This document shows, piece by piece, positions 1 to 64,000 of a DNA stretch of 64,000 nucleotides (positions are counted from its first letter, which is position 1; every line of letters begins with the position of its first letter). Origin of the DNA: a bacterium D16-56 (GTDB taxonomy: Bacteria; Bacillota; Clostridia; Lachnospirales; Lachnospiraceae). Below the pieces are notes generated by a model. That model saw only the letters and a list, made by a program, of their open reading frames with translations. It made no database searches and was not told where the DNA came from. A program made the translations under genes and the position numbers. The stretch lies in the NCBI GenBank assembly GCA_003611875.1, contig RAYY01000001.1, forward strand, positions 248,001-312,000. Reading direction: 5' to 3'.

Positions 1-225
1 CGTCTCCACAGGCTTGTCCGTCAGCCCTGCCAGCTCTGCCTTCAAGTCCTCTCCATAGCCTGTGCTGTCTAACGCATCAATCAAAATAACAGAGGTTTCC
101 CCCAGCACCGCAATCGCATTACTGTGTCCATATCCCAGAAAATGATAGATATGATCATTCACCTTTGTCAAAGTCTTTTTATAGTTGGCCTTTGTAAAAT
201 CCTTCAGTCTCTGTTCGCCTGTCAT
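1..225 (-). CDS. Metallo-beta-lactamase-fold hydrolase, N-terminal part (cut by window edge)
   Basis: Seventy-five codons are visible, starting at ATG 225; the gene continues left of the window. The N-terminus contains IYHFLGYGHSNAIAVLGE followed by VILIDALDS, the first beta strands of an MBL-fold protein in which a conserved Asp follows a run of hydrophobics. This opening resembles the alkylsulfatase/SdsA-like branch of the family, but the HxHxDH metal site would lie outside the window, so neither substrate nor activity can be stated. It lies downstream of cbiG on the same strand with a gap of about 90 bp. The fold is fairly sure, the function is not. Confidence 0.6.
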   Translation of the reverse strand, partial: MTGEQRLKDFTKANYKKTLTKVNDHIYHFLGYGHSNAIAVLGETSVILIDALDSTGYGEDLKAELAGLTDKPVET

Positions 226-318
226 CCCGCTTCCCGCCTTCTCTGTCCGTTTTTCCCTATAGTGTAACACAAAACCATAACATTTTCTATGACTATCCCT
301 CAACCTGCTGCAAAAATT

Positions 319-1392
319 TCAATATTGGCTGTGATTCGCTGCCACTGCGACTGCCACCCCGTCCCCGGTCTGTTTCCCTGCCGCCAGCCTTGCTCCCTTC
401 CCTGCTGCCAGCATTGCCGCCCGCTCACACACGTTTCCTGTTCCCACAGCCTGACGGACAAAAAGGGATTCGTCAAAAATTCCTTCAACCCTTTTAAGCT
501 CCTCTGCCGAAAACGTCAAAAACGGAACTTTCCAATGTGCTGCCAGCCAGCAGATCCCCTCTTCTGTCTGTTTCCGGTCAATGCTGGCCAGCCTTGCCAC
601 GGCTCTCTCCTCCAGATTCGCTCCCCCCAACACCTTTTGTACCATGGCCTTAATTTTCTCCCCTGCAATTCCCCTGCGGCATCCAATCCCCACTGTCAGG
701 CACTTAGGAACCAGCCGTAAAACCCGGTCTTCGTCCTCCAGCCTTTTAAGCATCCCCTCCTCGGCTGTTCTTTTCATGGTGATCCAAACATTCATCCTTT
801 CCGGCTTATTCAGCATATACCCCTCCGGAATCGGTTCTTCCAAAGGAAAATCACAAAAAAACCCTATCGGTTCCTCCTCCAGTGCCGCAGCTGCCAGCCT
901 TTTCGCTATCTTTTTGTCCCCTACAACAAATCCATGGCTGGCTGCCCACACATCAACAGCTATCTTCCCATTTACATCGGAAGCTGTCGTAATCACAGGC
1001 ACTGCGCCACAGATTTCTGCTGCCAGCTTGGCCAGCTTATTCGCTCCGCCTACATGGCCGGACAGAAGGGACACGGCAAAATTTCCCCTTTCATCCATTA
1101 CCACCACTGCCGGATCTGTCATCTTATCTTTCAAAAAAGGCGCAATAGACCGAACCGCAATGCCTGCGGCGCCTATGTAAATCAGTCCATCCATTTCTCC
1201 AAACTGCTGCTCTGTCCACTTACCCACTGGTTCCGTCACAGCATTCATCCCCTTCTGCGTCCTCATATCCCCTGTAAAAAACCGGGGCTGCACATACCCC
1301 TGACACTCCTCCCCTCTTTCCCGAAGCTTCTCAACCAAAAAAGAACACAGCCCGCCTCCCTTTCTGGTAAAACTGATTACTGCAAGCTTCAT
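319..1392 (-). CDS. cbiG: Cobalt-precorrin-5A hydrolase CbiG
   Basis: CbiG opens the delta-lactone ring of cobalt-precorrin-5A and releases acetaldehyde, a step of the anaerobic cobalamin pathway in the cytoplasm. The 357-residue product begins MKLAVISFTRKGG and has the N-terminal CbiG region (IYIGAAGIAVRSIAPFLKDK), the middle stretch VVVMDERGNFAVSLLSGHVG with its conserved SGH(V/L)GG, and the C-terminal module starting TVGIGCRRG. The start at 1392 is chosen because it overlaps the cbiD stop as ATGA, which implies translational coupling; a Met five codons upstream would only lengthen the overlap. The length fits stand-alone CbiG proteins. Confidence 0.93.
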   Translation of the reverse strand: MKLAVISFTRKGGGLCSFLVEKLRERGEECQGYVQPRFFTGDMRTQKGMNAVTEPVGKWTEQQFGEMDGLIYIGAAGIAVRSIAPFLKDKMTDPAVVVMDERGNFAVSLLSGHVGGANKLAKLAAEICGAVPVITTASDVNGKIAVDVWAASHGFVVGDKKIAKRLAAAALEEEPIGFFCDFPLEEPIPEGYMLNKPERMNVWITMKRTAEEGMLKRLEDEDRVLRLVPKCLTVGIGCRRGIAGEKIKAMVQKVLGGANLEERAVARLASIDRKQTEEGICWLAAHWKVPFLTFSAEELKRVEGIFDESLFVRQAVGTGNVCERAAMLAAGKGARLAAGKQTGDGVAVAVAANHSQY

Positions 1393-2618
1393 AGCCAGCC
1401 CCTCCATAAATCCTTCCCTGTCCTGCCCGCCGCCTCATGAACCGACGAAAACATAATCACCTCTGCCTCCAAAGCCCCCTCTGACCATAAAAGAATCTGC
1501 TCCTTCACATGCTTTGCCCCACAGGCGAGCACAAGCTCTGCAATTCCTGCCTCCTTCAGCCGTCCCACTGCCTCCTCCGTGGTATTGGCCCCTTCCACGC
1601 CCCTCAGCAGACGCTCCCTTATCTCACTGTCTCTCAATCCCTTCCATTTCTGCTTCCTCTCCCCCCATATTTCGCTGCCGTCCCCTTCCAGCACCTCCCT
1701 GGTCATCCTCCCCAAAATCTCCATTCTCCGATCCCCATATTTAGAATGCGTATTCCTTACACCCCCTGCCACTTTTATCAGCTTTCCCACATGTCCTGCC
1801 ACCAGAACCCGCTTTACCCCCTCCTCCACTGCCATATCCACCGAATCCCCGATAAAATTGCTGCATTTCACCGCCTCCCCCAAAGGAATCCCCATCCTCT
1901 CATGCAAAAACATCTCCCCATAATTACCGGGAGTCAAGATAATCCCCTGCCTTCCATCCGCCGCTTTCACCCGGATATCCAGACGAATTGTTTCCAGCAA
2001 AGCACTCTCACTCATAGGCTCCACGATCCCCGTGGTCCCCAAGATAGAAATCCCCCCATAAATCCCCAGACAAGGATTAAACGTCTTCTCTGCCAGGAAA
2101 ACCCCGTCCGGCACTGCAATCTGAATCTCCAGAAATCCATCATATCCTGCCTTCCGACGCACCTCCTCCACTGCCTGTACGATCACGGCACGAGGCGACG
2201 GATTCATGGCATAATGCCCCTTAGGACAAGCCAATCCATCCTTTGTGACAATCCCGATTCCCACCCCTCCATTCAAATAAATCCTAGGATACTCCTCAGA
2301 AAAATATCCCCTTCCGCCGACAAGCACCCTCTCCCAATTATCTTCTGATACAAACACCACTCTCCCATACACCCACACCCCATCCGTCACATCCGGATCA
2401 TCCCCGGCATCCTTCTTTACCCGCCACCACCCCTCCCCCTCCAAAGCACTGTCCCCACTGTCCACACGCTCCACAAAAAAATCCGCCTGCGTCCCATTCC
2501 CCAAAACCACCTGCACCCGTTCCGGCTCCTTTCCCTCCATCAGAAAAAGAGCCGCAGCCTTCGCTGCAGCCGACGCACAAGTCCCTGTTGTAAATCCGCT
2601 TCTTAACCTATGTACCAT
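1389..2618 (-). CDS. cbiD: Cobalt-precorrin-5B C(1)-methyltransferase CbiD
   Basis: CbiD methylates C-1 of cobalt-precorrin-5B with S-adenosylmethionine, the step directly after CbiG. The 409-residue protein starts MVHRLRSGFTTGTCAS, the diagnostic CbiD N-terminus, and has NPSPRAVIVQAVEE and the loop GTTGIVEPMSESA further in. It is the first gene of a cbiD-cbiG pair joined by an ATGA overlap. The rest of the cbi pathway is not in the window except cbiK about 40 kb away. No cobalamin riboswitch is visible upstream of this pair, unlike cbiK. Confidence 0.94.
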   Translation of the reverse strand: MVHRLRSGFTTGTCASAAAKAAALFLMEGKEPERVQVVLGNGTQADFFVERVDSGDSALEGEGWWRVKKDAGDDPDVTDGVWVYGRVVFVSEDNWERVLVGGRGYFSEEYPRIYLNGGVGIGIVTKDGLACPKGHYAMNPSPRAVIVQAVEEVRRKAGYDGFLEIQIAVPDGVFLAEKTFNPCLGIYGGISILGTTGIVEPMSESALLETIRLDIRVKAADGRQGIILTPGNYGEMFLHERMGIPLGEAVKCSNFIGDSVDMAVEEGVKRVLVAGHVGKLIKVAGGVRNTHSKYGDRRMEILGRMTREVLEGDGSEIWGERKQKWKGLRDSEIRERLLRGVEGANTTEEAVGRLKEAGIAELVLACGAKHVKEQILLWSEGALEAEVIMFSSVHEAAGRTGKDLWRGWL

Positions 2619-2710
2619 CTCACACCATCCCGACTCTCATTTTCCGATACCCCCCAATATTTACCCTGAAAGTCCCATCGCCGGAGGCGATTTGAAATCA
2701 GGGCTGCCAA

Positions 2711-2757
2711 ATGCGCCCGCCAGACCTTCTTGGTGGTGCATCCGCAGCCGGGCGCAT
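2711..2757 (-). other. Unassigned 8-bp-stem hairpin upstream of cbiD
   Basis: The arms ATGCGCCC (2711-2718) and GGGCGCAT (2750-2757) are perfectly complementary, with a smaller ACC/GGT pairing inside the loop. A second hairpin, ATCGCC/GGCGAT, lies at about 2679-2693. There is no U-run, so it is not a simple terminator. It lies in the 268-bp gap between the spore protein gene and cbiD and could be a leader structure of the cbi pair. It matches no riboswitch consensus I know. Its outer arm shares sequence with the 3' end of the recombinase gene near 44120-44140. Confidence 0.35.
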
Positions 2758-2886
2758 ACAGGTTTACTATGATTATAATTACTTTCCCCTCCCTTTGCAA
2801 GCCCCATTTCTACAAACAATCCATTCCCAGCAACAGCCAAAAATCCACAAAACCCCATCCCCCACCTCCCCAAGGCTGCGTACCTC

Positions 2887-3102
2887 TCATTCCATCTTCA
2901 CGCCCTCCTTCTGCATCTCCCTCTTTCTCTTCGTAATCATCCCCCCAATTCTCCCACTCTCCTTAGAGGTAAGGCTCTTCCACCCACTCTCCAACACCTT
3001 CCCCCCAAGTCCCAGCTCCTCCGCAATCTCAAACTTCAGCTGCTCCTCCGGAGTCATATTGTGTATATCAAACGGCTTCTTTGACTTTTTCCCCTTAGAC
3101 AT
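2887..3102 (-). CDS. Small acid-soluble spore protein, alpha/beta type
   Basis: Alpha/beta SASPs coat and protect DNA in the forespore and are degraded on germination by the GPR protease. This 71-residue protein contains LKFEIAEELGLGG, matching the conserved GPR-cleavage segment (K[FY]EIAxE[FL]G), and SGRIGGMITKRKREM, matching the second conserved block (GxxGGxxTKR). The N-terminus is longer and more lysine-rich than in the major SASPs, as in minor members of the family. A ribosome site GAAAGGAG lies about 12 nt before the ATG. Expression under sigma-G is expected from the family; I did not identify its promoter. This gene supports a spore-forming host. Confidence 0.82.
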   Translation of the reverse strand: MSKGKKSKKPFDIHNMTPEEQLKFEIAEELGLGGKVLESGWKSLTSKESGRIGGMITKRKREMQKEGVKME

Positions 3103-3283
3103 AATAAAGGCATACTCCTTTCTTTCTTAAGTCTTCCGAAATCCCTGCCAAAAAGCGTGTCAGAAAATTCATTCCCGACATCTGTACGCATCCTTGCACC
3201 AGGTCCTCCGAAATCCTTATTTCCATAAAAGCAGTATGCCCCTTCCCCGGCTCCCCTATACACAATTCCTTATCACAATCTCT

Positions 3284-3481
3284 TTAATATTCCGGTTCCA
3301 CAGGAATAATAATCGCTGCAATCAGATATGCAATAATGCTCATCCCTGCCCAGCACGTCAAAAGCACCCATACCAGGCGAATCAAGGTAGGATCCACATT
3401 CAGATACTCCCCCAATCCCCCACACACTCCGCAGATCATCTTATCCTTATTAGACCGATACAGCTTCCGATTTAAATCCAT
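3284..3481 (-). CDS. PspC-domain membrane protein
   Basis: This is a 65-residue PspC-domain protein: LYRSNKDKMICGVCGGLGEY followed by the family motif DPTLIRLVWVLLT and a hydrophobic helix to the C-terminus. PspC proteins are small inner-membrane proteins linked to envelope stress. The start at 3481 is preferred because AAAGGA lies 9 nt upstream, whereas the in-frame ATG at 3487 is only 3 nt from that site. It is the last gene of the padR-DUF1700-DUF4097 operon, 79 bp after the DUF4097 gene. This gene set is common in Clostridia and Bacilli. Confidence 0.87.
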   Translation of the reverse strand: MDLNRKLYRSNKDKMICGVCGGLGEYLNVDPTLIRLVWVLLTCWAGMSIIAYLIAAIIIPVEPEY

Positions 3482-3560
3482 AATCATTCGTCCTTTCTTT
3501 TTCTTTATCATCATCACCATAAACGCCCGCAAATATCATCTGCAGGAAAAACCGTTCATA

Positions 3561-4493
3561 CTACTCTGCAGCCTGCCCATCCCAATAATCCACCGCAATC
3601 ACTCCGGCCCGACACTCCAGCTCCACATTTTTGCCTCCAGGATTCTCAATCTCCTTCTCCCAATGAACCCCCTGGTTCCCCCCATCCGATCCGCCAAACA
3701 AAATCTGACCGGCGTCACACTCCAGCTCATAGGAAAAATCCTCCATCTTCCCTTTCAGCCCAAGGCTGATCTGGCCCATATCACACTCCGCATATACCTC
3801 CCTTACATCCTCAGCCCGGCAGTCAATGACCCCGGCCCTTGCCTCCAGCTCCAGCTGGTCAGACTGTACATGCAAAACCGTGACCTGGGCTGCATTTGAT
3901 TCCAGAGAAATCTCACCAGCCTGCAGCCTGTCGGCCCAAAATTCCCCCACGTTGGCTTTTACATGAATCTCCTGCAGCCGAGTACCTGCGGGAACCAGGA
4001 TAACAATGGAATTTAAAACGCCTTTGGGATAGGTTTCCGGCAGAATTTTAAGCTTATCCCTTTTCTGTCCGTATCGATAGTCTTCCCCATCATTACACTT
4101 TTGTATCCGAATCTGCCCTTCCTTCAGCTCATCCGATTCCTTCCACATCACATTTCCAAACATTTCCACTTCAATCTCTCTCACGTTTTCAAAAGAAATT
4201 TCGTCCTTTACCAAAAGCTCCCCATTTTCCAGCTCCCTTGGTATGGTAATCTCAATATGCTTCTCTCCAAGCGTCACATCTTCCATTTCCTGATGAACAA
4301 CAAATACCTCCGGAATCTCATTCATAATTCCATGCCAGTGATCCCAATCATATCCTCTCCGCCAGACGGTATCCTTCAATGCCCATACCACATAGCGTGT
4401 GCCTCCCATAGCCGCCCCTGCTGCGATCATCCCAAGGCCGGCCACACTGACCAGCACTCCTAAAATTGTCATCCATTTAAGGAAACGTTTCAT
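3561..4493 (-). CDS. DUF4097-type membrane-anchored protein
   Basis: This 310-residue protein has one N-terminal membrane helix (about residues 8-31, ILGVLVSVAGLGMIAAGAAM). A beta-rich outer part follows, with repeated stretches such as VKANVGEFWADRL, LEARAGVIDCRAEDV and LECRAGVIAVDYWDG, typical of the DUF4097 beta-helix (putative adhesin) family. The repeated [RC]AG[VQ]I pattern marks the rungs of the helix. Its start overlaps the stop of the DUF1700 gene as ATGA, so the two are translationally coupled. Its role is unknown. In related operons it is thought to work with the DUF1700 protein in envelope homeostasis. Confidence 0.82.
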   Translation of the reverse strand: MKRFLKWMTILGVLVSVAGLGMIAAGAAMGGTRYVVWALKDTVWRRGYDWDHWHGIMNEIPEVFVVHQEMEDVTLGEKHIEITIPRELENGELLVKDEISFENVREIEVEMFGNVMWKESDELKEGQIRIQKCNDGEDYRYGQKRDKLKILPETYPKGVLNSIVILVPAGTRLQEIHVKANVGEFWADRLQAGEISLESNAAQVTVLHVQSDQLELEARAGVIDCRAEDVREVYAECDMGQISLGLKGKMEDFSYELECDAGQILFGGSDGGNQGVHWEKEIENPGGKNVELECRAGVIAVDYWDGQAAE

Positions 4494-5311
4494 GATTGAT
4501 TCCTCCCTCCTCTATGCAGCAGCCGGCTGATCCCGTTCACCATAGTGCAGATGCAGAAGGGAAGAAACTTACCATAAATCAGGACACAGACAACCACCCC
4601 AATCAAAGCCATCCCTAAAGCCAATACTCCGCAGCCTGCCACAAATACCCCTGCCCACGGAGCGGCGGAGAACATCATCCCGATCCCTGCCACAATCAGC
4701 GCCGCAGCCCCGATCCATGCAGTAAGCGTCAAAACCCCTGCCAGCGCAAAAAGCGTCAAAACAAGAGCCAGACCTCCTATGGCAATCCCCATTGCCCCGC
4801 CGCCCACACCAAGCAATATCGGAGACACCACACAAAACAGTAAAACCACTAAAATCAGCTTTACTACGGTACTTCCCATGCTTCCCTTTGACAAAAATCC
4901 TCTGTTTCTCCCAGGATCACCTCCTGACCTGTCAAAAGCCGGATCCTGCCCCAAGGGCCCTGTTCTGCCCTCTGCCCCAAAAGCCTCCTGGCTGCCCCCG
5001 GCCTCCTGCCAATCTGCCTCCCCGGCAGGACTCTGCCGCTTCACCACCTGATATCCAGGCTCCCGAAACCGCTCATCCTGATAACCGGTCTCTGTAAATT
5101 CCCCGCCCTCCTGCAGGTTTCCTCCTAAATCTGCGCGGATAATGGCTGCCACTCTCTCCGGGCTTCCAAATTCCTGTATTACTTCCTTTTCATGCTCATC
5201 CCCTGCATCTTCCAGATAATCCCGATAGTAAGCGACTGCATCCTGCTTATCCTCCTCCGGAATATCCATCAAAAGATATTCCAACTCTTTCATAAATTCC
5301 TCTCTGTTCAT
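4490..5311 (-). CDS. DUF1700 (HAAS-domain) membrane protein
   Basis: The 273-residue protein starts MNREEFMKELEYLLMDIPEE and continues with DAVAYYRDYLEDAGDE and FGSPERVAAIIRAD, the classic HAAS/DUF1700 helical domain in residues 1-70. A Pro/Gly/Gln-rich linker (about 75-145) leads to several hydrophobic helices at the C-terminus. ATG 5311 overlaps the padR stop (ATGA) and has GAGGAGG about 7 nt upstream. The domain is usually found next to PadR regulators, as here, and may sense or transmit an envelope signal; that role is inferred from context. Confidence 0.85.
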   Translation of the reverse strand: MNREEFMKELEYLLMDIPEEDKQDAVAYYRDYLEDAGDEHEKEVIQEFGSPERVAAIIRADLGGNLQEGGEFTETGYQDERFREPGYQVVKRQSPAGEADWQEAGGSQEAFGAEGRTGPLGQDPAFDRSGGDPGRNRGFLSKGSMGSTVVKLILVVLLFCVVSPILLGVGGGAMGIAIGGLALVLTLFALAGVLTLTAWIGAAALIVAGIGMMFSAAPWAGVFVAGCGVLALGMALIGVVVCVLIYGKFLPFCICTMVNGISRLLHRGGRNQS

Positions 5312-5628
5312 CAATCCGCCTCCTCAAGTATCCTGGAAATCTTCAGAGAATAGCTTCTCCACTCACTGCGGTACAGATTCAACTGGAGCCTTCCATTTTC
5401 CGTAATTTTGTAATATCTTCGATTCCTGCCGTCAATGGCCATATCATAGCTCTCCAAGCATTCCTCCTTCAAAAGCCGCCGCAGCACCGGATACAGCGTG
5501 GATTCAGAAATATCGATAACGCCCCGCACATCCTGGGTAATCTTATACCCATAAGCACCCTGCTGCTCCCGCGACACGGCTGCCAGCACAATCGCATCCA
5601 AAAGAGCTGCTCCCGTATTAAATACCAT
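5311..5628 (-). CDS. PadR-family transcriptional regulator
   Basis: This 105-residue winged-helix protein has the PadR signature: LDAIVLAAVSREQQGAYGYKI, then ISESTLYPVLRRLLKEECL (recognition helix) and GRNRRYYKITENGR (wing). It lacks the long C-terminal dimerisation helix pair of large PadR proteins, so it belongs to the short PadR-s2 type. It is the first gene of its operon, directly coupled to the DUF1700 gene. PadR proteins usually repress their own operon, and the AT-rich promoter about 100 bp upstream is the likely target. The ribosome site is AGGAGAGAGATC before ATG 5628. Confidence 0.92.
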   Translation of the reverse strand: MVFNTGAALLDAIVLAAVSREQQGAYGYKITQDVRGVIDISESTLYPVLRRLLKEECLESYDMAIDGRNRRYYKITENGRLQLNLYRSEWRSYSLKISRILEEAD

Positions 5629-5726
5629 GATCTCTCTCCTATTCTAATGTCATTTCCTTGGTTTCCTCCGCACTTTTATTTTCTGTGTAATATAGAATTC
5701 ATTTATAATATTATTTATTTTTATAT

Positions 5727-5755
5727 ATTATATGATATATAGTATTGTATGTCAA
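5727..5755 (-). promoter_or_regulatory. Consensus promoter of the padR operon
   Basis: On the minus strand a perfect TTGACA (5750-5755) and a perfect TATAAT (5727-5732) are separated by exactly 17 bp. The surrounding sequence is strongly AT-rich, and the spacer and -10 region contain overlapping inverted ATAT/TATA elements that could bind PadR. A perfect consensus promoter in front of a small repressor gene fits autorepression; the operator itself is inferred. Confidence 0.85.
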
Positions 5756-5805
5756 GAGGATTATGAAAATTTTATATCCTCTTATCTATCAGCTCCTCCC
5801 ACCCC

Positions 5806-5853
5806 CAAAAAAGAAAAAGCCAAACAAGAGCCTCCTGACTCTCATCTGGCTTA
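5806..5853 (-). terminator. Intrinsic terminator after rpsA
   Basis: Read on the minus strand, AAGCCAGATGAGAG pairs with CTCTTGTTTGGCTT, leaving a small GC-rich loop. A run of T residues interrupted by one C follows (plus-strand 5806-5819). It lies about 50 bp after the rpsA stop and would end the long operon that begins near 13614. Confidence 0.85.
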
Positions 5854-5900
5854 TATCCCTGACATTTTCACACAATCAAGCAAAAACCCTGCTGCTATCC

Positions 5901-7028
5901 TTATTCCTGAGCAGCCACTGCATCAATATCCACATCCGCCACATCAGGATCTTCCTCCTGAATCGGCTCCTGGGCATTCTGCAGAGCCTTAATGCTCAAG
6001 CTGATCTTCCGATCCTCATGGTTAAAATCAACCACCCTTGCCTCGATCTGTTGTCCGATCTTCAAAGCATCTGACGGCTTCTCCACATGCTCCCTGGAAA
6101 TCTGAGATACATGAAGCAGCGCATCCACACCTGGCTCTAACTCCACAAAAGCACCGAAATCGGTCATACGAGCCACCCGGCCTGTGACAATATTGCCTGC
6201 AGCATACTTTTCGTCTGCATTGGCCCACGGATTCTGATCCGGGAACTTCAGGCTGAGGGCAATCTTCTCCCCGTTAATATCCTTGATCAGAACAGTCAGG
6301 GGATCGCCGGTCTTAAAGACCTTCTTGGGATTCTCCACCCGTCCCCATGACATCTCGGAGATATGAAGCAGGCCGTCGGCGCCGCCAAGATCGATAAACG
6401 CTCCGAAATCGGTCACATTCTTCACTGTGCCTTCCACCACATCTCCCACCTGGATACGCTCAAACAATTCCTTCTGCATCTGAGCCTTCCTGGCTGCCAT
6501 AAGCTGCTTTCTGTCGCCGATAATCCGTCTTCTGCGGGGATTGAACTCTGTAACCACAAACTCAATCTCCTGATCCGCATACTTGCTTAAATCCCTCTCA
6601 TAAGTATCGGATACTAAGCTGGCAGGGATAAACACCCTGGTTCCCTCCACCTCAACGCTTAATCCGCCGTCCAACACCTGGGTCACTTTGGCAACCAGTA
6701 CCTCCTGGTTGTTGAAGGCTTCCTCCAGGCGCTTGTTGCCCTTGTCAATGGCAAGGCGCTTGTAGGAAAGGGCCACCTGTCCCTCACCGTCATTGACCTT
6801 TATGACCTTGGCCTCCATCTCGTCTCCTACCTGCACCAGATTGCGCAGATCCACATTGGCCTCATTGGTATACTCATTCCTCGGGATAATTCCGTCGGAC
6901 TTGTAGCCTATATTCAAGACAATCTCATCATCTTTGACATCAATGACTTTACCAGTGACGACCTCTCCTGTACGTATTGTCTTTAAAGACTCCTCTAACA
7001 TTTGTTCAAATTCATTTAGCTCTGGCAT
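5901..7028 (-). CDS. rpsA: Ribosomal protein S1 (four S1 domains)
   Basis: S1-type RNA-binding protein of 375 residues with four OB-fold S1 repeats. Each begins with a [GE]xVV-type strand: GEVVTGKVIDVKDDEIVLNIG, VLVAKVTQVLDGGLSVEVEG, GDVVEGTVKNVTDFGAFIDLG and GNIVTGRVARMTDFGAFVELE. Repeats 3 and 4 carry the clear FGAF..(L)..GxxGLLHxSE-type motif. The start at 7028 (MPELNEFEQ) is chosen because GGAGG lies 9 nt upstream; the in-frame ATG at 7034 is only 3 nt from it. The gene overlaps the ispH 3' end by 17 bp. In many Clostridia ispH and rpsA are fused; here they are separate but coupled. The acidic C-terminus (EEDPDVADVDIDA) is typical of clostridial S1. Confidence 0.9.
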   Translation of the reverse strand: MPELNEFEQMLEESLKTIRTGEVVTGKVIDVKDDEIVLNIGYKSDGIIPRNEYTNEANVDLRNLVQVGDEMEAKVIKVNDGEGQVALSYKRLAIDKGNKRLEEAFNNQEVLVAKVTQVLDGGLSVEVEGTRVFIPASLVSDTYERDLSKYADQEIEFVVTEFNPRRRRIIGDRKQLMAARKAQMQKELFERIQVGDVVEGTVKNVTDFGAFIDLGGADGLLHISEMSWGRVENPKKVFKTGDPLTVLIKDINGEKIALSLKFPDQNPWANADEKYAAGNIVTGRVARMTDFGAFVELEPGVDALLHVSQISREHVEKPSDALKIGQQIEARVVDFNHEDRKISLSIKALQNAQEPIQEEDPDVADVDIDAVAAQE

Positions 7029-7860
7029 TAGCATGAACCTCCTCGATAATTTGTTTCGGGGTAGACGCCCCGGCTGTAATACCTACGTTGCGCACAGAAT
7101 TCATACATTCAGGATTGAAATCGCCTACTGTCTGGATAAAGTAAGTGTTCTTACATTTCGTTTGGCATATCTCGTACAGCTTCTGAGAATTGGAACTTTT
7201 CTTGTCTCCGATGACAATCATCAGATCTACCTCGGAAGCTATACGGCTGGCTTCCACCTGTCTTTCCTGAGTTGCACTGCAAATCGTATTTAAAACAAGT
7301 ATATCATAACCCTTTTTCTCAAATTTTTCAACTAAATCTTGAAATTTATTGTAATTAAATGTCGTCTGTGCCAATAAACATAGGGATTCGTCCTGACTAA
7401 CCGGCAGATTTTCCATCTCAGAGGCATCTTTTATCACCAAAGCCCCCTTCTGAGACCAGCCGCAGATGCCCTGAACCTCCGGATGCTCCCGATCCCCCAC
7501 GATCACGACCCTCCGCCCTTTTTCCTCCTGCTCCTGAACAATGCGGTGAATCTTTTTCACAAAGGGACAGGTAGCATCCACGATCCGAATCTGATTCTTC
7601 TCTAAGATTTCATACACATGCCTGCCTACCCCATGGGAGCGGATAATGACCGTTCCTTTTGAAAGCTGCTCTAGCTCCTCAAAGCTGCCCAGCACACGGA
7701 CTCCCTTTTCTTCTAAATCCCGCACCACCTCCCGGTTGTGGATGATGGGTCCATAGGTGCACACCGGCTTTTCTGCTTTCTCAATCTGTTCATATACCTG
7801 GTCCACCGCCCGCTTCACACCGAAACAAAAGCCGGCGGTCTTTGCCACAATTACCTCCAT
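7012..7860 (-). CDS. ispH: 4-hydroxy-3-methylbut-2-enyl diphosphate reductase
   Basis: IspH performs the last step of the MEP isoprenoid pathway, reducing HMBPP to IPP and DMAPP with a [4Fe-4S] cluster. All three cluster cysteines are visible: C12 in TAGFCFGVKRAVD, C98 in DATCPFVKK and C194 in NTICSATQERQ. Conserved histidines occur in IIHNREVV (H41) and RSHGVG (H76), and the catalytic Glu is in the GDREHPEV region. The length of 282 residues is normal. The gene is 5 bp from cmk and its 3' end overlaps rpsA, an order (cmk-ispH-rpsA) conserved in Clostridia. Confidence 0.96.
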   Translation of the reverse strand: MEVIVAKTAGFCFGVKRAVDQVYEQIEKAEKPVCTYGPIIHNREVVRDLEEKGVRVLGSFEELEQLSKGTVIIRSHGVGRHVYEILEKNQIRIVDATCPFVKKIHRIVQEQEEKGRRVVIVGDREHPEVQGICGWSQKGALVIKDASEMENLPVSQDESLCLLAQTTFNYNKFQDLVEKFEKKGYDILVLNTICSATQERQVEASRIASEVDLMIVIGDKKSSNSQKLYEICQTKCKNTYFIQTVGDFNPECMNSVRNVGITAGASTPKQIIEEVHANARAK

Positions 7861-7865
7861 ACGCT

Positions 7866-8552
7866 CTATTTGACCTTCAGTCCGTGGGAAATGGCCGCAT
7901 CCATGATGGCGTTCACCACCTGGTCAATGGTCATGTCCGAGCCGTCCACCAGCACAGCATCCTCTGCCTGCTTAAGAGGCGCCGCAGCACGGCTTGTGTC
8001 CCTTTGGTCCCTTTCTATTATATCTTGCTCAATTTCCTGCAAATTACACATGATTCCTTTTTCTTTCAGCTCTTTAAAGCGGCGCATGGCACGGACAGAA
8101 GGACTGGCCGTGAGAAAAATCTTTGTCTCTGCGTCCGGAAGCACACAGGTTCCAATATCTCTTCCGTCCATAATGACACTGGCGCCGGCAGCCAGATTGC
8201 GCTGCAGCCCAAGCAGATGGGCCCGGACTGCCGGGTAAGCGCTGACAGTGGAAGCCGTATTCCCCACCTCCTCGGTGCGGATCTGCCCGGACACATCCTC
8301 TCCGTTCAGCATAATTCTCTGCTCTCCGCCCACATGGGAGATAGTGATCTGCGCCTCCTTGACTGCCAGGGAAACTGCCTCCTCATCCTTTGGCAAAATC
8401 CCCTGCCTCAGACAGAAAAGAGCAATGGCCCGGTACATTGCCCCTGTATCCACATAGATAAATCCCAGCTTCCCTGCCGCCATTCTGGCAATGGTGCTCT
8501 TTCCCGCCCCTGCAGGCCCGTCAATGGCAATTCTGAAAATCTGTTTTTCCAT
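7866..8552 (-). CDS. cmk: Cytidylate kinase
   Basis: Cmk phosphorylates CMP and dCMP with ATP in the cytoplasm. The 228-residue protein has the P-loop GPAGAGKST (residues 12-20), the CMP-binding segment YVDTGAMYRA, the DGRDIGT motif and the C-terminal lid/R-rich region RDQRDTSRAAAPLK. It sits 38 bp downstream of the flavoprotein gene and 5 bp upstream of ispH, in one co-directional run. Confidence 0.96.
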   Translation of the reverse strand: MEKQIFRIAIDGPAGAGKSTIARMAAGKLGFIYVDTGAMYRAIALFCLRQGILPKDEEAVSLAVKEAQITISHVGGEQRIMLNGEDVSGQIRTEEVGNTASTVSAYPAVRAHLLGLQRNLAAGASVIMDGRDIGTCVLPDAETKIFLTASPSVRAMRRFKELKEKGIMCNLQEIEQDIIERDQRDTSRAAAPLKQAEDAVLVDGSDMTIDQVVNAIMDAAISHGLKVK

Positions 8553-8590
8553 TTCTTTTTAAGCTCCTTTATGTTCATGGTTGGTCAAAA

Positions 8591-9856
8591 TCAGGCGTGT
8601 GTCTGAAAATCACTTTCTGCCAAGCCTGCCGATCTCCCGGCCAAAAAGCCGGTGCTCCACGCGATCTGCAGATTAAATCCCCCTGTCACGCCATCCAAAT
8701 CCAATACCTCCCCTGCAAAATACAGTCCCTTCACCAGCCTTGACTCCATGGTAGCCGGATGAATCTCCTTCACAGAAACACCCCCGCGGGTGATAATGGC
8801 CTCCCCATATCCTCTCATCCCCGTAAGAGTCAGCCGAAAATCCTTCAAAACATCCGCAAGCTGCCTTCTCTCCTCCCGGGTAATTTCATGAACCGCTTTT
8901 TCGGCGGGAATCCGGCTCCGTTCTGTGACAACCGGAATCAGCTTAGACGGCAGCAGCTCATCCAACGCATTTTTATATTGCCTGTTTTTCTTCTTTTCAA
9001 AATCCCGCAAAATCCGCTTATCCAACTGTTCCCGCTCCAGGGCAGGCTTTAAATCCACACACAGGGTAAGCTCTCCCTTTTCCAAAAAATCTGCCACATA
9101 ACTGCTGGCAGACAAAATCACCGGCCCGCTGACCCCGAAATGGGTAAACAGCATTTCCCCAAAATCCTCATACAAAACCTTTTTTCCCCTCAGAACCCTT
9201 ACCTGAACATTCCTTAAAGAAAGCCCCTGCAAGGCCTGTACCACAGCCAGCTCTCTCACCTCAAAGGGAACCAGCGCCGGAGTAAGCTTTGTAACCGTAT
9301 GTCCCAGTCTTTTTGCAAACTCAAATCCATCCCCTGTGGAACCGGTGGCAGGATAGGAAATGCCGCCGGTAGCAACCACCACCCGATCGGCAGCAGCAAA
9401 TGTTTTTCCTTTTTTCAATACCAATCCCGTTATTCGGCCGTCCTCAGCCCTTATGGATTCCACCTCACTGTGAAGACAAACCTTCACCCCCAGCTTTTCC
9501 AGCTTCTTGGAAAAAGCCCGGATCACATCCGAGGACCTGTCAGATACCGGAAACACCCGGTTCCCCCGCTCCACCTTGACCGGACAGCCGTTTTCCTCCA
9601 TCCATGCCATCATATCCTGGCTGGTAAAGGCATAAAAGCTGCTGTAAAGGAATTTCCCGTTATGGACGATCCCCTCAAACAGCTCCTCTGTCTCACAGGC
9701 ATTGGTCAGATTGCACCGCCCTTTTCCGGTAATATAAAGCTTCTTTCCCAGCTTTTCATTTTTCTCATAAATCCGGACCTGATGTCCGGCAGCAGCGGCG
9801 GCCACAGCAGCCATCATGCCTGCCGCGCCGCCGCCGATAATTGCCACTTTGCACAT
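8591..9856 (-). CDS. NAD(P)/FAD-dependent oxidoreductase, HI0933/YhiN family
   Basis: This 421-residue flavoprotein has an N-terminal FAD-binding Rossmann motif (AIIGGGAAGMMAAVAAA, about residues 5-21). The family signature LGKKLYITGKGRCNLTN follows, and near the C-terminus LYFAGEVLDLDGVTGGFNLQ with the second FAD-contact Gly cluster. The family includes YhiN/HI0933 and the bile-acid enzyme BaiN, but substrates of most members are unknown and no bile-acid genes lie nearby. It is widely conserved next to cmk in Clostridia, so a housekeeping role is more likely. Confidence 0.85.
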   Translation of the reverse strand: MCKVAIIGGGAAGMMAAVAAAAAGHQVRIYEKNEKLGKKLYITGKGRCNLTNACETEELFEGIVHNGKFLYSSFYAFTSQDMMAWMEENGCPVKVERGNRVFPVSDRSSDVIRAFSKKLEKLGVKVCLHSEVESIRAEDGRITGLVLKKGKTFAAADRVVVATGGISYPATGSTGDGFEFAKRLGHTVTKLTPALVPFEVRELAVVQALQGLSLRNVQVRVLRGKKVLYEDFGEMLFTHFGVSGPVILSASSYVADFLEKGELTLCVDLKPALEREQLDKRILRDFEKKKNRQYKNALDELLPSKLIPVVTERSRIPAEKAVHEITREERRQLADVLKDFRLTLTGMRGYGEAIITRGGVSVKEIHPATMESRLVKGLYFAGEVLDLDGVTGGFNLQIAWSTGFLAGRSAGLAESDFQTHA

Positions 9857-9861
9857 AGGAA

Positions 9862-11379
9862 TTATTTCCTTCCCTGCTCCGCCTTTACCTGGCTGATCTT
9901 CTTCTCCAGTGCATCCACCACGGTCTGCAGTACCTTTACCCGTGCATAATATTTACTATTTCCTTCTACCACGATCCAGGGAGCATAGGTGGTAGAGGTG
10001 CGCACCAGCATCTCATTGACCGCAATCTCATACTGATCCCATTTCTCCCGGTTGCGCCAGTCCTCATCTGTGATCTTCCACTGCTTTTCCGGAATCTCCA
10101 TCCGCTCCTTAAAGCGGCGCTCCTGCTCATCCTTGTCAATGTGAAGCCAGAATTTCAGCACCACGGCGCCTGAATTGGCCATGTGGGCCTCCATCTCATT
10201 GATCTCCTGGTATGCCCGTTTCCAGTCGTTCTCACTGCAAAAGCCCTCGATCCGCTCCACCATAACCCGGCCGTACCAGGTCCTGTCAAAGATGGCCACA
10301 TGGCCTGCCTTGGGAACCTTGTTCCAGAACCGCCACAGATAATGATGCTTTCTTTCTATGTCATTGGGGGAAGCCGTAGGACACACCTGATAGCCTCTTG
10401 GGTCCATATGGCTGGTCAGACGCTTGATCGCGCCGCCTTTTCCCCCTGCATCCCAGCCCTCAAATCCCAGAACCACCGGAATCCGAAGCCTGTAAATATC
10501 ACTGTGAAGAATCTCAAGCCTTTTCTGCAGCTTGTCAAGCTTTGCCTTGTACTCCTCTTTTGTGAGAGCCTTGGAAAGATCCACCCCGGACAATACTCCG
10601 TTCTGATAACGGCTCCCTGCATCCAAAGCAATCCCGGAATCCACCTTTTCCGCCGCCTTTAAGGATGCCTTTTCTGCCAAAGCCTGCTGCAGGCGCTCTG
10701 TCACGGTCTTTAAAATCTTCATGGCCGCATAATTCCGGTCCGTGGCCTCAATGATGGTCCAGGGGGCAAACTCCGTATCGGTCCGCTCCAGCATTTCTTC
10801 ATTGATCTGAAGATATTCATCGTACCTTTTATTCTTCTCCCAGTCGCCCTCTGTCACATGCCACTTGGTCTCCACCGATTTCTCCAGCTTCCGGAAACGT
10901 TTCTTTTGTTCTTCCTGGGAAATGTACAAAAACAGCTTAATGATCACCGCGCCCCCGTCGCTTAACTGCTTCTCAAAGGAACGGATATCCCGAAATGCCT
11001 CCGGCAGCTCCTTTTTCCTTGTCTCCTTGTCAAAGCGGTCTGCCAGCACCTTTCGATACCAGCTCCGGTCATAGATGGCAATCCGCCCGTTCTCCGGCGT
11101 CAAGGTCCAGAATTTCCACAAAAACGGACGCAGGTTCTCCTCCTGTGTAGGCTGATTGCTGGCATACACATCAAAGCCTCTTGGATCCAATGCCTGAATC
11201 AGCCGGTTGATCTGAGTGCCCTTGCCAGCCGCTCCCATACCCTCAAACAGGATCAGAACCGGAATGCCCGCCTCCTTCAAGCTGCGCTGCAGCTGCCCAA
11301 GCTTTGTACCTTCCTCCTGCAAAACCTTCTTATAGACCTCCTTTTCCACGGTCCTTGACAAATCGATTTTTTCCAACAT
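9862..11379 (-). CDS. Two-domain polyphosphate:AMP phosphotransferase (PPK2 class II)
   Basis: The 505-residue protein contains two tandem PPK2 (P-loop kinase) domains. The first has FEGMGAAGKGTQINRL, DPRGFDVYA and YDRSWYRKVL; the second has FEGWDAGGKGGAIKRL, DPRGYQV and FDRTWYGRVMVERI. Two fused PPK2 domains define the class II type that uses polyphosphate to phosphorylate AMP to ADP. In characterised members the C-terminal domain is the active one; here both keep P-loop and lid-type sequences, so this cannot be decided from sequence. It lies between the peptidase and flavoprotein genes with gaps of 25 and 5 bp. Confidence 0.88.
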   Translation of the reverse strand: MLEKIDLSRTVEKEVYKKVLQEEGTKLGQLQRSLKEAGIPVLILFEGMGAAGKGTQINRLIQALDPRGFDVYASNQPTQEENLRPFLWKFWTLTPENGRIAIYDRSWYRKVLADRFDKETRKKELPEAFRDIRSFEKQLSDGGAVIIKLFLYISQEEQKKRFRKLEKSVETKWHVTEGDWEKNKRYDEYLQINEEMLERTDTEFAPWTIIEATDRNYAAMKILKTVTERLQQALAEKASLKAAEKVDSGIALDAGSRYQNGVLSGVDLSKALTKEEYKAKLDKLQKRLEILHSDIYRLRIPVVLGFEGWDAGGKGGAIKRLTSHMDPRGYQVCPTASPNDIERKHHYLWRFWNKVPKAGHVAIFDRTWYGRVMVERIEGFCSENDWKRAYQEINEMEAHMANSGAVVLKFWLHIDKDEQERRFKERMEIPEKQWKITDEDWRNREKWDQYEIAVNEMLVRTSTTYAPWIVVEGNSKYYARVKVLQTVVDALEKKISQVKAEQGRK

Positions 11380-11404
11380 CCCTTTTCCCTCCGATTATAC
11401 TAGA

Positions 11405-13447
11405 TTAAAATTCTCTCATCCTAAGGTTGTTCCGTATCTGCGTCCGGTATGCGGTCAATTCCTCATATTGATAAAAGAACCGGATCCGCGCACCCCAAAT
11501 ACCGTCCGCTTCCCCTGGATGGTCTGTCAGAACAAACCACAAAAAGCTTTCCTCAAAACTAGGTTCAGGCTCGCCAAGGTCTCCCGGCTTTACCCCCAAA
11601 AAGACCTGCTCCTGAGACGTGTCCCATTCAGAAAAGGTCTTTTCAAAATCATCGCCGTAGGTTCCTGTCTGCTGAAACAGCCGTCCGCACAGCAGCAATA
11701 TCTGACGCTCTGTCTCGGTCTCATGACGCCACCTGCCGTCCCTGTGCAGGGCATCCTCCAGATCAATTCCCCAGACAAACCTGGGCGGCTGCCCCTGTGC
11801 CTCCGGCTCTCTGTCATCCTCTGAAAGCACCTCCAGGCTGGTACTGGTCCCTCCGATCCCGTCTGTATAGATATCGGCCCGAATCAGCTCCGCCTGCCCT
11901 CCCAGGGGCAGAAACTGCCGTACCTTGGCCATAAGCACATTCACCCTGGGATCCTGCGCCTTCTGCTCTGCTCCTTCCCGGCGCCCTAATCCCATCTGGG
12001 GATTCTGTCCGGAAGCAGGAATGATCTCATAGCTGTCAAGCAAGGTCCGCTCTGTCTCATAATTCCTCAGCTCCAGACGGTAGCTGTCCTGCAGCGGGCT
12101 TAGGGATACCAGGGTTGTGCAGACCGGATCCTGCCACACATACTCGGTTCCTGCCGGACCCTCCCAAAGCTCTGCAGGCTCCCCATACACGGATTCCAGA
12201 CGATGCCTCATCTCCTCAAAATCCACGCCTGCCCCGTCGCCGTCTATGGACACTAAATCCAGTTCCCCCGCAACATAGTAAAAATCCGTCAGGAGAGTCT
12301 GATCCACCCCGAACCACTTGACAGGATACTGATAGGCACGGATGGAATTTCCCTCATTGTCCGTATTTTCTACAGTTTGGCTTCCTCTCATGCCAAGACG
12401 CCTCTCTGTCTCAAACGGCTTCTCCCCAAAAGGAATAGGCGTCTGCCTGTGCTGGATATAGGCCCTGTCCCGCAGATCATTATAGTGACGGGATTTTGCC
12501 AGCATGGATGGAGTGTCCGGACTCATAATGTCTGACACGGTGCGGCTCAGCACGTTTACTACCTGGGTCAAACGCTCAATGTCCACGGTCCTTATGGTAT
12601 CAAAACGAGACCCTGACTCATAGGACTCAAGCCTTTGGGACAGCGACACTGCCGGAATCCCTTCCTGGACAAACCGGGCGTGTCCCCCTGTTTCCCGCTG
12701 TCCGTATGGCCAGCTCTCCCGCAGAAGCTCCTGACCTGTGGTTTTCAGAGAATCCCCTAAAAAGGTAGGCTTCCCGTCTATCGTACCCAGCACGAGACCG
12801 CCGTCACGGCCAAACCCCAGCTCGTCAAGCTGGACAGCGCCGATCACCCTGGCCCGCTCCGCCCCGGTCAGGGAAGCAAAATAGCAGCGGCAGCCTGCCT
12901 GCTCCTTGGCATAGGCAGAAAAGCTTACAAAGCGAAGCTCTGTGTCCGTGGGCATCCTGGACAGCAGCCTGGCTGTCTCCAGAAGAGCCGCCACACCGGC
13001 TGCCCCGTCTCCGGCGCCGGGACTGTAGGGAACCGTGTCGTGATGAGCCGCAATGATCAGAATATCCGCATCTTCTGAGGATGCCTTTCTCACTGCCTCC
13101 AGATTGATTCCGGACAATGCAGCCTCCTCCGGATTCTCCTGCCAGGAAAAGGACTGCATCGTCACCTCATATCCATAGTCCTCCAGAAGCTGCTTCATAT
13201 AACGGACGATCTTCTTCTCCTCCTCACTGCCTCCTACACGAGGAGAAGCGGCAAGAGTTTCCAGCTCCTCCTGCATATAAAAAGGATTTCCCTCCTCAAG
13301 AAGCGGAAGCTCATCCGGCTCTCTTCGCTGCTCCCTGCTCTCCCGGGGGAGAATCCGGGTGGAAGGCCCTGCACAGCCCGCTGCCGACGCTGCCGCCAGC
13401 ATGGCTGTCAGAAGCATCGCCCCCCTTAACTTGCGTGAATCACCCAT
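11405..13447 (-). CDS. M28-family zinc peptidase, lipoprotein
   Basis: This 680-residue protein has a lipoprotein signal (LLTAMLAAASAAGC, lipobox AAGC) and should be anchored outside the membrane. Residues about 60-320 form an M28 (Peptidase_M28) domain: metal ligands in IIAAHHDTVPYSPGAGDGAA (H and D), the AKEQAG segment, QLDELGFGRDG and ETGGHARF with a further His. The domain removes N-terminal amino acids or short peptides in other members. The C-terminal ~330 residues match no family I recognise; they contain FYYVAGELDLVSIDGDGAG and look like two beta-rich modules. It is the first gene of the operon leading to rpsA, preceded by a repeat-containing leader. Confidence 0.8.
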   Translation of the reverse strand: MGDSRKLRGAMLLTAMLAAASAAGCAGPSTRILPRESREQRREPDELPLLEEGNPFYMQEELETLAASPRVGGSEEEKKIVRYMKQLLEDYGYEVTMQSFSWQENPEEAALSGINLEAVRKASSEDADILIIAAHHDTVPYSPGAGDGAAGVAALLETARLLSRMPTDTELRFVSFSAYAKEQAGCRCYFASLTGAERARVIGAVQLDELGFGRDGGLVLGTIDGKPTFLGDSLKTTGQELLRESWPYGQRETGGHARFVQEGIPAVSLSQRLESYESGSRFDTIRTVDIERLTQVVNVLSRTVSDIMSPDTPSMLAKSRHYNDLRDRAYIQHRQTPIPFGEKPFETERRLGMRGSQTVENTDNEGNSIRAYQYPVKWFGVDQTLLTDFYYVAGELDLVSIDGDGAGVDFEEMRHRLESVYGEPAELWEGPAGTEYVWQDPVCTTLVSLSPLQDSYRLELRNYETERTLLDSYEIIPASGQNPQMGLGRREGAEQKAQDPRVNVLMAKVRQFLPLGGQAELIRADIYTDGIGGTSTSLEVLSEDDREPEAQGQPPRFVWGIDLEDALHRDGRWRHETETERQILLLCGRLFQQTGTYGDDFEKTFSEWDTSQEQVFLGVKPGDLGEPEPSFEESFLWFVLTDHPGEADGIWGARIRFFYQYEELTAYRTQIRNNLRMREF

Positions 13448-13491
13448 GGAAATCTCCCTCGCTTTGACTCAAAATAGTAGCTCACGAATAA

Positions 13492-13622
13492 CCTCGCTAA
13501 GTGTTCCTATTACACCATGTCCACTAACCTCACCGTTCGCCTCTGGCTCCGGTTCGCTAAGTGGACAGGTATTACTCACACTAAGCTCGTAAAAGACCTC
13601 GCTAAGTGTTCCTATTATACCA
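13492..13622. repeat. Duplicated 26-bp element with three TCGCTAAGTG cores
   Basis: The 26-bp segments 13492-13517 and 13597-13622 differ by one base. Their shared core TCGCTAAGTG (13494-13503, 13599-13608) occurs a third time at 13554-13563. The third core ends in GTGGAC, which can pair with GTCCAC at 13519-13524. The elements lie directly between lysC and the M28 peptidase gene. The outer copy also carries the -10-like TATAAT on the minus strand, while the inner copy has TGTAAT. The function is unknown; a duplicated promoter/operator or a small repeat element would both fit. Confidence 0.7.
13614..13622 (-). promoter_or_regulatory. Probable extended -10 promoter of the M28-to-rpsA operon
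   Basis: On the minus strand TGGTATAAT gives a perfect -10 with the TGn extension. The -35 region (TTCCTA at 17 bp) is poor, as is usual for extended -10 promoters. The start would lie about 160 nt before the peptidase ATG, so the repeat cores would be transcribed in the leader. Confidence 0.5.
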
Positions 13623-13658
13623 CATATGGATTTCTTTAGGAAGACAGAATCTGGGATT

Positions 13659-14987
13659 TTAGAGCACCTGCAGCTCTGCCGTGACAAAAATATCATAGAT
13701 CGCCTTGATCGCTGCCTCAAAATCCACATTTTTCACACCGATAATAATATTCAGCTCACTAGACCCCTGGTCAATCATCTTTACATTGATCCGGGCATGG
13801 GCCAATGCGGAGAAAATCCTTCCGGCTGTACCCCTTGTGGCCTTCATTCCCCGTCCTACCACTGCCACCAAAGCCAGATCCGACTCCAGGTCCACGCTGT
13901 CCGGCTCCACTGCACGGTGAATGCCTGCAATCACAGACTGCTCATATTCTTCAAACTCATCCTGATGGACCATGATGGTCATGGTATCGATCCCGGAAGG
14001 CATATGCTCAAAGGAAATGCCGAACTTTTCAAACACCCCCAGAACCTTCCTCCCAAACCCCACCTCTGTATTCATCATGGCCTTCTCGATATTAATGGCG
14101 CAGAAGCCCTTCTTGCCCGCAATCCCGGTGATGGTATACCGGGGCTTGCGCAGGGTGCTTTCCACAATCAGGGTTCCCTTATCCTCCGGCTTATTGGTAT
14201 TGCGGATATTAATGGGAATCCCTTCCTTTCTCACCGGGAAGATCGCATCCTCATGAAGCACACTGGCTCCCATGTAGGCCAGCTCCCGCAGCTCCTTGTA
14301 GGTAATGGTCTCAATCACCTGGGGATTGTCCACAATCCTTGGATCCGCCACCAGAAAGCCTGACACATCGGTCCAGTTCTCATACACATCCGCATGGATC
14401 GCCTTGGCCACAATGGAACCGGTCACATCAGAGCCGCCTCGGGAAAAGGTCTTAATGGTCCCGTCATGTCTGGATCCATAAAAGCCCGGAATCACCGCCC
14501 GCTCCACATGGGCCAGCCGCTCCGAAAGCTCCTTGTTCGTAGTATCCGACTCAAAATTGCCAAGAGCGTCGAAGAAAATCACCTCCGCCGCATCGATAAA
14601 CTCATACCCTAAGTAGCTGGCCATTACAAGCCCGTTCAAATACTCTCCCCGGGAAGCCGCGTAGTCCCGGCCTGCGCCCTTGACAAAATTCTCCTCGATC
14701 CTGTCAAACTCATAATCCAGGTTCAGATTCAGACCAAGCCCGTCGATGATCTCCAGATAGCGGTCCTTGATCCGGTTCAGCAGCTTTTTGTATGCAGTGC
14801 CTGCGCTGGCCGCATCATAACAAGCATACAGCATGTCCGTCACCTTCTCATCCTTGTCATTGCGCTTTCCCGGCGCTGACGGAACCACATACCGCCTGGT
14901 CTTATCTGACCGGACAATCTCCCCGGCCTTCTTAAACTGTCTGGTACTGGCAAGTGAACTGCCGCCAAATTTTACTACCTTTTTCAT
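13659..14987 (-). CDS. lysC: Aspartate kinase
   Basis: Aspartate kinase makes aspartyl phosphate, the first step toward lysine, threonine, methionine and diaminopimelate. The 442-residue protein begins MKKVVKFGGSSLAS (kinase signature KFGGSS) and has FSRGGSDVTGSIVA for nucleotide binding. Two C-terminal ACT domains follow (regions starting KKGFCAINIE and VAVVGRGMKATRG). ATG 14987 is chosen because it opens the invariant KFGGSS N-terminus and has GGAGAG upstream. dapA and dapB at the other end of the window belong to the same pathway. No lysine riboswitch is visible upstream. Which amino acid inhibits it cannot be told from sequence. Confidence 0.93.
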   Translation of the reverse strand: MKKVVKFGGSSLASTRQFKKAGEIVRSDKTRRYVVPSAPGKRNDKDEKVTDMLYACYDAASAGTAYKKLLNRIKDRYLEIIDGLGLNLNLDYEFDRIEENFVKGAGRDYAASRGEYLNGLVMASYLGYEFIDAAEVIFFDALGNFESDTTNKELSERLAHVERAVIPGFYGSRHDGTIKTFSRGGSDVTGSIVAKAIHADVYENWTDVSGFLVADPRIVDNPQVIETITYKELRELAYMGASVLHEDAIFPVRKEGIPINIRNTNKPEDKGTLIVESTLRKPRYTITGIAGKKGFCAINIEKAMMNTEVGFGRKVLGVFEKFGISFEHMPSGIDTMTIMVHQDEFEEYEQSVIAGIHRAVEPDSVDLESDLALVAVVGRGMKATRGTAGRIFSALAHARINVKMIDQGSSELNIIIGVKNVDFEAAIKAIYDIFVTAELQVL

Positions 14988-15040
14988 CCTTGTCTCTCCA
15001 TTCTGTCCTTCAGGAATTATTCCGGCCATCCGGAAAGGCT

Positions 15041-15067
15041 GCTGCCTGTCAGCCTCTGACAGGCAGC
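15041..15067. other. Perfect 12-bp hairpin between purL and lysC
   Basis: GCTGCCTGTCAG (15041-15052) and CTGACAGGCAGC (15056-15067) are perfectly complementary around a 3-nt loop. No U-run follows on either strand, so it is not a standard intrinsic terminator. It lies in the 121-bp gap between the purL stop and the lysC start and may act in RNA processing or stability between the two genes. Confidence 0.6.
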
Positions 15068-15108
15068 GCTTATCCGAAACCGCTGTGATCTCTGTCCGGC
15101 ACCGTCCT

Positions 15109-18100
15109 TTAACGGAAATACCCGACTCCCGACTCAAAAATCCTCATATCCTGTTCCCCGTAAATATTCATGGCCACTGCTTCCCCCCGACGCTCCGAGT
15201 GGGCCATCTTTCCAAAGATCCTCCCATCCGGACTGGTAATGCCTTCTATCGCCATATAAGAACCATTGGGATTCCAGAACTCATCCATGGTGGGAATCCC
15301 CTGATCATCCACATACTGCGTCGCCACCTGGCCGTTTTCAAACAGCCTCTTTAACCACTCCTCATTGGCCACAAACCGCCCCTCTCCATGGGAAGTCGGA
15401 TTGCAATACACCTTCCCTAATTCTGCCCCGGAAAGCCAGGGAGACTTGTTGGATACCACCTTAGTATAGACCATTTTGGACACATGGCGTCCGATGGTAT
15501 TCATGGCCAGGGTGGGAGAATCCTCATTCTGTTCCACGATCCATCCCCCGGTGGCCAGCCCCAGCTTGATCAGCGCCTGGAAGCCATTGCAGATCCCAAG
15601 CATCAGCCCGTCACGCTCATGGAGAAGCTTTTCCACCTCCTCCTTAATCACCGCGTTACGGAATACTGCGGCAAAGAACTTAGCGCTTCCCTCCGGCTCA
15701 TCTCCTGCCGAAAAGCCCCCCGGAAACATGACGATCTGCGCACCTGCGATTTCTTTTTTATAGACCTCCACCGACTCCCGAATATCCTCTGCCGACAAAT
15801 TCTTAAATACCCTTGTTACCACCTTTGCCCCGGTACGCTCAAAAGCCATCTGGCTGTCATACTCACAGTTCGTCCCCGGAAATACGGGAATAAATACCGT
15901 GGGCCGGGCCAGCCTGTGGCTGCACACATACACGGAATCCGCCTGATACAGCTTGTCCTCAACCGGCTTTTTCTCTGCCCCCGAATTGGTTGGGAACACC
16001 TTTTCCAAGGTGCCCGTCCATCTCTCTAATGCCTGATCCAGGGAGATTTCAACAGGTCCGTACTCCAGCACGGCCCGGTCTGTCACCTCACCGATCACCG
16101 TATAGGAAATGGCAAGCTCTCCCACCCTTCCGTCCGCCACCTCACAAACAATATTCCCCCAGCCGGGCAAAAAGAAATCTCTCGGGTCCAGGCTGTGCTC
16201 GATCTTTACACCCATCCTGTTGCCGAAGGCCATCTTGCTGACTGCTTCTGCCAGCCCGTGCCGCTCCACAGCATAGGCAGACAGGATCCTTCCGGCCTGT
16301 ATATCCTGACGCAGCTTTTCATACCCTTCCATGACCTGCTCATATTGAGGCAGATCATAGGCATCTCTCGGAATGCAAAATACCACGATCTTGCTTCCCG
16401 CCCGCTTAAACTCCGGCGTAATCAGATCCTTGTGGCTGGCCACATCCACGGCAAAGGAAACCAGGGTCGGCGGCACATTGATTTCCCCGTGCTCCTCATC
16501 CTGGAAGGTTCCTGACATACTGTCCTTTCCTCCGATAGAAGGCAGGCCAAAGCCAAGCTGCGCCTGATACGCCCCCAGAAGCGCAGCAAACGGTGCGCCC
16601 CACCGCCTTGCGTCCTGGGTCATTCGTTTAAAATATTCCTGGAAGGTAAAGCGGATCCTCTTAAAATCCCCGCCTGCCGCCACGATCCTGGCCACAGAGG
16701 ACACCACCGCATAGACTGCGCCGTGGAACGGACTCCAGCTTGACAGATATGGGTCAAATCCATAGCTCATCATGGTAACGGTATCCGTGGTCCCGTTCCT
16801 CACCGGAAGCTTTGCTGCCATAACCTGCGTTTCCGTAAGCTGATATCTGCCTCCAAAGGGCATAAACACAGAGCCTGCGCCGATGGATCCGTCAAACATC
16901 TCCACCAGGCCTTTCTGGGAGCAAACATTTAAATCCCCAAGAACCTGAAGCCATGTGCTGCGCACATCCTGCACTTCTTTTCTCTCAAAAGGACTTCCCT
17001 GCCTGGACGGCGTCTCCAGAATCACGTCCGCCTCCTGGTGGGCGCCGTTGGTATCCAGAAATGCCCGGCTGATATCCACAATGGTTTTCCCTCTCCAGGT
17101 CATGACCAGCCTGGGGGTTTCCGTCACCGCTGCCACTGGCACTGCCTCCAGGTTTTCCTCCCCTGCATAGGTCAGAAACTGCTCCACATCCTTTTCATCC
17201 AGCACCACGGCCATCCGCTCCTGGGATTCGGAAATGGCGATCTCCGTGCCGTCCAACCCTGCATATTTCCTGGGCACCTTGTCTAAATCCACCGCAAGTC
17301 CTGCGGCCAGCTCCCCGATGGCCACAGACACGCCCCCTGCGCCGAAATCATTGCATTTCTTGATGATGCTGCTGACCTCCGGACGACAAAACAGCCGCTG
17401 GATCTTTCTCTCTGTAGGCGCATTCCCTTTCTGCACCTCAGCGCCGCAAAGCTGGGTAGACGCCTCTGTGTGAACCTTAGAGGAGCCGGTCGCCCCGCCG
17501 ATTCCGTCACGCCCGGTCCTGCCGCCTAACAGCACGATCACATCCCCTGGGTCCGAGCTCATCCTCTTTACATATTTTCTGGGCGCAGCCCCCATGACAG
17601 CCCCGATCTCCATCCTCTTTGCCGCATAATCGGGGTGATAGATTTCCTTTACATACCCGGTGGAAAGCCCGATCTGATTGCCATAGGAGCTGTATCCGGA
17701 GGCAGCGCCGCCAACCAGCTTTCTCTGGGGCAGCTTGCCCTTCATGGTCTGGCTGAGAGGAGCCGTCGGATCTGCTGCTCCCGTCACCCGCATGGCCTGA
17801 TAGACATAGGTCCGCCCGGAAAGAGGATCGCGGATCGCGCCGCCTAAGCAGGTAGCTGCGCCGCCGAACGGCTCGATCTCTGTGGGATGATTGTGGGTCT
17901 CATTCTTAAAGTTCACCAGCCACTCCTCTGTGGTCCCGTCTATGGTCACTGGCACAACAATACTGCAGGCATTGATCTCCTCGGATTCCTCCAGATCGGC
18001 AAGCTTTCCCTCAGACCGCAGCTTTTTCATGGCCATCAGGGCCAGATCCATCAGACATATGAACTTGTCCTTCCGATCCCCATACAGCGCCCTGCGGTCT

Positions 18101-18873
18101 TCCAGATACTGCTCATAGACCCTCCTGACAGGCTCCTGATAATCTCCGTCTGTGATCGTCACATTCTTAAGCTCGGTAGAAAAGGTAGTATGCCGGCAGT
18201 GATCCGACCAGTAGGTATCCAGTACCCGAACCTCTGTCATTGTAGGCTCCCGGCGCTCCTCCCCTTTATAATAATTCTGAATATGGCAAAAGTCCTGAAA
18301 GGTCATGGCCAGATTTAAGGAATCATAAAGCTCCTTTAACCCCTTGCCGTCCAAACCGCAAAAGCCTTCCAATTCCGCCACATCTGCCGGCGTGTCATAC
18401 ACGGTCACTAAGGTCAGGGGCTTCTCCTCATCCGCCTCCCGGGAGTCCACCGGATTAATGCAAAATGCCTTCACCGACTCCTTCTGCTCCTGGGTCAGCT
18501 CTCCTGTGAGCACATAGGTAGTGGCGGTCCGAATCACCGGCTCCTCATCCTCCTTCAGCAGCTTCACGCACTGCTCCGCCGAATCCGCCCTCTGATCAAA
18601 CTGCCCCGGCAGATACTCCACGGAAAACACTGTGTCCCCGTCCTCCGCGTCAAAGGCTTCCTCGTACACCCAGTCCACCGGAGGCTCTGAAAATATAGTG
18701 GTCAATGCCTGCCGATACACATCCTCTGACAGATTCTCCACATCATACCGGATCAGCACCCGGACCCGGCTGACCGTATCAAGTTTCAGATAGCTTCGGA
18801 TCTCCTCCTCTAACTCCCTGGCCTTCACGGCAAACTGCGGCTTCTTTTCCACAAACACCCGTCTTACACTCAT
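15109..18873 (-). CDS. purL: Phosphoribosylformylglycinamidine synthase, single-chain
   Basis: This enzyme converts FGAR to FGAM with glutamine and ATP in purine synthesis. At 1254 residues it is the fused form carrying synthetase and amidotransferase. The middle contains NFKNETHNHPTEIEPFGGAA, GDVIVLLGGRTGRDGIGGAT and a second AIRS-like half. The C-terminal class I glutaminase domain starts PTVFIPVFPGTNCEYDSQMA and has the nucleophile in MLGICNGFQAL, with the His-Glu pair in TSHGEGRFV. The fused form is typical of Lachnospiraceae and avoids separate PurQ and PurS. AGGAGGATGAAGA precedes ATG 18873. Confidence 0.96.
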   Translation of the reverse strand: MSVRRVFVEKKPQFAVKARELEEEIRSYLKLDTVSRVRVLIRYDVENLSEDVYRQALTTIFSEPPVDWVYEEAFDAEDGDTVFSVEYLPGQFDQRADSAEQCVKLLKEDEEPVIRTATTYVLTGELTQEQKESVKAFCINPVDSREADEEKPLTLVTVYDTPADVAELEGFCGLDGKGLKELYDSLNLAMTFQDFCHIQNYYKGEERREPTMTEVRVLDTYWSDHCRHTTFSTELKNVTITDGDYQEPVRRVYEQYLEDRRALYGDRKDKFICLMDLALMAMKKLRSEGKLADLEESEEINACSIVVPVTIDGTTEEWLVNFKNETHNHPTEIEPFGGAATCLGGAIRDPLSGRTYVYQAMRVTGAADPTAPLSQTMKGKLPQRKLVGGAASGYSSYGNQIGLSTGYVKEIYHPDYAAKRMEIGAVMGAAPRKYVKRMSSDPGDVIVLLGGRTGRDGIGGATGSSKVHTEASTQLCGAEVQKGNAPTERKIQRLFCRPEVSSIIKKCNDFGAGGVSVAIGELAAGLAVDLDKVPRKYAGLDGTEIAISESQERMAVVLDEKDVEQFLTYAGEENLEAVPVAAVTETPRLVMTWRGKTIVDISRAFLDTNGAHQEADVILETPSRQGSPFERKEVQDVRSTWLQVLGDLNVCSQKGLVEMFDGSIGAGSVFMPFGGRYQLTETQVMAAKLPVRNGTTDTVTMMSYGFDPYLSSWSPFHGAVYAVVSSVARIVAAGGDFKRIRFTFQEYFKRMTQDARRWGAPFAALLGAYQAQLGFGLPSIGGKDSMSGTFQDEEHGEINVPPTLVSFAVDVASHKDLITPEFKRAGSKIVVFCIPRDAYDLPQYEQVMEGYEKLRQDIQAGRILSAYAVERHGLAEAVSKMAFGNRMGVKIEHSLDPRDFFLPGWGNIVCEVADGRVGELAISYTVIGEVTDRAVLEYGPVEISLDQALERWTGTLEKVFPTNSGAEKKPVEDKLYQADSVYVCSHRLARPTVFIPVFPGTNCEYDSQMAFERTGAKVVTRVFKNLSAEDIRESVEVYKKEIAGAQIVMFPGGFSAGDEPEGSAKFFAAVFRNAVIKEEVEKLLHERDGLMLGICNGFQALIKLGLATGGWIVEQNEDSPTLAMNTIGRHVSKMVYTKVVSNKSPWLSGAELGKVYCNPTSHGEGRFVANEEWLKRLFENGQVATQYVDDQGIPTMDEFWNPNGSYMAIEGITSPDGRIFGKMAHSERRGEAVAMNIYGEQDMRIFESGVGYFR

Positions 18874-19082
18874 TCTTCATCCTCCTGTGATCTCCACCTG
18901 ACTCTCCAACCAGCAACAACAGGCAAAAAAACGCCTGCCTAAAACATGATTTGATGCATCTGTTTCCTGCCTGTATCATAGCACAAGATTGTTTATAAAT
19001 AAAATTAATATATTTTATCTCTTTTATCTGTTTTTCTAATAAATAATCCGGACTCTCCATCCAAGCCGGTATATCTCAATTT

Positions 19083-19111
19083 ATTATAGACAGTTTTTTC
19101 CTAGGTGTCAA
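19083..19111 (-). promoter_or_regulatory. Consensus promoter and ~200-nt leader of purL
   Basis: A perfect TTGACA (19106-19111) and a perfect TATAAT (19083-19088) are separated by 17 bp on the minus strand. Transcription would start near 19076, giving a leader of about 200 nt before purL. The gap 18874-19194 (321 bp) holds this promoter, the leader and the terminator of the preceding gene. The leader includes a small hairpin CAGGC/GCCTG (about 18917-18934) with a T7 loop. I see no match to the purine (xpt-type) or PRPP riboswitch consensus. Confidence 0.85.
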
Positions 19112-19113
19112 CG

Positions 19114-19155
19114 AGCAAGAAAAAGACCGAAAAGCCCTTTTACCGGCTTTTCGGC
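19114..19155 (-). terminator. Intrinsic terminator of the MgtC-HAD gene group
   Basis: Read on the minus strand, CCGAAAAGCC and GGCTTTTCGG form a 10-bp stem around an 8-nt loop, followed by TCTTTTTCTT. It lies about 40 bp after the stop of the gene at 19195 and directly in front of the purL promoter. Confidence 0.88.
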
Positions 19156-19194
19156 CAAACAACAGCAGATTTCGTTCCAGACGCTTTTGCTGCA

Positions 19195-19860
19195 TCATCC
19201 CGGCAGATCCTCTGCCCTCCTCAGTCCGGACCCTCTGGTCGCGATTCGATACCGTCTCCTAAAGAGAAGCACAGACAAAATCACCAGCACAATGCCGATC
19301 ACAAACATGACCCGTACCGCAGTAAAGCTTCGAAACTCCACTACCAAAGGGTCTCCCATGGCCTCCACTTCCTCAGCCGTGTAGCCCATCTCCTCCAGAT
19401 ACTCCTTATAATACTTGACCACACTTCCCTCAAGCTTTGCCACATGGCCTTCTATGAAAATCTCTGTGGTCGGTTCTGTCCCGGATGTCATGTATTCCAC
19501 GGTTTCATCCGTAAGCTGGTCTAATACACTGACATCGTCCTGACGGCTTTTCAGCGCAACAAAGCCCTCTGCCGTGGGAATCAGATAATAATTCCCTGAT
19601 TTTCTCCCGCCGCTGCGGGATCCGTCCTTATATCGGGTATAGGAGGTCTCCGATGCAAAATAATCCAAAACATACACCACATTTCCCTCAACATGGCTCC
19701 CTGCCTTTACCTCCTTGCCGTCCAGCATATCCTGAAAGCTAATGGCAGGCTTAAAAGACACCACCAGATCCGATGCATTCATATACAGCAGCATTCCTCC
19801 AATGGCCAGAACCATGATCACCTCTGTGCCCAAGGATCTAAAAATATTCCCAATCTTCAA
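19195..19860 (-). CDS. Unknown two-helix membrane protein
   Basis: This 221-residue protein is not one I recognise. It has an N-terminal helix (VIMVLAIGGMLLYMNASDL, about 14-32) and a C-terminal helix (VRVMFVIGIVLVILSVLLF, about 182-200), with about 145 residues between them that are likely extracellular. That region contains VEGNVVYVLDYFASET and EIFIEGHVAKLEGS, an arrangement of paired beta segments each beginning with an EGxV stretch. It lies 40 bp after another unknown single-helix protein and is probably co-transcribed with it. Similar membrane proteins with no known role occur in Lachnospiraceae. Confidence 0.6.
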   Translation of the reverse strand: MKIGNIFRSLGTEVIMVLAIGGMLLYMNASDLVVSFKPAISFQDMLDGKEVKAGSHVEGNVVYVLDYFASETSYTRYKDGSRSGGRKSGNYYLIPTAEGFVALKSRQDDVSVLDQLTDETVEYMTSGTEPTTEIFIEGHVAKLEGSVVKYYKEYLEEMGYTAEEVEAMGDPLVVEFRSFTAVRVMFVIGIVLVILSVLLFRRRYRIATRGSGLRRAEDLPG

Positions 19861-19900
19861 TGTAAACTCCTCTTTCGCAGATAATTCTTATTTTTTAAGC

Positions 19901-20512
19901 TTACTTCTTTACAACACGGCCTTTTTTGTCTACGCCCCGCTCCCGGTTCACACATTCCTGGAATTTCTCGGCAAATTCCTTCCATGCCTTAGCCTCGTCC
20001 GGCTGCTGGATATTCACCTGGCACTCCTTGCCCAGCTTGGTATTGCTGGCATCCACAGTAAGAATGTACACATTGTTCTTTCCGCCCGGGAAATTCAGGC
20101 GCAGCTCATAGGCATTGCCCCCTACATAGTTTACATTCTCCGAGCTTGCCCGCACAGGCTCTGTGTAGACGATCTTTCCGCCCTCCACACCGATGGGAAC
20201 CACCCACACATGATTGGGCTGATCCTGACGAAAGCCCACTGCATAATAATGATAAACCTCACGCCTCATTCTGGCGCCGCCATATACCTCCTTGCTGTGT
20301 GCATAGGCTGCTGTATACTGGTCTCCGCCCGGAACCAGGTTGGTAATGATCTTGCGGATCTCCGCCTTCTCCTGGCTGTCCACACCCTTTTTTTCATCTA
20401 GGCTGATCTTGATATAAATAATCACGAACAGCACTACCAAGACAGCAATGGTAATCAGAAACACCTGAGGCGTCACGCCTACCATATCTGCCAGGTTCTC
20501 AATAATGGCCAT
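19901..20512 (-). CDS. Unknown single-helix membrane protein
   Basis: The 203-residue protein starts MAIIENLADMVGV and has one membrane helix at about residues 15-35 (VFLITIAVLVVLFVIIYIKI). The rest should be a soluble domain, with VYHYYAVGFRQDQPNHVWVV and NAYELRLNFPGGKNNVYIL. I do not recognise the family. Its start has GGAGAGAGAT upstream. It precedes the two-helix protein by 40 bp, and the pair follows the HAD phosphatase gene on the same strand, so the four genes from MgtC to here may be one transcript ending at the terminator at 19114-19155. Confidence 0.6.
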   Translation of the reverse strand: MAIIENLADMVGVTPQVFLITIAVLVVLFVIIYIKISLDEKKGVDSQEKAEIRKIITNLVPGGDQYTAAYAHSKEVYGGARMRREVYHYYAVGFRQDQPNHVWVVPIGVEGGKIVYTEPVRASSENVNYVGGNAYELRLNFPGGKNNVYILTVDASNTKLGKECQVNIQQPDEAKAWKEFAEKFQECVNRERGVDKKGRVVKK

Positions 20513-20617
20513 ATCTCTCTCCTCTTTTCTCCTATTGATTCTCTGAATTTTTCATGCTCTTTTAGAGTGTGCCCAAACGATCCTTCCTGCGATCTGCACA
20601 CCCCGCTATCTTTCCTC

Positions 20618-21430
20618 TCAATCCCCCTGTATCTCAAAGCCCGCTAAGCATCCCCCCATCTCGCCAAGCCCGGCAAACACCGCATCCGGCTTTACATCCG
20701 AGCTTTTCAAATCTTCTATTGTAGCTTCCCCGGAAAGCACCAGGATCCCCCGTGCCCCGTGGTCAACTCCCGTCTTAACATCCGTGTACAGCCGGTCTCC
20801 CACAAACGCGGTCTGCTCCCGCTTTGCGCCTGTAAGCTCCAGCACCATATCCACCGTCTCCCCAAAGGGCTTGCCCACATACTTAGGCTGTTTTCCCGAA
20901 GACAGCGCAATGGCCGCACACATGGCCCCGCAGTCCGGGATAAACCCGTCTGCCGTAGGGCAGTTAATATCCAGATGAGTGGCCAGAAAATCCGCCCCCT
21001 GCCGTATGTAGGTACAGGCCCTCTCCAGCTTTTCATAGGTCAGCGTCATATCAAAGCCGACCACCACTGCATCCGGCCTGTCCTTTGTCAAAAGGATTCC
21101 GTTCTCCCGAAAATTCTCCTCCAAAGGAGGCGTTCCCAGAAGATACACGGATTTTCCCGGATAAAAACCCTTTAAATACCGGATCATCACATCCCCTGAC
21201 GTCATGATCTGCTGCCGTGTGATCTCACACCCCATTTTTCCAAGCTTTTCTATGTAATCCTTGGGAGATCTGGACGAATTGTTGGTAAAAAACACAAACC
21301 GTTTCCCCAGACGTTTCACCTGTTCCAGAAACCCAAGGGCTCCCTCTAAAAGCTTGTCTCCCAGATAGAACGTCCCGTCCATATCCAGCACAAAAAGCTC
21401 CGTTTCCCGAAGCACCTGTTCCTTCTCCAT
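20618..21430 (-). CDS. HAD-superfamily class IIA phosphatase (NagD-like)
   Basis: The 270-residue product carries the HAD motifs in order. Motif I is LFVLDMDGTFYLGD, motif II is FFTNNSSRSP, motif III is the Lys in YVGKPFGETVDM, and motif IV is AFVGDRLYTDVKTG. The cap is of type IIA, as in NagD and p-nitrophenyl phosphatases, which act on sugar or nucleotide phosphates. The substrate here is unknown. ATG 21430 has AGGAGGGA directly in front, a rather close spacing, so a start upstream in the same frame (21469 or 21505) cannot be excluded. Confidence 0.85.
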   Translation of the reverse strand: MEKEQVLRETELFVLDMDGTFYLGDKLLEGALGFLEQVKRLGKRFVFFTNNSSRSPKDYIEKLGKMGCEITRQQIMTSGDVMIRYLKGFYPGKSVYLLGTPPLEENFRENGILLTKDRPDAVVVGFDMTLTYEKLERACTYIRQGADFLATHLDINCPTADGFIPDCGAMCAAIALSSGKQPKYVGKPFGETVDMVLELTGAKREQTAFVGDRLYTDVKTGVDHGARGILVLSGEATIEDLKSSDVKPDAVFAGLGEMGGCLAGFEIQGD

Positions 21431-21533
21431 TCCCTCCTGCCTTTCCGTATGGGACTCTCCCCTTACCATATCCCATCTTCTGCTTTTACTATTTTCCGCC
21501 TTCACTATCCTCTGCCTTCATGATTTGCCGCCT

Positions 21534-22232
21534 TTACTCACTTGCTGCCAGCACGTCCTCCATCTCCACCAGCTTGGAAAGAAGGCCGAACTTTTTAAAG
21601 CCTGCCGGAAAAATCACGTCAAACTCCAGCTTAATCTCCCCTTTTTTCACCTTCTGCACCTTAGCCCCAATGACCGTTACCTGCTGTTCCAAAAGAAAAT
21701 TCTCCATCTCCTCTACTGCCCCCGGCTTCTGGACAATGGTGAGCCGAACACAGCCATTATACGCCTCTTTGTTAAAATAAGCAACATTGAAAAACACATA
21801 TTGCATCAAAAGAATCAGAATCGCCGCACTGATCCCAATAATGTACATGCCGGCACCCAAGGCCAGGCCCATGCCGGCCGTAACCCATAAAATCGCCGCG
21901 CTGGTCAGGCCGTTCACCAAATTATTTTTTACAAAAATCACGCCAGCTCCCAAAAATCCGATTCCCCCCACCACCTGAGCCGCCATCCGGGCCGCGTCAA
22001 ACCCCGGCACATCCGTGTATCCATACTTAGAGATCACCATCATAAGAGATGCCCCAAAGGCCACCACCGTGAGAGTCCGGGTAGCTACGGACTGAGTCCG
22101 TTTTCTCCTCTCACTGCCGATCAGAAATCCAAAGAAAATCGCCAAAAGTATCCGGAACAAATACTCCAGCTGCAATAACACCCCCGGCATCAAGAACTGC
22201 CCCAGCGCCTTAAACCCATGCCCATACTCCAT
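21534..22232 (-). CDS. MgtC/SapB-family membrane protein
   Basis: This 232-residue protein has about five membrane helices in residues 15-150 and a small C-terminal ACT-like cytoplasmic domain (about 160-232). Family signatures include LLAIFFGFLIGSERR near helix 1, TRTLTVVAFGASLMM, and QVVGGIGFLGAGVIFV, the core MgtC motif. MgtC proteins modulate ATP synthase or magnesium homeostasis in pathogens, but the role of clostridial members is not known. It is the first gene of the group ending at 19195. Confidence 0.88.
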   Translation of the reverse strand: MEYGHGFKALGQFLMPGVLLQLEYLFRILLAIFFGFLIGSERRKRTQSVATRTLTVVAFGASLMMVISKYGYTDVPGFDAARMAAQVVGGIGFLGAGVIFVKNNLVNGLTSAAILWVTAGMGLALGAGMYIIGISAAILILLMQYVFFNVAYFNKEAYNGCVRLTIVQKPGAVEEMENFLLEQQVTVIGAKVQKVKKGEIKLEFDVIFPAGFKKFGLLSKLVEMEDVLAASE

Positions 22233-22293
22233 ATGGATCCCTCCTGTCCCTTTGATTTCCTTATTATAAACGATTTTATGGCACTTTTCAACG

Positions 22294-22330
22294 AAAAGCC
22301 TGCCCCCTTTTCACTCGGGTGCAGGCTTTT
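22294..22330 (-). terminator. Terminator of the Ser/Thr phosphosignalling operon
   Basis: AAAAGCCTGC (22294-22303) and GCAGGCTTTT (22321-22330) form a 10-bp stem extended by C/G pairs around an AT-rich loop. T residues lie on both flanks, so it could work in both directions. It lies directly after the stop at 22340, the last gene of the operon that begins near 38150. Confidence 0.9.
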
Positions 22331-22339
22331 CCGAACCTC

Positions 22340-24457
22340 CTATCTGCTTGTACACACTCCGTCCCCATCCACCTCATACCCGTCAGGGGTTGTGGTATCC
22401 TGGAACAAATGCCCGTCCGTCAGATCAAAATAATACCAGTTTCCGTCTATTTCACGCCATCCGGTAACCATATAGCATTCTGTCTCATCAAAATAATAAC
22501 GGCCTCCCTGTCCGTCAGACCCCCAGCCCACTACGGCTGCAGCCTTCTCATCAAACCAATAGCTCCTTCCGTTAATTTTCTGCCATCCGAATTTCACAAA
22601 ACCATCCTCATAAAATCTCCAGGAACCATCTTTTTCCCCTATCCATCCTCTGTAGTCTGGATCGTCTGCAGCAGAACATTCCGAACAGAACACCCAGTCC
22701 CCTTCCCCCTGCCAATTTTCACACCAACTCTGCTTTTTGATATCTTCCTCACTTCCACTGTAAAAATAAATCCTCTTAGGGCGGGTATCCTTTGCCTCAT
22801 CCAGCTCATCTACAAGGGGCCCTCTGATTTCCTGAATGGAAGACGGCAGAAAAACAACCCTCAAACTCTCACAGTCGTCAAATACCCCCATGCCCAGAAC
22901 CTGAACCGTGTCCGGAATCCGCACCTGCTGGATCTTTGTACAGTCGATAAAAGCAAAGTCGCCAATCGCTGTAACCACACTCCCATTGTACTCTGACGGC
23001 ACCTGAATACAGGCAGCATTCTCTTTGACACAGGCCACCAGCATATATGTTCCGTCCTCATTCAGAGAAAAAATGCCAAAATCATCGTACTCATATTTCT
23101 TATCTTCCGCTGCTTCTGAAGCCGGACTTTCGGTTTCTTCTTCTTTCTCCTCCGAGGAATCCTTTTCTCCGGATCTTTTCTTATCTGCTTCTGTTTCTTC
23201 TTCGGTATCAGTCCTTCCCCTATCAGCCTCTGCGCCAATGTCTTCCTCCTGCACAGAAGCTTTCTCCTCCCTTCTGGATGCCCAAAAACCGATCATCATA
23301 AGGATCAGGAAAAATGCCCCTGCCCCGCAGAGCACCCTAAAAATCAATTTCTGTATCAGCTTTCCAAGTTTTTTTAATCCGCTTAACGATTCCCCGTTTT
23401 TTTTCTTTTCCTCCCCTCCCTTCCCTGCAGGATTTGCAGGTTCTGAAGCTACATTTGTCCTCTCCTCATGATTCCCATTCTCCTTTTGGGCAGGAGACGG
23501 CGCAGTCAGCCTTCTTTTCAGCTCCCGCATATTCTGGATCCGTTTCTCTGCCTTCATCTCCAGGCCGGCCGTAATAGCCTGAATGCCCTGCTGCGGAATA
23601 TCAGCGCCTGAAGGAAAGGCCAGGGGCTCCTTTTTAAATTCACGCTCCATTGCCTCCGGCACTACCTTGCCGGTCAGGCAATAATAAATGGTAGCCGTCA
23701 TGGCATAGACGTCTGTCCATCTGCCCAGAACCTCAGACTCCACATATTGCTCCGGCGCACTGAAATTCCTCTTTACCACTGCCATGGAAACACGTCCGTC
23801 GCTGGTTCTGATGTCCATGGCTGCCCCCATATCCAGAAGCCTTGCCGCCCCGTCAGGCTGCAGCATAATATTATCCGGCGAAATATCCCTGTGGATAAAT
23901 CCATTGTCATGAATCACAGCCAGGCTTTCCAGGATCGGAGACAGCAGGCCCACACATTTTTCATAACTTAAGACCCCATGCCTCAGCAGATAGCTTTTTA
24001 AGGTTTCTCCCTCCACAAAATCCATCACAATATATGCGGTCTGATTTTCCCGAAAAGCATCACTTACACGGACAATGGAAGGCACGGAGTCCAGTCGTGC
24101 CATCTTTCTCGCCTCCTTCATAAAACGGTCAATGCCCTCAGACCACTGGACCCTTTCATTGTCGCCGAAATCCCACTGTACCTGGCTGGAATAGCTGCCG
24201 GTCCGCGCAGCAAATCCAGAAGGAAAATATTCCTTCAGCGCCACCTTCATCTCCAATGTCAGGTCATAGCCTACATAGGTAATGCCAAAGCCTCCCTGCC
24301 CGATCACCTTTCCCACCAGATAACGTCCATGAAGAATGGTGTTCTCCTGTAAGGCGTTGGAGGGCTGTCCGCTTCCCTGATGATAACCGCAGTGAGGACA
24401 CACCAAAACCCCCTGCCCCAGTTCTTCCATGCATTTTGTACATCGGTTCATCTGCAT
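22340..24457 (-). CDS. Membrane Ser/Thr kinase with BspA-type and cell-wall-binding ectodomain
   Basis: This 705-residue protein has a zinc ribbon (C6, C9, C20, C23), a Hanks-type kinase domain (about 44-320) and one membrane helix (about 373-393). A Glu/Lys-rich stalk follows, then a short BspA-like LRR region (FAFIDCTKIQQVRIPDTVQV). Wall-binding repeats end it (WRFYEDGFVKFGWQ, YWFDEKAAAVVGW, WYYFDLTDGHL). In the kinase the glycine loop is GQGGFG (53-58), the lysine is K75 and the catalytic loop is HRDISPDN. The metal motif is DMG (209-211) instead of DFG, a change that often still allows activity. The topology resembles PASTA kinases such as PrkC, but with different outer domains. It is the last gene of the operon; GGAGG lies 7 nt before ATG 24457. 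Confidence 0.88.
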   Translation of the reverse strand: MQMNRCTKCMEELGQGVLVCPHCGYHQGSGQPSNALQENTILHGRYLVGKVIGQGGFGITYVGYDLTLEMKVALKEYFPSGFAARTGSYSSQVQWDFGDNERVQWSEGIDRFMKEARKMARLDSVPSIVRVSDAFRENQTAYIVMDFVEGETLKSYLLRHGVLSYEKCVGLLSPILESLAVIHDNGFIHRDISPDNIMLQPDGAARLLDMGAAMDIRTSDGRVSMAVVKRNFSAPEQYVESEVLGRWTDVYAMTATIYYCLTGKVVPEAMEREFKKEPLAFPSGADIPQQGIQAITAGLEMKAEKRIQNMRELKRRLTAPSPAQKENGNHEERTNVASEPANPAGKGGEEKKKNGESLSGLKKLGKLIQKLIFRVLCGAGAFFLILMMIGFWASRREEKASVQEEDIGAEADRGRTDTEEETEADKKRSGEKDSSEEKEEETESPASEAAEDKKYEYDDFGIFSLNEDGTYMLVACVKENAACIQVPSEYNGSVVTAIGDFAFIDCTKIQQVRIPDTVQVLGMGVFDDCESLRVVFLPSSIQEIRGPLVDELDEAKDTRPKRIYFYSGSEEDIKKQSWCENWQGEGDWVFCSECSAADDPDYRGWIGEKDGSWRFYEDGFVKFGWQKINGRSYWFDEKAAAVVGWGSDGQGGRYYFDETECYMVTGWREIDGNWYYFDLTDGHLFQDTTTPDGYEVDGDGVCTSR

Positions 24458-24472
24458 AGCATTTCCTCCAGA

Positions 24473-27400
24473 TTACTCATAATAATGGATCGTCACACTG
24501 TCTCCAAAGGCATTTTCCCCAAGCTGGCAGTCTGAGCTTATGGTCACGGACTTTAGGCTGCTGCACCCTGAAAACGCATCTGCTTCAATGCTTTTCACAC
24601 TTCTGGGAATGCTTAAGTCCTCCAGAGAGGTACAGTCCCGAAAACAGGAAGGGCTCAGCTTTTTTGTTCCTTCCGAAATCACAACCTTTTTAAGCTGCTC
24701 TGCCTTCCAAAAGGACCGGGTATATACATTTTCTACACTCATGGGCATGATGACCGAAGTGACCTGAGAACCGGTAAAGGCATAGCTGGCAATGGTTTTT
24801 GTTCCCTGGGGAAGCAGACATTCGCCCTCCTTAGCAGTCAAAACCAGCTTGACACTGGTTCCTTCGCTCCCCTTCTCATACAGTATGCCGTCTTCCAACT
24901 GATACTTTTCACTTCCGCTTTCTAAAGTCAATCCCTCCAGCTCTGAAAATGCTCCGGCATAAAGACTCTCTAAGGACGCCGGAAGGGTCACCTCCTTGAT
25001 CGCTGTATTATAGAACGCAAAATACTCCATAGTCTTCAGTCCCTCAGGCAGCTTTACATATTTCAGAGATGTACAATTGAGGAAGGCGTCCTCCCCAATA
25101 GTTTCCAGACCCGGCCCAAATATCACGCCCTCCAGAATCTCGTTGTCCTTGGCAAATTCCTTCTGAATGGCTGTCACCGGAAGTCCTTCTATCTCCTCCG
25201 GAAATACTACCAGCTTTTCCTCTCCCACATATTCCGTCAAAGTGATGCCTGTTTCGTCCTCATTTTTTTCATAAGTAAACTCCGATTCCTTTGCATACTT
25301 GTAAATCTCTATATCCTCCGGAAAGCTTTCACTGACCTTTCCTTTCCACTCTCCTTCGTCAAATTTCCAGGGAACCACCACATAGCTGTCTTCTCCCCGA
25401 TATCCGGTAATGGTAATCTCCCCGTCTGCCACATTGTAGATCAGCCCGTCTTCTGTTGCATATCCTCCCAGAGCCACCAGCGAGGAGCCGTCCTGGTAGA
25501 TCAGAAAGGTATGATCACAGCGATAATCTCCGTCTTCCTTATATTCCCCTGTAATGAACCACAGCCACTTTCCTGTTCCGTTGATTCCCAAAACATTTTC
25601 GCCGCTGTAGATAACCTCTGCCCCTGTTCCGTCTGTCCTGATTTTATGAATCTCGCTGCTGTCTGTGGGACTGTAATAGATCCAGCCGTCGCTGTACAGG
25701 CTGCACCCCTGATAGATCTGGCCTGCCTCCTCCTTTAAAGGATTTTCCTTTGGCGTTCCCTCCAGATCACAGACCACAAGCTGCTCCTTTGACAGAGAAA
25801 ACATATATGCTGTATCGTTCTCAATATACCCGTTGATCAAATAATCCTTGTCATTAAGGAGTTTGGCGTCTTTTCCGTTGAGATAAGCCCGCTTTAGCTG
25901 TGTGCCGTCTAAAGGATGGCCCTCAGGGAAGGTAATATAGTAAAGATATCTTCCGTCAAGGTTGTACCAATAAATATCCTCCTCCAGCAGCTCCTCCTCC
26001 TCTTTTGTCTCCAGATTATACCGGCAAAGGGTATAGAGAAAATCATCTTCATCCCCATTTTCTTTCATGTAGTAGAGCATTTCCTTTTCATTGGAATACT
26101 GCACATATTGAAGCTTCGTATAATCAGGGCTGCTGACAAGTGTCTTAACCTTGCTGCCGTCAAAGCTCATCTCCATAATCGAATCCTGTTCTTCCGGATC
26201 CTCGCTGCTGTCATGAAGGAAATAAACCCGGCTTTTCCCGATATTGATAAATCCTGCATCTTCGTCTACGATCATTCCCTCATTGATGTAAAAAGTCTTA
26301 TCTTCCTTGTCATATTCACATACATACAAGTTCCATTCCATATCCACATAATATTCATACTTATTGGAGATGGCCCCATAGTTGGCTCCTTGGTGCAGGT
26401 TTCCGTTGGTAGTTCCTAACGTCTGGACAGTAGGAAGCCAGGGCTTTGCCGCATAAACCCATGCTCCTGCCCCGCATACAGCCAAAACAGCCGCGGCAGC
26501 CACAGCCCTCCTGATCAGACGCCCTCCCTTGCGAACCGTCTTTTCCAATAAAGCTTTCAGCTCTGCCATGGTCCTGATCCGCTCCTCCGGCTTTACGGCA
26601 AGAGCTTTTGTGAGAATATCCCGGGCTTTCTTGTTCTTCATTCCCTTCAAAGAAAACTGGGAAGGCTTCAGGATCCGCTCCATGGCTTCCGGAATCTCCT
26701 CTCCTGTACTGCAGCGGTAAATCACCGCAGCCATGGCATACACATCCGTCCAGCCGCCTACAGCTCCATCCTCCATATATTGCTCCGGGGCGCTGTAGCC
26801 CTTCTTTACAATACTTTCGGATGTGCCGGAATGCTCCACTGCCATATCCACTGCTGCCCCAAAGTCAAGAAGCTTTACCTTCACATCCCGCCCGCTTCCC
26901 AAAACCATCAGATTATCCGGACTAATATCCCGGTGTATCAAGCCCTTGGTATGCATAACCCCCAGGCTGTCCATAATGGGAAGAAGCATGTCCACACAGG
27001 TGCAAAAGTCAATCTTGCCATTCTGTTTCAAATACTGCTGCAAGGTAATTCCCTCTGCAAAATCCATGACAATATAAGCTGTCTGATTCTCCTGGAAGCA
27101 GTCTCTTACCCGCACAATCCCTGACAATTCATCCAGCTTTGCCATTTTTCTTGCCTCACTGGAAAAACGCTCGATACACTCCTTCCACTTCTGGTATTGG
27201 GTCTGGGAAAAGGTCCACTGAAGCACATTGGAAACCGAGTGATCTCTTGACGCAAGACTTTTGGGACAATACTCCTTAATCGCAACCTTAAGCTCCAGCT
27301 TCAGATCATATCCCACATAAGTGATCCCAAAGCCTCCCTGCCCCATGACCCGCCCTACCAGATATCTCCCACATAAAATGGTATTGATCTTCAATGCATT

Positions 27401-27502
27401 GAGGGGCTGTGTATATTCCGCTGCCCCATAACCGCAGTGCCGGCAAAGAGAATCTCCTTTTTCTATCTCCTTCATACAATTAATACAACGATACACTTCC
27501 AT
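24473..27502 (-). CDS. Membrane Ser/Thr kinase with large beta-propeller/BspA ectodomain
   Basis: This protein has 1009 residues. The N-terminal zinc ribbon (C6, C9, C20, C23) and kinase domain (about 46-320) closely match the neighbouring kinase. It has GQGGFG (54-59), K76, HRDISPDN and an intact DFG (213-215). A membrane helix follows at about 333-351. The outer part (about 370-720) has recurring Y-rich strands such as YLYYITFPEG and GWIYYSPTDSSEIHKI, suggesting a DUF5050-like beta-propeller. The last ~280 residues are BspA-type LRRs (EDAFLNCTSLKYVKLPEGL and similar units). It probably senses an extracellular or wall ligand. It starts 3 bp after the small PP2C gene, giving a kinase-phosphatase pair. 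Confidence 0.88.
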   Translation of the reverse strand: MEVYRCINCMKEIEKGDSLCRHCGYGAAEYTQPLNALKINTILCGRYLVGRVMGQGGFGITYVGYDLKLELKVAIKEYCPKSLASRDHSVSNVLQWTFSQTQYQKWKECIERFSSEARKMAKLDELSGIVRVRDCFQENQTAYIVMDFAEGITLQQYLKQNGKIDFCTCVDMLLPIMDSLGVMHTKGLIHRDISPDNLMVLGSGRDVKVKLLDFGAAVDMAVEHSGTSESIVKKGYSAPEQYMEDGAVGGWTDVYAMAAVIYRCSTGEEIPEAMERILKPSQFSLKGMKNKKARDILTKALAVKPEERIRTMAELKALLEKTVRKGGRLIRRAVAAAAVLAVCGAGAWVYAAKPWLPTVQTLGTTNGNLHQGANYGAISNKYEYYVDMEWNLYVCEYDKEDKTFYINEGMIVDEDAGFINIGKSRVYFLHDSSEDPEEQDSIMEMSFDGSKVKTLVSSPDYTKLQYVQYSNEKEMLYYMKENGDEDDFLYTLCRYNLETKEEEELLEEDIYWYNLDGRYLYYITFPEGHPLDGTQLKRAYLNGKDAKLLNDKDYLINGYIENDTAYMFSLSKEQLVVCDLEGTPKENPLKEEAGQIYQGCSLYSDGWIYYSPTDSSEIHKIRTDGTGAEVIYSGENVLGINGTGKWLWFITGEYKEDGDYRCDHTFLIYQDGSSLVALGGYATEDGLIYNVADGEITITGYRGEDSYVVVPWKFDEGEWKGKVSESFPEDIEIYKYAKESEFTYEKNEDETGITLTEYVGEEKLVVFPEEIEGLPVTAIQKEFAKDNEILEGVIFGPGLETIGEDAFLNCTSLKYVKLPEGLKTMEYFAFYNTAIKEVTLPASLESLYAGAFSELEGLTLESGSEKYQLEDGILYEKGSEGTSVKLVLTAKEGECLLPQGTKTIASYAFTGSQVTSVIMPMSVENVYTRSFWKAEQLKKVVISEGTKKLSPSCFRDCTSLEDLSIPRSVKSIEADAFSGCSSLKSVTISSDCQLGENAFGDSVTIHYYE

Positions 27503-27505
27503 TCC

Positions 27506-28234
27506 CTATTCCTCCCCTATGGTAAAAATTGCCGCCGCCGAGTAATTATCCGAATTTTCCGGCGCCTGTTCCTTTAAAAGCTGCTCCATTTTGAAAAGCC
27601 ATTTTTCCGGATCAGGCGAACCGGCCAGCGTCTCCTCCATCCTTTTCTCCGGCACATATTCCCAAAATCCGTCTGTACAGAGAAGAAACGCATGAAATTC
27701 CTCTGACAAAGGCATGGGTTCTGAAATCTCCGGTTCATGGCTGTCACTTCCCAATGCCCTTAAAATCCGGTTCCGATCCGGATGAAAACGGATCTCATCC
27801 TCTGTAATCATATTCATAAAGACTGCCATCTGAGGCACACTATGATCCAGGGTCCGAGAAACCAGCCTGGCATTTTGAAAATGATAAAGCCGCGAGTCTC
27901 CCACATGCCCCCAAAGGGCCGTTCCCTGCCGAATAATCAGGCTGACAAGAGTGGTCATAGCCTGACCGTCCTCCTTCTGACTTGCTGCAACGGCCTCATT
28001 TGACCAGCGGAATGCCTGGGCAAGCTCCGCCTGTGTTCTGCAGAGTCCCCTTTCAAAACAGGAAAGGATGGTCTCTGCTGCTGCCAAAGAAGCCTCCCTT
28101 CCGCCTCCATGGGCGCCCAGACCGTCAGCCACAGCAGCAAAAAGCCCGGAAGGCCCCTTCTTTATCAGAACCATATCCTCATTGACCTTCCGGCCTCCGG
28201 GACAGGTCAAAACAGCATAGGCATTCTTGATCAT
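27506..28234 (-). CDS. PP2C-family Ser/Thr protein phosphatase, cytoplasmic
   Basis: This 242-residue soluble PPM/PP2C phosphatase has metal-binding acidic residues in GRKVNEDMVLI and AAVADGLGAHGGG, a further motif in LWGHVGDSRLYHF, and FLLCTDGFWE near the C-terminus. These are motifs I, II, V/VI and VIII of the family. PP2C enzymes remove phosphate from Ser/Thr residues and usually oppose a co-encoded kinase, here the kinase whose start lies 3 bp downstream. It has no membrane helix, unlike the second PP2C of the operon. Confidence 0.92.
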   Translation of the reverse strand: MIKNAYAVLTCPGGRKVNEDMVLIKKGPSGLFAAVADGLGAHGGGREASLAAAETILSCFERGLCRTQAELAQAFRWSNEAVAASQKEDGQAMTTLVSLIIRQGTALWGHVGDSRLYHFQNARLVSRTLDHSVPQMAVFMNMITEDEIRFHPDRNRILRALGSDSHEPEISEPMPLSEEFHAFLLCTDGFWEYVPEKRMEETLAGSPDPEKWLFKMEQLLKEQAPENSDNYSAAAIFTIGEE

Positions 28235-28279
28235 ATCTTGCTCCTTTCTTGTTCATAGCTGTCTGATATTCTACGTTTC

Positions 28280-29668
28280 TTATGTCAGAATTACAAATTC
28301 CTCACGCTGGGAGCCTAAGCAGACCCGATCCCCCGGATTCAGCCAGCAGGCCTGCCCTGCATTTAACCGAGTCTGATTCACATAGGTTCCATAGCTTGAG
28401 CCCAGATCCCGGATCCCCAATCGTCCCTTTTCAAAAAATATCTCACAATGGATTTTGCTGACCCCGGATGCCCCTGACGGAAACACCAGATCATTTTTCA
28501 CAGCATCCCGCCCGATCCGAATCCGGTCCTTTATGGCAAACCGACGGCCTGCAAAAGATCCCTGAACCCCCTGCAGACGATAATTCGCCGCCAAAACCGG
28601 ACAACCCCCGGCTCCTGCCGCCGCAGCCGTAAAAGCCGCCGTGCTCCCAAATACGGCCTGCCCCTGGCCTTGCCCCATATCCCGCCTCTCGCCAAGGACC
28701 GCCCCTTCCAAAAAGCCGTGGTTTAAGGCCAGGGTCAGGCGTTCCTCATTGCAGCGGACGGCAATCTCCACAACCTGATTTAACCCTTGCCTGAGGATCC
28801 CATAAAGAACAGCAAGAATCAGGACCCAGACTGCCATACTGCCCAAAAGTTCCCCTCTGCTGCAGAAAATATCCCACCAGGCATGGCTGAACACACTGAA
28901 TGCAAAAGCCGCCAGAAACACAGGATGAAACAAATGCTTTGCCGAAAAAGGTTCCCTTCCCTTTGCCCAGGCCAGTGCCCCTCCTGTAATGGCTGCCCAG
29001 GCCACATGTCCTCCCGGAGCAAAAAATGCCCTCATGACCACATTTCCGAAATCCCAGTTTGCCAGTATAATCCCATACCCGGCGCTTTCTATGGCGGCAA
29101 AGCTTGCCCCTACGGATGCTCCCACCAGCATTCCGGTCAAAATATATCTGCACTCCTTTTTCCGCAGCCAGATCACGGCCGCCGCCACCTTTGCCGTTTC
29201 CTCGATGACACCTACTGCGTGATAATGCACCAGCAGACTTCCCGACGTGTCAAATTCCGACAAAAACAGTGTAATCACCAGGGACAAAATGCCGCCAATA
29301 AAGAACATCAAAAGCACGGAGGCAAAGGAGATATTTCTGGGAATATTCATCTCCCAGAAAAAGCACATGACAACAATCGGCACCAGATAGCTTCCCATGG
29401 TAAAGATCAGCGGCAGAAACAAAGAGTTGCCAAAGCAGATCCCTGCCGCCAAAAGAAGGATCCCTGCCAGAAAGATCCGGGCAAACAGATATGGCTTCAG
29501 CCATTGAGAAAGCATGGCCTCCTCCGCCGGCGTAGTGAGAGGGGTTCCAGCCAGAAAAAGCCTTGCATGCTCCTTCGGCGTATGGCGCCGAAGCACATCG
29601 CTGAATATATCCCTAAGCCCCAGCTTTTTCTGTTCTGCCTTCTGAAAAAATGTCTTATTGTCGCTCAT
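28280..29668 (-). CDS. PrsW-type intramembrane metalloprotease fused to an FHA domain
   Basis: The 462-residue protein has about eight membrane helices in residues 45-300 with the PrsW signatures. These are EETAKVAAAVIWL (the EExxK motif), FAAIESAGYG (FxxxE) and HVAWAAITGGALAW with a conserved His. A linker then leads to a C-terminal FHA domain (about 375-462), with RIGRDAVKNDLVFP, GVSKIHCEIFFEKG and LGSSYGTYVNQTRL. PrsW proteases cleave anti-sigma factors; FHA domains bind phosphothreonine. The fusion suggests that proteolysis is directed to, or controlled by, targets phosphorylated by the co-encoded kinases; that link is inference. It starts 3 bp after the trypsin-FHA stop. Confidence 0.85.
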   Translation of the reverse strand: MSDNKTFFQKAEQKKLGLRDIFSDVLRRHTPKEHARLFLAGTPLTTPAEEAMLSQWLKPYLFARIFLAGILLLAAGICFGNSLFLPLIFTMGSYLVPIVVMCFFWEMNIPRNISFASVLLMFFIGGILSLVITLFLSEFDTSGSLLVHYHAVGVIEETAKVAAAVIWLRKKECRYILTGMLVGASVGASFAAIESAGYGIILANWDFGNVVMRAFFAPGGHVAWAAITGGALAWAKGREPFSAKHLFHPVFLAAFAFSVFSHAWWDIFCSRGELLGSMAVWVLILAVLYGILRQGLNQVVEIAVRCNEERLTLALNHGFLEGAVLGERRDMGQGQGQAVFGSTAAFTAAAAGAGGCPVLAANYRLQGVQGSFAGRRFAIKDRIRIGRDAVKNDLVFPSGASGVSKIHCEIFFEKGRLGIRDLGSSYGTYVNQTRLNAGQACWLNPGDRVCLGSQREEFVILT

Positions 29669-29671
29669 ATC

Positions 29672-31306
29672 TTAGACCACTCCTCCCTTTTGGGTAATCT
29701 GAAACTCCTCATTGGCAGATCCCAGACGAATCCGGTCCCCTATTGCCAGAGGATAAGAGCAGTTAGGAATCAGCTTATTTCCGTTTACAAACGTTCCATA
29801 GGTAGAGCCGGCATCCAGGATCATCACCGTCCCTCCCTGGGCGCGGATCACACAATGCATTCCGCTGATTCCCTTTGTATCAGCCGGATACACAAAATCA
29901 CATCTTTGAGGATCACGCCCCATGCGGATCTCTGCCCCAATCTGAAAACGCCGGCCTGCAAACACGCCTGTCATTCCCTGAAGCCGGACGTTTGATAAAG
30001 AAACGCTTTCGCCCGGCGCCGGGACTGATGCTTCAGAAGGAATCGGCGTCTTAGAAAGGGCTGGCGTCTTCCTCTTGCTTACTGCAATCAGCACTGCCAG
30101 TCCTATCAGAACCGCAGCACCTGCACCCACCAGGATTTTTACAGGAACGCTTCCTGTCGCCTTGTGATCCTCCTTCCCTTGGCCGCCTGGGACGTCATCT
30201 CCTGAAACAGCTTTGCCATCCTCCTGCCCGCTGCCGCCTTGGTTTCCCGGCCCATCATCTTCCCTGTTTTTCCCGTTTTCTTTCGTATCGTCACCCTTTT
30301 CAGGGTTTTTGCCGCCATTCTCCCCGCTATCCTGACTGCCATCTTCCCCGCCGTCCTGACCGTCCTTTTCTCCGCCGTCCTGACCGCCTTCCTCCTCGTC
30401 TTCTGCCAACGTATAGGAGATTCCCAGCTCATCCATAATTTCCATGGCATAATCAATATAGATGGACACACTGTATTCCATTTCCAGGTCCCCAAATCCA
30501 TAGGTGTTGATTCCGATCACGCTTCCGTCCTCTAAGATCAAGGGACCTCCCGAATTGCCGTGATTAATATGGGCATGGTGAACAATACAGTTTGTGTTTC
30601 CCAGCCATTCAAGGGAAAGGCATCTGGAAATATCTCCTCCTGCCACAGACACGGCTTCCACAGTGCCCTTGATTTTTTCGATTATGGCGTCGCCGTCATA
30701 TACAATACTTGCCATATCTGCGCTGCCGGGATAGCCGATAGTAAAGATCTTTCTTCCTACATCATAGGGATCTACTCTTCTAAGAGGCATCGTTTCCACA
30801 TTTTCAACCGGCTCCTTTGTCTTTAAAATGGCCACATCCGGGTATTGATGCTCAGCATAGAGCACCTCACACTCCACCACATTGCCTAATTCCCAATCTG
30901 TCAAAACCCTTTTATAAATCCTGCCGTCTTCATCCTGAGCATATTCTCCAGATCCATCAAGCTCCTCTCCCTCCTCCACCATTATCCACTCGTACTTATA
31001 GAACGTCTGATCATCCAGAAGAATAAAAACACGGGCGTCCTTATAATCAAAGGAACCGCTGGAGGTCACTACATGCCAGTTGGTGACAAACGTATCTGCA
31101 TCCTTTCCCGGCGCTCCCACGCCGAATCCTGTTCCCGTGCTTAACGAATACCCTTCCGGCGTTTTCGCCACAGTGAAAATCCGCACCACCCCATACCGGG
31201 CGTCCGAAACCTTCTTCCGGTCATCTTCCCCCCATACCGGAATGGCCTCCATCATAAAAAGCGCCAGGAGTATTCCCCATAAAACAAGCTTTTTTCTATT
31301 TCTCAT
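29672..31306 (-). CDS. Trypsin-like serine protease with membrane helix and FHA domain
   Basis: The 544-residue product has a signal peptide (LVLWGILLALFMMEAIPVWG) and an extracellular trypsin-like domain. The catalytic residues are visible: His in FVTNWHVVTSS, Asp in QYPDVAILKT and Ser in HGNSGGPLILEDG. An Asp/Gly/Lys-rich linker follows, then one membrane helix (VKILVGAGAAVLIGLAVLIA) and a cytoplasmic C-terminal FHA domain (EIRMGRDPQRCDFVYP, DAGSTYGTFVNGNKL). The arrangement could couple proteolysis outside the membrane to phosphothreonine binding inside. ATG 31306 has GAGGAA upstream and opens the signal peptide; ATG 31378, overlapping the previous stop as TAATG, is an alternative start. 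Confidence 0.85.
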   Translation of the reverse strand: MRNRKKLVLWGILLALFMMEAIPVWGEDDRKKVSDARYGVVRIFTVAKTPEGYSLSTGTGFGVGAPGKDADTFVTNWHVVTSSGSFDYKDARVFILLDDQTFYKYEWIMVEEGEELDGSGEYAQDEDGRIYKRVLTDWELGNVVECEVLYAEHQYPDVAILKTKEPVENVETMPLRRVDPYDVGRKIFTIGYPGSADMASIVYDGDAIIEKIKGTVEAVSVAGGDISRCLSLEWLGNTNCIVHHAHINHGNSGGPLILEDGSVIGINTYGFGDLEMEYSVSIYIDYAMEIMDELGISYTLAEDEEEGGQDGGEKDGQDGGEDGSQDSGENGGKNPEKGDDTKENGKNREDDGPGNQGGSGQEDGKAVSGDDVPGGQGKEDHKATGSVPVKILVGAGAAVLIGLAVLIAVSKRKTPALSKTPIPSEASVPAPGESVSLSNVRLQGMTGVFAGRRFQIGAEIRMGRDPQRCDFVYPADTKGISGMHCVIRAQGGTVMILDAGSTYGTFVNGNKLIPNCSYPLAIGDRIRLGSANEEFQITQKGGVV

Positions 31307-31379
31307 GTCCACTTCCTCATAATCCTCTGCCATTCTTTGGTTTTCAAGCTGCTGTACCCCGCAAGCATCCGGCTTCACA

Positions 31380-32840
31380 TTAAAAATCCAAAATCACACA
31401 GGTAAAATTATCCTGTTTGGCATTCCCTGCCGCAACAACCTGCTTTTCCATTAAAGCCGCGGCCTCTGCAGCATTCCTTGTACCTTCCAGAATGTCCATA
31501 ATCTCCTTTTCCGAAATCGTATCAAAAATACCGTCTGACATTAAAAGCACCTTGTCCCCCTGTCTGACCTCTACCGGGCGCAGGCTTCCGTCTATGTACT
31601 TCAGCTCCCCCATTCCCAGAAAGCTTACCAGGCGATCCTTCTGCGGATCGGTATTGACCCTGGAAAAGCTGATGTTTTTATTGACAGCCTCCCCGATAAG
31701 CTGCCGCTTGTAAATATGTTCACGGTTTATCTGTATCAGATGATGGCTGCAGTACAGATAGATCCGGCTGTCCCCCACTGCAGCCCAATGAAACCGGCCG
31801 TTGCCTGCAAGAATGGCCAGCAGCGTGGCTCCGCTCTTATAAATCTGGTCAGATCCCAGCATTTTCAGAACCTGTTCATTGGCAATGCTTAACATTTCAT
31901 ACAAAGGATTGTCAGAAGCAGAAGGGGAGATCTGATTTCCTGCCTGGAACATTCCCATTACAGCCTGCTGGCTTACCCTTTCACTGTCTGCCAAGCCTCC
32001 CATGCCGTCTGATACCACTGCCAGAAGCCCTGTCTTAATACGGTTCACTCCAAAGGTATCTTCCTGGTTTTTCCTGCGTCCAATGTTATGGACCATACCC
32101 ACAGATCCATTGGATACATCCGGAAGAACCGGCAGCGAGACCTCCGATACAGGATCATCGTTCCCTGAAAAATGCTGTTTTCCACTGTCCGCAAAGGAAT
32201 CTGCCAAGACAGAAGAAAGGTCTGTAACGGTCTTCTGAGCCGGATCTATTTCTTTTTTTCGTCCTTCCTTTTTCTTCCCCAAGGCCAGAATCCCGGCAGC
32301 ACCTGCTGCTGTCAGCAACACTCCTGCTCCAAAGCCTGCTGCTAATGTAAGAAGCGCGTCCTTAGAAAGCCATGATCCTGACTGGTCTTTGTCCTTATCC
32401 TCCTCATCGCCATCCGTGTCCGACTTTTTCTGAATGCCATCAGCATCTTTCTTGTCTTTGTTCTCTGTCCCTGATTCAGACGGCTTCTCATCAGACAGCT
32501 CCGGCGAATTTCCCTCTGTATCATTTGTGTCAGTGGAGATTCCTTCTGTATCCGGGATTTCCGCCGGATTTTTGTCTTCTTTTTCTTCCCCGGCTTCCTC
32601 CAGGTTCCCGCCTTCCCCTGGGATCCCCTTTTCTTGTACCCTTCCGGCTCCCTCCTGCTGTTCTCCTCCTTCTGACATTCCTGCATTTTCTGACATTCTT
32701 ACATTTCCGGGGCTGGTATTTTCCAGCAATGTCATGGCCCCCGGAGCCAGGAGAGCCCCTTGGGAAGCCATAGCCAAAGCAGTCCCTGACCATGCCGTCA
32801 CAGACACCCACAACATCCATCTCTTAAACAACTGCCTCAT
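31380..32840 (-). CDS. Membrane-anchored PP2C phosphatase
   Basis: The protein has 486 residues. The N-terminus is a signal or anchor helix (WVSVTAWSGTALAMASQGAL). About 120 residues rich in Glu, Asp, Lys and Ser follow, then a second helix (about 165-190, LLTLAAGFGAGVLLTAAGAA). The PP2C domain is at about 245-486, with RRKNQEDTFGV, VVSDGMGGLADSE, AAVGDSRIYLY and VLLMSDGIFDTI, and is predicted to lie in the cytoplasm. It is one of two phosphatases in the operon, and being membrane-bound it would act near the kinases and FHA membrane proteins. It starts 3 bp after the VWA-FHA stop. Confidence 0.88.
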   Translation of the reverse strand: MRQLFKRWMLWVSVTAWSGTALAMASQGALLAPGAMTLLENTSPGNVRMSENAGMSEGGEQQEGAGRVQEKGIPGEGGNLEEAGEEKEDKNPAEIPDTEGISTDTNDTEGNSPELSDEKPSESGTENKDKKDADGIQKKSDTDGDEEDKDKDQSGSWLSKDALLTLAAGFGAGVLLTAAGAAGILALGKKKEGRKKEIDPAQKTVTDLSSVLADSFADSGKQHFSGNDDPVSEVSLPVLPDVSNGSVGMVHNIGRRKNQEDTFGVNRIKTGLLAVVSDGMGGLADSERVSQQAVMGMFQAGNQISPSASDNPLYEMLSIANEQVLKMLGSDQIYKSGATLLAILAGNGRFHWAAVGDSRIYLYCSHHLIQINREHIYKRQLIGEAVNKNISFSRVNTDPQKDRLVSFLGMGELKYIDGSLRPVEVRQGDKVLLMSDGIFDTISEKEIMDILEGTRNAAEAAALMEKQVVAAGNAKQDNFTCVILDF

Positions 32841-32843
32841 TGA

Positions 32844-34496
32844 TCAATCCTCCCAATATAACCGGTATTCGTAGCTTCCTGCTCTTAGGCTGTCTCCGGG
32901 TCTGACCGCTACCCTGCCCAGATGGTTGATTACCACTCCGTTAACCGATGTGCCGTTTTTAGACTGCATATCCCACACATAGACGCTTTTTCCGTCCCAA
33001 AGCATCACAAAATGAACACCGGACAGCTTTGTGTCCCGGGAATCTAAAATAATCTGTGCGTTTCCGTTTCTCCCTGCAGTCATCTCATATCCCTTCACCA
33101 GCTCCACAACACAAGTCTTGTTCTGCTGCCCGATTGCAGCCAGACGGACCGAAAGTCTGGGAAGGGAACGAAATGCCTCCTCACGGGCCCGCTGTTTCTC
33201 CATTTCCTGCTGCCTGCGTTTTTCTTCCTCCTGCGCCTGCTGCCTGCGGGCCTGCTCCTGTCGTTCTCTTTCCTGCTGTTCCTGCCGCTGCTTCTCCTCC
33301 TGGCGTTTTTTCTCCTCCTCCTGGCAAAGCCTCTCCTCCTCCCGGCGTTTTTTCTCCTCTTGTTTTCTTTTTGCCCCTATCACCCCAACAGCGCAGAGAA
33401 TCAGCGCCAGTGCTGCAGCAGCGCCTGCAATAGCCGGAAAATGCCAGGCATTCTTGTCTTCCTCCTCAGAAGGCTTTGGATCCAAAGGATCCTCCTCCGA
33501 TGATTCCACTATGTGCTGGGTCTGCTTTTCGTCGGTTTCCTCCGGCGCATCCTCCCTAAGCCTCAGATTCCTGGTTTGAATTTCAAAGCTGTCCTCATAG
33601 CTTCGCCCGGCCTGATTTTTATAGATCACGGTCAGTCTGCAGGTATCTTTCTCCGTCTTCCTTATCCCGGTCAGATCTGCCCGTATCCGAAGGGTTTCTC
33701 CCAGACAATTCAAAATTTCCTGCCCCATCTCCTCACCAGTCATGGAAATCGGCTTAGAGCCGCTGTCATCGGATTTCGGCAGATGGACGCCGCCTGCAGA
33801 GCTTCTGGCAAAGCTTCCCAGCTCCTTTGCCTGTTCATAATCTGCCGCTGACAAGACAAGCGCAGCCGTGTACACCGGAATATGGGATTGAGATACCATC
33901 TCATAGGCTTCCCTCCAGGTAGAACCATCCCCCTGGTCGTCACATCCGTCAGAGATCACCACAAGGGCCCGCATGGAATGAACCCCCGGCTCCTGCCGGA
34001 GAAACCTCAGCCCATGTATGATTCCGCTGTACAGATCCGTATCCTCTCCCGTGTAAGCCAGACTGTCGATTTCCGCCTTCCCTTCTTCTCTGGTATTAAG
34101 AAAACCAGAATCCGTAATCTGATTTCCCATTTTTCCAATCACAAGACTGTCCTGTTCGGAAAGCCCGCTGTTAATGGCAGAAAGCACCTCCTTTGCCTGG
34201 TCCATTCTCCCTTTCATGGAGCCGGATACATCCACCAGACAGTAGACCGTCATTGGAAGCTTCTCCTGACCGGCCCTGGCCACGTCATGAATCGACAGCA
34301 TTTGGTCTCCCAGCAATACCTGAACCTGGTCGGCGCTGTCCGTCTCGCCAGGTATGGTACAGATGATTTCCACCTGATCTTCCGTTTCCTGATATACATT
34401 ATTAATAAATGCCTGATTATCCGCAGCCAGTCCCAGTCCGGCGCCTAGATTCCACACCATCAGAAAGCTGAGGATCCTTCCTGCCATTTTCTTCAT
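32844..34496 (-). CDS. VWA-domain membrane protein with coiled coil and FHA domain
   Basis: The 550-residue protein has a signal peptide (to about residue 24). An extracellular von Willebrand A domain follows (about 80-270) with a complete MIDAS start, CLVDVSGSMKG (D89, S91, S93), and VVISDGCDDQGDG. After an acidic linker comes a membrane helix (about 350-375), then a highly charged Glu/Lys/Arg/Gln coiled coil (about 377-440) and a C-terminal FHA domain (YEMTAGRNGNAQIILDS, MQSKNGTSVNGVVI). VWA domains bind protein ligands through a metal ion, so this may be an adhesion or assembly sensor. Its ATG overlaps the kinase-FHA stop as ATGA. Confidence 0.87.
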   Translation of the reverse strand: MKKMAGRILSFLMVWNLGAGLGLAADNQAFINNVYQETEDQVEIICTIPGETDSADQVQVLLGDQMLSIHDVARAGQEKLPMTVYCLVDVSGSMKGRMDQAKEVLSAINSGLSEQDSLVIGKMGNQITDSGFLNTREEGKAEIDSLAYTGEDTDLYSGIIHGLRFLRQEPGVHSMRALVVISDGCDDQGDGSTWREAYEMVSQSHIPVYTAALVLSAADYEQAKELGSFARSSAGGVHLPKSDDSGSKPISMTGEEMGQEILNCLGETLRIRADLTGIRKTEKDTCRLTVIYKNQAGRSYEDSFEIQTRNLRLREDAPEETDEKQTQHIVESSEEDPLDPKPSEEEDKNAWHFPAIAGAAAALALILCAVGVIGAKRKQEEKKRREEERLCQEEEKKRQEEKQRQEQQERERQEQARRQQAQEEEKRRQQEMEKQRAREEAFRSLPRLSVRLAAIGQQNKTCVVELVKGYEMTAGRNGNAQIILDSRDTKLSGVHFVMLWDGKSVYVWDMQSKNGTSVNGVVINHLGRVAVRPGDSLRAGSYEYRLYWED

Positions 34497-35866
34497 AAAC
34501 CATCCCCCTCTATACGATAATTTTCATTGCCAAAGCTTATGGTATTTCCCCGTTTTAGCTGATACCATTTTCCTGGTTCAATACGGCGGCCCGAAACCAT
34601 GGTTCCATAGGTAGAATTTTCATCCTGTATAAAAAGCTTTCCATGTTGGTCACACCACAGGCAGAAATGCCGCCTGCTGATTCCAGGAGTATCGGCCGGA
34701 TAAATGATTGTACATTGACTGTCTCTCCCAAACGTAATGCTGGTATTGGGAGAAACAAAAAACCGCTGTCCCTGATATCGTCCATAAGCACACTGAAGCC
34801 AAAATCCTGCCCCTGCCTGCTCCGGCTGTCTGACCGCTCTATACTGCTTACTGCCTGCTCTGTATGGATTGCCGTCTGTCCTGCGGCACTGATCGGAAGA
34901 AAACACATCCTCTCCCGGAAACATTTTCTCTGCCATAGCCTGTGCGCTTTGAAAACGCTCCGAATCCCGCAGAGCCATGCCTTTCATAATAGCATCCGTT
35001 ACATGCTCCGGCAAATCCGGGCAATACTTTTCTATGGGTATGGTCTCGTCTCTTTTCATTCGGTCAGGCGCTTTAGGCGGCCGCTGTCCGCTTAGGGCGT
35101 GGTAAATCGTCACACTGAGAGAATAAATGTCTGTCCAGGGTCCCTGGTTTCCATTGGAAAAATATTGCTCGACAGGAGCATATACCTGCTTTAAAATCGT
35201 AGTCAGTCCCTGACCGTTGTTAAAACATCTGACCGAACCAAAATCAATTAATTTTGCGTCTGTCACACTTGTCAGGAAAATATTGTCCGGGCTTATGTCC
35301 CTGTGAATCAGCCCCTGACTGTGAAGAATACGAAGAATATAAAGAAGTCTTTTGACATAACCTGACATCATGGACCAGCTCAGCCTGCCGTTCTGGTTTA
35401 TGTAGGTCTTTAAATCAACCCCGGTAAGATACTCCATAGAATAATACACGGTATTATTTTCTTCCATCAACTGATAGACATTCATAATAGAAGGTTCATG
35501 GCGGAAATTATAGAGTACCAGGGCTTCCTCCTTAAACCGCTGCTTCAGCTTTTCAAAATACTCCTCCTGGCCCTTTACCGGCGTAATATCCCCGGACGCC
35601 TGTGTCCTCTGCACATCCTGCCTTGGAAACAGCTCCTTTACGATTACCCGCCGTTTTTCCAGACAGTCCCATGCCAGATAAGTAATGCCAAAGCCTCCGT
35701 TTCCGATCACCCTTCCAAGATAATACCGGGATGCCAGCATATACCGGTCCGGCAGAACACCTGCCGGACGGCTTGATGCTTCCTGAATGCTCTTATGGCA
35801 ATAAGTACATACACCGTTTTTCAAGATGCCAAGCAGGCAGCTGGTACATAATGACTGCAAATCCAT
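34493..35866 (-). CDS. Cytoplasmic Ser/Thr kinase with C-terminal FHA domain
   Basis: This 457-residue protein has no membrane helix. It has a zinc ribbon (C7, C10, C20, C23), a kinase domain (about 47-310) with GNGGFG (55-60), K77, HRDISPDN and DFG (208-210), and an FHA domain (about 355-455: ITFGRDSQCTIIYP, DENSTYGTMVSGRR). Kinase plus FHA in one chain lets the enzyme bind phosphorylated partners or its own phosphorylated sites. It shares the APEQY-type substrate segment (APVEQYF) with the other two kinases of the operon, so all three look like one paralogous group. It precedes the VWA gene with an ATGA overlap. Confidence 0.9.
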   Translation of the reverse strand: MDLQSLCTSCLLGILKNGVCTYCHKSIQEASSRPAGVLPDRYMLASRYYLGRVIGNGGFGITYLAWDCLEKRRVIVKELFPRQDVQRTQASGDITPVKGQEEYFEKLKQRFKEEALVLYNFRHEPSIMNVYQLMEENNTVYYSMEYLTGVDLKTYINQNGRLSWSMMSGYVKRLLYILRILHSQGLIHRDISPDNIFLTSVTDAKLIDFGSVRCFNNGQGLTTILKQVYAPVEQYFSNGNQGPWTDIYSLSVTIYHALSGQRPPKAPDRMKRDETIPIEKYCPDLPEHVTDAIMKGMALRDSERFQSAQAMAEKMFPGEDVFSSDQCRRTDGNPYRAGSKQYRAVRQPEQAGAGFWLQCAYGRYQGQRFFVSPNTSITFGRDSQCTIIYPADTPGISRRHFCLWCDQHGKLFIQDENSTYGTMVSGRRIEPGKWYQLKRGNTISFGNENYRIEGDGL

Positions 35867-35935
35867 ATTTTGTCACCTCATATATTTTGTCTCCTGGCAA
35901 CGCTGTATTGCATACTGCTGTTTGATACCGCTGCA

Positions 35936-36664
35936 TCACTCGCTCCAATTAAACTTTTCTCCGCACAAGGGAATAAAGATCATCCTGGAGGTTCCTATTG
36001 TCACAATGTCATAAGGATGAAGCTCGGTAGGCACCATCACCATTTTTCCGTTTACCCGGACAATGTTTCTTCCGTCAGAGGGACCGAAAAAGAATATTTT
36101 CTCTGTATCGTCATATGCAATCAGGGCATGCTTTTCCCGGCTGATCTGCTTATCGCCCCGAATGCAGATATCCATATGCTCCGCACGGCCAATATGATTG
36201 TAACCGCTTCGAATCCGGTAATCACTTCCCCTGTCAGGGCCTTCTATGCACACCAGCCATCCTACCACCGGCGTAAAGCCTGCTACCATGCCGGGATTAT
36301 GAGGCATGGTCTGGTCATTATAATTATCCACCCCCGGAACCGATGAATCCACAAAACGCATCGTCTCACCGCCACCGCCAAATCCTTGGGTAGGCGCCTT
36401 GGTTCCGGTCATTCCCCCTGTGTCCATGGAACCGCCGCCGATGGGCTGTGTTTCCCCAATATGGTCAAACCCATTGCCGAACATTCCGCCGCCGATGGGT
36501 TCGGTAGCCCCTGCCTGCTGTTCAAAGCCTCCTCCAAAGCTGCCTCCCACCGGTTCCGTAGCGCCGTAGCCCCCTGCATTCTGGCCCTCTGCTGCACACA
36601 TGGGACAGGTATGGTTGGTATCCCCGTCATAAAAATGTCCCTTGGCGCATATTTTCATATTCAT
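35936..36664 (-). CDS. FHA-domain protein with zinc ribbon and three TxP[IV] repeats
   Basis: The 242-residue protein starts MNMKICAKGHFY and has a Cys/His cluster (C6, H10, C20, C23). A Gly-rich region with three 18-residue repeats follows; each carries a threonine in ATEPVGG (T36), ATEPIGG (T54) or ETQPIGG (T72). A C-terminal FHA domain (about 150-242) has YNHIGRAEHMDICIRG, ISREKHALI and RNIVRVNGKM. FHA domains typically read pThr with a preference at +3; all three threonines have V or I at +3. This makes the protein a likely multi-phosphorylated adaptor. ATG 36664 has GGAGG 7 nt upstream; the ATG at 36670 is too close. Confidence 0.85.
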   Translation of the reverse strand: MNMKICAKGHFYDGDTNHTCPMCAAEGQNAGGYGATEPVGGSFGGGFEQQAGATEPIGGGMFGNGFDHIGETQPIGGGSMDTGGMTGTKAPTQGFGGGGETMRFVDSSVPGVDNYNDQTMPHNPGMVAGFTPVVGWLVCIEGPDRGSDYRIRSGYNHIGRAEHMDICIRGDKQISREKHALIAYDDTEKIFFFGPSDGRNIVRVNGKMVMVPTELHPYDIVTIGTSRMIFIPLCGEKFNWSE

Positions 36665-36704
36665 CGTCATTCCTCCTTGTATGAGTAAATTTTATTTCAT
36701 CACT

Positions 36705-38036
36705 CTATAAATACCGGATCACAAAAGTATTTTTCTCTGACCCAAGACAAAACATATCGCCGTTCTTCACCGGAACCGGTCGATGATCCTGAAGCTTTCC
36801 GTAATTCGTCAAATAGGTTCCATAAGAAGATCCGCAATCCATAATCATAAGAACCCCTTTTTCATTCCAGTAAAGCTTGCAGTGATTTCTGCTGATCCCC
36901 TTTGTATCCTCCGGAAAACGGATTCCGCAGAAAGCTTCCCGCCCAATACTGACGCCCTGACTTCCAATCGGGTAGGTTCTTCCCTGCATAATCCCTGAAG
37001 TACCGGTCAGGCTTGCCCTGGCCTGATCCGGCGCAGCCGGGATCGGGCCTGATGGAACGGGGCCTGGCGGGATCGGAACAGGCCGAACGGGATCCGGAGG
37101 GATTGGAGCAGACCGAACGGAATCCGGCAGTATCGGATCCGTGGGTGCTGATTTTGACGAAGAACCTGTCTTATTTTTGACTATAACCACACCCACAAGA
37201 GCAGCGCCCACAGCTCCTAACAAATAGAGCCATTTTTTATCAGCCTCCAAACCATCATCCCCAGGTATATCGGTCTTGCTTTCTCCTGTTGTCTCCGGCT
37301 CGATCATCGTTTCTATTTCGGTCCCTGTTTCGTTTCCCCTTTCCCTCCTTCTTTCACGTCCTGATGCCCCCGAAGTTTCCTCCGCTTCTTTGGTCTCCCC
37401 GGAACTGCCCTGTCCGTAAAAAGCATTTACATCTGTATGGAAAGAGATCAGCTCCCCCGAATCGATTATCAATCCCACTAATCCATTCTGATCATCCATC
37501 ACAAACAAAGGAAAACAAAAAATTTCTTGAACGTTTTCCCCTTCTGATGCAAACTCCCAGCCTAGTAAAGTAAGCTGCTCCGACTTCCCGGCCTGCGCTC
37601 CCGTGATCCTAAGCTTACGGCTTGCCATCGTTACCTCTGTGTCTAAATACAGCAGGTCTGCAGTCTGCCCCTGAAATGCACCGGCCAGTCCCAGGATCTT
37701 TGTTTCCGGCGGAACCTGATCCCGAAAAGCAAACATGCCCAGCCCATATTCCGAAAATCCCCTTCCCGTAAAATCAACCTCATAGCTGTGTCCGTCATCA
37801 TTCCAAATGTGGTACGTCTCTGCACTGCTGTCCACCACATCCATGGTAGTTATTGCATAATAACTGCCATTATTTTCAATTACCACCGCTACCCCGAAAG
37901 TAACCATTTCCGAAGCATTCTCCCCCACGATATAAAACACATAATCTTCCTGTGCTGCCAGAGAACAAATCCCTATAACCATCATAAAAAATCCTGTCAG
38001 CAGCCATCTTGCAAATCTTTTTCCCCTTTTCTTCAT
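36705..38036 (-). CDS. Membrane protein with degenerate trypsin-like domain and FHA domain
   Basis: The 443-residue protein begins MKKRGKRFARWLLTGF with a signal peptide. The outer domain parallels the trypsin-FHA protein of this operon: TFGVAVVIENNGSYYAITTM matches its GTGFGVGAP..FVTNW stretch. The catalytic His position reads MDVVDSS instead of WHVVTSS, and the GNSGGP serine loop is replaced by LFVMDDQNGLVGLII, so it is probably an inactive, ligand-binding homologue. A membrane helix (YLLGAVGAALVGVVIV) follows, then a Pro-rich linker with repeated P[IV]PP units and an FHA domain (VSIGREAFCGIRFP, DCGSSYGTYLTNYG). AAAGGAG precedes ATG 38036. It is the first gene of the operon. Confidence 0.82.
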   Translation of the reverse strand: MKKRGKRFARWLLTGFFMMVIGICSLAAQEDYVFYIVGENASEMVTFGVAVVIENNGSYYAITTMDVVDSSAETYHIWNDDGHSYEVDFTGRGFSEYGLGMFAFRDQVPPETKILGLAGAFQGQTADLLYLDTEVTMASRKLRITGAQAGKSEQLTLLGWEFASEGENVQEIFCFPLFVMDDQNGLVGLIIDSGELISFHTDVNAFYGQGSSGETKEAEETSGASGRERRRERGNETGTEIETMIEPETTGESKTDIPGDDGLEADKKWLYLLGAVGAALVGVVIVKNKTGSSSKSAPTDPILPDSVRSAPIPPDPVRPVPIPPGPVPSGPIPAAPDQARASLTGTSGIMQGRTYPIGSQGVSIGREAFCGIRFPEDTKGISRNHCKLYWNEKGVLMIMDCGSSYGTYLTNYGKLQDHRPVPVKNGDMFCLGSEKNTFVIRYL

Positions 38037-38157
38037 CCCCAGTCTCCTTTTCTCATACCTTATGACACAAACACCCGTTCCCCAAAAGCCTGTGCTCTTC
38101 GAAACACATGAAAAGTATTTTATTTGTCTCGAAGCATTTACCCATATCTGTTTGTTA

Positions 38158-38188
38158 ATTATACCCCCCCCCAAACAAACTTTGTCAA
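38158..38188 (-). promoter_or_regulatory. Promoter of the phosphosignalling operon with a G9 tract in its spacer
   Basis: On the minus strand a perfect TTGACA (38183-38188) and a perfect TATAAT (38158-38163) are separated by 19 bp, and nine of these are an uninterrupted G run (plus-strand C at 38164-38172) touching the -10 box. The usual optimum is 17 bp. Loss or gain of G by slipped-strand mispairing would change the spacing and so promoter strength. Transcription would start about 115 nt before ATG 38036. This is the only strong promoter I see for the ten genes down to 22340. Confidence 0.85.
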
Positions 38189-38221
38189 CTCTTGTCAGCA
38201 AGGCTTTTTATGTGTTGGCAC

Positions 38222-38267
38222 AAAAAAATCCCCCGGCCAGACACACTTTCATGTCTGGCCGGAGGAT
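38222..38267 (-). terminator. Intrinsic terminator (distal of a tandem pair)
   Basis: On the minus strand CCGGCCAGACA and TGTCTGGCCGG form an 11-bp stem flanked by further pairs and followed by seven T residues. It lies about 40 bp before the phosphosignalling promoter and protects it from read-through. The 624-bp gap 38037-38660 also holds a second terminator, a plus-strand promoter and possibly a decayed repeat copy (38055-38120). Confidence 0.88.
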
Positions 38268-38291
38268 TCCTGATTCTATCATCCGGTAATA

Positions 38292-38326
38292 TAAAAAACT
38301 GACCGGTTGGGGAACCGGCCAGTTTT
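38292..38326 (-). terminator. Intrinsic terminator (proximal of a tandem pair)
   Basis: AACTGACCGGTT and AACCGGCCAGTT pair around GGGG (one mismatch), followed on the minus strand by six T residues. It has the same orientation as the stronger hairpin 25 bp further on. The only minus-strand genes upstream are those of the cobalamin transport operon, more than 600 bp away, so either read-through from that operon or an unannotated short RNA is terminated here. Confidence 0.8.
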
Positions 38327-38420
38327 AAGGAGAAGGTATTTCGTTTTATGGGATGTAGCAAAAACTATATAATGTATTGGGGGTACGTTCATTATAATAC
38401 CATAGAACCTCCCAAAAGTG

Positions 38421-38449
38421 TTCACAAACTTCACAATATTTTATATTAT
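38421..38449 (+). promoter_or_regulatory. Probable promoter of the 105-residue protein gene
   Basis: TTCACA (38421-38426) and TATTAT (38444-38449) are spaced 17 bp apart, each one base from consensus. Transcription would start near 38456, giving a leader of about 205 nt that is AT-rich and contains the near-repeats TCACAATATTTT and TTACAATATTTT. Confidence 0.55.
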
Positions 38450-38660
38450 TTTTTGTGCAAATCTTACAATATTTTTTCGTCAACTTGCACTATTTCCCCG
38501 TTTTTCTCTTGATTCCCTGCATTCTGCCCACTATTTTCCCCTGAAAGGAACAATCTCCAGGTATAAATATCTTCATAAAATAAAAACCTATCAGCAAAGA
38601 CCTCAATCAAAACATACTGCCAAATCCAAAGAAAAATGAAAAAAGAAAGGAAATTATCAT

Positions 38661-38978
38661 ATGAAAGACGTAACTGGCGATCTCTTTGCCTTGAATGATA
38701 TTCGAAAAACTCCAAGTGTCAGCCAGATCACCCGCCTGAGCATGATCGAGAACCGTCTCCGGATGCTCCGGGAAAAGCTGGACCATGAAAGACCCATTCT
38801 CACCCTTGTGGTTACAGACGACTTAAAGCTGGTGCAGCGGGAAATGGGAACCATCCAAGTTACCCAGGAGCTGATCGGCTACTACAATGAAACTCATGTG
38901 ATCAACCTGTCCGTCCGCCCTGACAAAAATGCTGTCCTGATCCGTCTGAAAAAACGGCTCAGTGAAAAACGCAGTTAG
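38661..38978 (+). CDS. Unknown 105-residue cytoplasmic protein
   Basis: I do not recognise this protein. It has no signal peptide or membrane helix and is rich in Arg, Lys, Leu and Glu. A helical stretch (ITRLSMIENRLRMLREKLDH, about 23-42) leads to the strand-like LTLVVTDDLKLV and an ending VLIRLKKRLSEKRS. AGAAAGGAAA precedes ATG 38661. It stands alone on the plus strand between two minus-strand operons, and its last 20 bp overlap the 3' end of the ABC ATPase gene tail to tail. Codon use looks like its neighbours, and together with the ribosome site and promoter this supports a real gene. Confidence 0.65.
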   Translation: MKDVTGDLFALNDIRKTPSVSQITRLSMIENRLRMLREKLDHERPILTLVVTDDLKLVQREMGTIQVTQELIGYYNETHVINLSVRPDKNAVLIRLKKRLSEKRS

Positions 38979-40062
38979 CCCTTGCATACTCAATCAGCTC
39001 CAAAAGCTCCGGATAAAAATCACCTCCCGTTTCTGCCTTCAGCGTACAGATCACCTCCCTGCATCCCTTCATCAGCTCCTTTGCCCGCCTTATGGCTTCT
39101 GTCCTGACGCGGCAGAACGCCCTTTCTCCCACTACCTCTGCTGCCAGCAGCCTGGCTGCCGGATAATCCAGATCATTCTCCCACAGGATTCCGGTTGTAA
39201 AAGGAATCCCTTGTCTCTGAAGCCTTCTATATACCGGCGTTCCTGTACCATTTCCCCCAATCACAAATACCTGAGGCGCTCCTTCCTGCTTGGGAAGCTC
39301 TGCCGTTCCGGTCCGTTCATCGTAATCTCCCGCCACAATTCCATATAGCTCCCGAATATACCCTGGCGTAAAAATCTCCTCCGGCGTCCCTGTCCGATCG
39401 ATCCGGTCTCCTCGAATACAGGCAATCCGGTCTGAAATCCTCTCTGCCAGATCCAGCTCATGCAGGGATAAAACCACTGATAATCCTTTTTCCCTGGAAA
39501 GCCTTTGAAGCACAGACAGAAACTCCAGCTTGTGCCGGATATCCAAAAATGAGGTGGGCTCGTCCAGCACAATCAGCTCTGGCTCCTGGCTTAACGCCCT
39601 GGCCAGCATGACCCGCTGCCTCTGCCCGTCGCTGATTTTCTCAAAAGCTTCCTCGGCAATTTCGGACACCTTCACCAGCTCCATAGACTCCCTTACCACC
39701 CTATGGTCCCGATCCGACAGGATACCGAACCTGCCCGTATAAGGATATCGTCCGGTTTCCACTACCTGCCGGCAGCTCATCATCTCCGGACGAATCCGCT
39801 CCGTAAACACCACGGAAATCCTTCTGGCCAGTTCCCCTGCAGATATTCTGCCCAGCTCTTTCCCGTCCAGGAAAACAGCGCCCTTCAGCGGCTCAAGCTG
39901 GCGGATGATGCTTTGCAGAATTGTGGTTTTCCCTGCCCCGTTTGGCCCGATCAAAGTAAGGATCTGCCCCTTTTTCAGCCCAATCTCGATGTTTTCCACC
40001 AAAGGTACGCCATGATACCCTACTGACAATGTCTTCGTATAAAAGTAAAATTCCTCACCCAC
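38959..40062 (-). CDS. ABC transporter ATP-binding protein (FecE/BtuD type) with extra C-terminal domain
   Basis: The protein has 367 residues. The ATPase domain (about 1-245) has Walker A GPNGAGKTTI, Q-loop, signature ISDGQRQR (unusual in place of LSGGQ), Walker B ELIVLDEPTSFLD and the H-loop LSLHELDLA. Family members of about 255 residues end near there. Here about 110 further residues begin with VFVIGGNGTGTPVYRRL and end in LLELIEYARANCVFH; this extra part resembles a nucleotide- or ligand-binding alpha/beta domain, and I cannot name it. With the permease and binding protein upstream it forms a BtuCDF-like importer. The B12 riboswitch at the operon head points to a corrinoid or cobalt-chelate substrate. 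Confidence 0.87.
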   Translation of the reverse strand: MGEEFYFYTKTLSVGYHGVPLVENIEIGLKKGQILTLIGPNGAGKTTILQSIIRQLEPLKGAVFLDGKELGRISAGELARRISVVFTERIRPEMMSCRQVVETGRYPYTGRFGILSDRDHRVVRESMELVKVSEIAEEAFEKISDGQRQRVMLARALSQEPELIVLDEPTSFLDIRHKLEFLSVLQRLSREKGLSVVLSLHELDLAERISDRIACIRGDRIDRTGTPEEIFTPGYIRELYGIVAGDYDERTGTAELPKQEGAPQVFVIGGNGTGTPVYRRLQRQGIPFTTGILWENDLDYPAARLLAAEVVGERAFCRVRTEAIRRAKELMKGCREVICTLKAETGGDFYPELLELIEYARANCVFH

Positions 40063-40128
40063 CAGTCTTCTCCTCTGTTCCTTCTGTTTTCCGCTATGAA
40101 ACGGTTCCTAAATAACGCTTTCCATCTT

Positions 40129-41139
40129 TCAAAACTTCCCCTTCCTCTGTACCAGTATATAAATCACTGCCGGGGCGCCGAACATTGCCGTCACCGTGCT
40201 GATACTCAGCTCTGCCGGAGCCAGCAGGGTTCTGGCCAGAAGATCACAGAGCAGGCAGAACACTGCACCTCCCAGAAAGCAAGCCGGAATCATCAGAATC
40301 GGCCTGGCTGTCCCCAAAAGACGCCTTACCAGATGAGGCGCCGCAATCCCCACAAAGGACACTGGACCTGCAAAGGCTGTGACACAGGCAGACAAAAGGC
40401 TTGACAGCACCACCAGCCAGAACCGGAATTTTCTGATATTCAGCCCCAGATTCTGCGCATAAAGCTCTCCCAGCTCATAGGCGCTGATAGGCTTACTCAT
40501 GAGAAAAACACCAAGAAAGGCCGGAAAAACCACAAGAAAGATCACTGCCACATGCTCCCATCCAAGCCCTGAAAAGCTTCCCATTGACCAGTTGTGAAGG
40601 TTGACAATCTGCTCATCCTCTGCAAACGTCACCAGAAAATCCGTAACCGCAGAACAGATATAACCGATCATAATACCGCTCACAATAAGCATGGACATTT
40701 TATCAACCACCTTGGACATCAGGATCACAAATCCCATGGAAAGCATTGCCCCCAGAAACGCAGCCCCGATCATCCCGGCAAACCCCGGCTGAAGGGCTTT
40801 TTTTAAAGACAGTACCAGCACCAGGGCCACTGCCAGCTTTGCCCCCGATGAAATCCCCAGGATAAAAGGGCCTGCAATAGGATTATGAAAAAAAGCCTGA
40901 AGAAGGTAGCCGGACAAGGCAAGACTCCCGCCCAGCATTGCCGCTGCCAATGCCCGCGGAAAACGGATCTCCATCACAATATCTTTGTACACCCCATCTC
41001 CGCCGTCCTTCAGCAGCAGGGAAACGATCTCCTCCAAAGGGACCCTGACACTGCCTACATATAAGCTGACTGCCACAAGAACGGCTGTCAACAGAAAAAG
41101 AATCAGAAACATCCCGTACCTGTATGTTTTATTTTCCAT
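40129..41139 (-). CDS. ABC transporter permease, FecCD/BtuC family
   Basis: This 336-residue membrane protein has about nine to ten helices. FecCD-family features are visible: FPRALAAAMLGGSLALSGYL, NPIAGPFILGISSGAKLAV, FLVTFAEDEQIVNLHNWSMG and FVGIAAPHLVRRLLG, the cytoplasmic loop that contacts the ATPase. Its first 37 bp overlap the 3' end of the binding-protein gene in another frame. The ribosome site GGGAG lies 8 nt before ATG 41139, inside a copy of the dispersed repeat. Confidence 0.93.
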   Translation of the reverse strand: MENKTYRYGMFLILFLLTAVLVAVSLYVGSVRVPLEEIVSLLLKDGGDGVYKDIVMEIRFPRALAAAMLGGSLALSGYLLQAFFHNPIAGPFILGISSGAKLAVALVLVLSLKKALQPGFAGMIGAAFLGAMLSMGFVILMSKVVDKMSMLIVSGIMIGYICSAVTDFLVTFAEDEQIVNLHNWSMGSFSGLGWEHVAVIFLVVFPAFLGVFLMSKPISAYELGELYAQNLGLNIRKFRFWLVVLSSLLSACVTAFAGPVSFVGIAAPHLVRRLLGTARPILMIPACFLGGAVFCLLCDLLARTLLAPAELSISTVTAMFGAPAVIYILVQRKGKF

Positions 41140-42488
41140 ATGCTATGCTCCCAGTGTCCTGCTTCGAAGAAGCATGTGTTAAAAGGCGCTCTTTGGGTAT
41201 ACTCTGCGGAACATGGTTCCCCTGCTCCAAAGAAGCATCTGTCAAGAGGTACTCTATGGACATCATCTGCCGCCTGCTGTCCATGAGAATCCAGCCGATA
41301 AAAATAGGTCAGATTCTCCTCCCTTCCCTCCAGCATCTCATGAAGGTCAAAGATAATGGTTCCCAAAGCCATAGACGACTGGTACAAATCCTTTGTGGTA
41401 CAAAACACCCTTCCTTCCTCCACTGCCTTAAAATTTTTCAGAATCCCTTCCTTTTCCAGCAAATCTTCCAGCCCCTGCAGCTCCCCATCAACCGTACTGT
41501 TATAAATCAGATAATCGGCCTCCTTTGCCTGAGCATAAAATTCCTCCATCTGAATCGTCATGGCAGATGCTCTGCTCCCATCATCTTCCCCTGGAAACAC
41601 ATAAGAGCCCCCAGCCAGCTCAATCATCCGCGGCAGATAATCAGAAGGCTTTCGTATATTCACCTCACCGTTTGACGTAATATAAAAAAATGCTACCTGG
41701 GCCTTTTTCCCCTGTCCGTTTTCCTTTACCTGGGCCTTTACCCCCTCAAAAGCTTCCGCCTGGGCAAAAAATGCCGCCTCTGCCTCCTTTTCCCTTCCTG
41801 CCAGCAGCCCGTAAAGCCGGATCCATTCGGTTCTCCCCAAAGGCTCTCTCTCATAGCTGGAGTGATCCACCAGCACCGGAATCCCCAGCCGTTCCAGCTG
41901 CTCCTTCACCTGAGGAGCATGATAAATCATTGTGTTTTCAATGGCCAGCCCGCATCCCTCCGCCAGGATCCGCTCATAATCCGGCGCTGCATATTTTCCG
42001 GCATATAAAAGCTTTCCTGTTTCCATGGCCTTCTTCGCCTCCGGAATATACCATCCGTCTTCCCTCAGGCTGCTGAACCGAAGCCGATCCATGCCGTCCA
42101 TGGAAACAAACATATCCATCACTGCGGATGCTGACAGATAAATATTTTCCACCGGCTGCTTTAGCACCGCCACATCCTTTCCTGGATTGTCCGGAACCGT
42201 CCCGCCCTCTGGCACCAACAGAAAATGCTCCGAATCTGCTATGGTAATCCAGGCATAGCCTCCCTCATAATAATCAATGGAAAATTCCTCTGCATACTTT
42301 CGATCCATACTGCGTAACCAAGCCAGCTCCTGACCCTCCACCAAAATAGACTGGACTTCGGACGGCTCCTGAGCCGTGCTGCAGCCTGCGGGCATCATAA
42401 GCAGTGCTCCTGCCAGAAGGCAGGCTCCTGCCCTTTTCTTTGCTGTCAGCAGCACGCCAATCCAGCCTTTAGTTCTTTTCTTCCTCAT
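41103..42488 (-). CDS. ABC transporter substrate-binding lipoprotein with repeat-derived C-terminus
   Basis: The 461-residue product starts MRKKRTKGWIGVLLTAKK and has a lipobox (LLMMPAGC). A class III periplasmic-binding fold follows, with AIENTMIYHAPQVKEQLERL and YLPRMIELAGGSYVFPGED, as in BtuF and siderophore-binding proteins. The domain seems to end at NLTYFYRLDSH. The last ~45 residues contain two similar units, VPLDRCFFGAGEPCSAEYTQ and RAPFNTCFFEAG, which are the translation of two copies of the dispersed repeat at 41140-41265. The reading frame therefore runs on into the permease gene. The start is 4 bp after the cbiK stop. Confidence 0.86.
   Translation of the reverse strand: MRKKRTKGWIGVLLTAKKRAGACLLAGALLMMPAGCSTAQEPSEVQSILVEGQELAWLRSMDRKYAEEFSIDYYEGGYAWITIADSEHFLLVPEGGTVPDNPGKDVAVLKQPVENIYLSASAVMDMFVSMDGMDRLRFSSLREDGWYIPEAKKAMETGKLLYAGKYAAPDYERILAEGCGLAIENTMIYHAPQVKEQLERLGIPVLVDHSSYEREPLGRTEWIRLYGLLAGREKEAEAAFFAQAEAFEGVKAQVKENGQGKKAQVAFFYITSNGEVNIRKPSDYLPRMIELAGGSYVFPGEDDGSRASAMTIQMEEFYAQAKEADYLIYNSTVDGELQGLEDLLEKEGILKNFKAVEEGRVFCTTKDLYQSSMALGTIIFDLHEMLEGREENLTYFYRLDSHGQQAADDVHRVPLDRCFFGAGEPCSAEYTQRAPFNTCFFEAGHWEHSIWKIKHTGTGCF
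41140..41265 (+). repeat. Dispersed repeat, two tandem units (copy A), inside a coding 3' end
   Basis: Unit 1 has mini-hairpins ATGCT-CCC-AGTGT (41145-41157) and GCTTC-GAA-GAAGC (41161-41173). Unit 2 has GGAAC-ATG-GTTCC (41208-41220) and GCTCC-AAA-GAAGC (41224-41236). The gap between the two hairpins is 3 nt in both. A GGTATAC box lies between the units near 41196. The copy is in the orientation opposite to the operon and supplies the end of the binding-protein gene and the ribosome site of the permease gene. Confidence 0.75.
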
Positions 42489-42492
42489 TCTC

Positions 42493-43539
42493 TCAGTTAA
42501 GCTCCTCCAAAGCTGCCAACACATGTTCCACATAAATATCCTGAATTGCCTTCAGCTCCCCAAGGCCCTGAAGCAGACATTCCACCTCATATCCCTCCCC
42601 GGCAAGAACGCTTTTCCAGGAATCCTCCTCATCCCCTGCCATATCATTGGATGCGTGATCCCCGGCCACTACCATCAAAGGAGCCAGCACTACCCTTTGA
42701 TAGCTTCCGGTCTCCTTTAAAGCTGCCGACACATCCTCCAGATCCGGCTTTGCTTCCACAGCGCCGATAAAATAATTCTGAAAACCTTCTTCATTCAAGG
42801 TCATCTGCATTTTTTCATAAACCTGATTGGATTCTGCTTCGGTGCCATGCCCCATGAACACAATGGCAGTCTTCCCGTCGTCATAGGACTTAGTAGCATC
42901 CGTTATGGCCTTTGCCACTGCCTCAAAATCCTTGTCGCTGGTAAGAAGCGGCTCCCCTACTACAATTCTTTCAAAATCCTCCTCATGCTCCTTTAATTCC
43001 TCTATCACATCCTGATACTCCAGCCCATTCATCAGATGAGTAGGCTGAACCACCAGTGTCTTTACTTCATCTGCCGCAGCCCGGTCCAAAGCCTCTGTCA
43101 CATTATCAATGGCAAGCCCGTCCCGCTTCTTCAGCTTATCAATAATGATCTGGGCCGTAAATGCCCTCCTTACCTCATATTCCGGACAGGCGCTGCCCAT
43201 GGCTCTCTCAATGGCTCCGATGGTTTTCTCCCTGCTGTCGTTATAGCTGGTTCCAAAGCTTACGGCCAGAATCACGGTATTCTCTGCCTTTTTCCCTTTA
43301 TCTGCTTCGTCTCCGGAACTTTCTTCCTTTGAAAGGCTCTCTCTGTCTGCGTCCTCCTTACCGGCCGCAGTATTATCGGATACGGCGTCATTTACCTTTG
43401 TGTCCCTTTCTGCAGGATCCTGTACCTCTGTCCCCGGCAGGGATGCCCCGGCTCCGGTCTCTGCACCCTTCCCGCAGCCGAACATGCCCATTGCCGCAGC
43501 CAATGCCAATGCCAATAATGTGATTCCTTGTTTCTTCAT
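42493..43539 (-). CDS. cbiK: Sirohydrochlorin cobaltochelatase CbiK, exported lipoprotein form
   Basis: CbiK inserts Co2+ into sirohydrochlorin at the start of anaerobic cobalamin synthesis. The 348-residue protein has a lipoprotein signal (ALALAAAMGMFGC) and an acidic, Ser/Lys-rich linker. The chelatase domain has VILAVSFGTSYNDSREKTIG, the metal-binding His in AIVFMGHGTEAESN, and the second His in MVVAGDHASNDMAGDE. An exported, membrane-anchored CbiK is unusual for a biosynthetic enzyme but known in sulfate reducers, where it is linked to metal or heme transport. Here it is co-transcribed with an ABC importer under a cobalamin riboswitch. GGAGGAAGCAAC precedes ATG 43539. Confidence 0.92.
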   Translation of the reverse strand: MKKQGITLLALALAAAMGMFGCGKGAETGAGASLPGTEVQDPAERDTKVNDAVSDNTAAGKEDADRESLSKEESSGDEADKGKKAENTVILAVSFGTSYNDSREKTIGAIERAMGSACPEYEVRRAFTAQIIIDKLKKRDGLAIDNVTEALDRAAADEVKTLVVQPTHLMNGLEYQDVIEELKEHEEDFERIVVGEPLLTSDKDFEAVAKAITDATKSYDDGKTAIVFMGHGTEAESNQVYEKMQMTLNEEGFQNYFIGAVEAKPDLEDVSAALKETGSYQRVVLAPLMVVAGDHASNDMAGDEEDSWKSVLAGEGYEVECLLQGLGELKAIQDIYVEHVLAALEELN

Positions 43540-43690
43540 GTTGCTTCCTCCTCGTTTTTGATGGATTTGATACATTTCCGAAGTACGCGGCTTCGGTTCT
43601 GCCATACGCTCTCTGTAAATTCTCCTGTCCTCAAGGCAAAAGCAGCACTCGATCATGGAATCAAAATTCTGTTCCAAAGATCTGCAGCAC

Positions 43691-43717
43691 AAAAAGAAGG
43701 CTCTCCGGGAGCCTTCC
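43691..43717 (-). terminator. Expression-platform terminator of the cobalamin riboswitch
   Basis: On the minus strand GGAAGGCTC and AGAGCCTTC form a stem around CCGG, followed by TTTTTG. It lies between the aptamer (43845-44035) and cbiK, about 150 nt before the start codon. B12 binding would favour this hairpin and shut off the operon. Confidence 0.85.
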
Positions 43718-43844
43718 TGTATCCTCTCGTATCAAGGCAATGCCCCCTTATATACGTTCGGCGGCAAATCATCAGAAGACATCCTGAGAACGTTTCTCAT
43801 TTGCCTTCCCCTTGTACTTTTGTTGAACAGACTTTCACAGGAAG

Positions 43845-44035
43845 CGCCAACATACCAGATCAAGCAGGTTTCCTGGCTTACGGATCTAAGCTCTCCCGCG
43901 CCTTCTCATGCTCTTGCACAATGGCATCCCTGCAGAATCGCTCCCCGCTCACAGTGACCGGATCGCCCGGGACTCTCACCCGGTTCTCTTTTACCCGGCT
44001 CCGTAGAGCCGGCACTTGATCCTTTATGAAGTTAT
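43845..44035 (-). ncRNA. Cobalamin (AdoCbl-type) riboswitch
   Basis: The minus strand carries the B12-box-like AAGCCAGGAAACCTGC (about 43864-43879). It also has GGTGAGAGTCCCGGGC, GGTCACTGTGAGCGGGGAGC and ATGCCATTGTGC, in the order expected for the cobalamin aptamer. A P1/P2-like GTGCCGGCTCTACGG region closes it near 44015. It lies between a promoter at 44048-44076 and the terminator at 43691-43717 and controls cbiK and the ABC transporter genes. The 597-bp gap 43540-44136 is fully explained by leader, riboswitch and promoter. Confidence 0.93.
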
Positions 44036-44047
44036 GGTTTCTACTCC

Positions 44048-44076
44048 ATTCTAAAAGCATCCATGTAAAATGTCAA
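44048..44076 (-). promoter_or_regulatory. Promoter of the riboswitch-cbiK operon
   Basis: A perfect TTGACA (44071-44076) and TAGAAT (44048-44053) are spaced 17 bp apart on the minus strand. The start near 44041 is immediately before the riboswitch aptamer. Confidence 0.8.
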
Positions 44077-44136
44077 TCCGAAAATTACCATGAATTCCCT
44101 ATTACTTTAAAAGTCCGCCGCCGGGCGCATGGAGGT

Positions 44137-44742
44137 TTACCTGGAGCCTCCCTGTATCTTCCCCACCTTTCGGTAGAAAGAAGTCACAGGCATGTTGCAG
44201 AGCCGTGCCGCCTCCTTAGCCGTGATTTCCTTTGAGATCCACTTTCTTGAAATCTGTCCGAAATTATCCGGCAGCGGATTTTCCGGCCTTCCGAACCTTA
44301 CCCCCCGCTCCTTTGCTGCCTCGATTCCCTCTTTCTGCCTCTGGCGGATATTTTCCCGCTCATTCTCTGCTACAAAAGACAGAACCTGAAGTACAATATC
44401 ACTGAGAAACGTTCCTATCAGATCCTTCCCCCGGCGTGTATCTAAAAGCGGCATATCAATCACCACAATATCCACCTGCTTTTCCTTCGTCAAAAGTCTC
44501 CACTGTTTTAAAATCTCGTCATAATTTCTTCCCAGCCGGTCAATGCTCTTTACATATAATATATCGTCCGGCTTCAGCCTTCCCAGCATAAAATTATACA
44601 TAGGACGGTCAAAATTCTTTCCTGACTGCTTGTCCATGTAAATGTTTTCCTTTGGTACTTTCACCTTCTTCATTGCCACCATCTGCCTTCCCTCATTCTG
44701 TTCCCTGGTGCTGACACGCACATAACCATACATTTTCCCCAT
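44137..44742 (-). CDS. Serine recombinase (resolvase/invertase family)
   Basis: The 201-residue protein has a resolvase catalytic domain (MYGYVRVSTREQNEGRQ with the nucleophilic Ser in RVST; YVKSIDRLGRNYDEIL; SFVAENERENIRQRQKEGI). A C-terminal helix-turn-helix follows (KWISKEITAKEAARLCNMPVT). Size and layout match small resolvase/invertases, not large phage integrases. It stands alone, with no transposase beside it. A pair of near-palindromic boxes TTCGTGAA and TTCATGAA (about 44780-44812) upstream may be its binding site. AGGAGG lies 5 nt before ATG 44742. It may be an immobile remnant of a mobile element or a DNA-inversion enzyme; no inverted flanks were found. Confidence 0.88.
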   Translation of the reverse strand: MGKMYGYVRVSTREQNEGRQMVAMKKVKVPKENIYMDKQSGKNFDRPMYNFMLGRLKPDDILYVKSIDRLGRNYDEILKQWRLLTKEKQVDIVVIDMPLLDTRRGKDLIGTFLSDIVLQVLSFVAENERENIRQRQKEGIEAAKERGVRFGRPENPLPDNFGQISRKWISKEITAKEAARLCNMPVTSFYRKVGKIQGGSR

Positions 44743-44992
44743 TGCGGCCTCCTGTCTCTTTTGTAATAGCAGTTCGTGAATTTACAAACCCTTCATGAAT
44801 GTTGCTGCTTTCCTGTGTAAAAAATCTGCTGCAATCCAGGTCGGCGCTGAGCCTTCACAATCATGCCTTCGTTCCCGCCATCTCCATATCTCACAAGATG
44901 AAAGGCACGCCGAACGCATGCAGATTTCCTACAAAAACGCCATATGATAGTAGTAAAACACATTATGTGCGTATTTTATCGAATATCCGGCA

Positions 44993-45027
44993 ACAAAAAA
45001 ACAGGCCATATTATGATATGGTCTGTT
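44993..45027 (-). terminator. Terminator overlapping the histidine kinase stop codon
   Basis: On the minus strand AACAGACCATAT and ATATGGCCTGTT pair around CATA (one mismatch), followed by seven T. The stop codon of the kinase lies in the loop region. It ends the regulator-kinase transcript. Confidence 0.88.
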
Positions 45028-46723
45028 CCTCTGCCCGTTTCAGGGTAAACCAAAACTCCACCCCTCCTTCCACATTCTCCACTCCACAGCTCTGATGATG
45101 GGCATCCATCACTGCTTTTACAATTGAAAGGCCGATTCCGCTTCCTCCATAATCCCTTGTCCGCGCCTTATCCACCTTATAGAACTTTGTCCAAAGGTTA
45201 GGAAGATCTGCCTGCGGAATCCAATTTCCCGTGTTATATACCCTGACCTTAACCAGATCATGCCTGCGCTCTACAATAATACGGATTCTTCTCTCCCCGT
45301 TCAGATGATTCAAAGCATTGTTCAGATAATTTGTCACAACCTCCTCGATCTTAAACTCATCCGCCGTCACATACAAAGCTCCCTTCGGCTCAAAAACCAC
45401 CTGAGCCTGGTTCTGTTCAATCAAAATCCGGGAAGCATTTAAAAAATCCCCAATCAGCTCATTAATATCAAACTGCTGAAAATCAAGAGTATCCCCTCCA
45501 AATTCCAGGTCGCTTAAGGTCAACAGCTGCCGGACCATCTTGTTCATCTTGCCGGCCTCATCCATAATCACCTCGCAATAATAATCCCGGCTTTCCTTCT
45601 CCTCGCACATCCCCTCGCTCAGCCCTTCCGCATATCCCTGAATCAAAGCAATGGGGGTCTTTAACTCATGGGACACATTGGCAATAAACTCCTTGCGCAT
45701 CTCATCAATGTGGATCTTTTCTTCAATATCATGCTGAAGCTGCCGGTTTGCCTTCTGCAGCGCACCGATGGTCTCCTTCAGCTTATCTGATAAGGTGTTC
45801 ATGCTTCGGCCCAGCACCCCGATCTCATCCTGGGAATTTCCCTCATACTTGGCATCAAAATCAAGCTCCGACATTCTTTCTGACAGAGAGGCCAAACGCA
45901 TCAGCGGCTTTGTCACCTTGTTTGTGACAAAATACATCAGGACACTGCCAAACACCAGAGCCATCAGTCCCACATAGGTAGTAAACCGGTTCGTCAGCAT
46001 CACACTCTCCCGAATGCTTGCCAAAGGCATGGACATAATAAACAAGGTACGATTGTCCGATAAAAATCCCCAGCTTTCCATATAGGTAGACCGAAACCGA
46101 GTATCATAATTGGTCTCAATCACATAATTCTCATGCTCCCTTAACAAAGAAGCATGCCTTTTTCCTACTCCCAGCACATACCGCTGTACCTTCTGCACCA
46201 GATAATCACTGTCCCTGCCTGCCCCCAGAATCGTGGCTCCTGTATTGCTGTCAATAAGGACCATATTAATATTGCTCTTATCCCCATAATCTCGAATGGT
46301 CCTCAAAAGCGTCCGCTCCCCCTGAAAATCATCCCCCTCTCCCTGCTCCCTGCTTTCCGGCACATTCTCTGTTCCCGGACTCCTTGGCCTTCCCGAACCA
46401 GACTCCTTTCCCTCCCAATCCTCCTCTCCGGCACTGCGGTCCGGTGCCTGAGCCCAGATCTCCCACTCCCTCTGAAGCTCTCCTGCAATCACATCCCCAA
46501 TGCTTTCCCCGCTGCCTGTCCTCTCCATCACAGCAGCATCAATATCCTCATATGCCGCCTCCATTTCCTTGCGCTTTTCATCAATATAATACCGCTCCAG
46601 CCACCAGTTGTTGATCACCCACACGGAAAACAAAACTGCTGTCATGATTCCCAAAAAGATCAGCATAATCCGGCGGCGAATCGAATGCTTTACGCTGCTG
46701 GATCCGTTGCCTGATTCCCTCAT
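45011..46723 (-). CDS. Sensor histidine kinase (HAMP-HisKA-HATPase)
   Basis: The 570-residue kinase has an N-terminal membrane helix (about 20-40, IMLIFLGIMTAVLFSVWVI). An extracellular region of about 190 residues with a Gly/Glu/Arg-rich insert follows, then a second helix (about 235-255, TYVGLMALVFGSVLMYFV) and HAMP. HisKA has the H-box FIANVSHELKTPIALIQGY, and HATPase_c has the N-box NYLNNALNH and G-box DYGGSGIGLSIVKAV. It is typical of class I OmpR-partner sensors, but its ligand is unknown. It begins directly after the stop of the response regulator gene, with no gap. Confidence 0.94.
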   Translation of the reverse strand: MRESGNGSSSVKHSIRRRIMLIFLGIMTAVLFSVWVINNWWLERYYIDEKRKEMEAAYEDIDAAVMERTGSGESIGDVIAGELQREWEIWAQAPDRSAGEEDWEGKESGSGRPRSPGTENVPESREQGEGDDFQGERTLLRTIRDYGDKSNINMVLIDSNTGATILGAGRDSDYLVQKVQRYVLGVGKRHASLLREHENYVIETNYDTRFRSTYMESWGFLSDNRTLFIMSMPLASIRESVMLTNRFTTYVGLMALVFGSVLMYFVTNKVTKPLMRLASLSERMSELDFDAKYEGNSQDEIGVLGRSMNTLSDKLKETIGALQKANRQLQHDIEEKIHIDEMRKEFIANVSHELKTPIALIQGYAEGLSEGMCEEKESRDYYCEVIMDEAGKMNKMVRQLLTLSDLEFGGDTLDFQQFDINELIGDFLNASRILIEQNQAQVVFEPKGALYVTADEFKIEEVVTNYLNNALNHLNGERRIRIIVERRHDLVKVRVYNTGNWIPQADLPNLWTKFYKVDKARTRDYGGSGIGLSIVKAVMDAHHQSCGVENVEGGVEFWFTLKRAEEQTIS

Positions 46724-47401
46724 CTAACTATTCACCTCAAATTTATATCCCATACCCCAGATGGTCTTAATATAATCTCCCTTCTCCCCCATTTTGCTCC
46801 GCAGCTTCTTTACATGGGTATCAATGGTCCTGGCATCTCCAAAATAATCATAATTCCACACATGATTTAAAATCTTCTCCCTGGAAAGAGCCAGCCCCTG
46901 ATTCTCCATAAAATAATTCAGCAGCTCAAACTCCTTATAGCTTAAGTCAATGACCTGCCCGTCAATAGTCACCTGATGAGCCGCCTTGTCAATCCGGATA
47001 CCGCCGGCCTCCGACGTGTCCGCTGATGTTCCCTGGCTTCTGCGCAGAATCGCCTCCACCCGCGCCACCAGAATCTTAGGGCTGAAGGGTTTGGAAATAT
47101 ACTCATCCACCCCCAGCTTAAAGCCCTGCAGCTCGTCCCGCTCCTCTCCTCTTGCCGTCAGCATAATAATAGGCACTTGGGAATACTGCCGAAGATTCCT
47201 GCATACCTCCCACCCATCCATCTTGGGCATCATCACATCCAAAATCACCAAAACAATATCCTTCTGGGCAAAAAACACCTCCACAGCCTGCTCCCCGTCT
47301 TCTGCCTCCACTACCAGAAACCCCTTTACTGACAGAAAATCCTTCACCAGCTTCCGCATTCTGGCCTCATCATCTACAACCAGCACCTTTAATGTGTCCA
47401 C
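46724..47401 (-). CDS. OmpR-family response regulator
   Basis: The protein has 225 residues with a GTG start at 47401. A receiver domain with acidic pocket VLVVDDEAR, phospho-acceptor VILDVMMPKMDGWEV and the conserved Lys in YISKPFSPK is followed by a winged-helix domain (IDLSYKEFELLNYF, TIDTHVKKLRSKM, TIWGMGYKFEV). GGAGG lies 9 nt upstream of the GTG, and the resulting length is normal for the family. An ATG at 47422 in the same frame overlaps the ribosome site and would add residues not found in the family. It is paired with the histidine kinase downstream. A copy of the dispersed repeat lies in its leader (47435-47505). Confidence 0.92.
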   Translation of the reverse strand: MDTLKVLVVDDEARMRKLVKDFLSVKGFLVVEAEDGEQAVEVFFAQKDIVLVILDVMMPKMDGWEVCRNLRQYSQVPIIMLTARGEERDELQGFKLGVDEYISKPFSPKILVARVEAILRRSQGTSADTSEAGGIRIDKAAHQVTIDGQVIDLSYKEFELLNYFMENQGLALSREKILNHVWNYDYFGDARTIDTHVKKLRSKMGEKGDYIKTIWGMGYKFEVNS

Positions 47402-47434
47402 GCCTGGTCTCCTCCTTCTCATTGCCCTATATTT

Positions 47435-47505
47435 TTGACCCAAATGGCATCCCTTCATGCTTGCTTCTTCAAAGCGGAGGCACTTCGCGCCGCAAGGCAT
47501 ACCCA
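47435..47505 (-). repeat. Dispersed repeat (copy B), in the response-regulator leader
   Basis: Read on the minus strand it has GGCGC-GAA-GTGCC (47491-47479), a 3-nt gap, and GCTTT-GAA-GAAGC (47475-47463). Then comes ATGAAGGGATGCCATTTGGG, matching the tail of the other copies. Both hairpins keep all five pairs (with G-T wobble). It is the only copy found on the minus strand. Confidence 0.75.
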
Positions 47506-47702
47506 TAATCCAAATGATTCGCAGGCATATTCTCATTATTTCAGGGAAGCTCCCAATCATTTGGCAAATAACGATGCTTTCTCCAAGTATAACAGATAAA
47601 GATCGGTATTTCCACCACTTCACAGATAATTCACAGTTGACTGTCCTACCCAAAACATATTTGAAAAATCATCCCTGCTGTATACCATCCCAAAATACCT
47701 TT

Positions 47703-48818
47703 TTAAATCCGCTCAAAAAAACTCTCCGCACATCGTATCGCCACTCCATACGCTGCTGCCTCCTGCCGGCATTTCCCGATCCTTAAAAACGACGTATCCG
47801 AATCAAGAAGGTCATACCCTGCCGCCTTTTTATCCAGCTCCCTCCGAAAATCCCTTAAATACGGCCCCACCCTGCCGCCCAAAACCACATCACACCCAAA
47901 AACCATCCGCAGGTTCACAGAAAGGACAGCCAGATCCTCCAAATATGCATTTAACCGCTCCCGGTATCCCTTCTGCTGCCCCCTCACCCTTTCAAAAAAC
48001 ACATCAAGCCCTGGATCATCCCCCAAAAGCGCTGCTGCAGAGCAATAGACATCCGCACATCCCCTGCTCCCGCACTGACAGGGACGTCCATCCTGCTTCA
48101 GCCTCATATGACCGAGCCTGGTTCCCCCTCCATGCTGGCCCTCATACAAGGTTCCATTTATAAAAACAGCCCCTCCCACCTGATCATTAAGGGCAAGGTA
48201 AACCCCGTCCCGGCTCTCCCCCGCAAACTCTCCATAAGCCGCCCCGTTTACATCATTGTCCACATAGCACGGATACCCTGCCATATCCTCAAATCTCTGA
48301 AAGCTTACATTCTCCACTCCAAGGGTCTGAGAACGAAGCAGCAGCTTTGCCTTTTGGTCCACCTCCCCGGGAAGGGCAATCCCTACCCCTTGGATTTTTC
48401 GTTTCTCTACCCCGGACTGTTCCAGAAAAACCTGAAGCCAGTTCCCCGCAGCCTCATAATAAGAAAAATCCCTGGTAAAGGGAAGCCGGATCCTGGCTTT
48501 TTTCATCAGCTCCCCTTTCAGGTTTACAATTACAAAATCAATATGCCCCTTTGCAACATCCATACCGGCTCCATAGGCCGCATCCTCTGCAATCGACATT
48601 TGTTTCGCCTTTCTTCCCCCAGTAGATCCATATTCCCCCGCCTCTGCCACAATACCCTCTTCTTCCAGCTCCCTTACACTCTGAAGGACTGTGGGCATAC
48701 TAAGCCCCAGTCTGACGCTGATCTCATTTTTCGAGACTGTACCTGCCTTTGATATCAGTCTGGCAATACGAGTCCTGTTCATACGCCTGATTTCCCTTTT
48801 TCCCTCTCCCTTTTCCAT
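47703..48818 (-). CDS. ROK-family transcriptional regulator
   Basis: The 371-residue protein has an N-terminal winged helix (VSKNEISVRLGLSMPTVLQS) and a ROK sugar-kinase-like domain. ROK features are GVGIALPGEVD, YVDNDVNGAAYGE, GGAVFINGTLYEG and the zinc motif CQCGSRGCADVYC. ROK repressors such as NagC and XylR respond to sugars or sugar phosphates. The effector is unknown, and no sugar genes are next to it; the ORFs on either side are a two-component system and a PH-domain gene. A start a few codons in (at the second Met, MNRTRIARL) is possible. Confidence 0.9.
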   Translation of the reverse strand: MEKGEGKREIRRMNRTRIARLISKAGTVSKNEISVRLGLSMPTVLQSVRELEEEGIVAEAGEYGSTGGRKAKQMSIAEDAAYGAGMDVAKGHIDFVIVNLKGELMKKARIRLPFTRDFSYYEAAGNWLQVFLEQSGVEKRKIQGVGIALPGEVDQKAKLLLRSQTLGVENVSFQRFEDMAGYPCYVDNDVNGAAYGEFAGESRDGVYLALNDQVGGAVFINGTLYEGQHGGGTRLGHMRLKQDGRPCQCGSRGCADVYCSAAALLGDDPGLDVFFERVRGQQKGYRERLNAYLEDLAVLSVNLRMVFGCDVVLGGRVGPYLRDFRRELDKKAAGYDLLDSDTSFLRIGKCRQEAAAYGVAIRCAESFFERI

Positions 48819-48851
48819 GCAAATCCCCCTGCTTTTTCTTCTGACAGCATT

Positions 48852-48942
48852 TTATACCTTGTAACACAAAGTGCCTCTGCTCCGAAACAGCGCACATTCC
48901 GGGGTACCTTTTCGGGTATCCCTTGCAGCACAAAATCCTTTG
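48852..48942 (+). repeat. Dispersed repeat (copy C), about 1.4 units
   Basis: It contains TATACCTTG, AACAC-AAA-GTGCC (48863-48875), a 3-nt gap and GCTCC-GAA-ACAGC (48879-48891). A second, shortened start (GGGTATCCCTTGCAGCACAA) follows near 48914. Some stem pairs are lost, so this copy is more decayed. It lies in the upstream region of the ROK gene. Confidence 0.65.
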
Positions 48943-49084
48943 GCGCACAGGTATAATAAAAGTCATTGTATTATAAAATAATATTCCACGCAACTCTTTC
49001 TCAAAAAAACGTGACTTCTTTTTCTCCTTGTGATACACTATGGTTGCAAATACACATTATTTCAGCAGAAAGAGGGATGATTAT

Positions 49085-49501
49085 ATGGCAGAATCCGAAT
49101 ATTTATGGAAAGATAAAAAACACCATCTTTGGTTTCCCATCAGCTTTACCACCTACTACATAGAAAATGACCGTCTGATGATCAAACATGGATTTCTCAG
49201 CACAATACTTGATGAGACGCTTCTTTACCGCATTGTAGACCTGACCCTTTATCAATCCTTAGCAGGCAAGGTTTTCGGCACCGGCGACATTATTCTGAAA
49301 ACTAAGGTAGATTCTACCCCTGAGATTATCCTGAAAAATATCAAGAGACCCATGGAAGTCCGCCGCCTGCTCTCCCAGGCCATTGAGGAAAGCCGTCAGT
49401 CCCGCAATGTGGTAGGAAAAGAGTTTTACGGCGCTTCCTCCCATGAACATATGGATTTAGACGGCGACGGATTGTGTGACTTTGATCACAAGGAATTGTA
49501 A
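49085..49501 (+). CDS. PH-domain (bPH2/DUF304-like) protein with Asp-rich tail
   Basis: The 138-residue protein has LWFPISFTTYYIENDRLMIK, LSTILDETLLYRIVDLTLYQ and IILKNIKRPMEVRRLLSQAI, the strand-strand-helix order of bacterial PH domains that follow PspC-like or membrane proteins. Unlike most members it has no membrane helix. The C-terminal tail ends DLDGDGLCDFDH, a DxDGDGxxD pattern like calcium-binding loops, though one loop proves nothing. ATG 49085 has AGAGGG upstream and begins the conserved part; a Met at 49040 is in frame but without a ribosome site. It is a single-gene unit on the plus strand, followed by a repeat array. Confidence 0.75.
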   Translation: MAESEYLWKDKKHHLWFPISFTTYYIENDRLMIKHGFLSTILDETLLYRIVDLTLYQSLAGKVFGTGDIILKTKVDSTPEIILKNIKRPMEVRRLLSQAIEESRQSRNVVGKEFYGASSHEHMDLDGDGLCDFDHKEL

Positions 49502-49522
49502 ATCGATCCCTATGTACCTGAA

Positions 49523-49722
49523 GCATATACCTTATAACACAAAATGCCCCGTTTCGAAGGCACATGGGTTTAGGAGTGCCCTGTTTGGGTATACCTTATG
49601 GCACAAAGTGCCCCCGCTCCGAAGGAGCATGTATTAAGGTGTGCCCTTTGGGTATACCTTGCGGCACATAATTCCCCCGCTCCGAAACAGCATGCATGAA
49701 AGGGTGCTTTTTTGGTATATGC
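49523..49722 (+). repeat. Dispersed repeat, three tandem units (copy D)
   Basis: Three units follow one another with a period of about 63 bp, each introduced by a GGTATACC-like palindrome (49524, 49588, 49651). The middle unit is the best preserved: GGCAC-AAA-GTGCC (49600-49612), a CCC gap, and GCTCC-GAA-GGAGC (49616-49628), followed by ATGTATTAAGGTGTGCCC. Units 1 and 3 have lost some pairs. The array fills the gap between the PH-domain gene and the convergent DUF1540 gene. Confidence 0.85.
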
Positions 49723-49734
49723 TTCCGGGATACG

Positions 49735-50049
49735 TTATCGCTCCTTAAAGGTAGCGCACTGCGTATGCTCTGATCTGCTGGCCCCGTCGCCGCTCACATT
49801 AATATGCTCTGCCTGACAATGCCGTCCTTCATTATAGATACAGTTTACCGCCTCACAGTCAATCTCAAGACGGCTCTCCGGTGTCTTAAACACGTTCTTA
49901 AACGCACCCTCCTTGTTTTCATCAAAGCTGCCGCAGCAGGTCTCAGAACAATCATGAGCGCTGTGCCCGTCCACTATAATCGCCTGCTTACAGCAGCAGT
50001 TATCTGCATTATGCAGACAGTTGGTGACTGTACAATCAAGTTTTGTCAT
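49735..50049 (-). CDS. DUF1540 protein, two Cys-rich repeats
   Basis: The 104-residue protein has two copies of the DUF1540 pattern: LDCTVTNCLHNADNCCCKQ with HDCSETCCGSF, and IDCEAVNCIYNEGRHCQAE with TQCATF. Cys spacing C-x4-C-x5-8-C is kept in both. DUF1540 proteins are small and common in Clostridia, and probably bind metal; their function is unknown. ATG 50049 follows AGGAGG; a nearer ATG at about 50058 is out of frame and runs into a stop. Confidence 0.85.
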   Translation of the reverse strand: MTKLDCTVTNCLHNADNCCCKQAIIVDGHSAHDCSETCCGSFDENKEGAFKNVFKTPESRLEIDCEAVNCIYNEGRHCQAEHINVSGDGASRSEHTQCATFKER

Positions 50050-50171
50050 AATAAATGCATACCTCCTTGATGGTTTGATGTGATGGCCAAAGCCGGATAC
50101 ATCGATATTTTCAAATATCAAGGATAGTATGCACTTATTCTAAAAAAATATAATTCCTTTTTCTTCTATTT

Positions 50172-52106
50172 TTATTTTTCCTTCTTCACTTCCACCTTGC
50201 GGATTTCCTTAGAACCAATCTCCTCTTTTATGGCAGTGATAAATTCCTCCAGGGATTTCTGTCCCTCGTCTCCAAGGAAACGGCTCCGAACCGCCACAAC
50301 ACCGTCCTCTGCCTCCTTCTGTCCTACCACCAGCATATAGGGCACCTTCTGCATCTGCGCCTCACGGATCTTGTATCCGATCTTCTCAGAACGCACATCC
50401 AGCTCCACCCGGATTCCAGACTGATCTAACCGCTCTGTCACCTGACGGGCATAGTCCATAAACTTGTCTGAGATAGGCAGCACCTTCACCTGCACCGGAG
50501 CCAGCCAGGTTGGAAAAGCCCCTGCAAAATGCTCGATCAGGATTCCGATAAACCGCTCAATGGAACCAAATGCTACACGATGAATCATAATCGGACGGTG
50601 CTTTTCTCCGTCTGCTCCGATATATTCCAGCTCAAACCGCTGGGGCATCTGAAAATCCAGCTGGATGGTTCCGCACTGCCAGGTCCTTCCGATGGCATCT
50701 ACCAGATGGAAATCAATTTTAGGCCCATAAAACGCACCGTCACCCTCATTCACCACATAGTCCAGACCCAGCTCCCCCAGAGCCGAGCGCAGACCTTCTG
50801 TGGCCATCTCCCAATCCTCGTCACTTCCCATACTGTCCTCCGGACGGGTAGACAGCTCCACATGATACTGGAAGCCAAACAGCGTGTACACAGAATCAAT
50901 CAGCTTTGCCACTCCCATAATCTCATCCTTGATCTGCTCCGGAGTCATAAAGATATGAGCATCATCCTGGGTAAAGCAGCGCACCCGCATCAGGCCATGA
51001 AGCTGACCGGATTTCTCATGGCGGTGAACCAGTCCCAGCTCTCCCATTCTCAGGGGCAGATCCCGATAAGAGCGAGGCTCAGAGGCATAGGTCAGCATCC
51101 CGCCCGGACAGTTCATAGGCTTCACTGCATAATCCTGCTCATCAATCACCGTGGTATACATGTTGTTCTTATAGTGATCCCAGTGTCCGGAAGTCTCCCA
51201 CAGGCTTCTGTTGAGAATAACCGGCGTGGAAACCTCTACATAACCGGCTTTTTTATGAATTTCCCGCCAGTATTCCAGAAGCGTATTCTTTAACACCATA
51301 CCCTTTGGCAGGAAGAACGGAAATCCCGGTCCCGCCTCATGCATCATAAACAGCCCCAGCTCCCGGCCCAGCTTTCTGTGATCCCGCTTCTTTGCCTCCT
51401 CGATCATGGTAAGATAGGCTTCCAGCTCCTCCTTTTTGGAAAACGCTGTGGCATACAGACGAGTCAGCATCTTATTGTGCTCGTCCCCCCGCCAGTATGC
51501 GCCTGCAATGCTGGTCAGCTTATACGCCTTTCCCACATCCTTAGTGCTCATCAGATGAGGTCCTGCACACAGATCCGTAAATTCCCCCTGCTTATAAAAG
51601 CTGATTTCCTCCCCTTCCGGCAGATCCTCAATCAGCTCCACCTTATAAGGCTCCTGCTTCTCCTTCATAAAGGCAATGGCTTCCTCCCGAGGCAGGCTGA
51701 ACCGCTCAATGGGCAGGGCCTCCTTGACGATCCTTTTCATCTCTGCCTCAATCTTTTCCAGCTCCTCTGCCGCAACAGGCTCTGCAAAGTCAATATCATA
51801 ATAAAAGCCGTCGGCAATTGAAGGCCCGATCGCCAGCTTTGCTTCCGGATACAGTCTCTTTACTGCCTGAGCCATCACATGGCTTGCCGAATGGCGCAGT
51901 GCTGCCAGCCCCTTCTCATCCCTGGCTGTCAGAATATTCAAGGTACAATCTTCCTCCAAAACAGTTCTCAGATCTGCTGTCTCCCCATTGACCTCACCCA
52001 CACAAGCCATCCGTCCAAGACCCTCGCTTAAGTCCTTTGCCACATCCACAATCGACATCGGCTGTGAATATTCTTTTACGCTTCCATCCTTTAAGGTAAT
52101 CTTCAT
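50172..52106 (-). CDS. thrS: Threonyl-tRNA synthetase
   Basis: ThrS charges tRNA-Thr. The 644-residue protein has the TGS domain (MKITLKDGSVKEYSQP), the editing domain with HSASHVMAQAVKRLYP (HxxxH), and the class II core (motif 2 RVRCFTQDDAHIF, motif 3 GSIERFIGILIEHF). Anticodon-binding follows (VKVLPISDKFMDYARQV). ATG 52106 gives the better ribosome-site spacing (AAAGGA 8-9 nt upstream); the ATG at 52112 is in frame. The gene is controlled by a T-box leader, so it responds to uncharged tRNA-Thr. Confidence 0.96.
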   Translation of the reverse strand: MKITLKDGSVKEYSQPMSIVDVAKDLSEGLGRMACVGEVNGETADLRTVLEEDCTLNILTARDEKGLAALRHSASHVMAQAVKRLYPEAKLAIGPSIADGFYYDIDFAEPVAAEELEKIEAEMKRIVKEALPIERFSLPREEAIAFMKEKQEPYKVELIEDLPEGEEISFYKQGEFTDLCAGPHLMSTKDVGKAYKLTSIAGAYWRGDEHNKMLTRLYATAFSKKEELEAYLTMIEEAKKRDHRKLGRELGLFMMHEAGPGFPFFLPKGMVLKNTLLEYWREIHKKAGYVEVSTPVILNRSLWETSGHWDHYKNNMYTTVIDEQDYAVKPMNCPGGMLTYASEPRSYRDLPLRMGELGLVHRHEKSGQLHGLMRVRCFTQDDAHIFMTPEQIKDEIMGVAKLIDSVYTLFGFQYHVELSTRPEDSMGSDEDWEMATEGLRSALGELGLDYVVNEGDGAFYGPKIDFHLVDAIGRTWQCGTIQLDFQMPQRFELEYIGADGEKHRPIMIHRVAFGSIERFIGILIEHFAGAFPTWLAPVQVKVLPISDKFMDYARQVTERLDQSGIRVELDVRSEKIGYKIREAQMQKVPYMLVVGQKEAEDGVVAVRSRFLGDEGQKSLEEFITAIKEEIGSKEIRKVEVKKEK

Positions 52107-52308
52107 TGCCATTTTCCTTTCTTTTCATGAATTTAAATTTTCATAAGAAATCTCCATACACCCGGCTTCGGACGCACTGCCACACAGAAAAATCCGGCGC
52201 CCCATTTGGCATCCCTGATCTGAACCGCCGGCGATGACAAAATATTTCAACCATCCGATAAATACACCGCCGACACAGCCTTACCGAAACCATCGGATAA
52301 AACCATAA

Positions 52309-52612
52309 CAAAACGTCCCCTGTCCGGCACATTCTGCGCCTGACAGGGGACGATCACGTTCCTGATCGCGGTTCCACCCCACTTGCTGCCTGTATTACCT
52401 GCCTGTATCCTGTACAGACAATCTGACAGCCTCTTCATTCTGACGATAACGGTGTCCGCCGGATCCGATTAAGGACCACTCCGAGCTGGTCTTCCCCCAT
52501 GAACCCGCGCAGAATGCTTCCACCATACACATTCCTCTCTGTCCGCTTTTCACAGGCTACTGGTCTCATCTACATGATATCCTGTTCAGTTTTCATTTTC
52601 CATCTCTGAAAC
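52309..52612 (-). ncRNA. T-box leader of thrS
   Basis: The 562-bp gap between thrS and the MATE gene is mostly this leader. The minus strand carries the T-box GGGGTGGAACCGCG (about 52368-52380), which pairs with the tRNA acceptor end. A terminator (52309-52352) follows: GTCCCCTGTC pairs with GGACAGGGGAC, then TTTTG. Upstream are the Stem I features AGACCAGTAGCC, AGAGAGGAATG and GGTGGAAGCATTC, and the conserved CCGTTATC. Low charged tRNA stabilises the antiterminator and allows thrS expression. I could not fix the specifier codon by eye. Confidence 0.93.
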
Positions 52613-52613
52613 G

Positions 52614-52641
52614 ATTATAACATGCGGCATTAATTTGTCAA
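52614..52641 (-). promoter_or_regulatory. Promoter of thrS
   Basis: A perfect TTGACA (52636-52641) and a perfect TATAAT (52614-52619) are separated by 16 bp on the minus strand. Transcription would start just before the T-box Stem I. Confidence 0.88.
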
Positions 52642-52668
52642 GACCCATCTGTCAATCATGCCTGCTAT

Positions 52669-53967
52669 TCAGACGGCCTGCTGTTTTTTAGATAATAGAA
52701 TGAACATAACCCAAGTCGTCACAGCCTCCCCTGCTGCGTAAGAGATCCATACCCCATTTAAGCCAAACAATTTCGAGAAGATTCCTGCAAATACCACAAT
52801 TAACACAAAACCTCTTAAAAGCGATATGACAGAAGCATTTTTAGCCTGATTTGTCGCACTGAAAAAACTGGCTCCTATTATATTCACACTTGCAAAAATA
52901 ATGCCAATAAAATACAGCCTCACACCCAAATGTGCATAATGATACAGCTCCTGGTCGTTTTCACTGTTAAAGATACCAATCAAGGTATCTGCGTTTAAGA
53001 ATATAACTGCATATAAAATAACCGACAGAACCAGCGACACAAAAAAGGATAAATTCTTTAGTGTTTTAACATTATCATGCTTTCCTGCCCCATAGTCACG
53101 GCTGACCAGAGGCTGGCAGCCATTAGAAAGACCATTAAATACAGCAATAACTACAAGAGCTATGTTTGCAATGATGCCATACGCTGCCACTGCCGTGTTT
53201 CCCACAATGGAAAGAATAATGTAATTATACACAATTGTGGTCACGCCGGCTGATACGTGTCCGACAAACGCGGAAATCCCCACCTGACAGGAACGCAGAA
53301 GCCTTTTGAAAGACGGAACACAGATCTTTAATTTAACATTACTTTTCTTAGACAAAAAATGACTCATGCAGATAGCAATTCCCAGCACCGGAGAAAGTGC
53401 GGTTGCCAGGGCTGCACCCTTCATTCCCATCCCAAGGGGAAACATTAAAACATAATCAAACACAATATTAAAAAGACTGCTGATAAGAGTTGACAGCATG
53501 GAAACCATCGGTGCATGATCATTCCTGCAATAAGCATTCGCAACCATATTCCACATAAACACCGGACCAAAGGTCATAAAAATTCTTGTATACTCCTTGC
53601 CGGTCATAATCACAGCATCGTCAGCCCCCAGCATCCGAAGAAGCTTTTCTGGTGCAAACAGCCCAATCATTGTGAACACCAGTCCAAGCATCGCCGTAAA
53701 TACAAGAGCATTAAACAGATAGCACTCCGCATCGTTATTGTCCCTTATTTTCGTGATACTATACTGAATTGCAGAGCCGATTCCTATCATGTCCCCTATT
53801 CCATATATAATGTTATACAGGGGCAGTACAAGATTAAGGGCGGCAATCCCAAGAGTCCCCTGCGACTTGGAAATAAAATAAGTGTCTGCAAGGATATAAC
53901 ATGACATCCCTACCATGCCCAAAATATTCAAACTAACATATTTTGCAAATTCTTTTTTAATTTTCAT
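52669..53967 (-). CDS. MATE-family multidrug/Na+ antiporter
   Basis: The 432-residue protein has twelve predicted helices in two halves. It starts MKIKKEFAKYVSLNILGMVG; conserved MATE stretches are ADTYFISKSQGTLGIAALNL, VFMWNMVANAYCRNDHAP and SNGCQPLVSRDYGAGK. It exports cationic compounds in exchange for Na+ or H+; the substrate is unknown. ATG 53967 is chosen over 53997 because AGGAAGG lies 5-6 nt upstream and the family starts there. A cas3 relic (53998-54177) lies just upstream, between the gene and a good promoter at 54225-54253. Confidence 0.9.
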   Translation of the reverse strand: MKIKKEFAKYVSLNILGMVGMSCYILADTYFISKSQGTLGIAALNLVLPLYNIIYGIGDMIGIGSAIQYSITKIRDNNDAECYLFNALVFTAMLGLVFTMIGLFAPEKLLRMLGADDAVIMTGKEYTRIFMTFGPVFMWNMVANAYCRNDHAPMVSMLSTLISSLFNIVFDYVLMFPLGMGMKGAALATALSPVLGIAICMSHFLSKKSNVKLKICVPSFKRLLRSCQVGISAFVGHVSAGVTTIVYNYIILSIVGNTAVAAYGIIANIALVVIAVFNGLSNGCQPLVSRDYGAGKHDNVKTLKNLSFFVSLVLSVILYAVIFLNADTLIGIFNSENDQELYHYAHLGVRLYFIGIIFASVNIIGASFFSATNQAKNASVISLLRGFVLIVVFAGIFSKLFGLNGVWISYAAGEAVTTWVMFILLSKKQQAV

Positions 53968-53997
53968 CGTAACCTTCCTCTGCCGCTTTGTCGTCAA

Positions 53998-54177
53998 TCA
54001 ACGATACCGCCGCAGGGTCTGACCTCCCCTGATCATGGATAGAATATTCAGCCTTTCCTGAAATTTCAAAGAGTATTTTCCTATATCATGCAGAAGTCCG
54101 CAGCAATATCCTCACTCATACGCACCAAAACGGTCTGCAAACTGCCCGCAGCGCAAAGCGGTGTTTTCTAAATGCCG
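53998..54177 (-). pseudogene. cas3: Relic of a cas3 HD-nuclease gene
   Basis: In one frame on the minus strand, 54177 to 53998 reads HLENTALRCGQFADRFGAYE, then a TGA, then GYCCGLLHDIGKYSLKFQER and further residues to a stop at 53998. This matches the N-terminal HD domain of Cas3 of type I CRISPR systems: His in the HLxNTA box, then GLLHDIGKYSxxFQxRL with the HD metal motif. The TGA sits where family members have Trp, a one-base change from TGG. The start is missing (TAA just upstream) and the frame is lost after LN, where DPAA in another frame may be a decayed DHSTAGA. No other cas gene or repeat array is nearby. The match is recalled from family knowledge, not from a search. Confidence 0.7.
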
Positions 54178-54224
54178 TTATAACAACTGTCCTTTTCCCG
54201 ATTTGTTTCTTCACTTGTAAAGTA

Positions 54225-54253
54225 AGTATACTCTAAAAAGCAATTTTTCTCAA
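54225..54253 (-). promoter_or_regulatory. Promoter upstream of the cas3 relic and MATE gene
   Basis: TTGAGA (54248-54253) and TATACT (54225-54230) are separated by 17 bp on the minus strand. The start near 54218 is 40 bp before the cas3 relic and about 250 bp before the MATE ATG. It may be the old cas promoter, now reading into the MATE gene. The 513-bp gap 53968-54480 holds this promoter, the relic and the exoA promoter. Confidence 0.7.
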
Positions 54254-54407
54254 TAACCATATTCCTTGTCTTTTTCTCCTGGAGTACCACTTAAAAATCA
54301 ATTACATAGCCCGCAATGCATCTGATTTTCAAGCAGCACTCCCGAAGAATAATCCTGCGGACTATCGGTAAGTTATTTTGAGACAGCCCCTAAATTACAA
54401 ATAGATC

Positions 54408-54435
54408 TTGCAGTATCCGCATTTTTCAGTATAAT
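54408..54435 (+). promoter_or_regulatory. Promoter of the exonuclease III gene
   Basis: TTGCAG (54408-54413) and a perfect TATAAT (54430-54435) are separated by 16 bp. Transcription would start about 40 nt before ATG 54481. Confidence 0.75.
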
Positions 54436-54480
54436 TATATACATAGTGCTTTGAGCGAAGCGAAAGGAATGGTAAAAAAC

Positions 54481-55236
54481 ATGAAAAAATTATACTCGTG
54501 GAATGTAAACGGCCTGCGGGCCTGTATGAATAAGGGATTTATGGATTTTCTGACAAGGGAAGACCCGGATGTGCTGTGCCTGCAGGAGACAAAGATGCAG
54601 CCGGAACAAGCAGATTTCGCATTTTCAGGATATCAGATTTACTGGAACAGCGCAAAAAAGAAAGGATATTCCGGGACGGCAGTACTGACAAAAGAAAAGC
54701 CTCTGTCCGTATCCTGCGATCTGGGGACGGATAAACACAACACGGAAGGACGGGCGCTGACCCTGGAATACCCGGAGTATTATCTGGTCAATGTCTATGT
54801 TCCCAATGCCCAGAATGAGCTGGCACGTATTGATTACCGGATGGAGTGGGAAGACGATTTCCGCGCCTACCTGTTATCCCTGAAAGAAAAAAAGCCAGTC
54901 ATTGTAACCGGAGATTTTAATGTCGCCAAGGAAGAAATCGACTTGAAAAATCCCAAAACCAACCGTGGCAATGCCGGCTTCTCCGATCAGGAACGAGACA
55001 AGATGCGGGAGCTTTTAGCCTCTGGATTTGTGGACTCCTTCCGTTATCTGTATCCGGATAAGACCGATGCCTATAGCTGGTGGTCCTACCGTTTTAAGGC
55101 CAGGGAGCGGAACGCCGGCTGGCGGATAGACTATTTTTTGGTATCCATTGGCTATGAAGATCATATTGCAGACAGTCTGATTCTTTCAGAGCAAACCGGA
55201 AGCGACCACTGTCCCATAGAACTGCTTTTAAAATAA
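54481..55236 (+). CDS. Exodeoxyribonuclease III / AP endonuclease
   Basis: This 251-residue ExoIII-family enzyme cuts DNA at abasic sites in base-excision repair. Visible motifs are LYSWNVNGLRA, VLCLQETKMQ (metal Glu), NVYVPNAQNE, VTGDFNVAKEEID (catalytic Asp/Asn), WRIDYFLVS and GSDHCPIELLL (catalytic His). ATG 54481 begins the conserved sequence MKKLYSWNVNG. AAAGGA lies about 12 nt upstream, a little far; an in-frame ATG at 54469 sits right on that site. It is a single gene with its own promoter, followed by a long hairpin. Confidence 0.95.
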   Translation: MKKLYSWNVNGLRACMNKGFMDFLTREDPDVLCLQETKMQPEQADFAFSGYQIYWNSAKKKGYSGTAVLTKEKPLSVSCDLGTDKHNTEGRALTLEYPEYYLVNVYVPNAQNELARIDYRMEWEDDFRAYLLSLKEKKPVIVTGDFNVAKEEIDLKNPKTNRGNAGFSDQERDKMRELLASGFVDSFRYLYPDKTDAYSWWSYRFKARERNAGWRIDYFLVSIGYEDHIADSLILSEQTGSDHCPIELLLK

Positions 55237-55283
55237 TCCCCACATCCTATGCAGCTTTCACCAGTGATTTCCGGACAGCCTCT

Positions 55284-55322
55284 AACAGGCAATGGATGAT
55301 ATAATATCATTCATTGCCTGTT
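55284..55322. terminator. Long hairpin between convergent exonuclease and MATE genes
   Basis: AACAGGCAATG and CATTGCCTGTT pair fully, and after a one-base mismatch the stem continues with ATGATA/TATCAT around a 3-nt loop. T-runs are short (GTTTAG on the plus strand). It probably serves as a bidirectional terminator between the two convergent genes at 55236 and 55367. Confidence 0.65.
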
Positions 55323-55366
55323 TAGCTTCACTCTCCCAAACAAATTCCCAAAACACTTACGGCTGC

Positions 55367-56713
55367 TTAATAATAATACTTTTTTCGCTTCCCCACAAGA
55401 AAAGCTGCGGCAACCAAAACCGCCATAAGCTCTGCCGCCACAATCGAGAACCAAATGCCGTCCAGCTTCCAGATCAGCGGAAGAAGAAGCACCGCCGATA
55501 CCTGAAACACCAAGGTCCGCAGAGAAGATATTAAGGCAGAGGTAAGACCATCGTTAAGCGCCGTAAAAAATCCGGAGCCGAAAATGGCAAAGCCTGCAAA
55601 AAGAAAAGAGTAGGCATAGATGGAAAATGCATGGAGCGTCATTTCCAAAAGCTCCGGATCATATCCCACAAAAATCATGGAAAGCGGCTTTGCCAAAAAC
55701 CGGGACGCGCCAAACATCAGTGCGGCAAATACAGTAATCATAATCAGACTTTTTTTCAAAAGGCTTTTCAGCTCTCCATAATTTCCGGCGCCGTAATGAT
55801 AGCCGATCACCGGAGATGTACCCACAGAAAATCCAATATAGGAGGCCAAAAAGATAAAATTCACATACATTAATACCCCGTAAGCTGCAACACCGTCCTC
55901 ACCGGCATATCTTAAAAGCTGGACATTATACAGCATACTGATAACCGAGGAGGAAATATTGCTCATCAGCTCAGAGGATCCATTAACACAGATCCTTAAC
56001 ATGGATTTTCTGTCAAATTCTGCTTTGGTAAACCGCAGCAGGCTGGTATTTGGCCGGGCAAAATAAAAGAGAGGAAGGATACCGCCTACACACTGGCCGA
56101 TTCCCGTAGCTGCTGCCGCGCCCTCAAGCCCCCAGGAAAATACAGCGACAAAAAGAGCGTCCAAGACCCCATTGGTCAGCCCTGCCGCCAGCGTAATATA
56201 CAGACCCAGCTGAGGCTTCCCTGCTGTGGCAAACAGGCATTGGAACTCAAACTGGAGAATCGAGGCAGGTATTGCCAGCAAAATGATTCTGCCGTAGGTA
56301 ATGCAGTCCTCTAAAAGCCTTCCCTTTGCTCCTAAAAAAACCGCAATGGGCTGAAGAAACAAAAAACCAAACACAGTCAATGCTGCACCTACAGCAATCG
56401 AAACATATACCAGCATCGAAAACAGCCCATTGGCCTTTTCCCTGCTTCCCTTTCCCATGGTCAATGCTATCAAAGCCCCGCCGCCGGTGCCGAACATAAA
56501 TCCGACACTGCCTAAAATCATCAGAACCGGCATAATAAAATTAACTGCTGTAAAAGGCGTCTTTCCCACATAATTCGATACAAAAAATCCATCTACCACT
56601 CCGTACACAGAAGTGAAAATCAGCATGATAATAGATGGAAAGGTAAAACGCAGCAGACGTGGGTAGCTAAAATGGTCAGATAATTGTATCATATTGAAAG
56701 ATTTTTTCTGCAT
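55367..56713 (-). CDS. MATE-family transporter, MarR-linked
   Basis: The 448-residue, twelve-helix transporter has MATE features: FTSVYGVVDGFFVSNYVGKT, GFMFGTGGGALIALTMGKG, GTSPVIGYHYGAGN and ALNDGLTSALISSLRTLVFQ. It belongs to a different branch from the MATE protein at 52669, with low identity between them. AGGAGA precedes ATG 56713. The gene follows a MarR-family regulator by 37 bp on the same strand, the usual arrangement of a regulated drug-efflux pair. Confidence 0.9.
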   Translation of the reverse strand: MQKKSFNMIQLSDHFSYPRLLRFTFPSIIMLIFTSVYGVVDGFFVSNYVGKTPFTAVNFIMPVLMILGSVGFMFGTGGGALIALTMGKGSREKANGLFSMLVYVSIAVGAALTVFGFLFLQPIAVFLGAKGRLLEDCITYGRIILLAIPASILQFEFQCLFATAGKPQLGLYITLAAGLTNGVLDALFVAVFSWGLEGAAAATGIGQCVGGILPLFYFARPNTSLLRFTKAEFDRKSMLRICVNGSSELMSNISSSVISMLYNVQLLRYAGEDGVAAYGVLMYVNFIFLASYIGFSVGTSPVIGYHYGAGNYGELKSLLKKSLIMITVFAALMFGASRFLAKPLSMIFVGYDPELLEMTLHAFSIYAYSFLFAGFAIFGSGFFTALNDGLTSALISSLRTLVFQVSAVLLLPLIWKLDGIWFSIVAAELMAVLVAAAFLVGKRKKYYY

Positions 56714-56750
56714 GATCCATTTCTCCTAAATCATTCATTTCCCAAAAACT

Positions 56751-57227
56751 TTATGAATCCTTGTCAAAGCCCTTCCTGTACTCGTTTGGTACAAGATTTT
56801 CGGCTTTTTGTTTGATCGCTGTCAAAAAAGCTTCTGTCAGTTCCAGATATTTATTCACATCCTCCTGAGGCCAAGAATCAAAAATCTCATCCTCTGCTTT
56901 GATTATCTGTCCTGCTGTCTGGTCAGCAAAAAGCTTTCCGGATTCTGTAAGACGAACCTTTTTCGCCTTAGAGCCTGCGGCCTCTAAATAAAGTATGCCG
57001 TCTGCCTCCAGTCTGCGCAGGGCAGAGTTAACCGTCTGCTTGCTGAGACCGGAAAGGCGGCATATATCCTGCAAAAGACAACAGCCTCCATTGTCGCAGA
57101 TGGTATAAAGAACAGCCATGGCACTGTCAGACAGACCCAGCTTCCAATCCATCTCATGATATACCGCATCAATCTCACCAAGAAGATGATTGAAGCGTTT
57201 CATTAACCTGGAAGATAAATTGTTCAT
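56751..57227 (-). CDS. MarR-family transcriptional regulator
   Basis: The 158-residue winged-helix protein has MDWKLGLSDSAMAVLYTICD, LLQDICRLSGLSKQTVNSAL (recognition helix), RRLEADGILYLEAAGSKAKK (wing) and TESGKLFADQTAGQIIKAED. It is a MarR-type repressor expected to bind the palindromes at its own promoter (57304-57346) and to control the MATE gene downstream. ATG 57227 has AGGAGG 7 nt upstream; the longer frame to 57293 lacks a ribosome site and would cross the operator region. Confidence 0.92.
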   Translation of the reverse strand: MNNLSSRLMKRFNHLLGEIDAVYHEMDWKLGLSDSAMAVLYTICDNGGCCLLQDICRLSGLSKQTVNSALRRLEADGILYLEAAGSKAKKVRLTESGKLFADQTAGQIIKAEDEIFDSWPQEDVNKYLELTEAFLTAIKQKAENLVPNEYRKGFDKDS

Positions 57228-57303
57228 AGAACACCTCCTAATCGGAACCAGCCAGAACCAAAATTTTGCCATTTTGCACAGGAAATCGTCCATAAGCGCC
57301 TAA

Positions 57304-57353
57304 TAGTACGAAATCATACCAGCGATTATAGTACGATTTCATACTATTGTCAA
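57304..57353 (-). promoter_or_regulatory. marR-MATE promoter with two palindromic operators
   Basis: A perfect TTGACA (57348-57353) and a perfect TATAAT (57325-57330) are spaced 17 bp apart on the minus strand. Two near-identical boxes flank or overlap them: TAGTACGATTTCATACTA (57329-57346, filling the spacer) and TAGTACGAAATCATACC (57304-57320, at the start site). Each is an inverted repeat with TAGTA[CT]GA halves. A MarR dimer on either box would block RNA polymerase. Confidence 0.88.
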
Positions 57354-57384
57354 GAGCCAAAGCGACAAAATATTTTTGGATCTA

Positions 57385-57413
57385 TTGTTTTTCTGTGGAC
57401 TTTTTTGTATACT
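57385..57413 (+). promoter_or_regulatory. Probable promoter of the WYL gene pair
   Basis: TTGTTT (57385-57390) and TATACT (57408-57413) are spaced 17 bp apart on the plus strand. It lies back to back with the marR promoter and about 60 bp before the first WYL start codon. The operators of MarR end 38 bp away, so cross-regulation is possible but not shown. Confidence 0.6.
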
Positions 57414-57473
57414 TGAACCGACAAGACAGCAGCTCTGCTTTTCCTGACTGCTGCTTTCAAGGGGGAATCACAC

Positions 57474-58853
57474 ATGTCGGAATATAAAGAGCTCATTAAG
57501 AAATTTGATAAAATACGTTCTTATGTCCGTGACTTCTATGTTTACGGCTTCAAAACCCGGGAAGACTTTCACGAAAAAAGCGGCCGGACTTATGACAACC
57601 AGCGCCGCCGCATGGAAAGCTGGTTCTCCGACTACATACGCACAGACCAAAACGGCCACAAAAAATCCGTATTTCTCACCCTGGATTCCGGCCGCATGGC
57701 CGTCAACCCTTTGTACCATGCTTGGAAATCCAAGTCATTCACAGACAATGACATTTCCCTGCGATTCCTTTTGTCCGATCTTCTCGCCGATGGCCGGCCA
57801 AGAAGCTTAGAAACCATTGCCAATGAGATCCAGGCACAATACGGCTGCCTGTTTGACACCCAGACTATCCGCCGAAAGCTGGCTTTCTACGAAAAGGAGG
57901 AACTGGTTACGCGAAGAAAAGAGGGAAAGCAATACCTTTACAGCAGTATTGCCCCTCTCACCCACTCACACCCTGGATTGTTCCCGTCTCTTTGGCTGGC
58001 TGTCAGCTTTTTCCAGGGCGCTGCCCCCTTTGGTTTTATCGGCAGTACAATCTTAGATTTCTGGAATCGGAAAAATGAGATCTTCCGCTTCCGCAGCGAT
58101 TACCTGATTCACACCCTAGAAGATGAGATCCTTCTCCCTGTTTTACACGCCATGGAACAAAAATGCCGGATCCGCATTACCGTCAAAAGCACCAAAAACA
58201 CGGCCGCATCTTCCTTTGCCGGATCCAGAAAACCTCCTGCATCATCCAAAGACGGCTCTGATACCAGCCTCCCCAGACGATTTCCCGGCCGTGTCAGTTC
58301 CTTGACTGTCACCCCTTTAAAGATCCTTACCAGCACCCATACCGGCCGCAGGTATCTCTGTGCCTGGCAGGAAGGCTCCCGCCGCCTGTCCACCTTCCGC
58401 CTTGATTCCATTCAGAATGCAGAGCTGCTTGCCCCAGATCCTCACTATGATACCCACATAAAATCCTTTCAGGGCTGCTTTCCATATGTCTGGGGCGTAT
58501 CCTTTGGAGAATCGCCCAGAGCCAGTCTGGAAACGGTTGTTATGGAAATCTGTTTTGATGAAAAGGAAGAAGACTTTATTCTCACCCGCCTTCAGCGGGA
58601 GGGCCGGGGCGGATCCCTGAAACGGCTTAAACCCGGGGTGTACGAATATCGCCGGCTCTGCATCGATGCCGCTGAGCTTCTGCCCTGGGCCAAAAGCTTT
58701 ACCGGAAGGATCCGCTCCTTTCAATGCTCCAACCCTGCTGTTGAGAAAAGATTCTGGAATGATATCCAGAAAATGCAGGAGTACTATGGCCTTCCGCCTC
58801 AAACCATCGCAAAACAATACACAGGAGAAACGATCCCACATGAAGAACCATGA
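57474..58853 (+). CDS. WYL-domain regulator (first of a pair)
   Basis: The 459-residue protein has an N-terminal helical region (YKELIKKFDKIRSYVRDFYV), and then a winged-helix-type segment (RPRSLETIANEIQ, DTQTIRRKLAFYEKEELVTR). A WYL domain at about 290-350 contains GRRYLCAWQEGSRRLSTFRL with the W/Y/L-type residues, followed by a C-terminal extension ending in PQTIAKQY. WYL domains bind nucleic acid or nucleotides and act in gene control, often in stress or phage-defence regulation. Its targets are unknown. AAGGGGG precedes ATG 57474. It overlaps the second WYL gene by 14 bp, so the two likely work together. Confidence 0.85.
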   Translation: MSEYKELIKKFDKIRSYVRDFYVYGFKTREDFHEKSGRTYDNQRRRMESWFSDYIRTDQNGHKKSVFLTLDSGRMAVNPLYHAWKSKSFTDNDISLRFLLSDLLADGRPRSLETIANEIQAQYGCLFDTQTIRRKLAFYEKEELVTRRKEGKQYLYSSIAPLTHSHPGLFPSLWLAVSFFQGAAPFGFIGSTILDFWNRKNEIFRFRSDYLIHTLEDEILLPVLHAMEQKCRIRITVKSTKNTAASSFAGSRKPPASSKDGSDTSLPRRFPGRVSSLTVTPLKILTSTHTGRRYLCAWQEGSRRLSTFRLDSIQNAELLAPDPHYDTHIKSFQGCFPYVWGVSFGESPRASLETVVMEICFDEKEEDFILTRLQREGRGGSLKRLKPGVYEYRRLCIDAAELLPWAKSFTGRIRSFQCSNPAVEKRFWNDIQKMQEYYGLPPQTIAKQYTGETIPHEEP

Positions 58854-59907
58854 TTTGTCTCTGTTTTCCGAACTTTATACCTGCTACTACCAGGTGGTTG
58901 CCAGGATTCTTGAGGAAGCCCGGCACCACCCTCTTACCCGCCGCCAGATAGAAGATCTGGCCCGGCAATACGGCTATGATGAAAGCGTCCTCTCCATTGT
59001 ACCGCGGCTGACTCAGGGTGATTGGCCCTTTTTCCGACAGGATGAAGCTTCCTCCCACACCTATGCCTCTGTTTTAAAGCATCCCCTCTTTCCCCTGACC
59101 CTTACCAGACTGCAGAAATCCTGGCTGAAGGCACTGATGTTTGATTCCCGGTTCTGCCTGTTTTTCACAGATTCCCAGTTAAAAGAGCTTAATGAAGCGC
59201 TCCTTACAATTCCTCCTCTCTATCGCGCCTCGGATTTTTGTCTCTTTGACCAGTATGGAGACCATGACCCGTTTTCCTCTGTTATGTATCGGGAACACAT
59301 ACAGACAATTTTAAACGCAATCTGTGAGCGGCATTTTCTGTCTGTGTCCTATTTTTCCCGAAAGGAAAGACTTCTGACCCACACCTGGCTTCCATGCCGC
59401 TTAGAATACGGACAGCGCGACGGTAAATTCCGTCTCTACGGCATGGCTTACAGCAAATCAGGACGAAAACGAATGGATGTTTTAAATGTGGCAAGAATCC
59501 TTTCCATCAAAAAAACCGGCAGGTTTTACCCTGCCACTGTTGATGTGGACTCTTATTTAGACCACACCTTGTGTAAAAATCCTCTGGTGCTGGAAATCAC
59601 CACGGAACGAAATGCCCTGGAGCGCACCATGCTTCACTTTTCCTGTTATCAAAAAAAGGTGGAGCGGCAGGAGGAAAGCGGTACTTACCGCTGCACCATT
59701 TACTATGATAAGCGCTGGGAGACAGAGCTTTTGATACAAGTGCTTTCCTTCGGCCCGGTGGTAAAGGTGCTGGGACCAAAATCCTTCCTTGCACAGATAC
59801 AAAAACGGGTCATGGATCAGGCGCATGTCACGGAAGGCCTCTGCTTTTCCCTCTGCTCTCGAAAAAATATCCTTGCCGAAAAGGAACTGTTCACAGATAA
59901 CAACTAA
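58840..59907 (+). CDS. WYL-domain regulator (second of a pair)
   Basis: The 355-residue protein begins MKNHDLSLFSELYTCYYQVV. A helical N-terminal part (PLTRRQIEDLARQYGYDESV) is followed by a WYL domain (about 155-235, with LPCRLEYGQRDGKFRLYGMA) and a WCX-like C-terminal region (VVKVLGPKSFLAQIQKRV). AGGAGA lies about 11 nt before ATG 58840; the first gene's stop is 14 bp further on, which suggests coupled translation. Paired, unequal WYL proteins of this kind are seen in Firmicutes, but I cannot name a target. Confidence 0.85.
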   Translation: MKNHDLSLFSELYTCYYQVVARILEEARHHPLTRRQIEDLARQYGYDESVLSIVPRLTQGDWPFFRQDEASSHTYASVLKHPLFPLTLTRLQKSWLKALMFDSRFCLFFTDSQLKELNEALLTIPPLYRASDFCLFDQYGDHDPFSSVMYREHIQTILNAICERHFLSVSYFSRKERLLTHTWLPCRLEYGQRDGKFRLYGMAYSKSGRKRMDVLNVARILSIKKTGRFYPATVDVDSYLDHTLCKNPLVLEITTERNALERTMLHFSCYQKKVERQEESGTYRCTIYYDKRWETELLIQVLSFGPVVKVLGPKSFLAQIQKRVMDQAHVTEGLCFSLCSRKNILAEKELFTDNN

Positions 59908-60110
59908 AAAACAGGCTGCTCCCATTCCATACTATGACTTAATATCCTGCCAAAAAGCCCCTGCTTTCCAGCAAATATCACAAAAACAAAAAATGATAGC
60001 AATTTCTGTCAATCTTTAGTACAATTTTAAAAAAGGCTTTTCCAGAACCCCATTGACGATAAAGGGAACATCACATATTTCCCTTTACTCCATTACACAG
60101 GTGAAAAACT

Positions 60111-61916
60111 ATGAATCTCTTTAACATAATAACCCTCTTCGGCGGACTGGCCATGTTCCTCTACGGCATGCGTATGATGGGAGACGGCCTAAAGGCCAGT
60201 TCCTCCGGCACGTTAAAAAAGGCCATGGAGCGCATTACCGGCACTCCCATAAAGGCATTTCTCTTAGGACTCATTGTGACCGCAGTCATTCAGTCCTCCA
60301 CTGCAACCATTGTCCTGACCTCGGGTCTTGTAGGCGCAGGCATTATTTCCCTGCATCAGTCCCTGGGAATCATTATCGGCGCCAATGTAGGCACCACGAT
60401 TACCGGACAGATCATTCGCCTTTTGGATATCAATTCCTCAGGGACCTGGTTTCTGCAGCTTTTAAAGCCGTCAACCTTAGCGCCCCTGGCCCTGATCATC
60501 GGCATTATCATTATCATGGGGATGAAATCCAGAGATTCCGTCAAAATAGGACATATTATCATCGGCTTCGGCATCCTGTTTTCCGGCCTGATGAACATGT
60601 CTGATGCAGTCAGCGTCCTGTCTGACAGCGGCATTGTGGAAAAGCTTTTCTCCCGCCTGGGTGAAAACCCTGTGCTTGCCTACCTGTCCGGAGCAAGCGT
60701 TGCCTTCATCCTGCAAAGTTCTTCCGCAACGGTTGGTATTTTGCAGGCATTTTCCACCTCAGGCCAACTGACCTTTGGGGAGATCTATGCGGTCCTGGTA
60801 GGCATTTATTTAGGCGATTGTGTGACCACAGCCATTGTCTGCAACATTGGGGCAAAGCCAGAAGCCAAAAGAGTGGGAGTAGTAAACATTTTATTCAATC
60901 TGTGCAAATCCGTCCTGACCTTGACTGTAGTTGTGATCATCCACCGGGCCGGACTGTTGGATGGGATCTGGAACCATCCCATTTACTCCGGCGGCATTGC
61001 CAATGCCAACTCCATTTTTAATCTGTCATGCGCGATTCTTCTGCTTCCCTTTGTGGGCGTTTATGAGAAGATCAGCCATCATCTTGTGAAGGACGAGCCT
61101 GCAGCCGTTGGCAAATACGATGAGATGTTAGACGCCTTAAATCCGGTATTCATCAGTACGCCGGCCATGGCCTTCGGACGATGCTATGACATTCTTCTGG
61201 TTATGTTTACACTGGCAAAGACCAATATCAGCCGTGCCTTTAACATGTTTACCCAATATGATGCGGAGACGATCAAACTCATGGAGGAGGATGAAAACTA
61301 TATTGACAGCATTGCAGACCGCGTAAGCAATTACCTGATTCAGATCTCTGCTACCATTACATCCCATTATCATGTGGAGATCATGAACTATTACTTTTCT
61401 GCAATTACGGAATTTGAGCGTCTGGGAGACCATGCCTTGAATATTGCCGGGATTGCCGGAGAACTTTATGAAAAAGAAAGCACCTTCTCTCAGGATGCCC
61501 TGGCTGAACTGGCCGTGCTTCGACAGCTGCTGGATACCATCTTAATCCATACTAACGAAGCGTTTCGGAAGCAGAATCTGACCGAAGCCCGTCGGATCGA
61601 ACCCTTAGAGCAGGTGGTAGACGATATGGTAAACGTGTTAAAAGAGCATCATTTAGATCGTCTCCGCAAGGGAGAGTGCGGATTTTTCAATGGCTCGGAA
61701 TTTTTTAATCTGCTTTCAGAGGCAGAACGGATCTCGGATGTGTGTTCCAATATAGGCGTAGCAACCGTGGCAAGAGCTATTCCCGGAATTCATCACCAGG
61801 TACATGACTATATATCTGTGCTCCATTCTGGACGGGACGAAGAATTTAATCAGATATATCGACAGGTCCATGATCAATATTTCAACCAGCTTCAGGAGAA
61901 AAAATCAGATCATTGA
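60111..61916 (+). CDS. Na+/phosphate cotransporter (NptA/YjbB type) with PhoU-like domain
   Basis: The 601-residue protein has two inverted Na_Pi_cotrans repeats: LLGLIVTAVIQSSTATIVLT with GANVGTTITGQ, and YLSGASVAFILQSSSATVGIL with GIYLGDCVTTAIV. The QSSxAT motifs are the diagnostic transport signature. A C-terminal PhoU-like helical domain (about 360-590) has FERLGDHALNIAGI and AERISDVCSNIGVA. It imports or exports phosphate with sodium; the PhoU domain may gate it. The 200-bp region before it contains the hairpin AAAGGGAA/TTTCCCTTT (60061-60087) but no clear promoter. Confidence 0.93.
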   Translation: MNLFNIITLFGGLAMFLYGMRMMGDGLKASSSGTLKKAMERITGTPIKAFLLGLIVTAVIQSSTATIVLTSGLVGAGIISLHQSLGIIIGANVGTTITGQIIRLLDINSSGTWFLQLLKPSTLAPLALIIGIIIIMGMKSRDSVKIGHIIIGFGILFSGLMNMSDAVSVLSDSGIVEKLFSRLGENPVLAYLSGASVAFILQSSSATVGILQAFSTSGQLTFGEIYAVLVGIYLGDCVTTAIVCNIGAKPEAKRVGVVNILFNLCKSVLTLTVVVIIHRAGLLDGIWNHPIYSGGIANANSIFNLSCAILLLPFVGVYEKISHHLVKDEPAAVGKYDEMLDALNPVFISTPAMAFGRCYDILLVMFTLAKTNISRAFNMFTQYDAETIKLMEEDENYIDSIADRVSNYLIQISATITSHYHVEIMNYYFSAITEFERLGDHALNIAGIAGELYEKESTFSQDALAELAVLRQLLDTILIHTNEAFRKQNLTEARRIEPLEQVVDDMVNVLKEHHLDRLRKGECGFFNGSEFFNLLSEAERISDVCSNIGVATVARAIPGIHHQVHDYISVLHSGRDEEFNQIYRQVHDQYFNQLQEKKSDH

Positions 61917-62032
61917 CTCTGTCCTGATTATGAGGTTTCCGTTTTTTTAACAAGGAGATTGAAGAATTAAATTTTGTTGTGCAAAACATATCAGACTTGC
62001 AAATTTCTTGACATAAAGAAAATAAATATATA

Positions 62033-62069
62033 AAAACCAAGCCGCCAGAACAGTTGACCTGACGGCTTA
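62033..62069 (-). terminator. Intrinsic terminator, minus strand, after the small lipoprotein gene
   Basis: On the minus strand AAGCCGTCAGG and TCTGGCGGCTT pair with one mismatch around an AT-rich loop, followed by GGTTTTTA. It is about 180 bp beyond the lipoprotein stop. The 334-bp gap 61917-62250 otherwise holds AT-rich sequence, a TTGACA at 62009-62014 of unclear use, and near 62155 a TATACCTTAT stretch that may be a decayed end of the dispersed repeat. Confidence 0.7.
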
Positions 62070-62250
62070 ATTCATGTTTTCATATACCCAAAATTCAGAA
62101 AGAACCTTTATGCCCTTGGCTCATTTTTTCATCTGCTTTTGAAAGTATTACAGTATACCTTATACAACACATAAAGAGTCAGAAAAGCCGATCCGCTGCC
62201 TTCAGCAAACGAATCTATGCTGACTCCCGCTGCTTCTCACTGCCCTGTTC

Positions 62251-62607
62251 CTACTTACTTTCATCGGAAGCCCTGGAGGCATCCTCGCCTGTCAGGTTGT
62301 CCACGCCGTCTTCCACATCCTCCATGATTCCGCCGAACACTCCGGTGCTCTCCTCCCGGCCGGTCTCACCGGCAGCCCCTGTCCCGGCGCTTCCAGTCGT
62401 TCCGGTGTTTCCTGCATCACGGTTACTTTCCCCGCTTCCGGTGCTCCCAGACATCCCTGTACTTCCAGACCCTGCCTGAGAGCCGGATGTGGCCTGGGTA
62501 GTGCTGGTATTAGACGGCGAATTGTCTGTATTGCTTCCACAGGCTGTCAGACAGAACAATGACAGCACAACCAGCAGAAATAGAAATGACATTCTGATCT
62601 TGTTCAT
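62251..62607 (-). CDS. Small Ser/Thr/Gly-rich lipoprotein
   Basis: This 118-residue protein has a lipoprotein signal (MSFLFLLVVLSLFCLTAC, lipobox LTAC). The rest is almost entirely Gly, Ser, Thr, Ala and Asn with TG/SG repeats (SGSTGSG, TGTTGSAGTG), ending in an acidic segment (MEDVEDGVDNLTGEDAS). Such low-complexity tails are expected to be disordered and extracellular. I do not recognise a function. The start at 62607 has AAAGGAG about 9 nt upstream; ATG 62613 is also in frame. It is a single-gene unit between the phosphate transporter and dapB. Confidence 0.7.
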   Translation of the reverse strand: MNKIRMSFLFLLVVLSLFCLTACGSNTDNSPSNTSTTQATSGSQAGSGSTGMSGSTGSGESNRDAGNTGTTGSAGTGAAGETGREESTGVFGGIMEDVEDGVDNLTGEDASRASDESK

Positions 62608-62752
62608 AATCATGTTCTCCTTTCTCTTATTATCCGTTCTTTGAAACAGTCCCAAAATAACCTGTGCCGATTCCTTCGATATAATCCTCACAGGTTATCC
62701 TGCAACTGTTCCTTAGTATGCTTCAAAGGAGAATATTTTATGAAAAAATTTT

Positions 62753-63508
62753 TTATCCGATCACATCAGCCATGGTGTAAAGTCCCGGCTTTCTTCCTGT
62801 CAAAAACCTTGCTGCTTCCAGGGCTCCCTTGGCAAAAATTGCCTTGGAATAAGCTGTATGCGAAAATGTCACCACCTCGTCCTGCCCTGCAAAAATCACC
62901 TCATGCTCTCCCACAATGGTGCCTCCGCGCACTGCATGAATCCCGATTTCTTTTGGATCCCGTCTTTCTCTCCGCTCAGTCCGGTCATACTCATAATGAT
63001 AGGCGTGTTCCATGGCCTCATTGATGGAATCTGCCAGGGCCAGCGCCGTGCCGCTGGGTGCGTCCAGCTTACGGTTGTGATGCTTTTCCACCACCTCAAT
63101 GTCAAATCCTGCCCCGGCCAATACCTTGGCTGCTTCCCTGAGAAGCTTAAACAGGGTATTAATGCCTAATGACATATTGGCAGAACGGAGGACTGCTGTC
63201 TTTTCTGCAGCCGCCTCTGCCTTTTTGATTTGTTCTTCCGACAGACCTGTTGTACACAAAACCAGTCCCAGCCTCTTATCTGCACAAAAATCCAAAAGAT
63301 GATCCACTGCCTTTGCCGAGGCAAAATCCACAACCACATCTGCTTCCACATCACAGACATCCAGGCTCGGAAATACCGGATAATCAAAAACAGCGTCAAT
63401 ATTTAAATCCACTCCGGCCAATACCTGCACATCCTGCATCTCCTGGGCAAGCTCAGAAACCACACGCCCCATAGCGCCGCTGCATCCATGTATAATAATC
63501 CTGGTCAT
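62753..63508 (-). CDS. dapB: 4-hydroxy-tetrahydrodipicolinate reductase
   Basis: DapB reduces the DapA product with NAD(P)H, the second dedicated step of lysine and diaminopimelate synthesis, which is also needed for spore dipicolinate. The 251-residue protein has the nucleotide-binding motif IIHGCSGAMGRVV, the LVLCTTGLSEEQI loop and the signature EVVEKHHNRKLDAPSGTAL with the catalytic His pair. It follows dapA by 74 bp and is probably co-transcribed with it. Confidence 0.96.
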   Translation of the reverse strand: MTRIIIHGCSGAMGRVVSELAQEMQDVQVLAGVDLNIDAVFDYPVFPSLDVCDVEADVVVDFASAKAVDHLLDFCADKRLGLVLCTTGLSEEQIKKAEAAAEKTAVLRSANMSLGINTLFKLLREAAKVLAGAGFDIEVVEKHHNRKLDAPSGTALALADSINEAMEHAYHYEYDRTERRERRDPKEIGIHAVRGGTIVGEHEVIFAGQDEVVTFSHTAYSKAIFAKGALEAARFLTGRKPGLYTMADVIG

Positions 63509-63582
63509 AAGTATTCTCGTCCTCTTCTCTTTTTATAATACCTGGCTTCCTAACCATTCAGACAAAGCTCAATCACCATTCT

Positions 63583-64000
63583 CTACAAAATCCCATACTC
63601 TCTCATAGCCTTGGCAAGTCTTTCCTGATTCTGAGGCTCCATCTCTGTCAAAGGCATGCGCAGAGGACCTGTCTCCTTGCCCATCAGATTCATGGCAGCC
63701 TTAACCGGAATCGGATTCACCTCGCAGAACAGAGCCTGGATCAGCGGAATCGCCTGAAGCTGCAGTTCACAGCTCTTTTTCACATCCCCTTTAAAATACG
63801 CTTCACAGATATCATGGGTCTGACGAGGCGCTACATTAGACAATACAGAGATCACCCCCCTGCCTCCCAAGGAAAGCAGCGGAACGATCTGATCATCATT
63901 GCCGGAATACAGATCCACACATCCGTCAGCCAAATTCATGATCTGGGCAATGGCGGAAAAATCTGCGCTGGCTTCCTTGATCCCTACAATGTTATCCACC
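63583..64000 (-). CDS. dapA: 4-hydroxy-tetrahydrodipicolinate synthase, C-terminal part (cut by window edge)
   Basis: DapA condenses pyruvate with aspartate semialdehyde. Only the last ~138 codons are in the window; the start lies to the right. The Schiff-base lysine is visible in IVGIKEASADF, and DLYSGNDDQIVPLLSLGGRG and NPIPVKAAMNLMG match the C-terminal half of the TIM barrel and the dimer helices. Together with dapB and lysC it gives the first steps of the lysine/DAP branch in this window. Confidence 0.93.
   Translation of the reverse strand, partial: VDNIVGIKEASADFSAIAQIMNLADGCVDLYSGNDDQIVPLLSLGGRGVISVLSNVAPRQTHDICEAYFKGDVKKSCELQLQAIPLIQALFCEVNPIPVKAAMNLMGKETGPLRMPLTEMEPQNQERLAKAMREYGIL

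Follow-up and report, generated by a model that had tools for sequence, protein, structure and literature searches.

What would a bacterium do with three Ser/Thr kinases, two PP2C phosphatases and six FHA proteins encoded in a single run of genes? The question is raised by a locus in the window analysed here, a stretch of 64,000 nucleotides from the Lachnospiraceae bacterium D16-56 (GCA_003611875.1, contig RAYY01000001.1, positions 248,001 to 312,000). An earlier note on this DNA read the locus as a trans-envelope phosphothreonine circuit. With a probability of roughly 0.58, we favour a stand-alone, membrane-centred phosphothreonine signalling module that would steer envelope proteases. The features of the locus, in window positions and in the direction of transcription, are listed below (TM, transmembrane segment).

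38158-38188, minus strand: promoter-like site TTGACA-N19-TATAAT (sequence)
38164-38172, minus strand: G9 tract within the spacer of this promoter, putatively phase-variable (sequence)
36705-38036, minus strand: gene 1, N-terminal TM or signal, degenerate HtrA-fold ectodomain (predicted pseudo-S1), TM, FHA with YGT (Pfam FHA 50.7 bits; TM prediction; AF2 model)
35936-36670, minus strand: gene 2, small soluble FHA protein, candidate hub, with a CxxGHxYD..CPxC knuckle, disordered linker (TEPV/TEPI/TQPI), Thr121 and FHA (Pfam, motif counts, AF2 model)
34493-35866, minus strand: gene 3, zinc-ribbon Ser/Thr kinase fused to FHA, without TM (Pfam Pkinase 105.3, FHA 58.4 bits)
32844-34496, minus strand: gene 4, signal peptide (by eye), borderline VWA, TM, FHA with canonical NGT (Pfam FHA 43.6, VWA_2 26.9 bits against a cut-off of 27.0)
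31380-32840, minus strand: gene 5, TM-anchored PP2C phosphatase (Pfam PP2C_2 45.6 bits; TM prediction)
29672-31378, minus strand: gene 6, S1 (HtrA-like) protease with His and GNSGG motifs, TM, FHA with YGT; GTG start uncertain (Pfam Trypsin_2 62.8, FHA 59.1 bits)
28280-29668, minus strand: gene 7, PrsW intramembrane metalloprotease that retains EExxK, followed by a C-terminal FHA (YGT) (Pfam PrsW 67, FHA 61.2 bits; alignment)
27506-28234, minus strand: gene 8, soluble PP2C phosphatase (Pfam PP2C_2 57.8 bits)
24473-27502, minus strand: gene 9, zinc-ribbon kinase, TM, DUF5050 and BspA-type LRR ectodomain (Pfam Pkinase 104.2, LRR_5 134.1, DUF5050 72.2 bits)
22340-24457, minus strand: gene 10, zinc-ribbon kinase, TM, LRR and choline/wall-binding repeat ectodomain (Pfam Pkinase 110.8, Choline_bind_3 42.5, LRR_5 33.2 bits)
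22294-22330, minus strand: terminator-like inverted repeat 3' of gene 10 (by eye; not called by the terminator scan)

The ten-gene run proposed by the earlier note (22340-38036) is borne out: ten co-directional minus-strand open reading frames lie end to end from 38036 to 22340, with measured gaps of -4 to 69 bp (34, 69, -4, 3, 1, 3, 45, 3 and 15 bp from gene 1 to gene 10). The promoter it had placed at 38158-38188 is likewise present, with the -35 TTGACA at 38183-38188, the -10 TATAAT at 38158-38163 and a 19-nt spacer that ends in G9; our promoter scan took spacers of 16-18 nt only, hence the absence of this site from its list. The terminator claimed at 22294-22330 is a real inverted repeat by eye, 10 bp long (22330-22321 pairs with 22303-22294), with a long loop and no clean T run, but the terminator scan did not call it. 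Two terminator-like hairpins were found by the scan ahead of the operon promoter (38269-38226 and 38326-38295), and beyond the terminator-like repeat the next gene has a promoter-like site at 22291-22263. The nearest flanking genes have a housekeeping or transport look by eye.

The proposed count of three zinc-ribbon kinases, two PP2C and six FHA proteins also stands, as three Pkinase, two PP2C_2, six FHA, one Trypsin_2 and one PrsW match pass the Pfam gathering scores, together with LRR_5 (genes 9 and 10), DUF5050 (gene 9) and choline-binding repeats (gene 10). The proposed VWA member is present with a score just under the cut-off. Of the 9 Pkinase matches (E ≤ 1e-8) in the 5.54-Mb genome, 3 fall within the operon, as do 5 of the genome's 12 FHA matches (E ≤ 1e-3), which indicates that the clustering is more than chance. 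A CxxC..CxxC pattern can be read by eye in each of the kinases (genes 3, 9 and 10); by Pfam, the ribbons of genes 9 and 10 score below threshold. All three possess the ATP-binding Lys (VxxK, by eye), the HRD Asp and the Asp of D[F/M]G (DMG in gene 10) that mark active Ser/Thr kinases. Ser/Thr kinases usually also carry a catalytic-loop Lys (HRDxKPxN); the loop of all three reads HRDISPDN, exactly as in 123 of 186 cluster kinases, and lacks this Lys. They are predicted kinases, whose activity this loop makes less certain.

Relatives of the cluster were retrieved by PrsW-FHA queries, whose FHA part drew in S1-FHA loci too, and by a hub alignment, so that all fractions of loci are conditional on these queries. 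Before the tally of 122 loci we removed seven duplicates, regions of the window's own genome (L011-L015 and L060) and L059, an EssC locus drawn in through FHA similarity. Runs too short to count in 11 of the 122 left 111 loci, and dropping ten loci labelled contractile-type, eight of them among the 111, gave a set of 103. The tallies refer to loci rather than species, include the window and a second locus of its genome (L201), and rest on genes picked by script rather than by a gene caller. Kinase, PP2C and FHA occur in one run in 92 of the 103 related Clostridia loci, at least two PP2C matches in 76, and an S1-, PrsW- or VWA-FHA in 94. PrsW-FHA was found in 33 loci and VWA-FHA in 22; the 70 loci where PrsW-FHA was unseen include some cut by contig ends. 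The simpler family form consists of a small FHA protein, two PP2C enzymes, S1-TM-FHA and kinases, with PrsW-FHA and VWA-FHA as additions. Gene order is shuffled among relatives, and the window's flanks are shared by none of seven relative loci checked, [Clostridium] asparagiforme included.

Comparison with the [Clostridium] asparagiforme locus (L091) points to a constant cytosolic core with varying kinase ectodomains and flanks. Identity is 72% for the hub, 79% for the gene 5 PP2C domain and 64-70% for the kinase domains of genes 9 and 10, while the gene 9 ectodomain is 51% identical over half its length and that of gene 10 25% over half its length. The best match of gene 3 in this locus reaches only 34%, which we count against the favoured explanation.

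The small FHA protein of gene 2 looks like a signalling hub because it combines a zinc knuckle, a disordered linker rich in T-x-P-[V/I/A/L] and a conserved Thr before the FHA domain. In 48 hub proteins with less than 60% identity, the linker contains 71 T-x-P-[VIAL] motifs compared with 7.8 in shuffled sequences (maximum 19 in 500 shuffles). A Thr at -18 to -12 before the FHA domain occurs in 44 of the 48 non-redundant hubs against a shuffle mean of 21.4 (maximum 32), in a position range fixed post hoc, after inspection of the sequences and following a stricter pattern; a Thr falls in this range in two of three non-redundant contractile-type hubs as well. The stricter pattern is found in 42 of 57 module hubs with a recognised FHA core and in 0 of 9 contractile-type hubs, 19 more hubs having no core recognised by the script. 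Thr121 is 90% conserved in an alignment of 31 hubs chosen out of 85, the four Thr-less hubs of the 48 not being among them. GarA and OdhI are likewise small FHA proteins in which a Thr motif precedes the FHA domain; gene 2 differs in its zinc knuckle and a linker of ~100 residues with repeated TxP[VI]. Self-docking is a candidate feature: the AF2 model of gene 2 has a disordered linker and shows no docking of Thr121, with pLDDT < 50 in that part.

The tethered FHA domains mostly carry Tyr where solved FHA structures have Asn, including four of the six in the operon, and this exchange could weaken phosphopeptide binding by those four. The Gly, Arg, Ser and His of the FHA site are each kept in 38/38 PrsW-FHA proteins, in 72-77 of 77 S1-FHA and in 19-22 of 22 VWA-FHA proteins; kinase-FHAs retain the His less often (14 of 22), and the hub Ser count in this alignment is meaningless, its column being shifted by one residue. 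Five solved relatives, GarA and OdhI among them, were found for the gene 7 FHA domain. Its multi-TM PrsW domain has E156, E157, K160, E194, H221 and H262 invariant in five aligned sequences. The VWA of gene 4, fused to FHA, is predicted to be extracellular.

The trypsin-like label applied earlier holds for gene 6, an S1/HtrA protease by its NWHVV (His) and GNSGG (Ser) motifs, both retained in 65 of 77 S1-FHA proteins, and fails for gene 1. Residues 26-201 of the gene 1 AF2 model align with HTRA1 (8se8; Z 13.7, rmsd 3.1, 156 aligned residues, 10% identity), the sole structure covering the ectodomain among the 50 matches listed. A motif search found no catalytic triad motif accompanying this fold, and gene 1 is predicted to be a pseudo-HtrA, apparently catalytically dead.

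The G9 tract lies between -35 and -10, where a homopolymer would permit slipped-strand phase variation of the promoter (one genome per species). G tracts are not rare in this genome, as we counted 98 overlapping 8-G windows in 40 separate tracts; the operon's is the only one within 6 nt of a TATAAT. Because the tract sits in the promoter spacer and similar tracts were found in two relatives, it suggests phase variation of the operon.

Is the operon part of a known secretion machine? PMC11217815 describes kinases, PPM phosphatases and FHA proteins in type VII secretion (T7SS) subtypes, with kinase/PPM-phosphatase/FHA/VWA sets in T7SSc (TscD, TscF, TscE) and T7SSe (TseD, TseF, TseJ); in the text searched "trypsin" has no match and "protease" two (the mycosin MycP and a reference title). 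The operon resembles these Bacillota clusters in its TM Ser/Thr kinases, soluble PPM (PP2C) phosphatase, FHA and VWA proteins (PMC11217815). In contrast to them, it lacks an EssC-type ATPase and WXG100, and adds FHA-tethered S1, pseudo-S1 and PrsW, the TxP-linker hub and kinases with BspA/DUF5050/wall-binding ectodomains. With EssC/TsxC FtsK-type ATPase and WXG100 absent from the ten genes, membership of a T7SS subtype cluster (T7SSb-j) was rejected. T7SS loci of the same family nevertheless have S1-TM-FHA, PP2C, kinase and VWA-TM-FHA genes next to EssC: among seven selected EssC-linked regions, five carry S1-TM-FHA and five an adjacent PP2C and kinase. The EssC-linked S1-TM-FHA proteins form a separate clade (SH-aLRT 100) in a quick tree with long branches, in which two of the five EssC-linked rows have an odd letter make-up. 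Because S1-TM-FHA proteins of a separate clade adjoin EssC, often with PP2C and kinase, the circuit is, as judged from sequence, kin to the kinase/PPM/FHA sets of T7SS subtypes.

This kinship allows the operon to be seen as a detached T7SS regulator, descended from such a kinase/PP2C/S1-FHA/VWA-FHA set and acting in trans on the EssC encoded elsewhere in the genome. The contig concerned (C121) carries VWA-TM-FHA, FHA, FHA-EssC and all five WXG100 matches of the genome, so that readers are at hand, and C121:34000-70990 contains no kinase or PP2C match; in one further genome (G095), a single 31-kb contig carries both the cluster and EssC/WXG100 genes. We nevertheless consider this descent and action in trans unlikely, as the EssC-linked S1-FHA proteins keep to their own clade and EssC exceeds the cut-off in 3 of 10 cluster-bearing genomes, our own selection within a 299-genome sample, compared with 65 of 299 overall (p = 0.46 by Fisher's exact test). 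Counting G095, whose EssC is a contig-end fragment that misses the cut-off by less than 3 bits, gives 4 of 10. Moreover, models of EssC and WXG100 seeded from the window's own genome matched in 0 of the 122 tallied loci, searched with about 10 kb of flank on either side. Related clusters, whose neighbourhoods the earlier note had proposed to compare, thus do not always include a secretion core. The ten-gene operon is real, and by these searches many gut Clostridia carry relatives of it, in most cases with no known secretion machine nearby. The fusions are less of a secretion-free novelty than first proposed: they belong to a modular Clostridia family, parts of which also stand beside EssC.

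Other explanations start from the proteases or from the kinases. FHA-steered S1 and PrsW could proteolyse an anti-sigma factor encoded elsewhere, so that threonine phosphorylation would gate a response to envelope stress; in Bacillus subtilis the anti-sigma factor RsiW has PrsW as its site-1 protease (PMC3482391), and an HtrA-like and an intramembrane protease share this operon. Such a role appears improbable, since the ten genes include no anti-sigma/sigma pair, a sigma-like gene appears in only one relative (L049) among flank proteins viewed by eye, and those 70 loci have no PrsW-FHA in view. A role in anti-phage defence, as in kinase-kinase-phosphatase or PD-T4-6 systems, is very improbable: PADLOC matches the three kinases to kinase models (mad6, PD-T4-6), the PP2C of genes 5 and 8 to PDC-M21C and the gene 6 S1 domain to RT-Protease_XI, but these are single-domain matches that make up no system, there is no PADLOC match for genes 1, 2 and 7, and the nearest flanking genes look by eye like housekeeping or transport genes; the defence reading was set aside on these grounds. 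The weakest rival, that the genes are co-transcribed yet functionally unrelated, could draw on the shuffled gene order; it has hardly any probability left when 92 of 103 loci, from diverse Clostridia, share the same functional set and 0 of 7 share the window's flanks.

Among other systems, the actinobacterial pknAB-pstP-fhaAB cell-wall operon also unites kinases (two), a TM PP2C and FHA proteins (two), whereas our ten genes have proteases and VWA in place of RodA or PBP. The PpkA-PppA-Fha threonine-phosphorylation pathway of the type VI secretion system follows the same kinase, PP2C and FHA logic; the operon, in contrast, has no secretion apparatus. The TerY-P triad comprises VWA, a zinc-ribbon kinase and PP2C, a set that the operon contains (VWA 0.1 bit under cut-off). 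It differs in having no NTPase component among the ten genes and a VWA that is FHA-fused and predicted extracellular. TerD (PF02342) has no match in the window's genome, with matches in 2 of 14 control genomes; Ter system membership was rejected, and the earlier statement that Ter and secretion genes are lacking agrees with this and with the 122-locus search. PMC7159879 describes similar kinase-PP2C-VWA neighbourhoods in conflict systems, and the discussion of PMC11217815 touches on the type VI pathway. In PrsW-dependent toxin export (PMC3482391), an N-terminal PrsW precedes a variable C-terminal domain, which in gene 7 is an FHA reader, not a toxin.

We return to the stand-alone signalling module, which we favour because writers, erasers and readers lie in one operon and all three kinds are kept in 92 of 103 loci. 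From the operon, its domains and recurrence, the Thr-motif enrichment, the FHA residues and the G tract, we infer every phosphorylation, binding, proteolysis and switching step. Genes 9 and 10, with variable outer sensor domains, and the FHA-linked cytosolic gene 3 would phosphorylate hub-linker threonines (TEPV, TEPI, TQPI and Thr121) and probably partner proteins too, and the PP2C enzymes of genes 5 and 8 would remove these marks. The marks may be bound by the FHA domains that are tethered in the S1 protease, the pseudo-protease, PrsW and the VWA protein, so that phosphorylation would assemble or release modules for proteolysis and binding in the envelope. The hub's own FHA domain may also serve as a docking site for phospho-Thr121, as in GarA/OdhI, giving an off state, and the G tract may turn the operon on or off in sub-populations. 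Domains and TM segments thus support the original suggestion of a kinase/PP2C/FHA circuit that spans the envelope and includes protease and VWA modules; its uniqueness and its separateness from secretion do not stand.

A literature search of partial coverage, judged by titles and the openings of abstracts, returned no description of the cluster. The hub features, the Tyr-type tethered FHAs, the predicted pseudo-HtrA and the promoter G9 tract are pointed out here from sequence. We propose tentatively, at well below even odds, an undescribed class of secretion-independent trans-envelope phospho-relay in Clostridia: a multi-site TxP hub, kinases with interchangeable sensors and a Tyr-type FHA subclass tethering HtrA, pseudo-HtrA and PrsW, with proteolysis gated by phosphothreonine and the whole circuit phase-variable through poly-G.

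Judging by the literature searched, little seems to be charted of how gut Clostridia use phosphothreonine signalling. This compact recurrent circuit offers a candidate substrate (gene 2), readers and outputs (two kinds of membrane protease), and the role of Hanks kinases in commensal Clostridia is therefore directly testable. Its shared parts tie stand-alone circuits, T7SS-linked sets and contractile-like systems together within one lineage. In the window's own genome, other, possibly contractile clusters carry FHA and PP2C.

The ten genes that the earlier note had taken for one operon are confirmed as such in the sequence: all lie on the minus strand, from 38036 down to 22340, with intergenic gaps of −4 to 69 bp. 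A promoter-like sequence (38158–38188) with two terminator-like hairpins upstream marks the start, and an inverted repeat (22294–22330) followed by a new promoter-like site marks the end. In transcription order, the genes encode:

Gene 1, minus strand: TM, degenerate HtrA-fold ectodomain, TM and FHA
Gene 2, minus strand: small soluble FHA protein (hub) with a CxxGHxYD..CPxC knuckle at the N-terminus
Gene 3, minus strand: zinc-ribbon kinase and FHA
Gene 4, minus strand: signal peptide (by eye), VWA, TM and FHA
Gene 5, minus strand: TM and PP2C
Gene 6, minus strand: S1 protease, TM and FHA (S1-FHA)
Gene 7, minus strand: PrsW and FHA
Gene 8, minus strand: soluble PP2C
Gene 9, 24473–27502, minus strand: zinc-ribbon kinase, TM and DUF5050/BspA-LRR
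Gene 10, minus strand: zinc-ribbon kinase, TM and LRR/wall-binding repeats

The operon holds 3 of the 9 Pkinase matches and 5 of the 12 FHA matches in the 5.54-Mb genome.

The gene-neighbourhood search with PrsW-FHA suggested earlier shows that the cluster recurs. From the 303 relatives that the alignment search yielded, we retained the best 79 loci, with hosts among Lachnospiraceae, Oscillospiraceae, Christensenella and other Clostridia. In all, 122 loci, including the window, were annotated by script, with seven duplicates dropped; 103 contain a run of at least three core genes, excluding contractile-type (possibly tail-like) loci. Kinase, PP2C and FHA occur within a single run in 92 of these 103, at least two PP2C matches in 76, a gene-2-like hub in 75, S1-FHA in 74, PrsW-FHA in 33, VWA-FHA and kinase-FHA in 22 each, and the gene-1 type in 8. 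The distribution is patchy. With contractile-type loci counted in, a search with the gene-2 alignment finds matches in 31 of the 391 genomes searched in the class, and a full-length S1-FHA match (E < 1e-110) was found in nine of 299 genomes sampled from the window's family; three others (G227, G012, G207) have a weaker match nearly as long, two of them on contigs with EssC.

In the nearest relative found, [Clostridium] asparagiforme DSM 15981 (L091), identity to the window is 72% for the hub, 79% for the gene-5 PP2C domain, 64–70% for the kinase domains of genes 9 and 10, and 54–58% for genes 4, 6 and 7 (with 309 of 568 residues compared for gene 6). It is 34% for gene 1 and, over half their lengths, 51% and 25% for the ectodomains of genes 9 and 10; the best match of gene 3 reaches just 34%. 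The genes flanking the operon have no match in any of seven compared loci. The cytosolic core is therefore the constant part, with variable sensors and genomic address.

The AF2 model of gene 1 resembles HTRA1 (Z 13.7, rmsd 3.1, 156 residues, 10% identity; domain block pLDDT 70–87) and no catalytic triad motif was seen in the sequence, so that this protein is probably a pseudo-protease. Gene 6 retains its catalytic motifs, and the His and GNSGG motifs are both kept in 65 of 77 S1-FHA proteins. The catalytic loop, HRDxKPxN in the usual kinase, reads HRDISPDN in 123 of 186 cluster kinases, such as that of gene 9.

Across 48 hubs below 60% identity, T-x-P-[VIAL] motifs in the linker number 71, where shuffling predicts 7.8 (maximum 19 in 500 shuffles). 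A Thr lies 12–18 residues N-terminal to the FHA core, a range fixed after inspection, in 44 of 48 hubs compared with a shuffle mean of 21.4 (maximum 32), and also in 2 of 3 contractile-type hubs. Thr121 of the window's hub is at least 90% conserved among 31 hand-picked hubs, which do not include the four Thr-less members of the 48; its linker is disordered in the predicted structure. The phosphothreonine-site residues of FHA domains (Gly, Arg, Ser, His) are kept in 38 of 38 PrsW-FHA and 72 to 77 of 77 S1-FHA proteins; among 22 kinase-FHA proteins, 14 retain this His. Three solved FHA domains shown aligned, including GarA and OdhI, have Asn at the NGT position, whereas Tyr replaces it in most FHAs of the PrsW (29/38), S1 (64/77), kinase (15/22) and gene-1 (8/8) types. 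Small TM-FHA proteins also carry Tyr (23/28), and VWA-FHA proteins retain Asn (20/22).

We regard the operon as an instance of Hanks kinase/PP2C/FHA signalling, an already known kind, in a recurrent cluster architecture, with FHA-tethered proteases and the TxP hub as additions. From sequence, we predict that it likely works as a phospho-switched assembly of membrane proteases.

Membership of type VII secretion (T7SS) or tellurite-resistance (Ter) systems was considered and rejected. A secretion core does not always accompany homologous clusters: the T7SS markers EssC and WXG100 were found in none of the 122 loci (own models, ~10 kb flank). The earlier interpretation is partly right. Of seven EssC-linked regions, selected for S1- or FHA-type matches on the same contig, five contain S1-TM-FHA and five have PP2C and kinase genes side by side; the five EssC-linked S1-FHA proteins form one clade separate from 78 others (SH-aLRT 100, quick tree). 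EssC exceeds the cut-off in 65 of 299 genomes overall and 3 of 10 cluster-bearing genomes, and falls slightly below it in a fourth, G095, where the cluster lies together with EssC genes on a single 31-kb contig. A T7SS is encoded in the window's genome itself (L011, contig C121), with VWA-TM-FHA, FHA and FHA-EssC; this locus also has a LytTR-like regulator and five WXG100 matches, and the stretch read contains neither kinase nor PP2C. We read these data as common ancestry of module parts with T7SS-linked sets, with no obligatory link. For T7SS subtypes, published components include kinases, PPM phosphatases and FHA and VWA proteins, and the part of that source consulted yielded no S1-FHA partners of T7SS (PMC11217815).

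The 19-nt TTGACA–TATAAT spacer of the operon promoter ends in nine G (38164–38172), and this is the sole site in the genome with eight G at most 6 nt ahead of TATAAT. Six G/C tracts of at least 8 occur in 2.08 Mb of tallied loci; three (window, L043, L092) fall in the 600-bp cluster start regions (61.8 kb in total) compared with 0.18 expected (Poisson 0.0008, post hoc). By eye, G8 precedes TATAAT in L092 and TATATT in L043; the remaining listed starts have no tract of at least 8. Since we count 40 tracts of this kind in the window's genome, slipped-strand phase variation is suggested, no more, by the G9 tract.

The window's genome contains a second kinase/PP2C/hub-FHA cluster (L201, G000:C114:75001–91979) without S1 or PrsW members, in which one short kinase gene overlaps the hub gene. 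Two further loci, L014 (G000:C190:12000–26000, with a hub-like FHA) and L200 (G000:C124:251001–270000, with a DUF4280 protein), are possibly contractile or tail-like clusters that combine FHA with two PP2C and lack a kinase in the stretch read; comparable sets of FHA and PP2C occur at L183, L187–L190, L192, L194 and L196, and L189 has a sub-threshold Hcp-like match. A family of ~360–410 aa proteins (L169:5018–6100 and relatives; no Pfam match in two members scanned) has 31 matches in 30 loci and none in the window's genome in a search run without a positive control; 23 are convergent and downstream of the cluster, 20 of them at 37–265 bp. Adjoining one cluster (L048:11698–18950) are dynamin-like GTPases and a metallopeptidase-like gene, both assigned by eye; one of the GTPases is FHA-fused.
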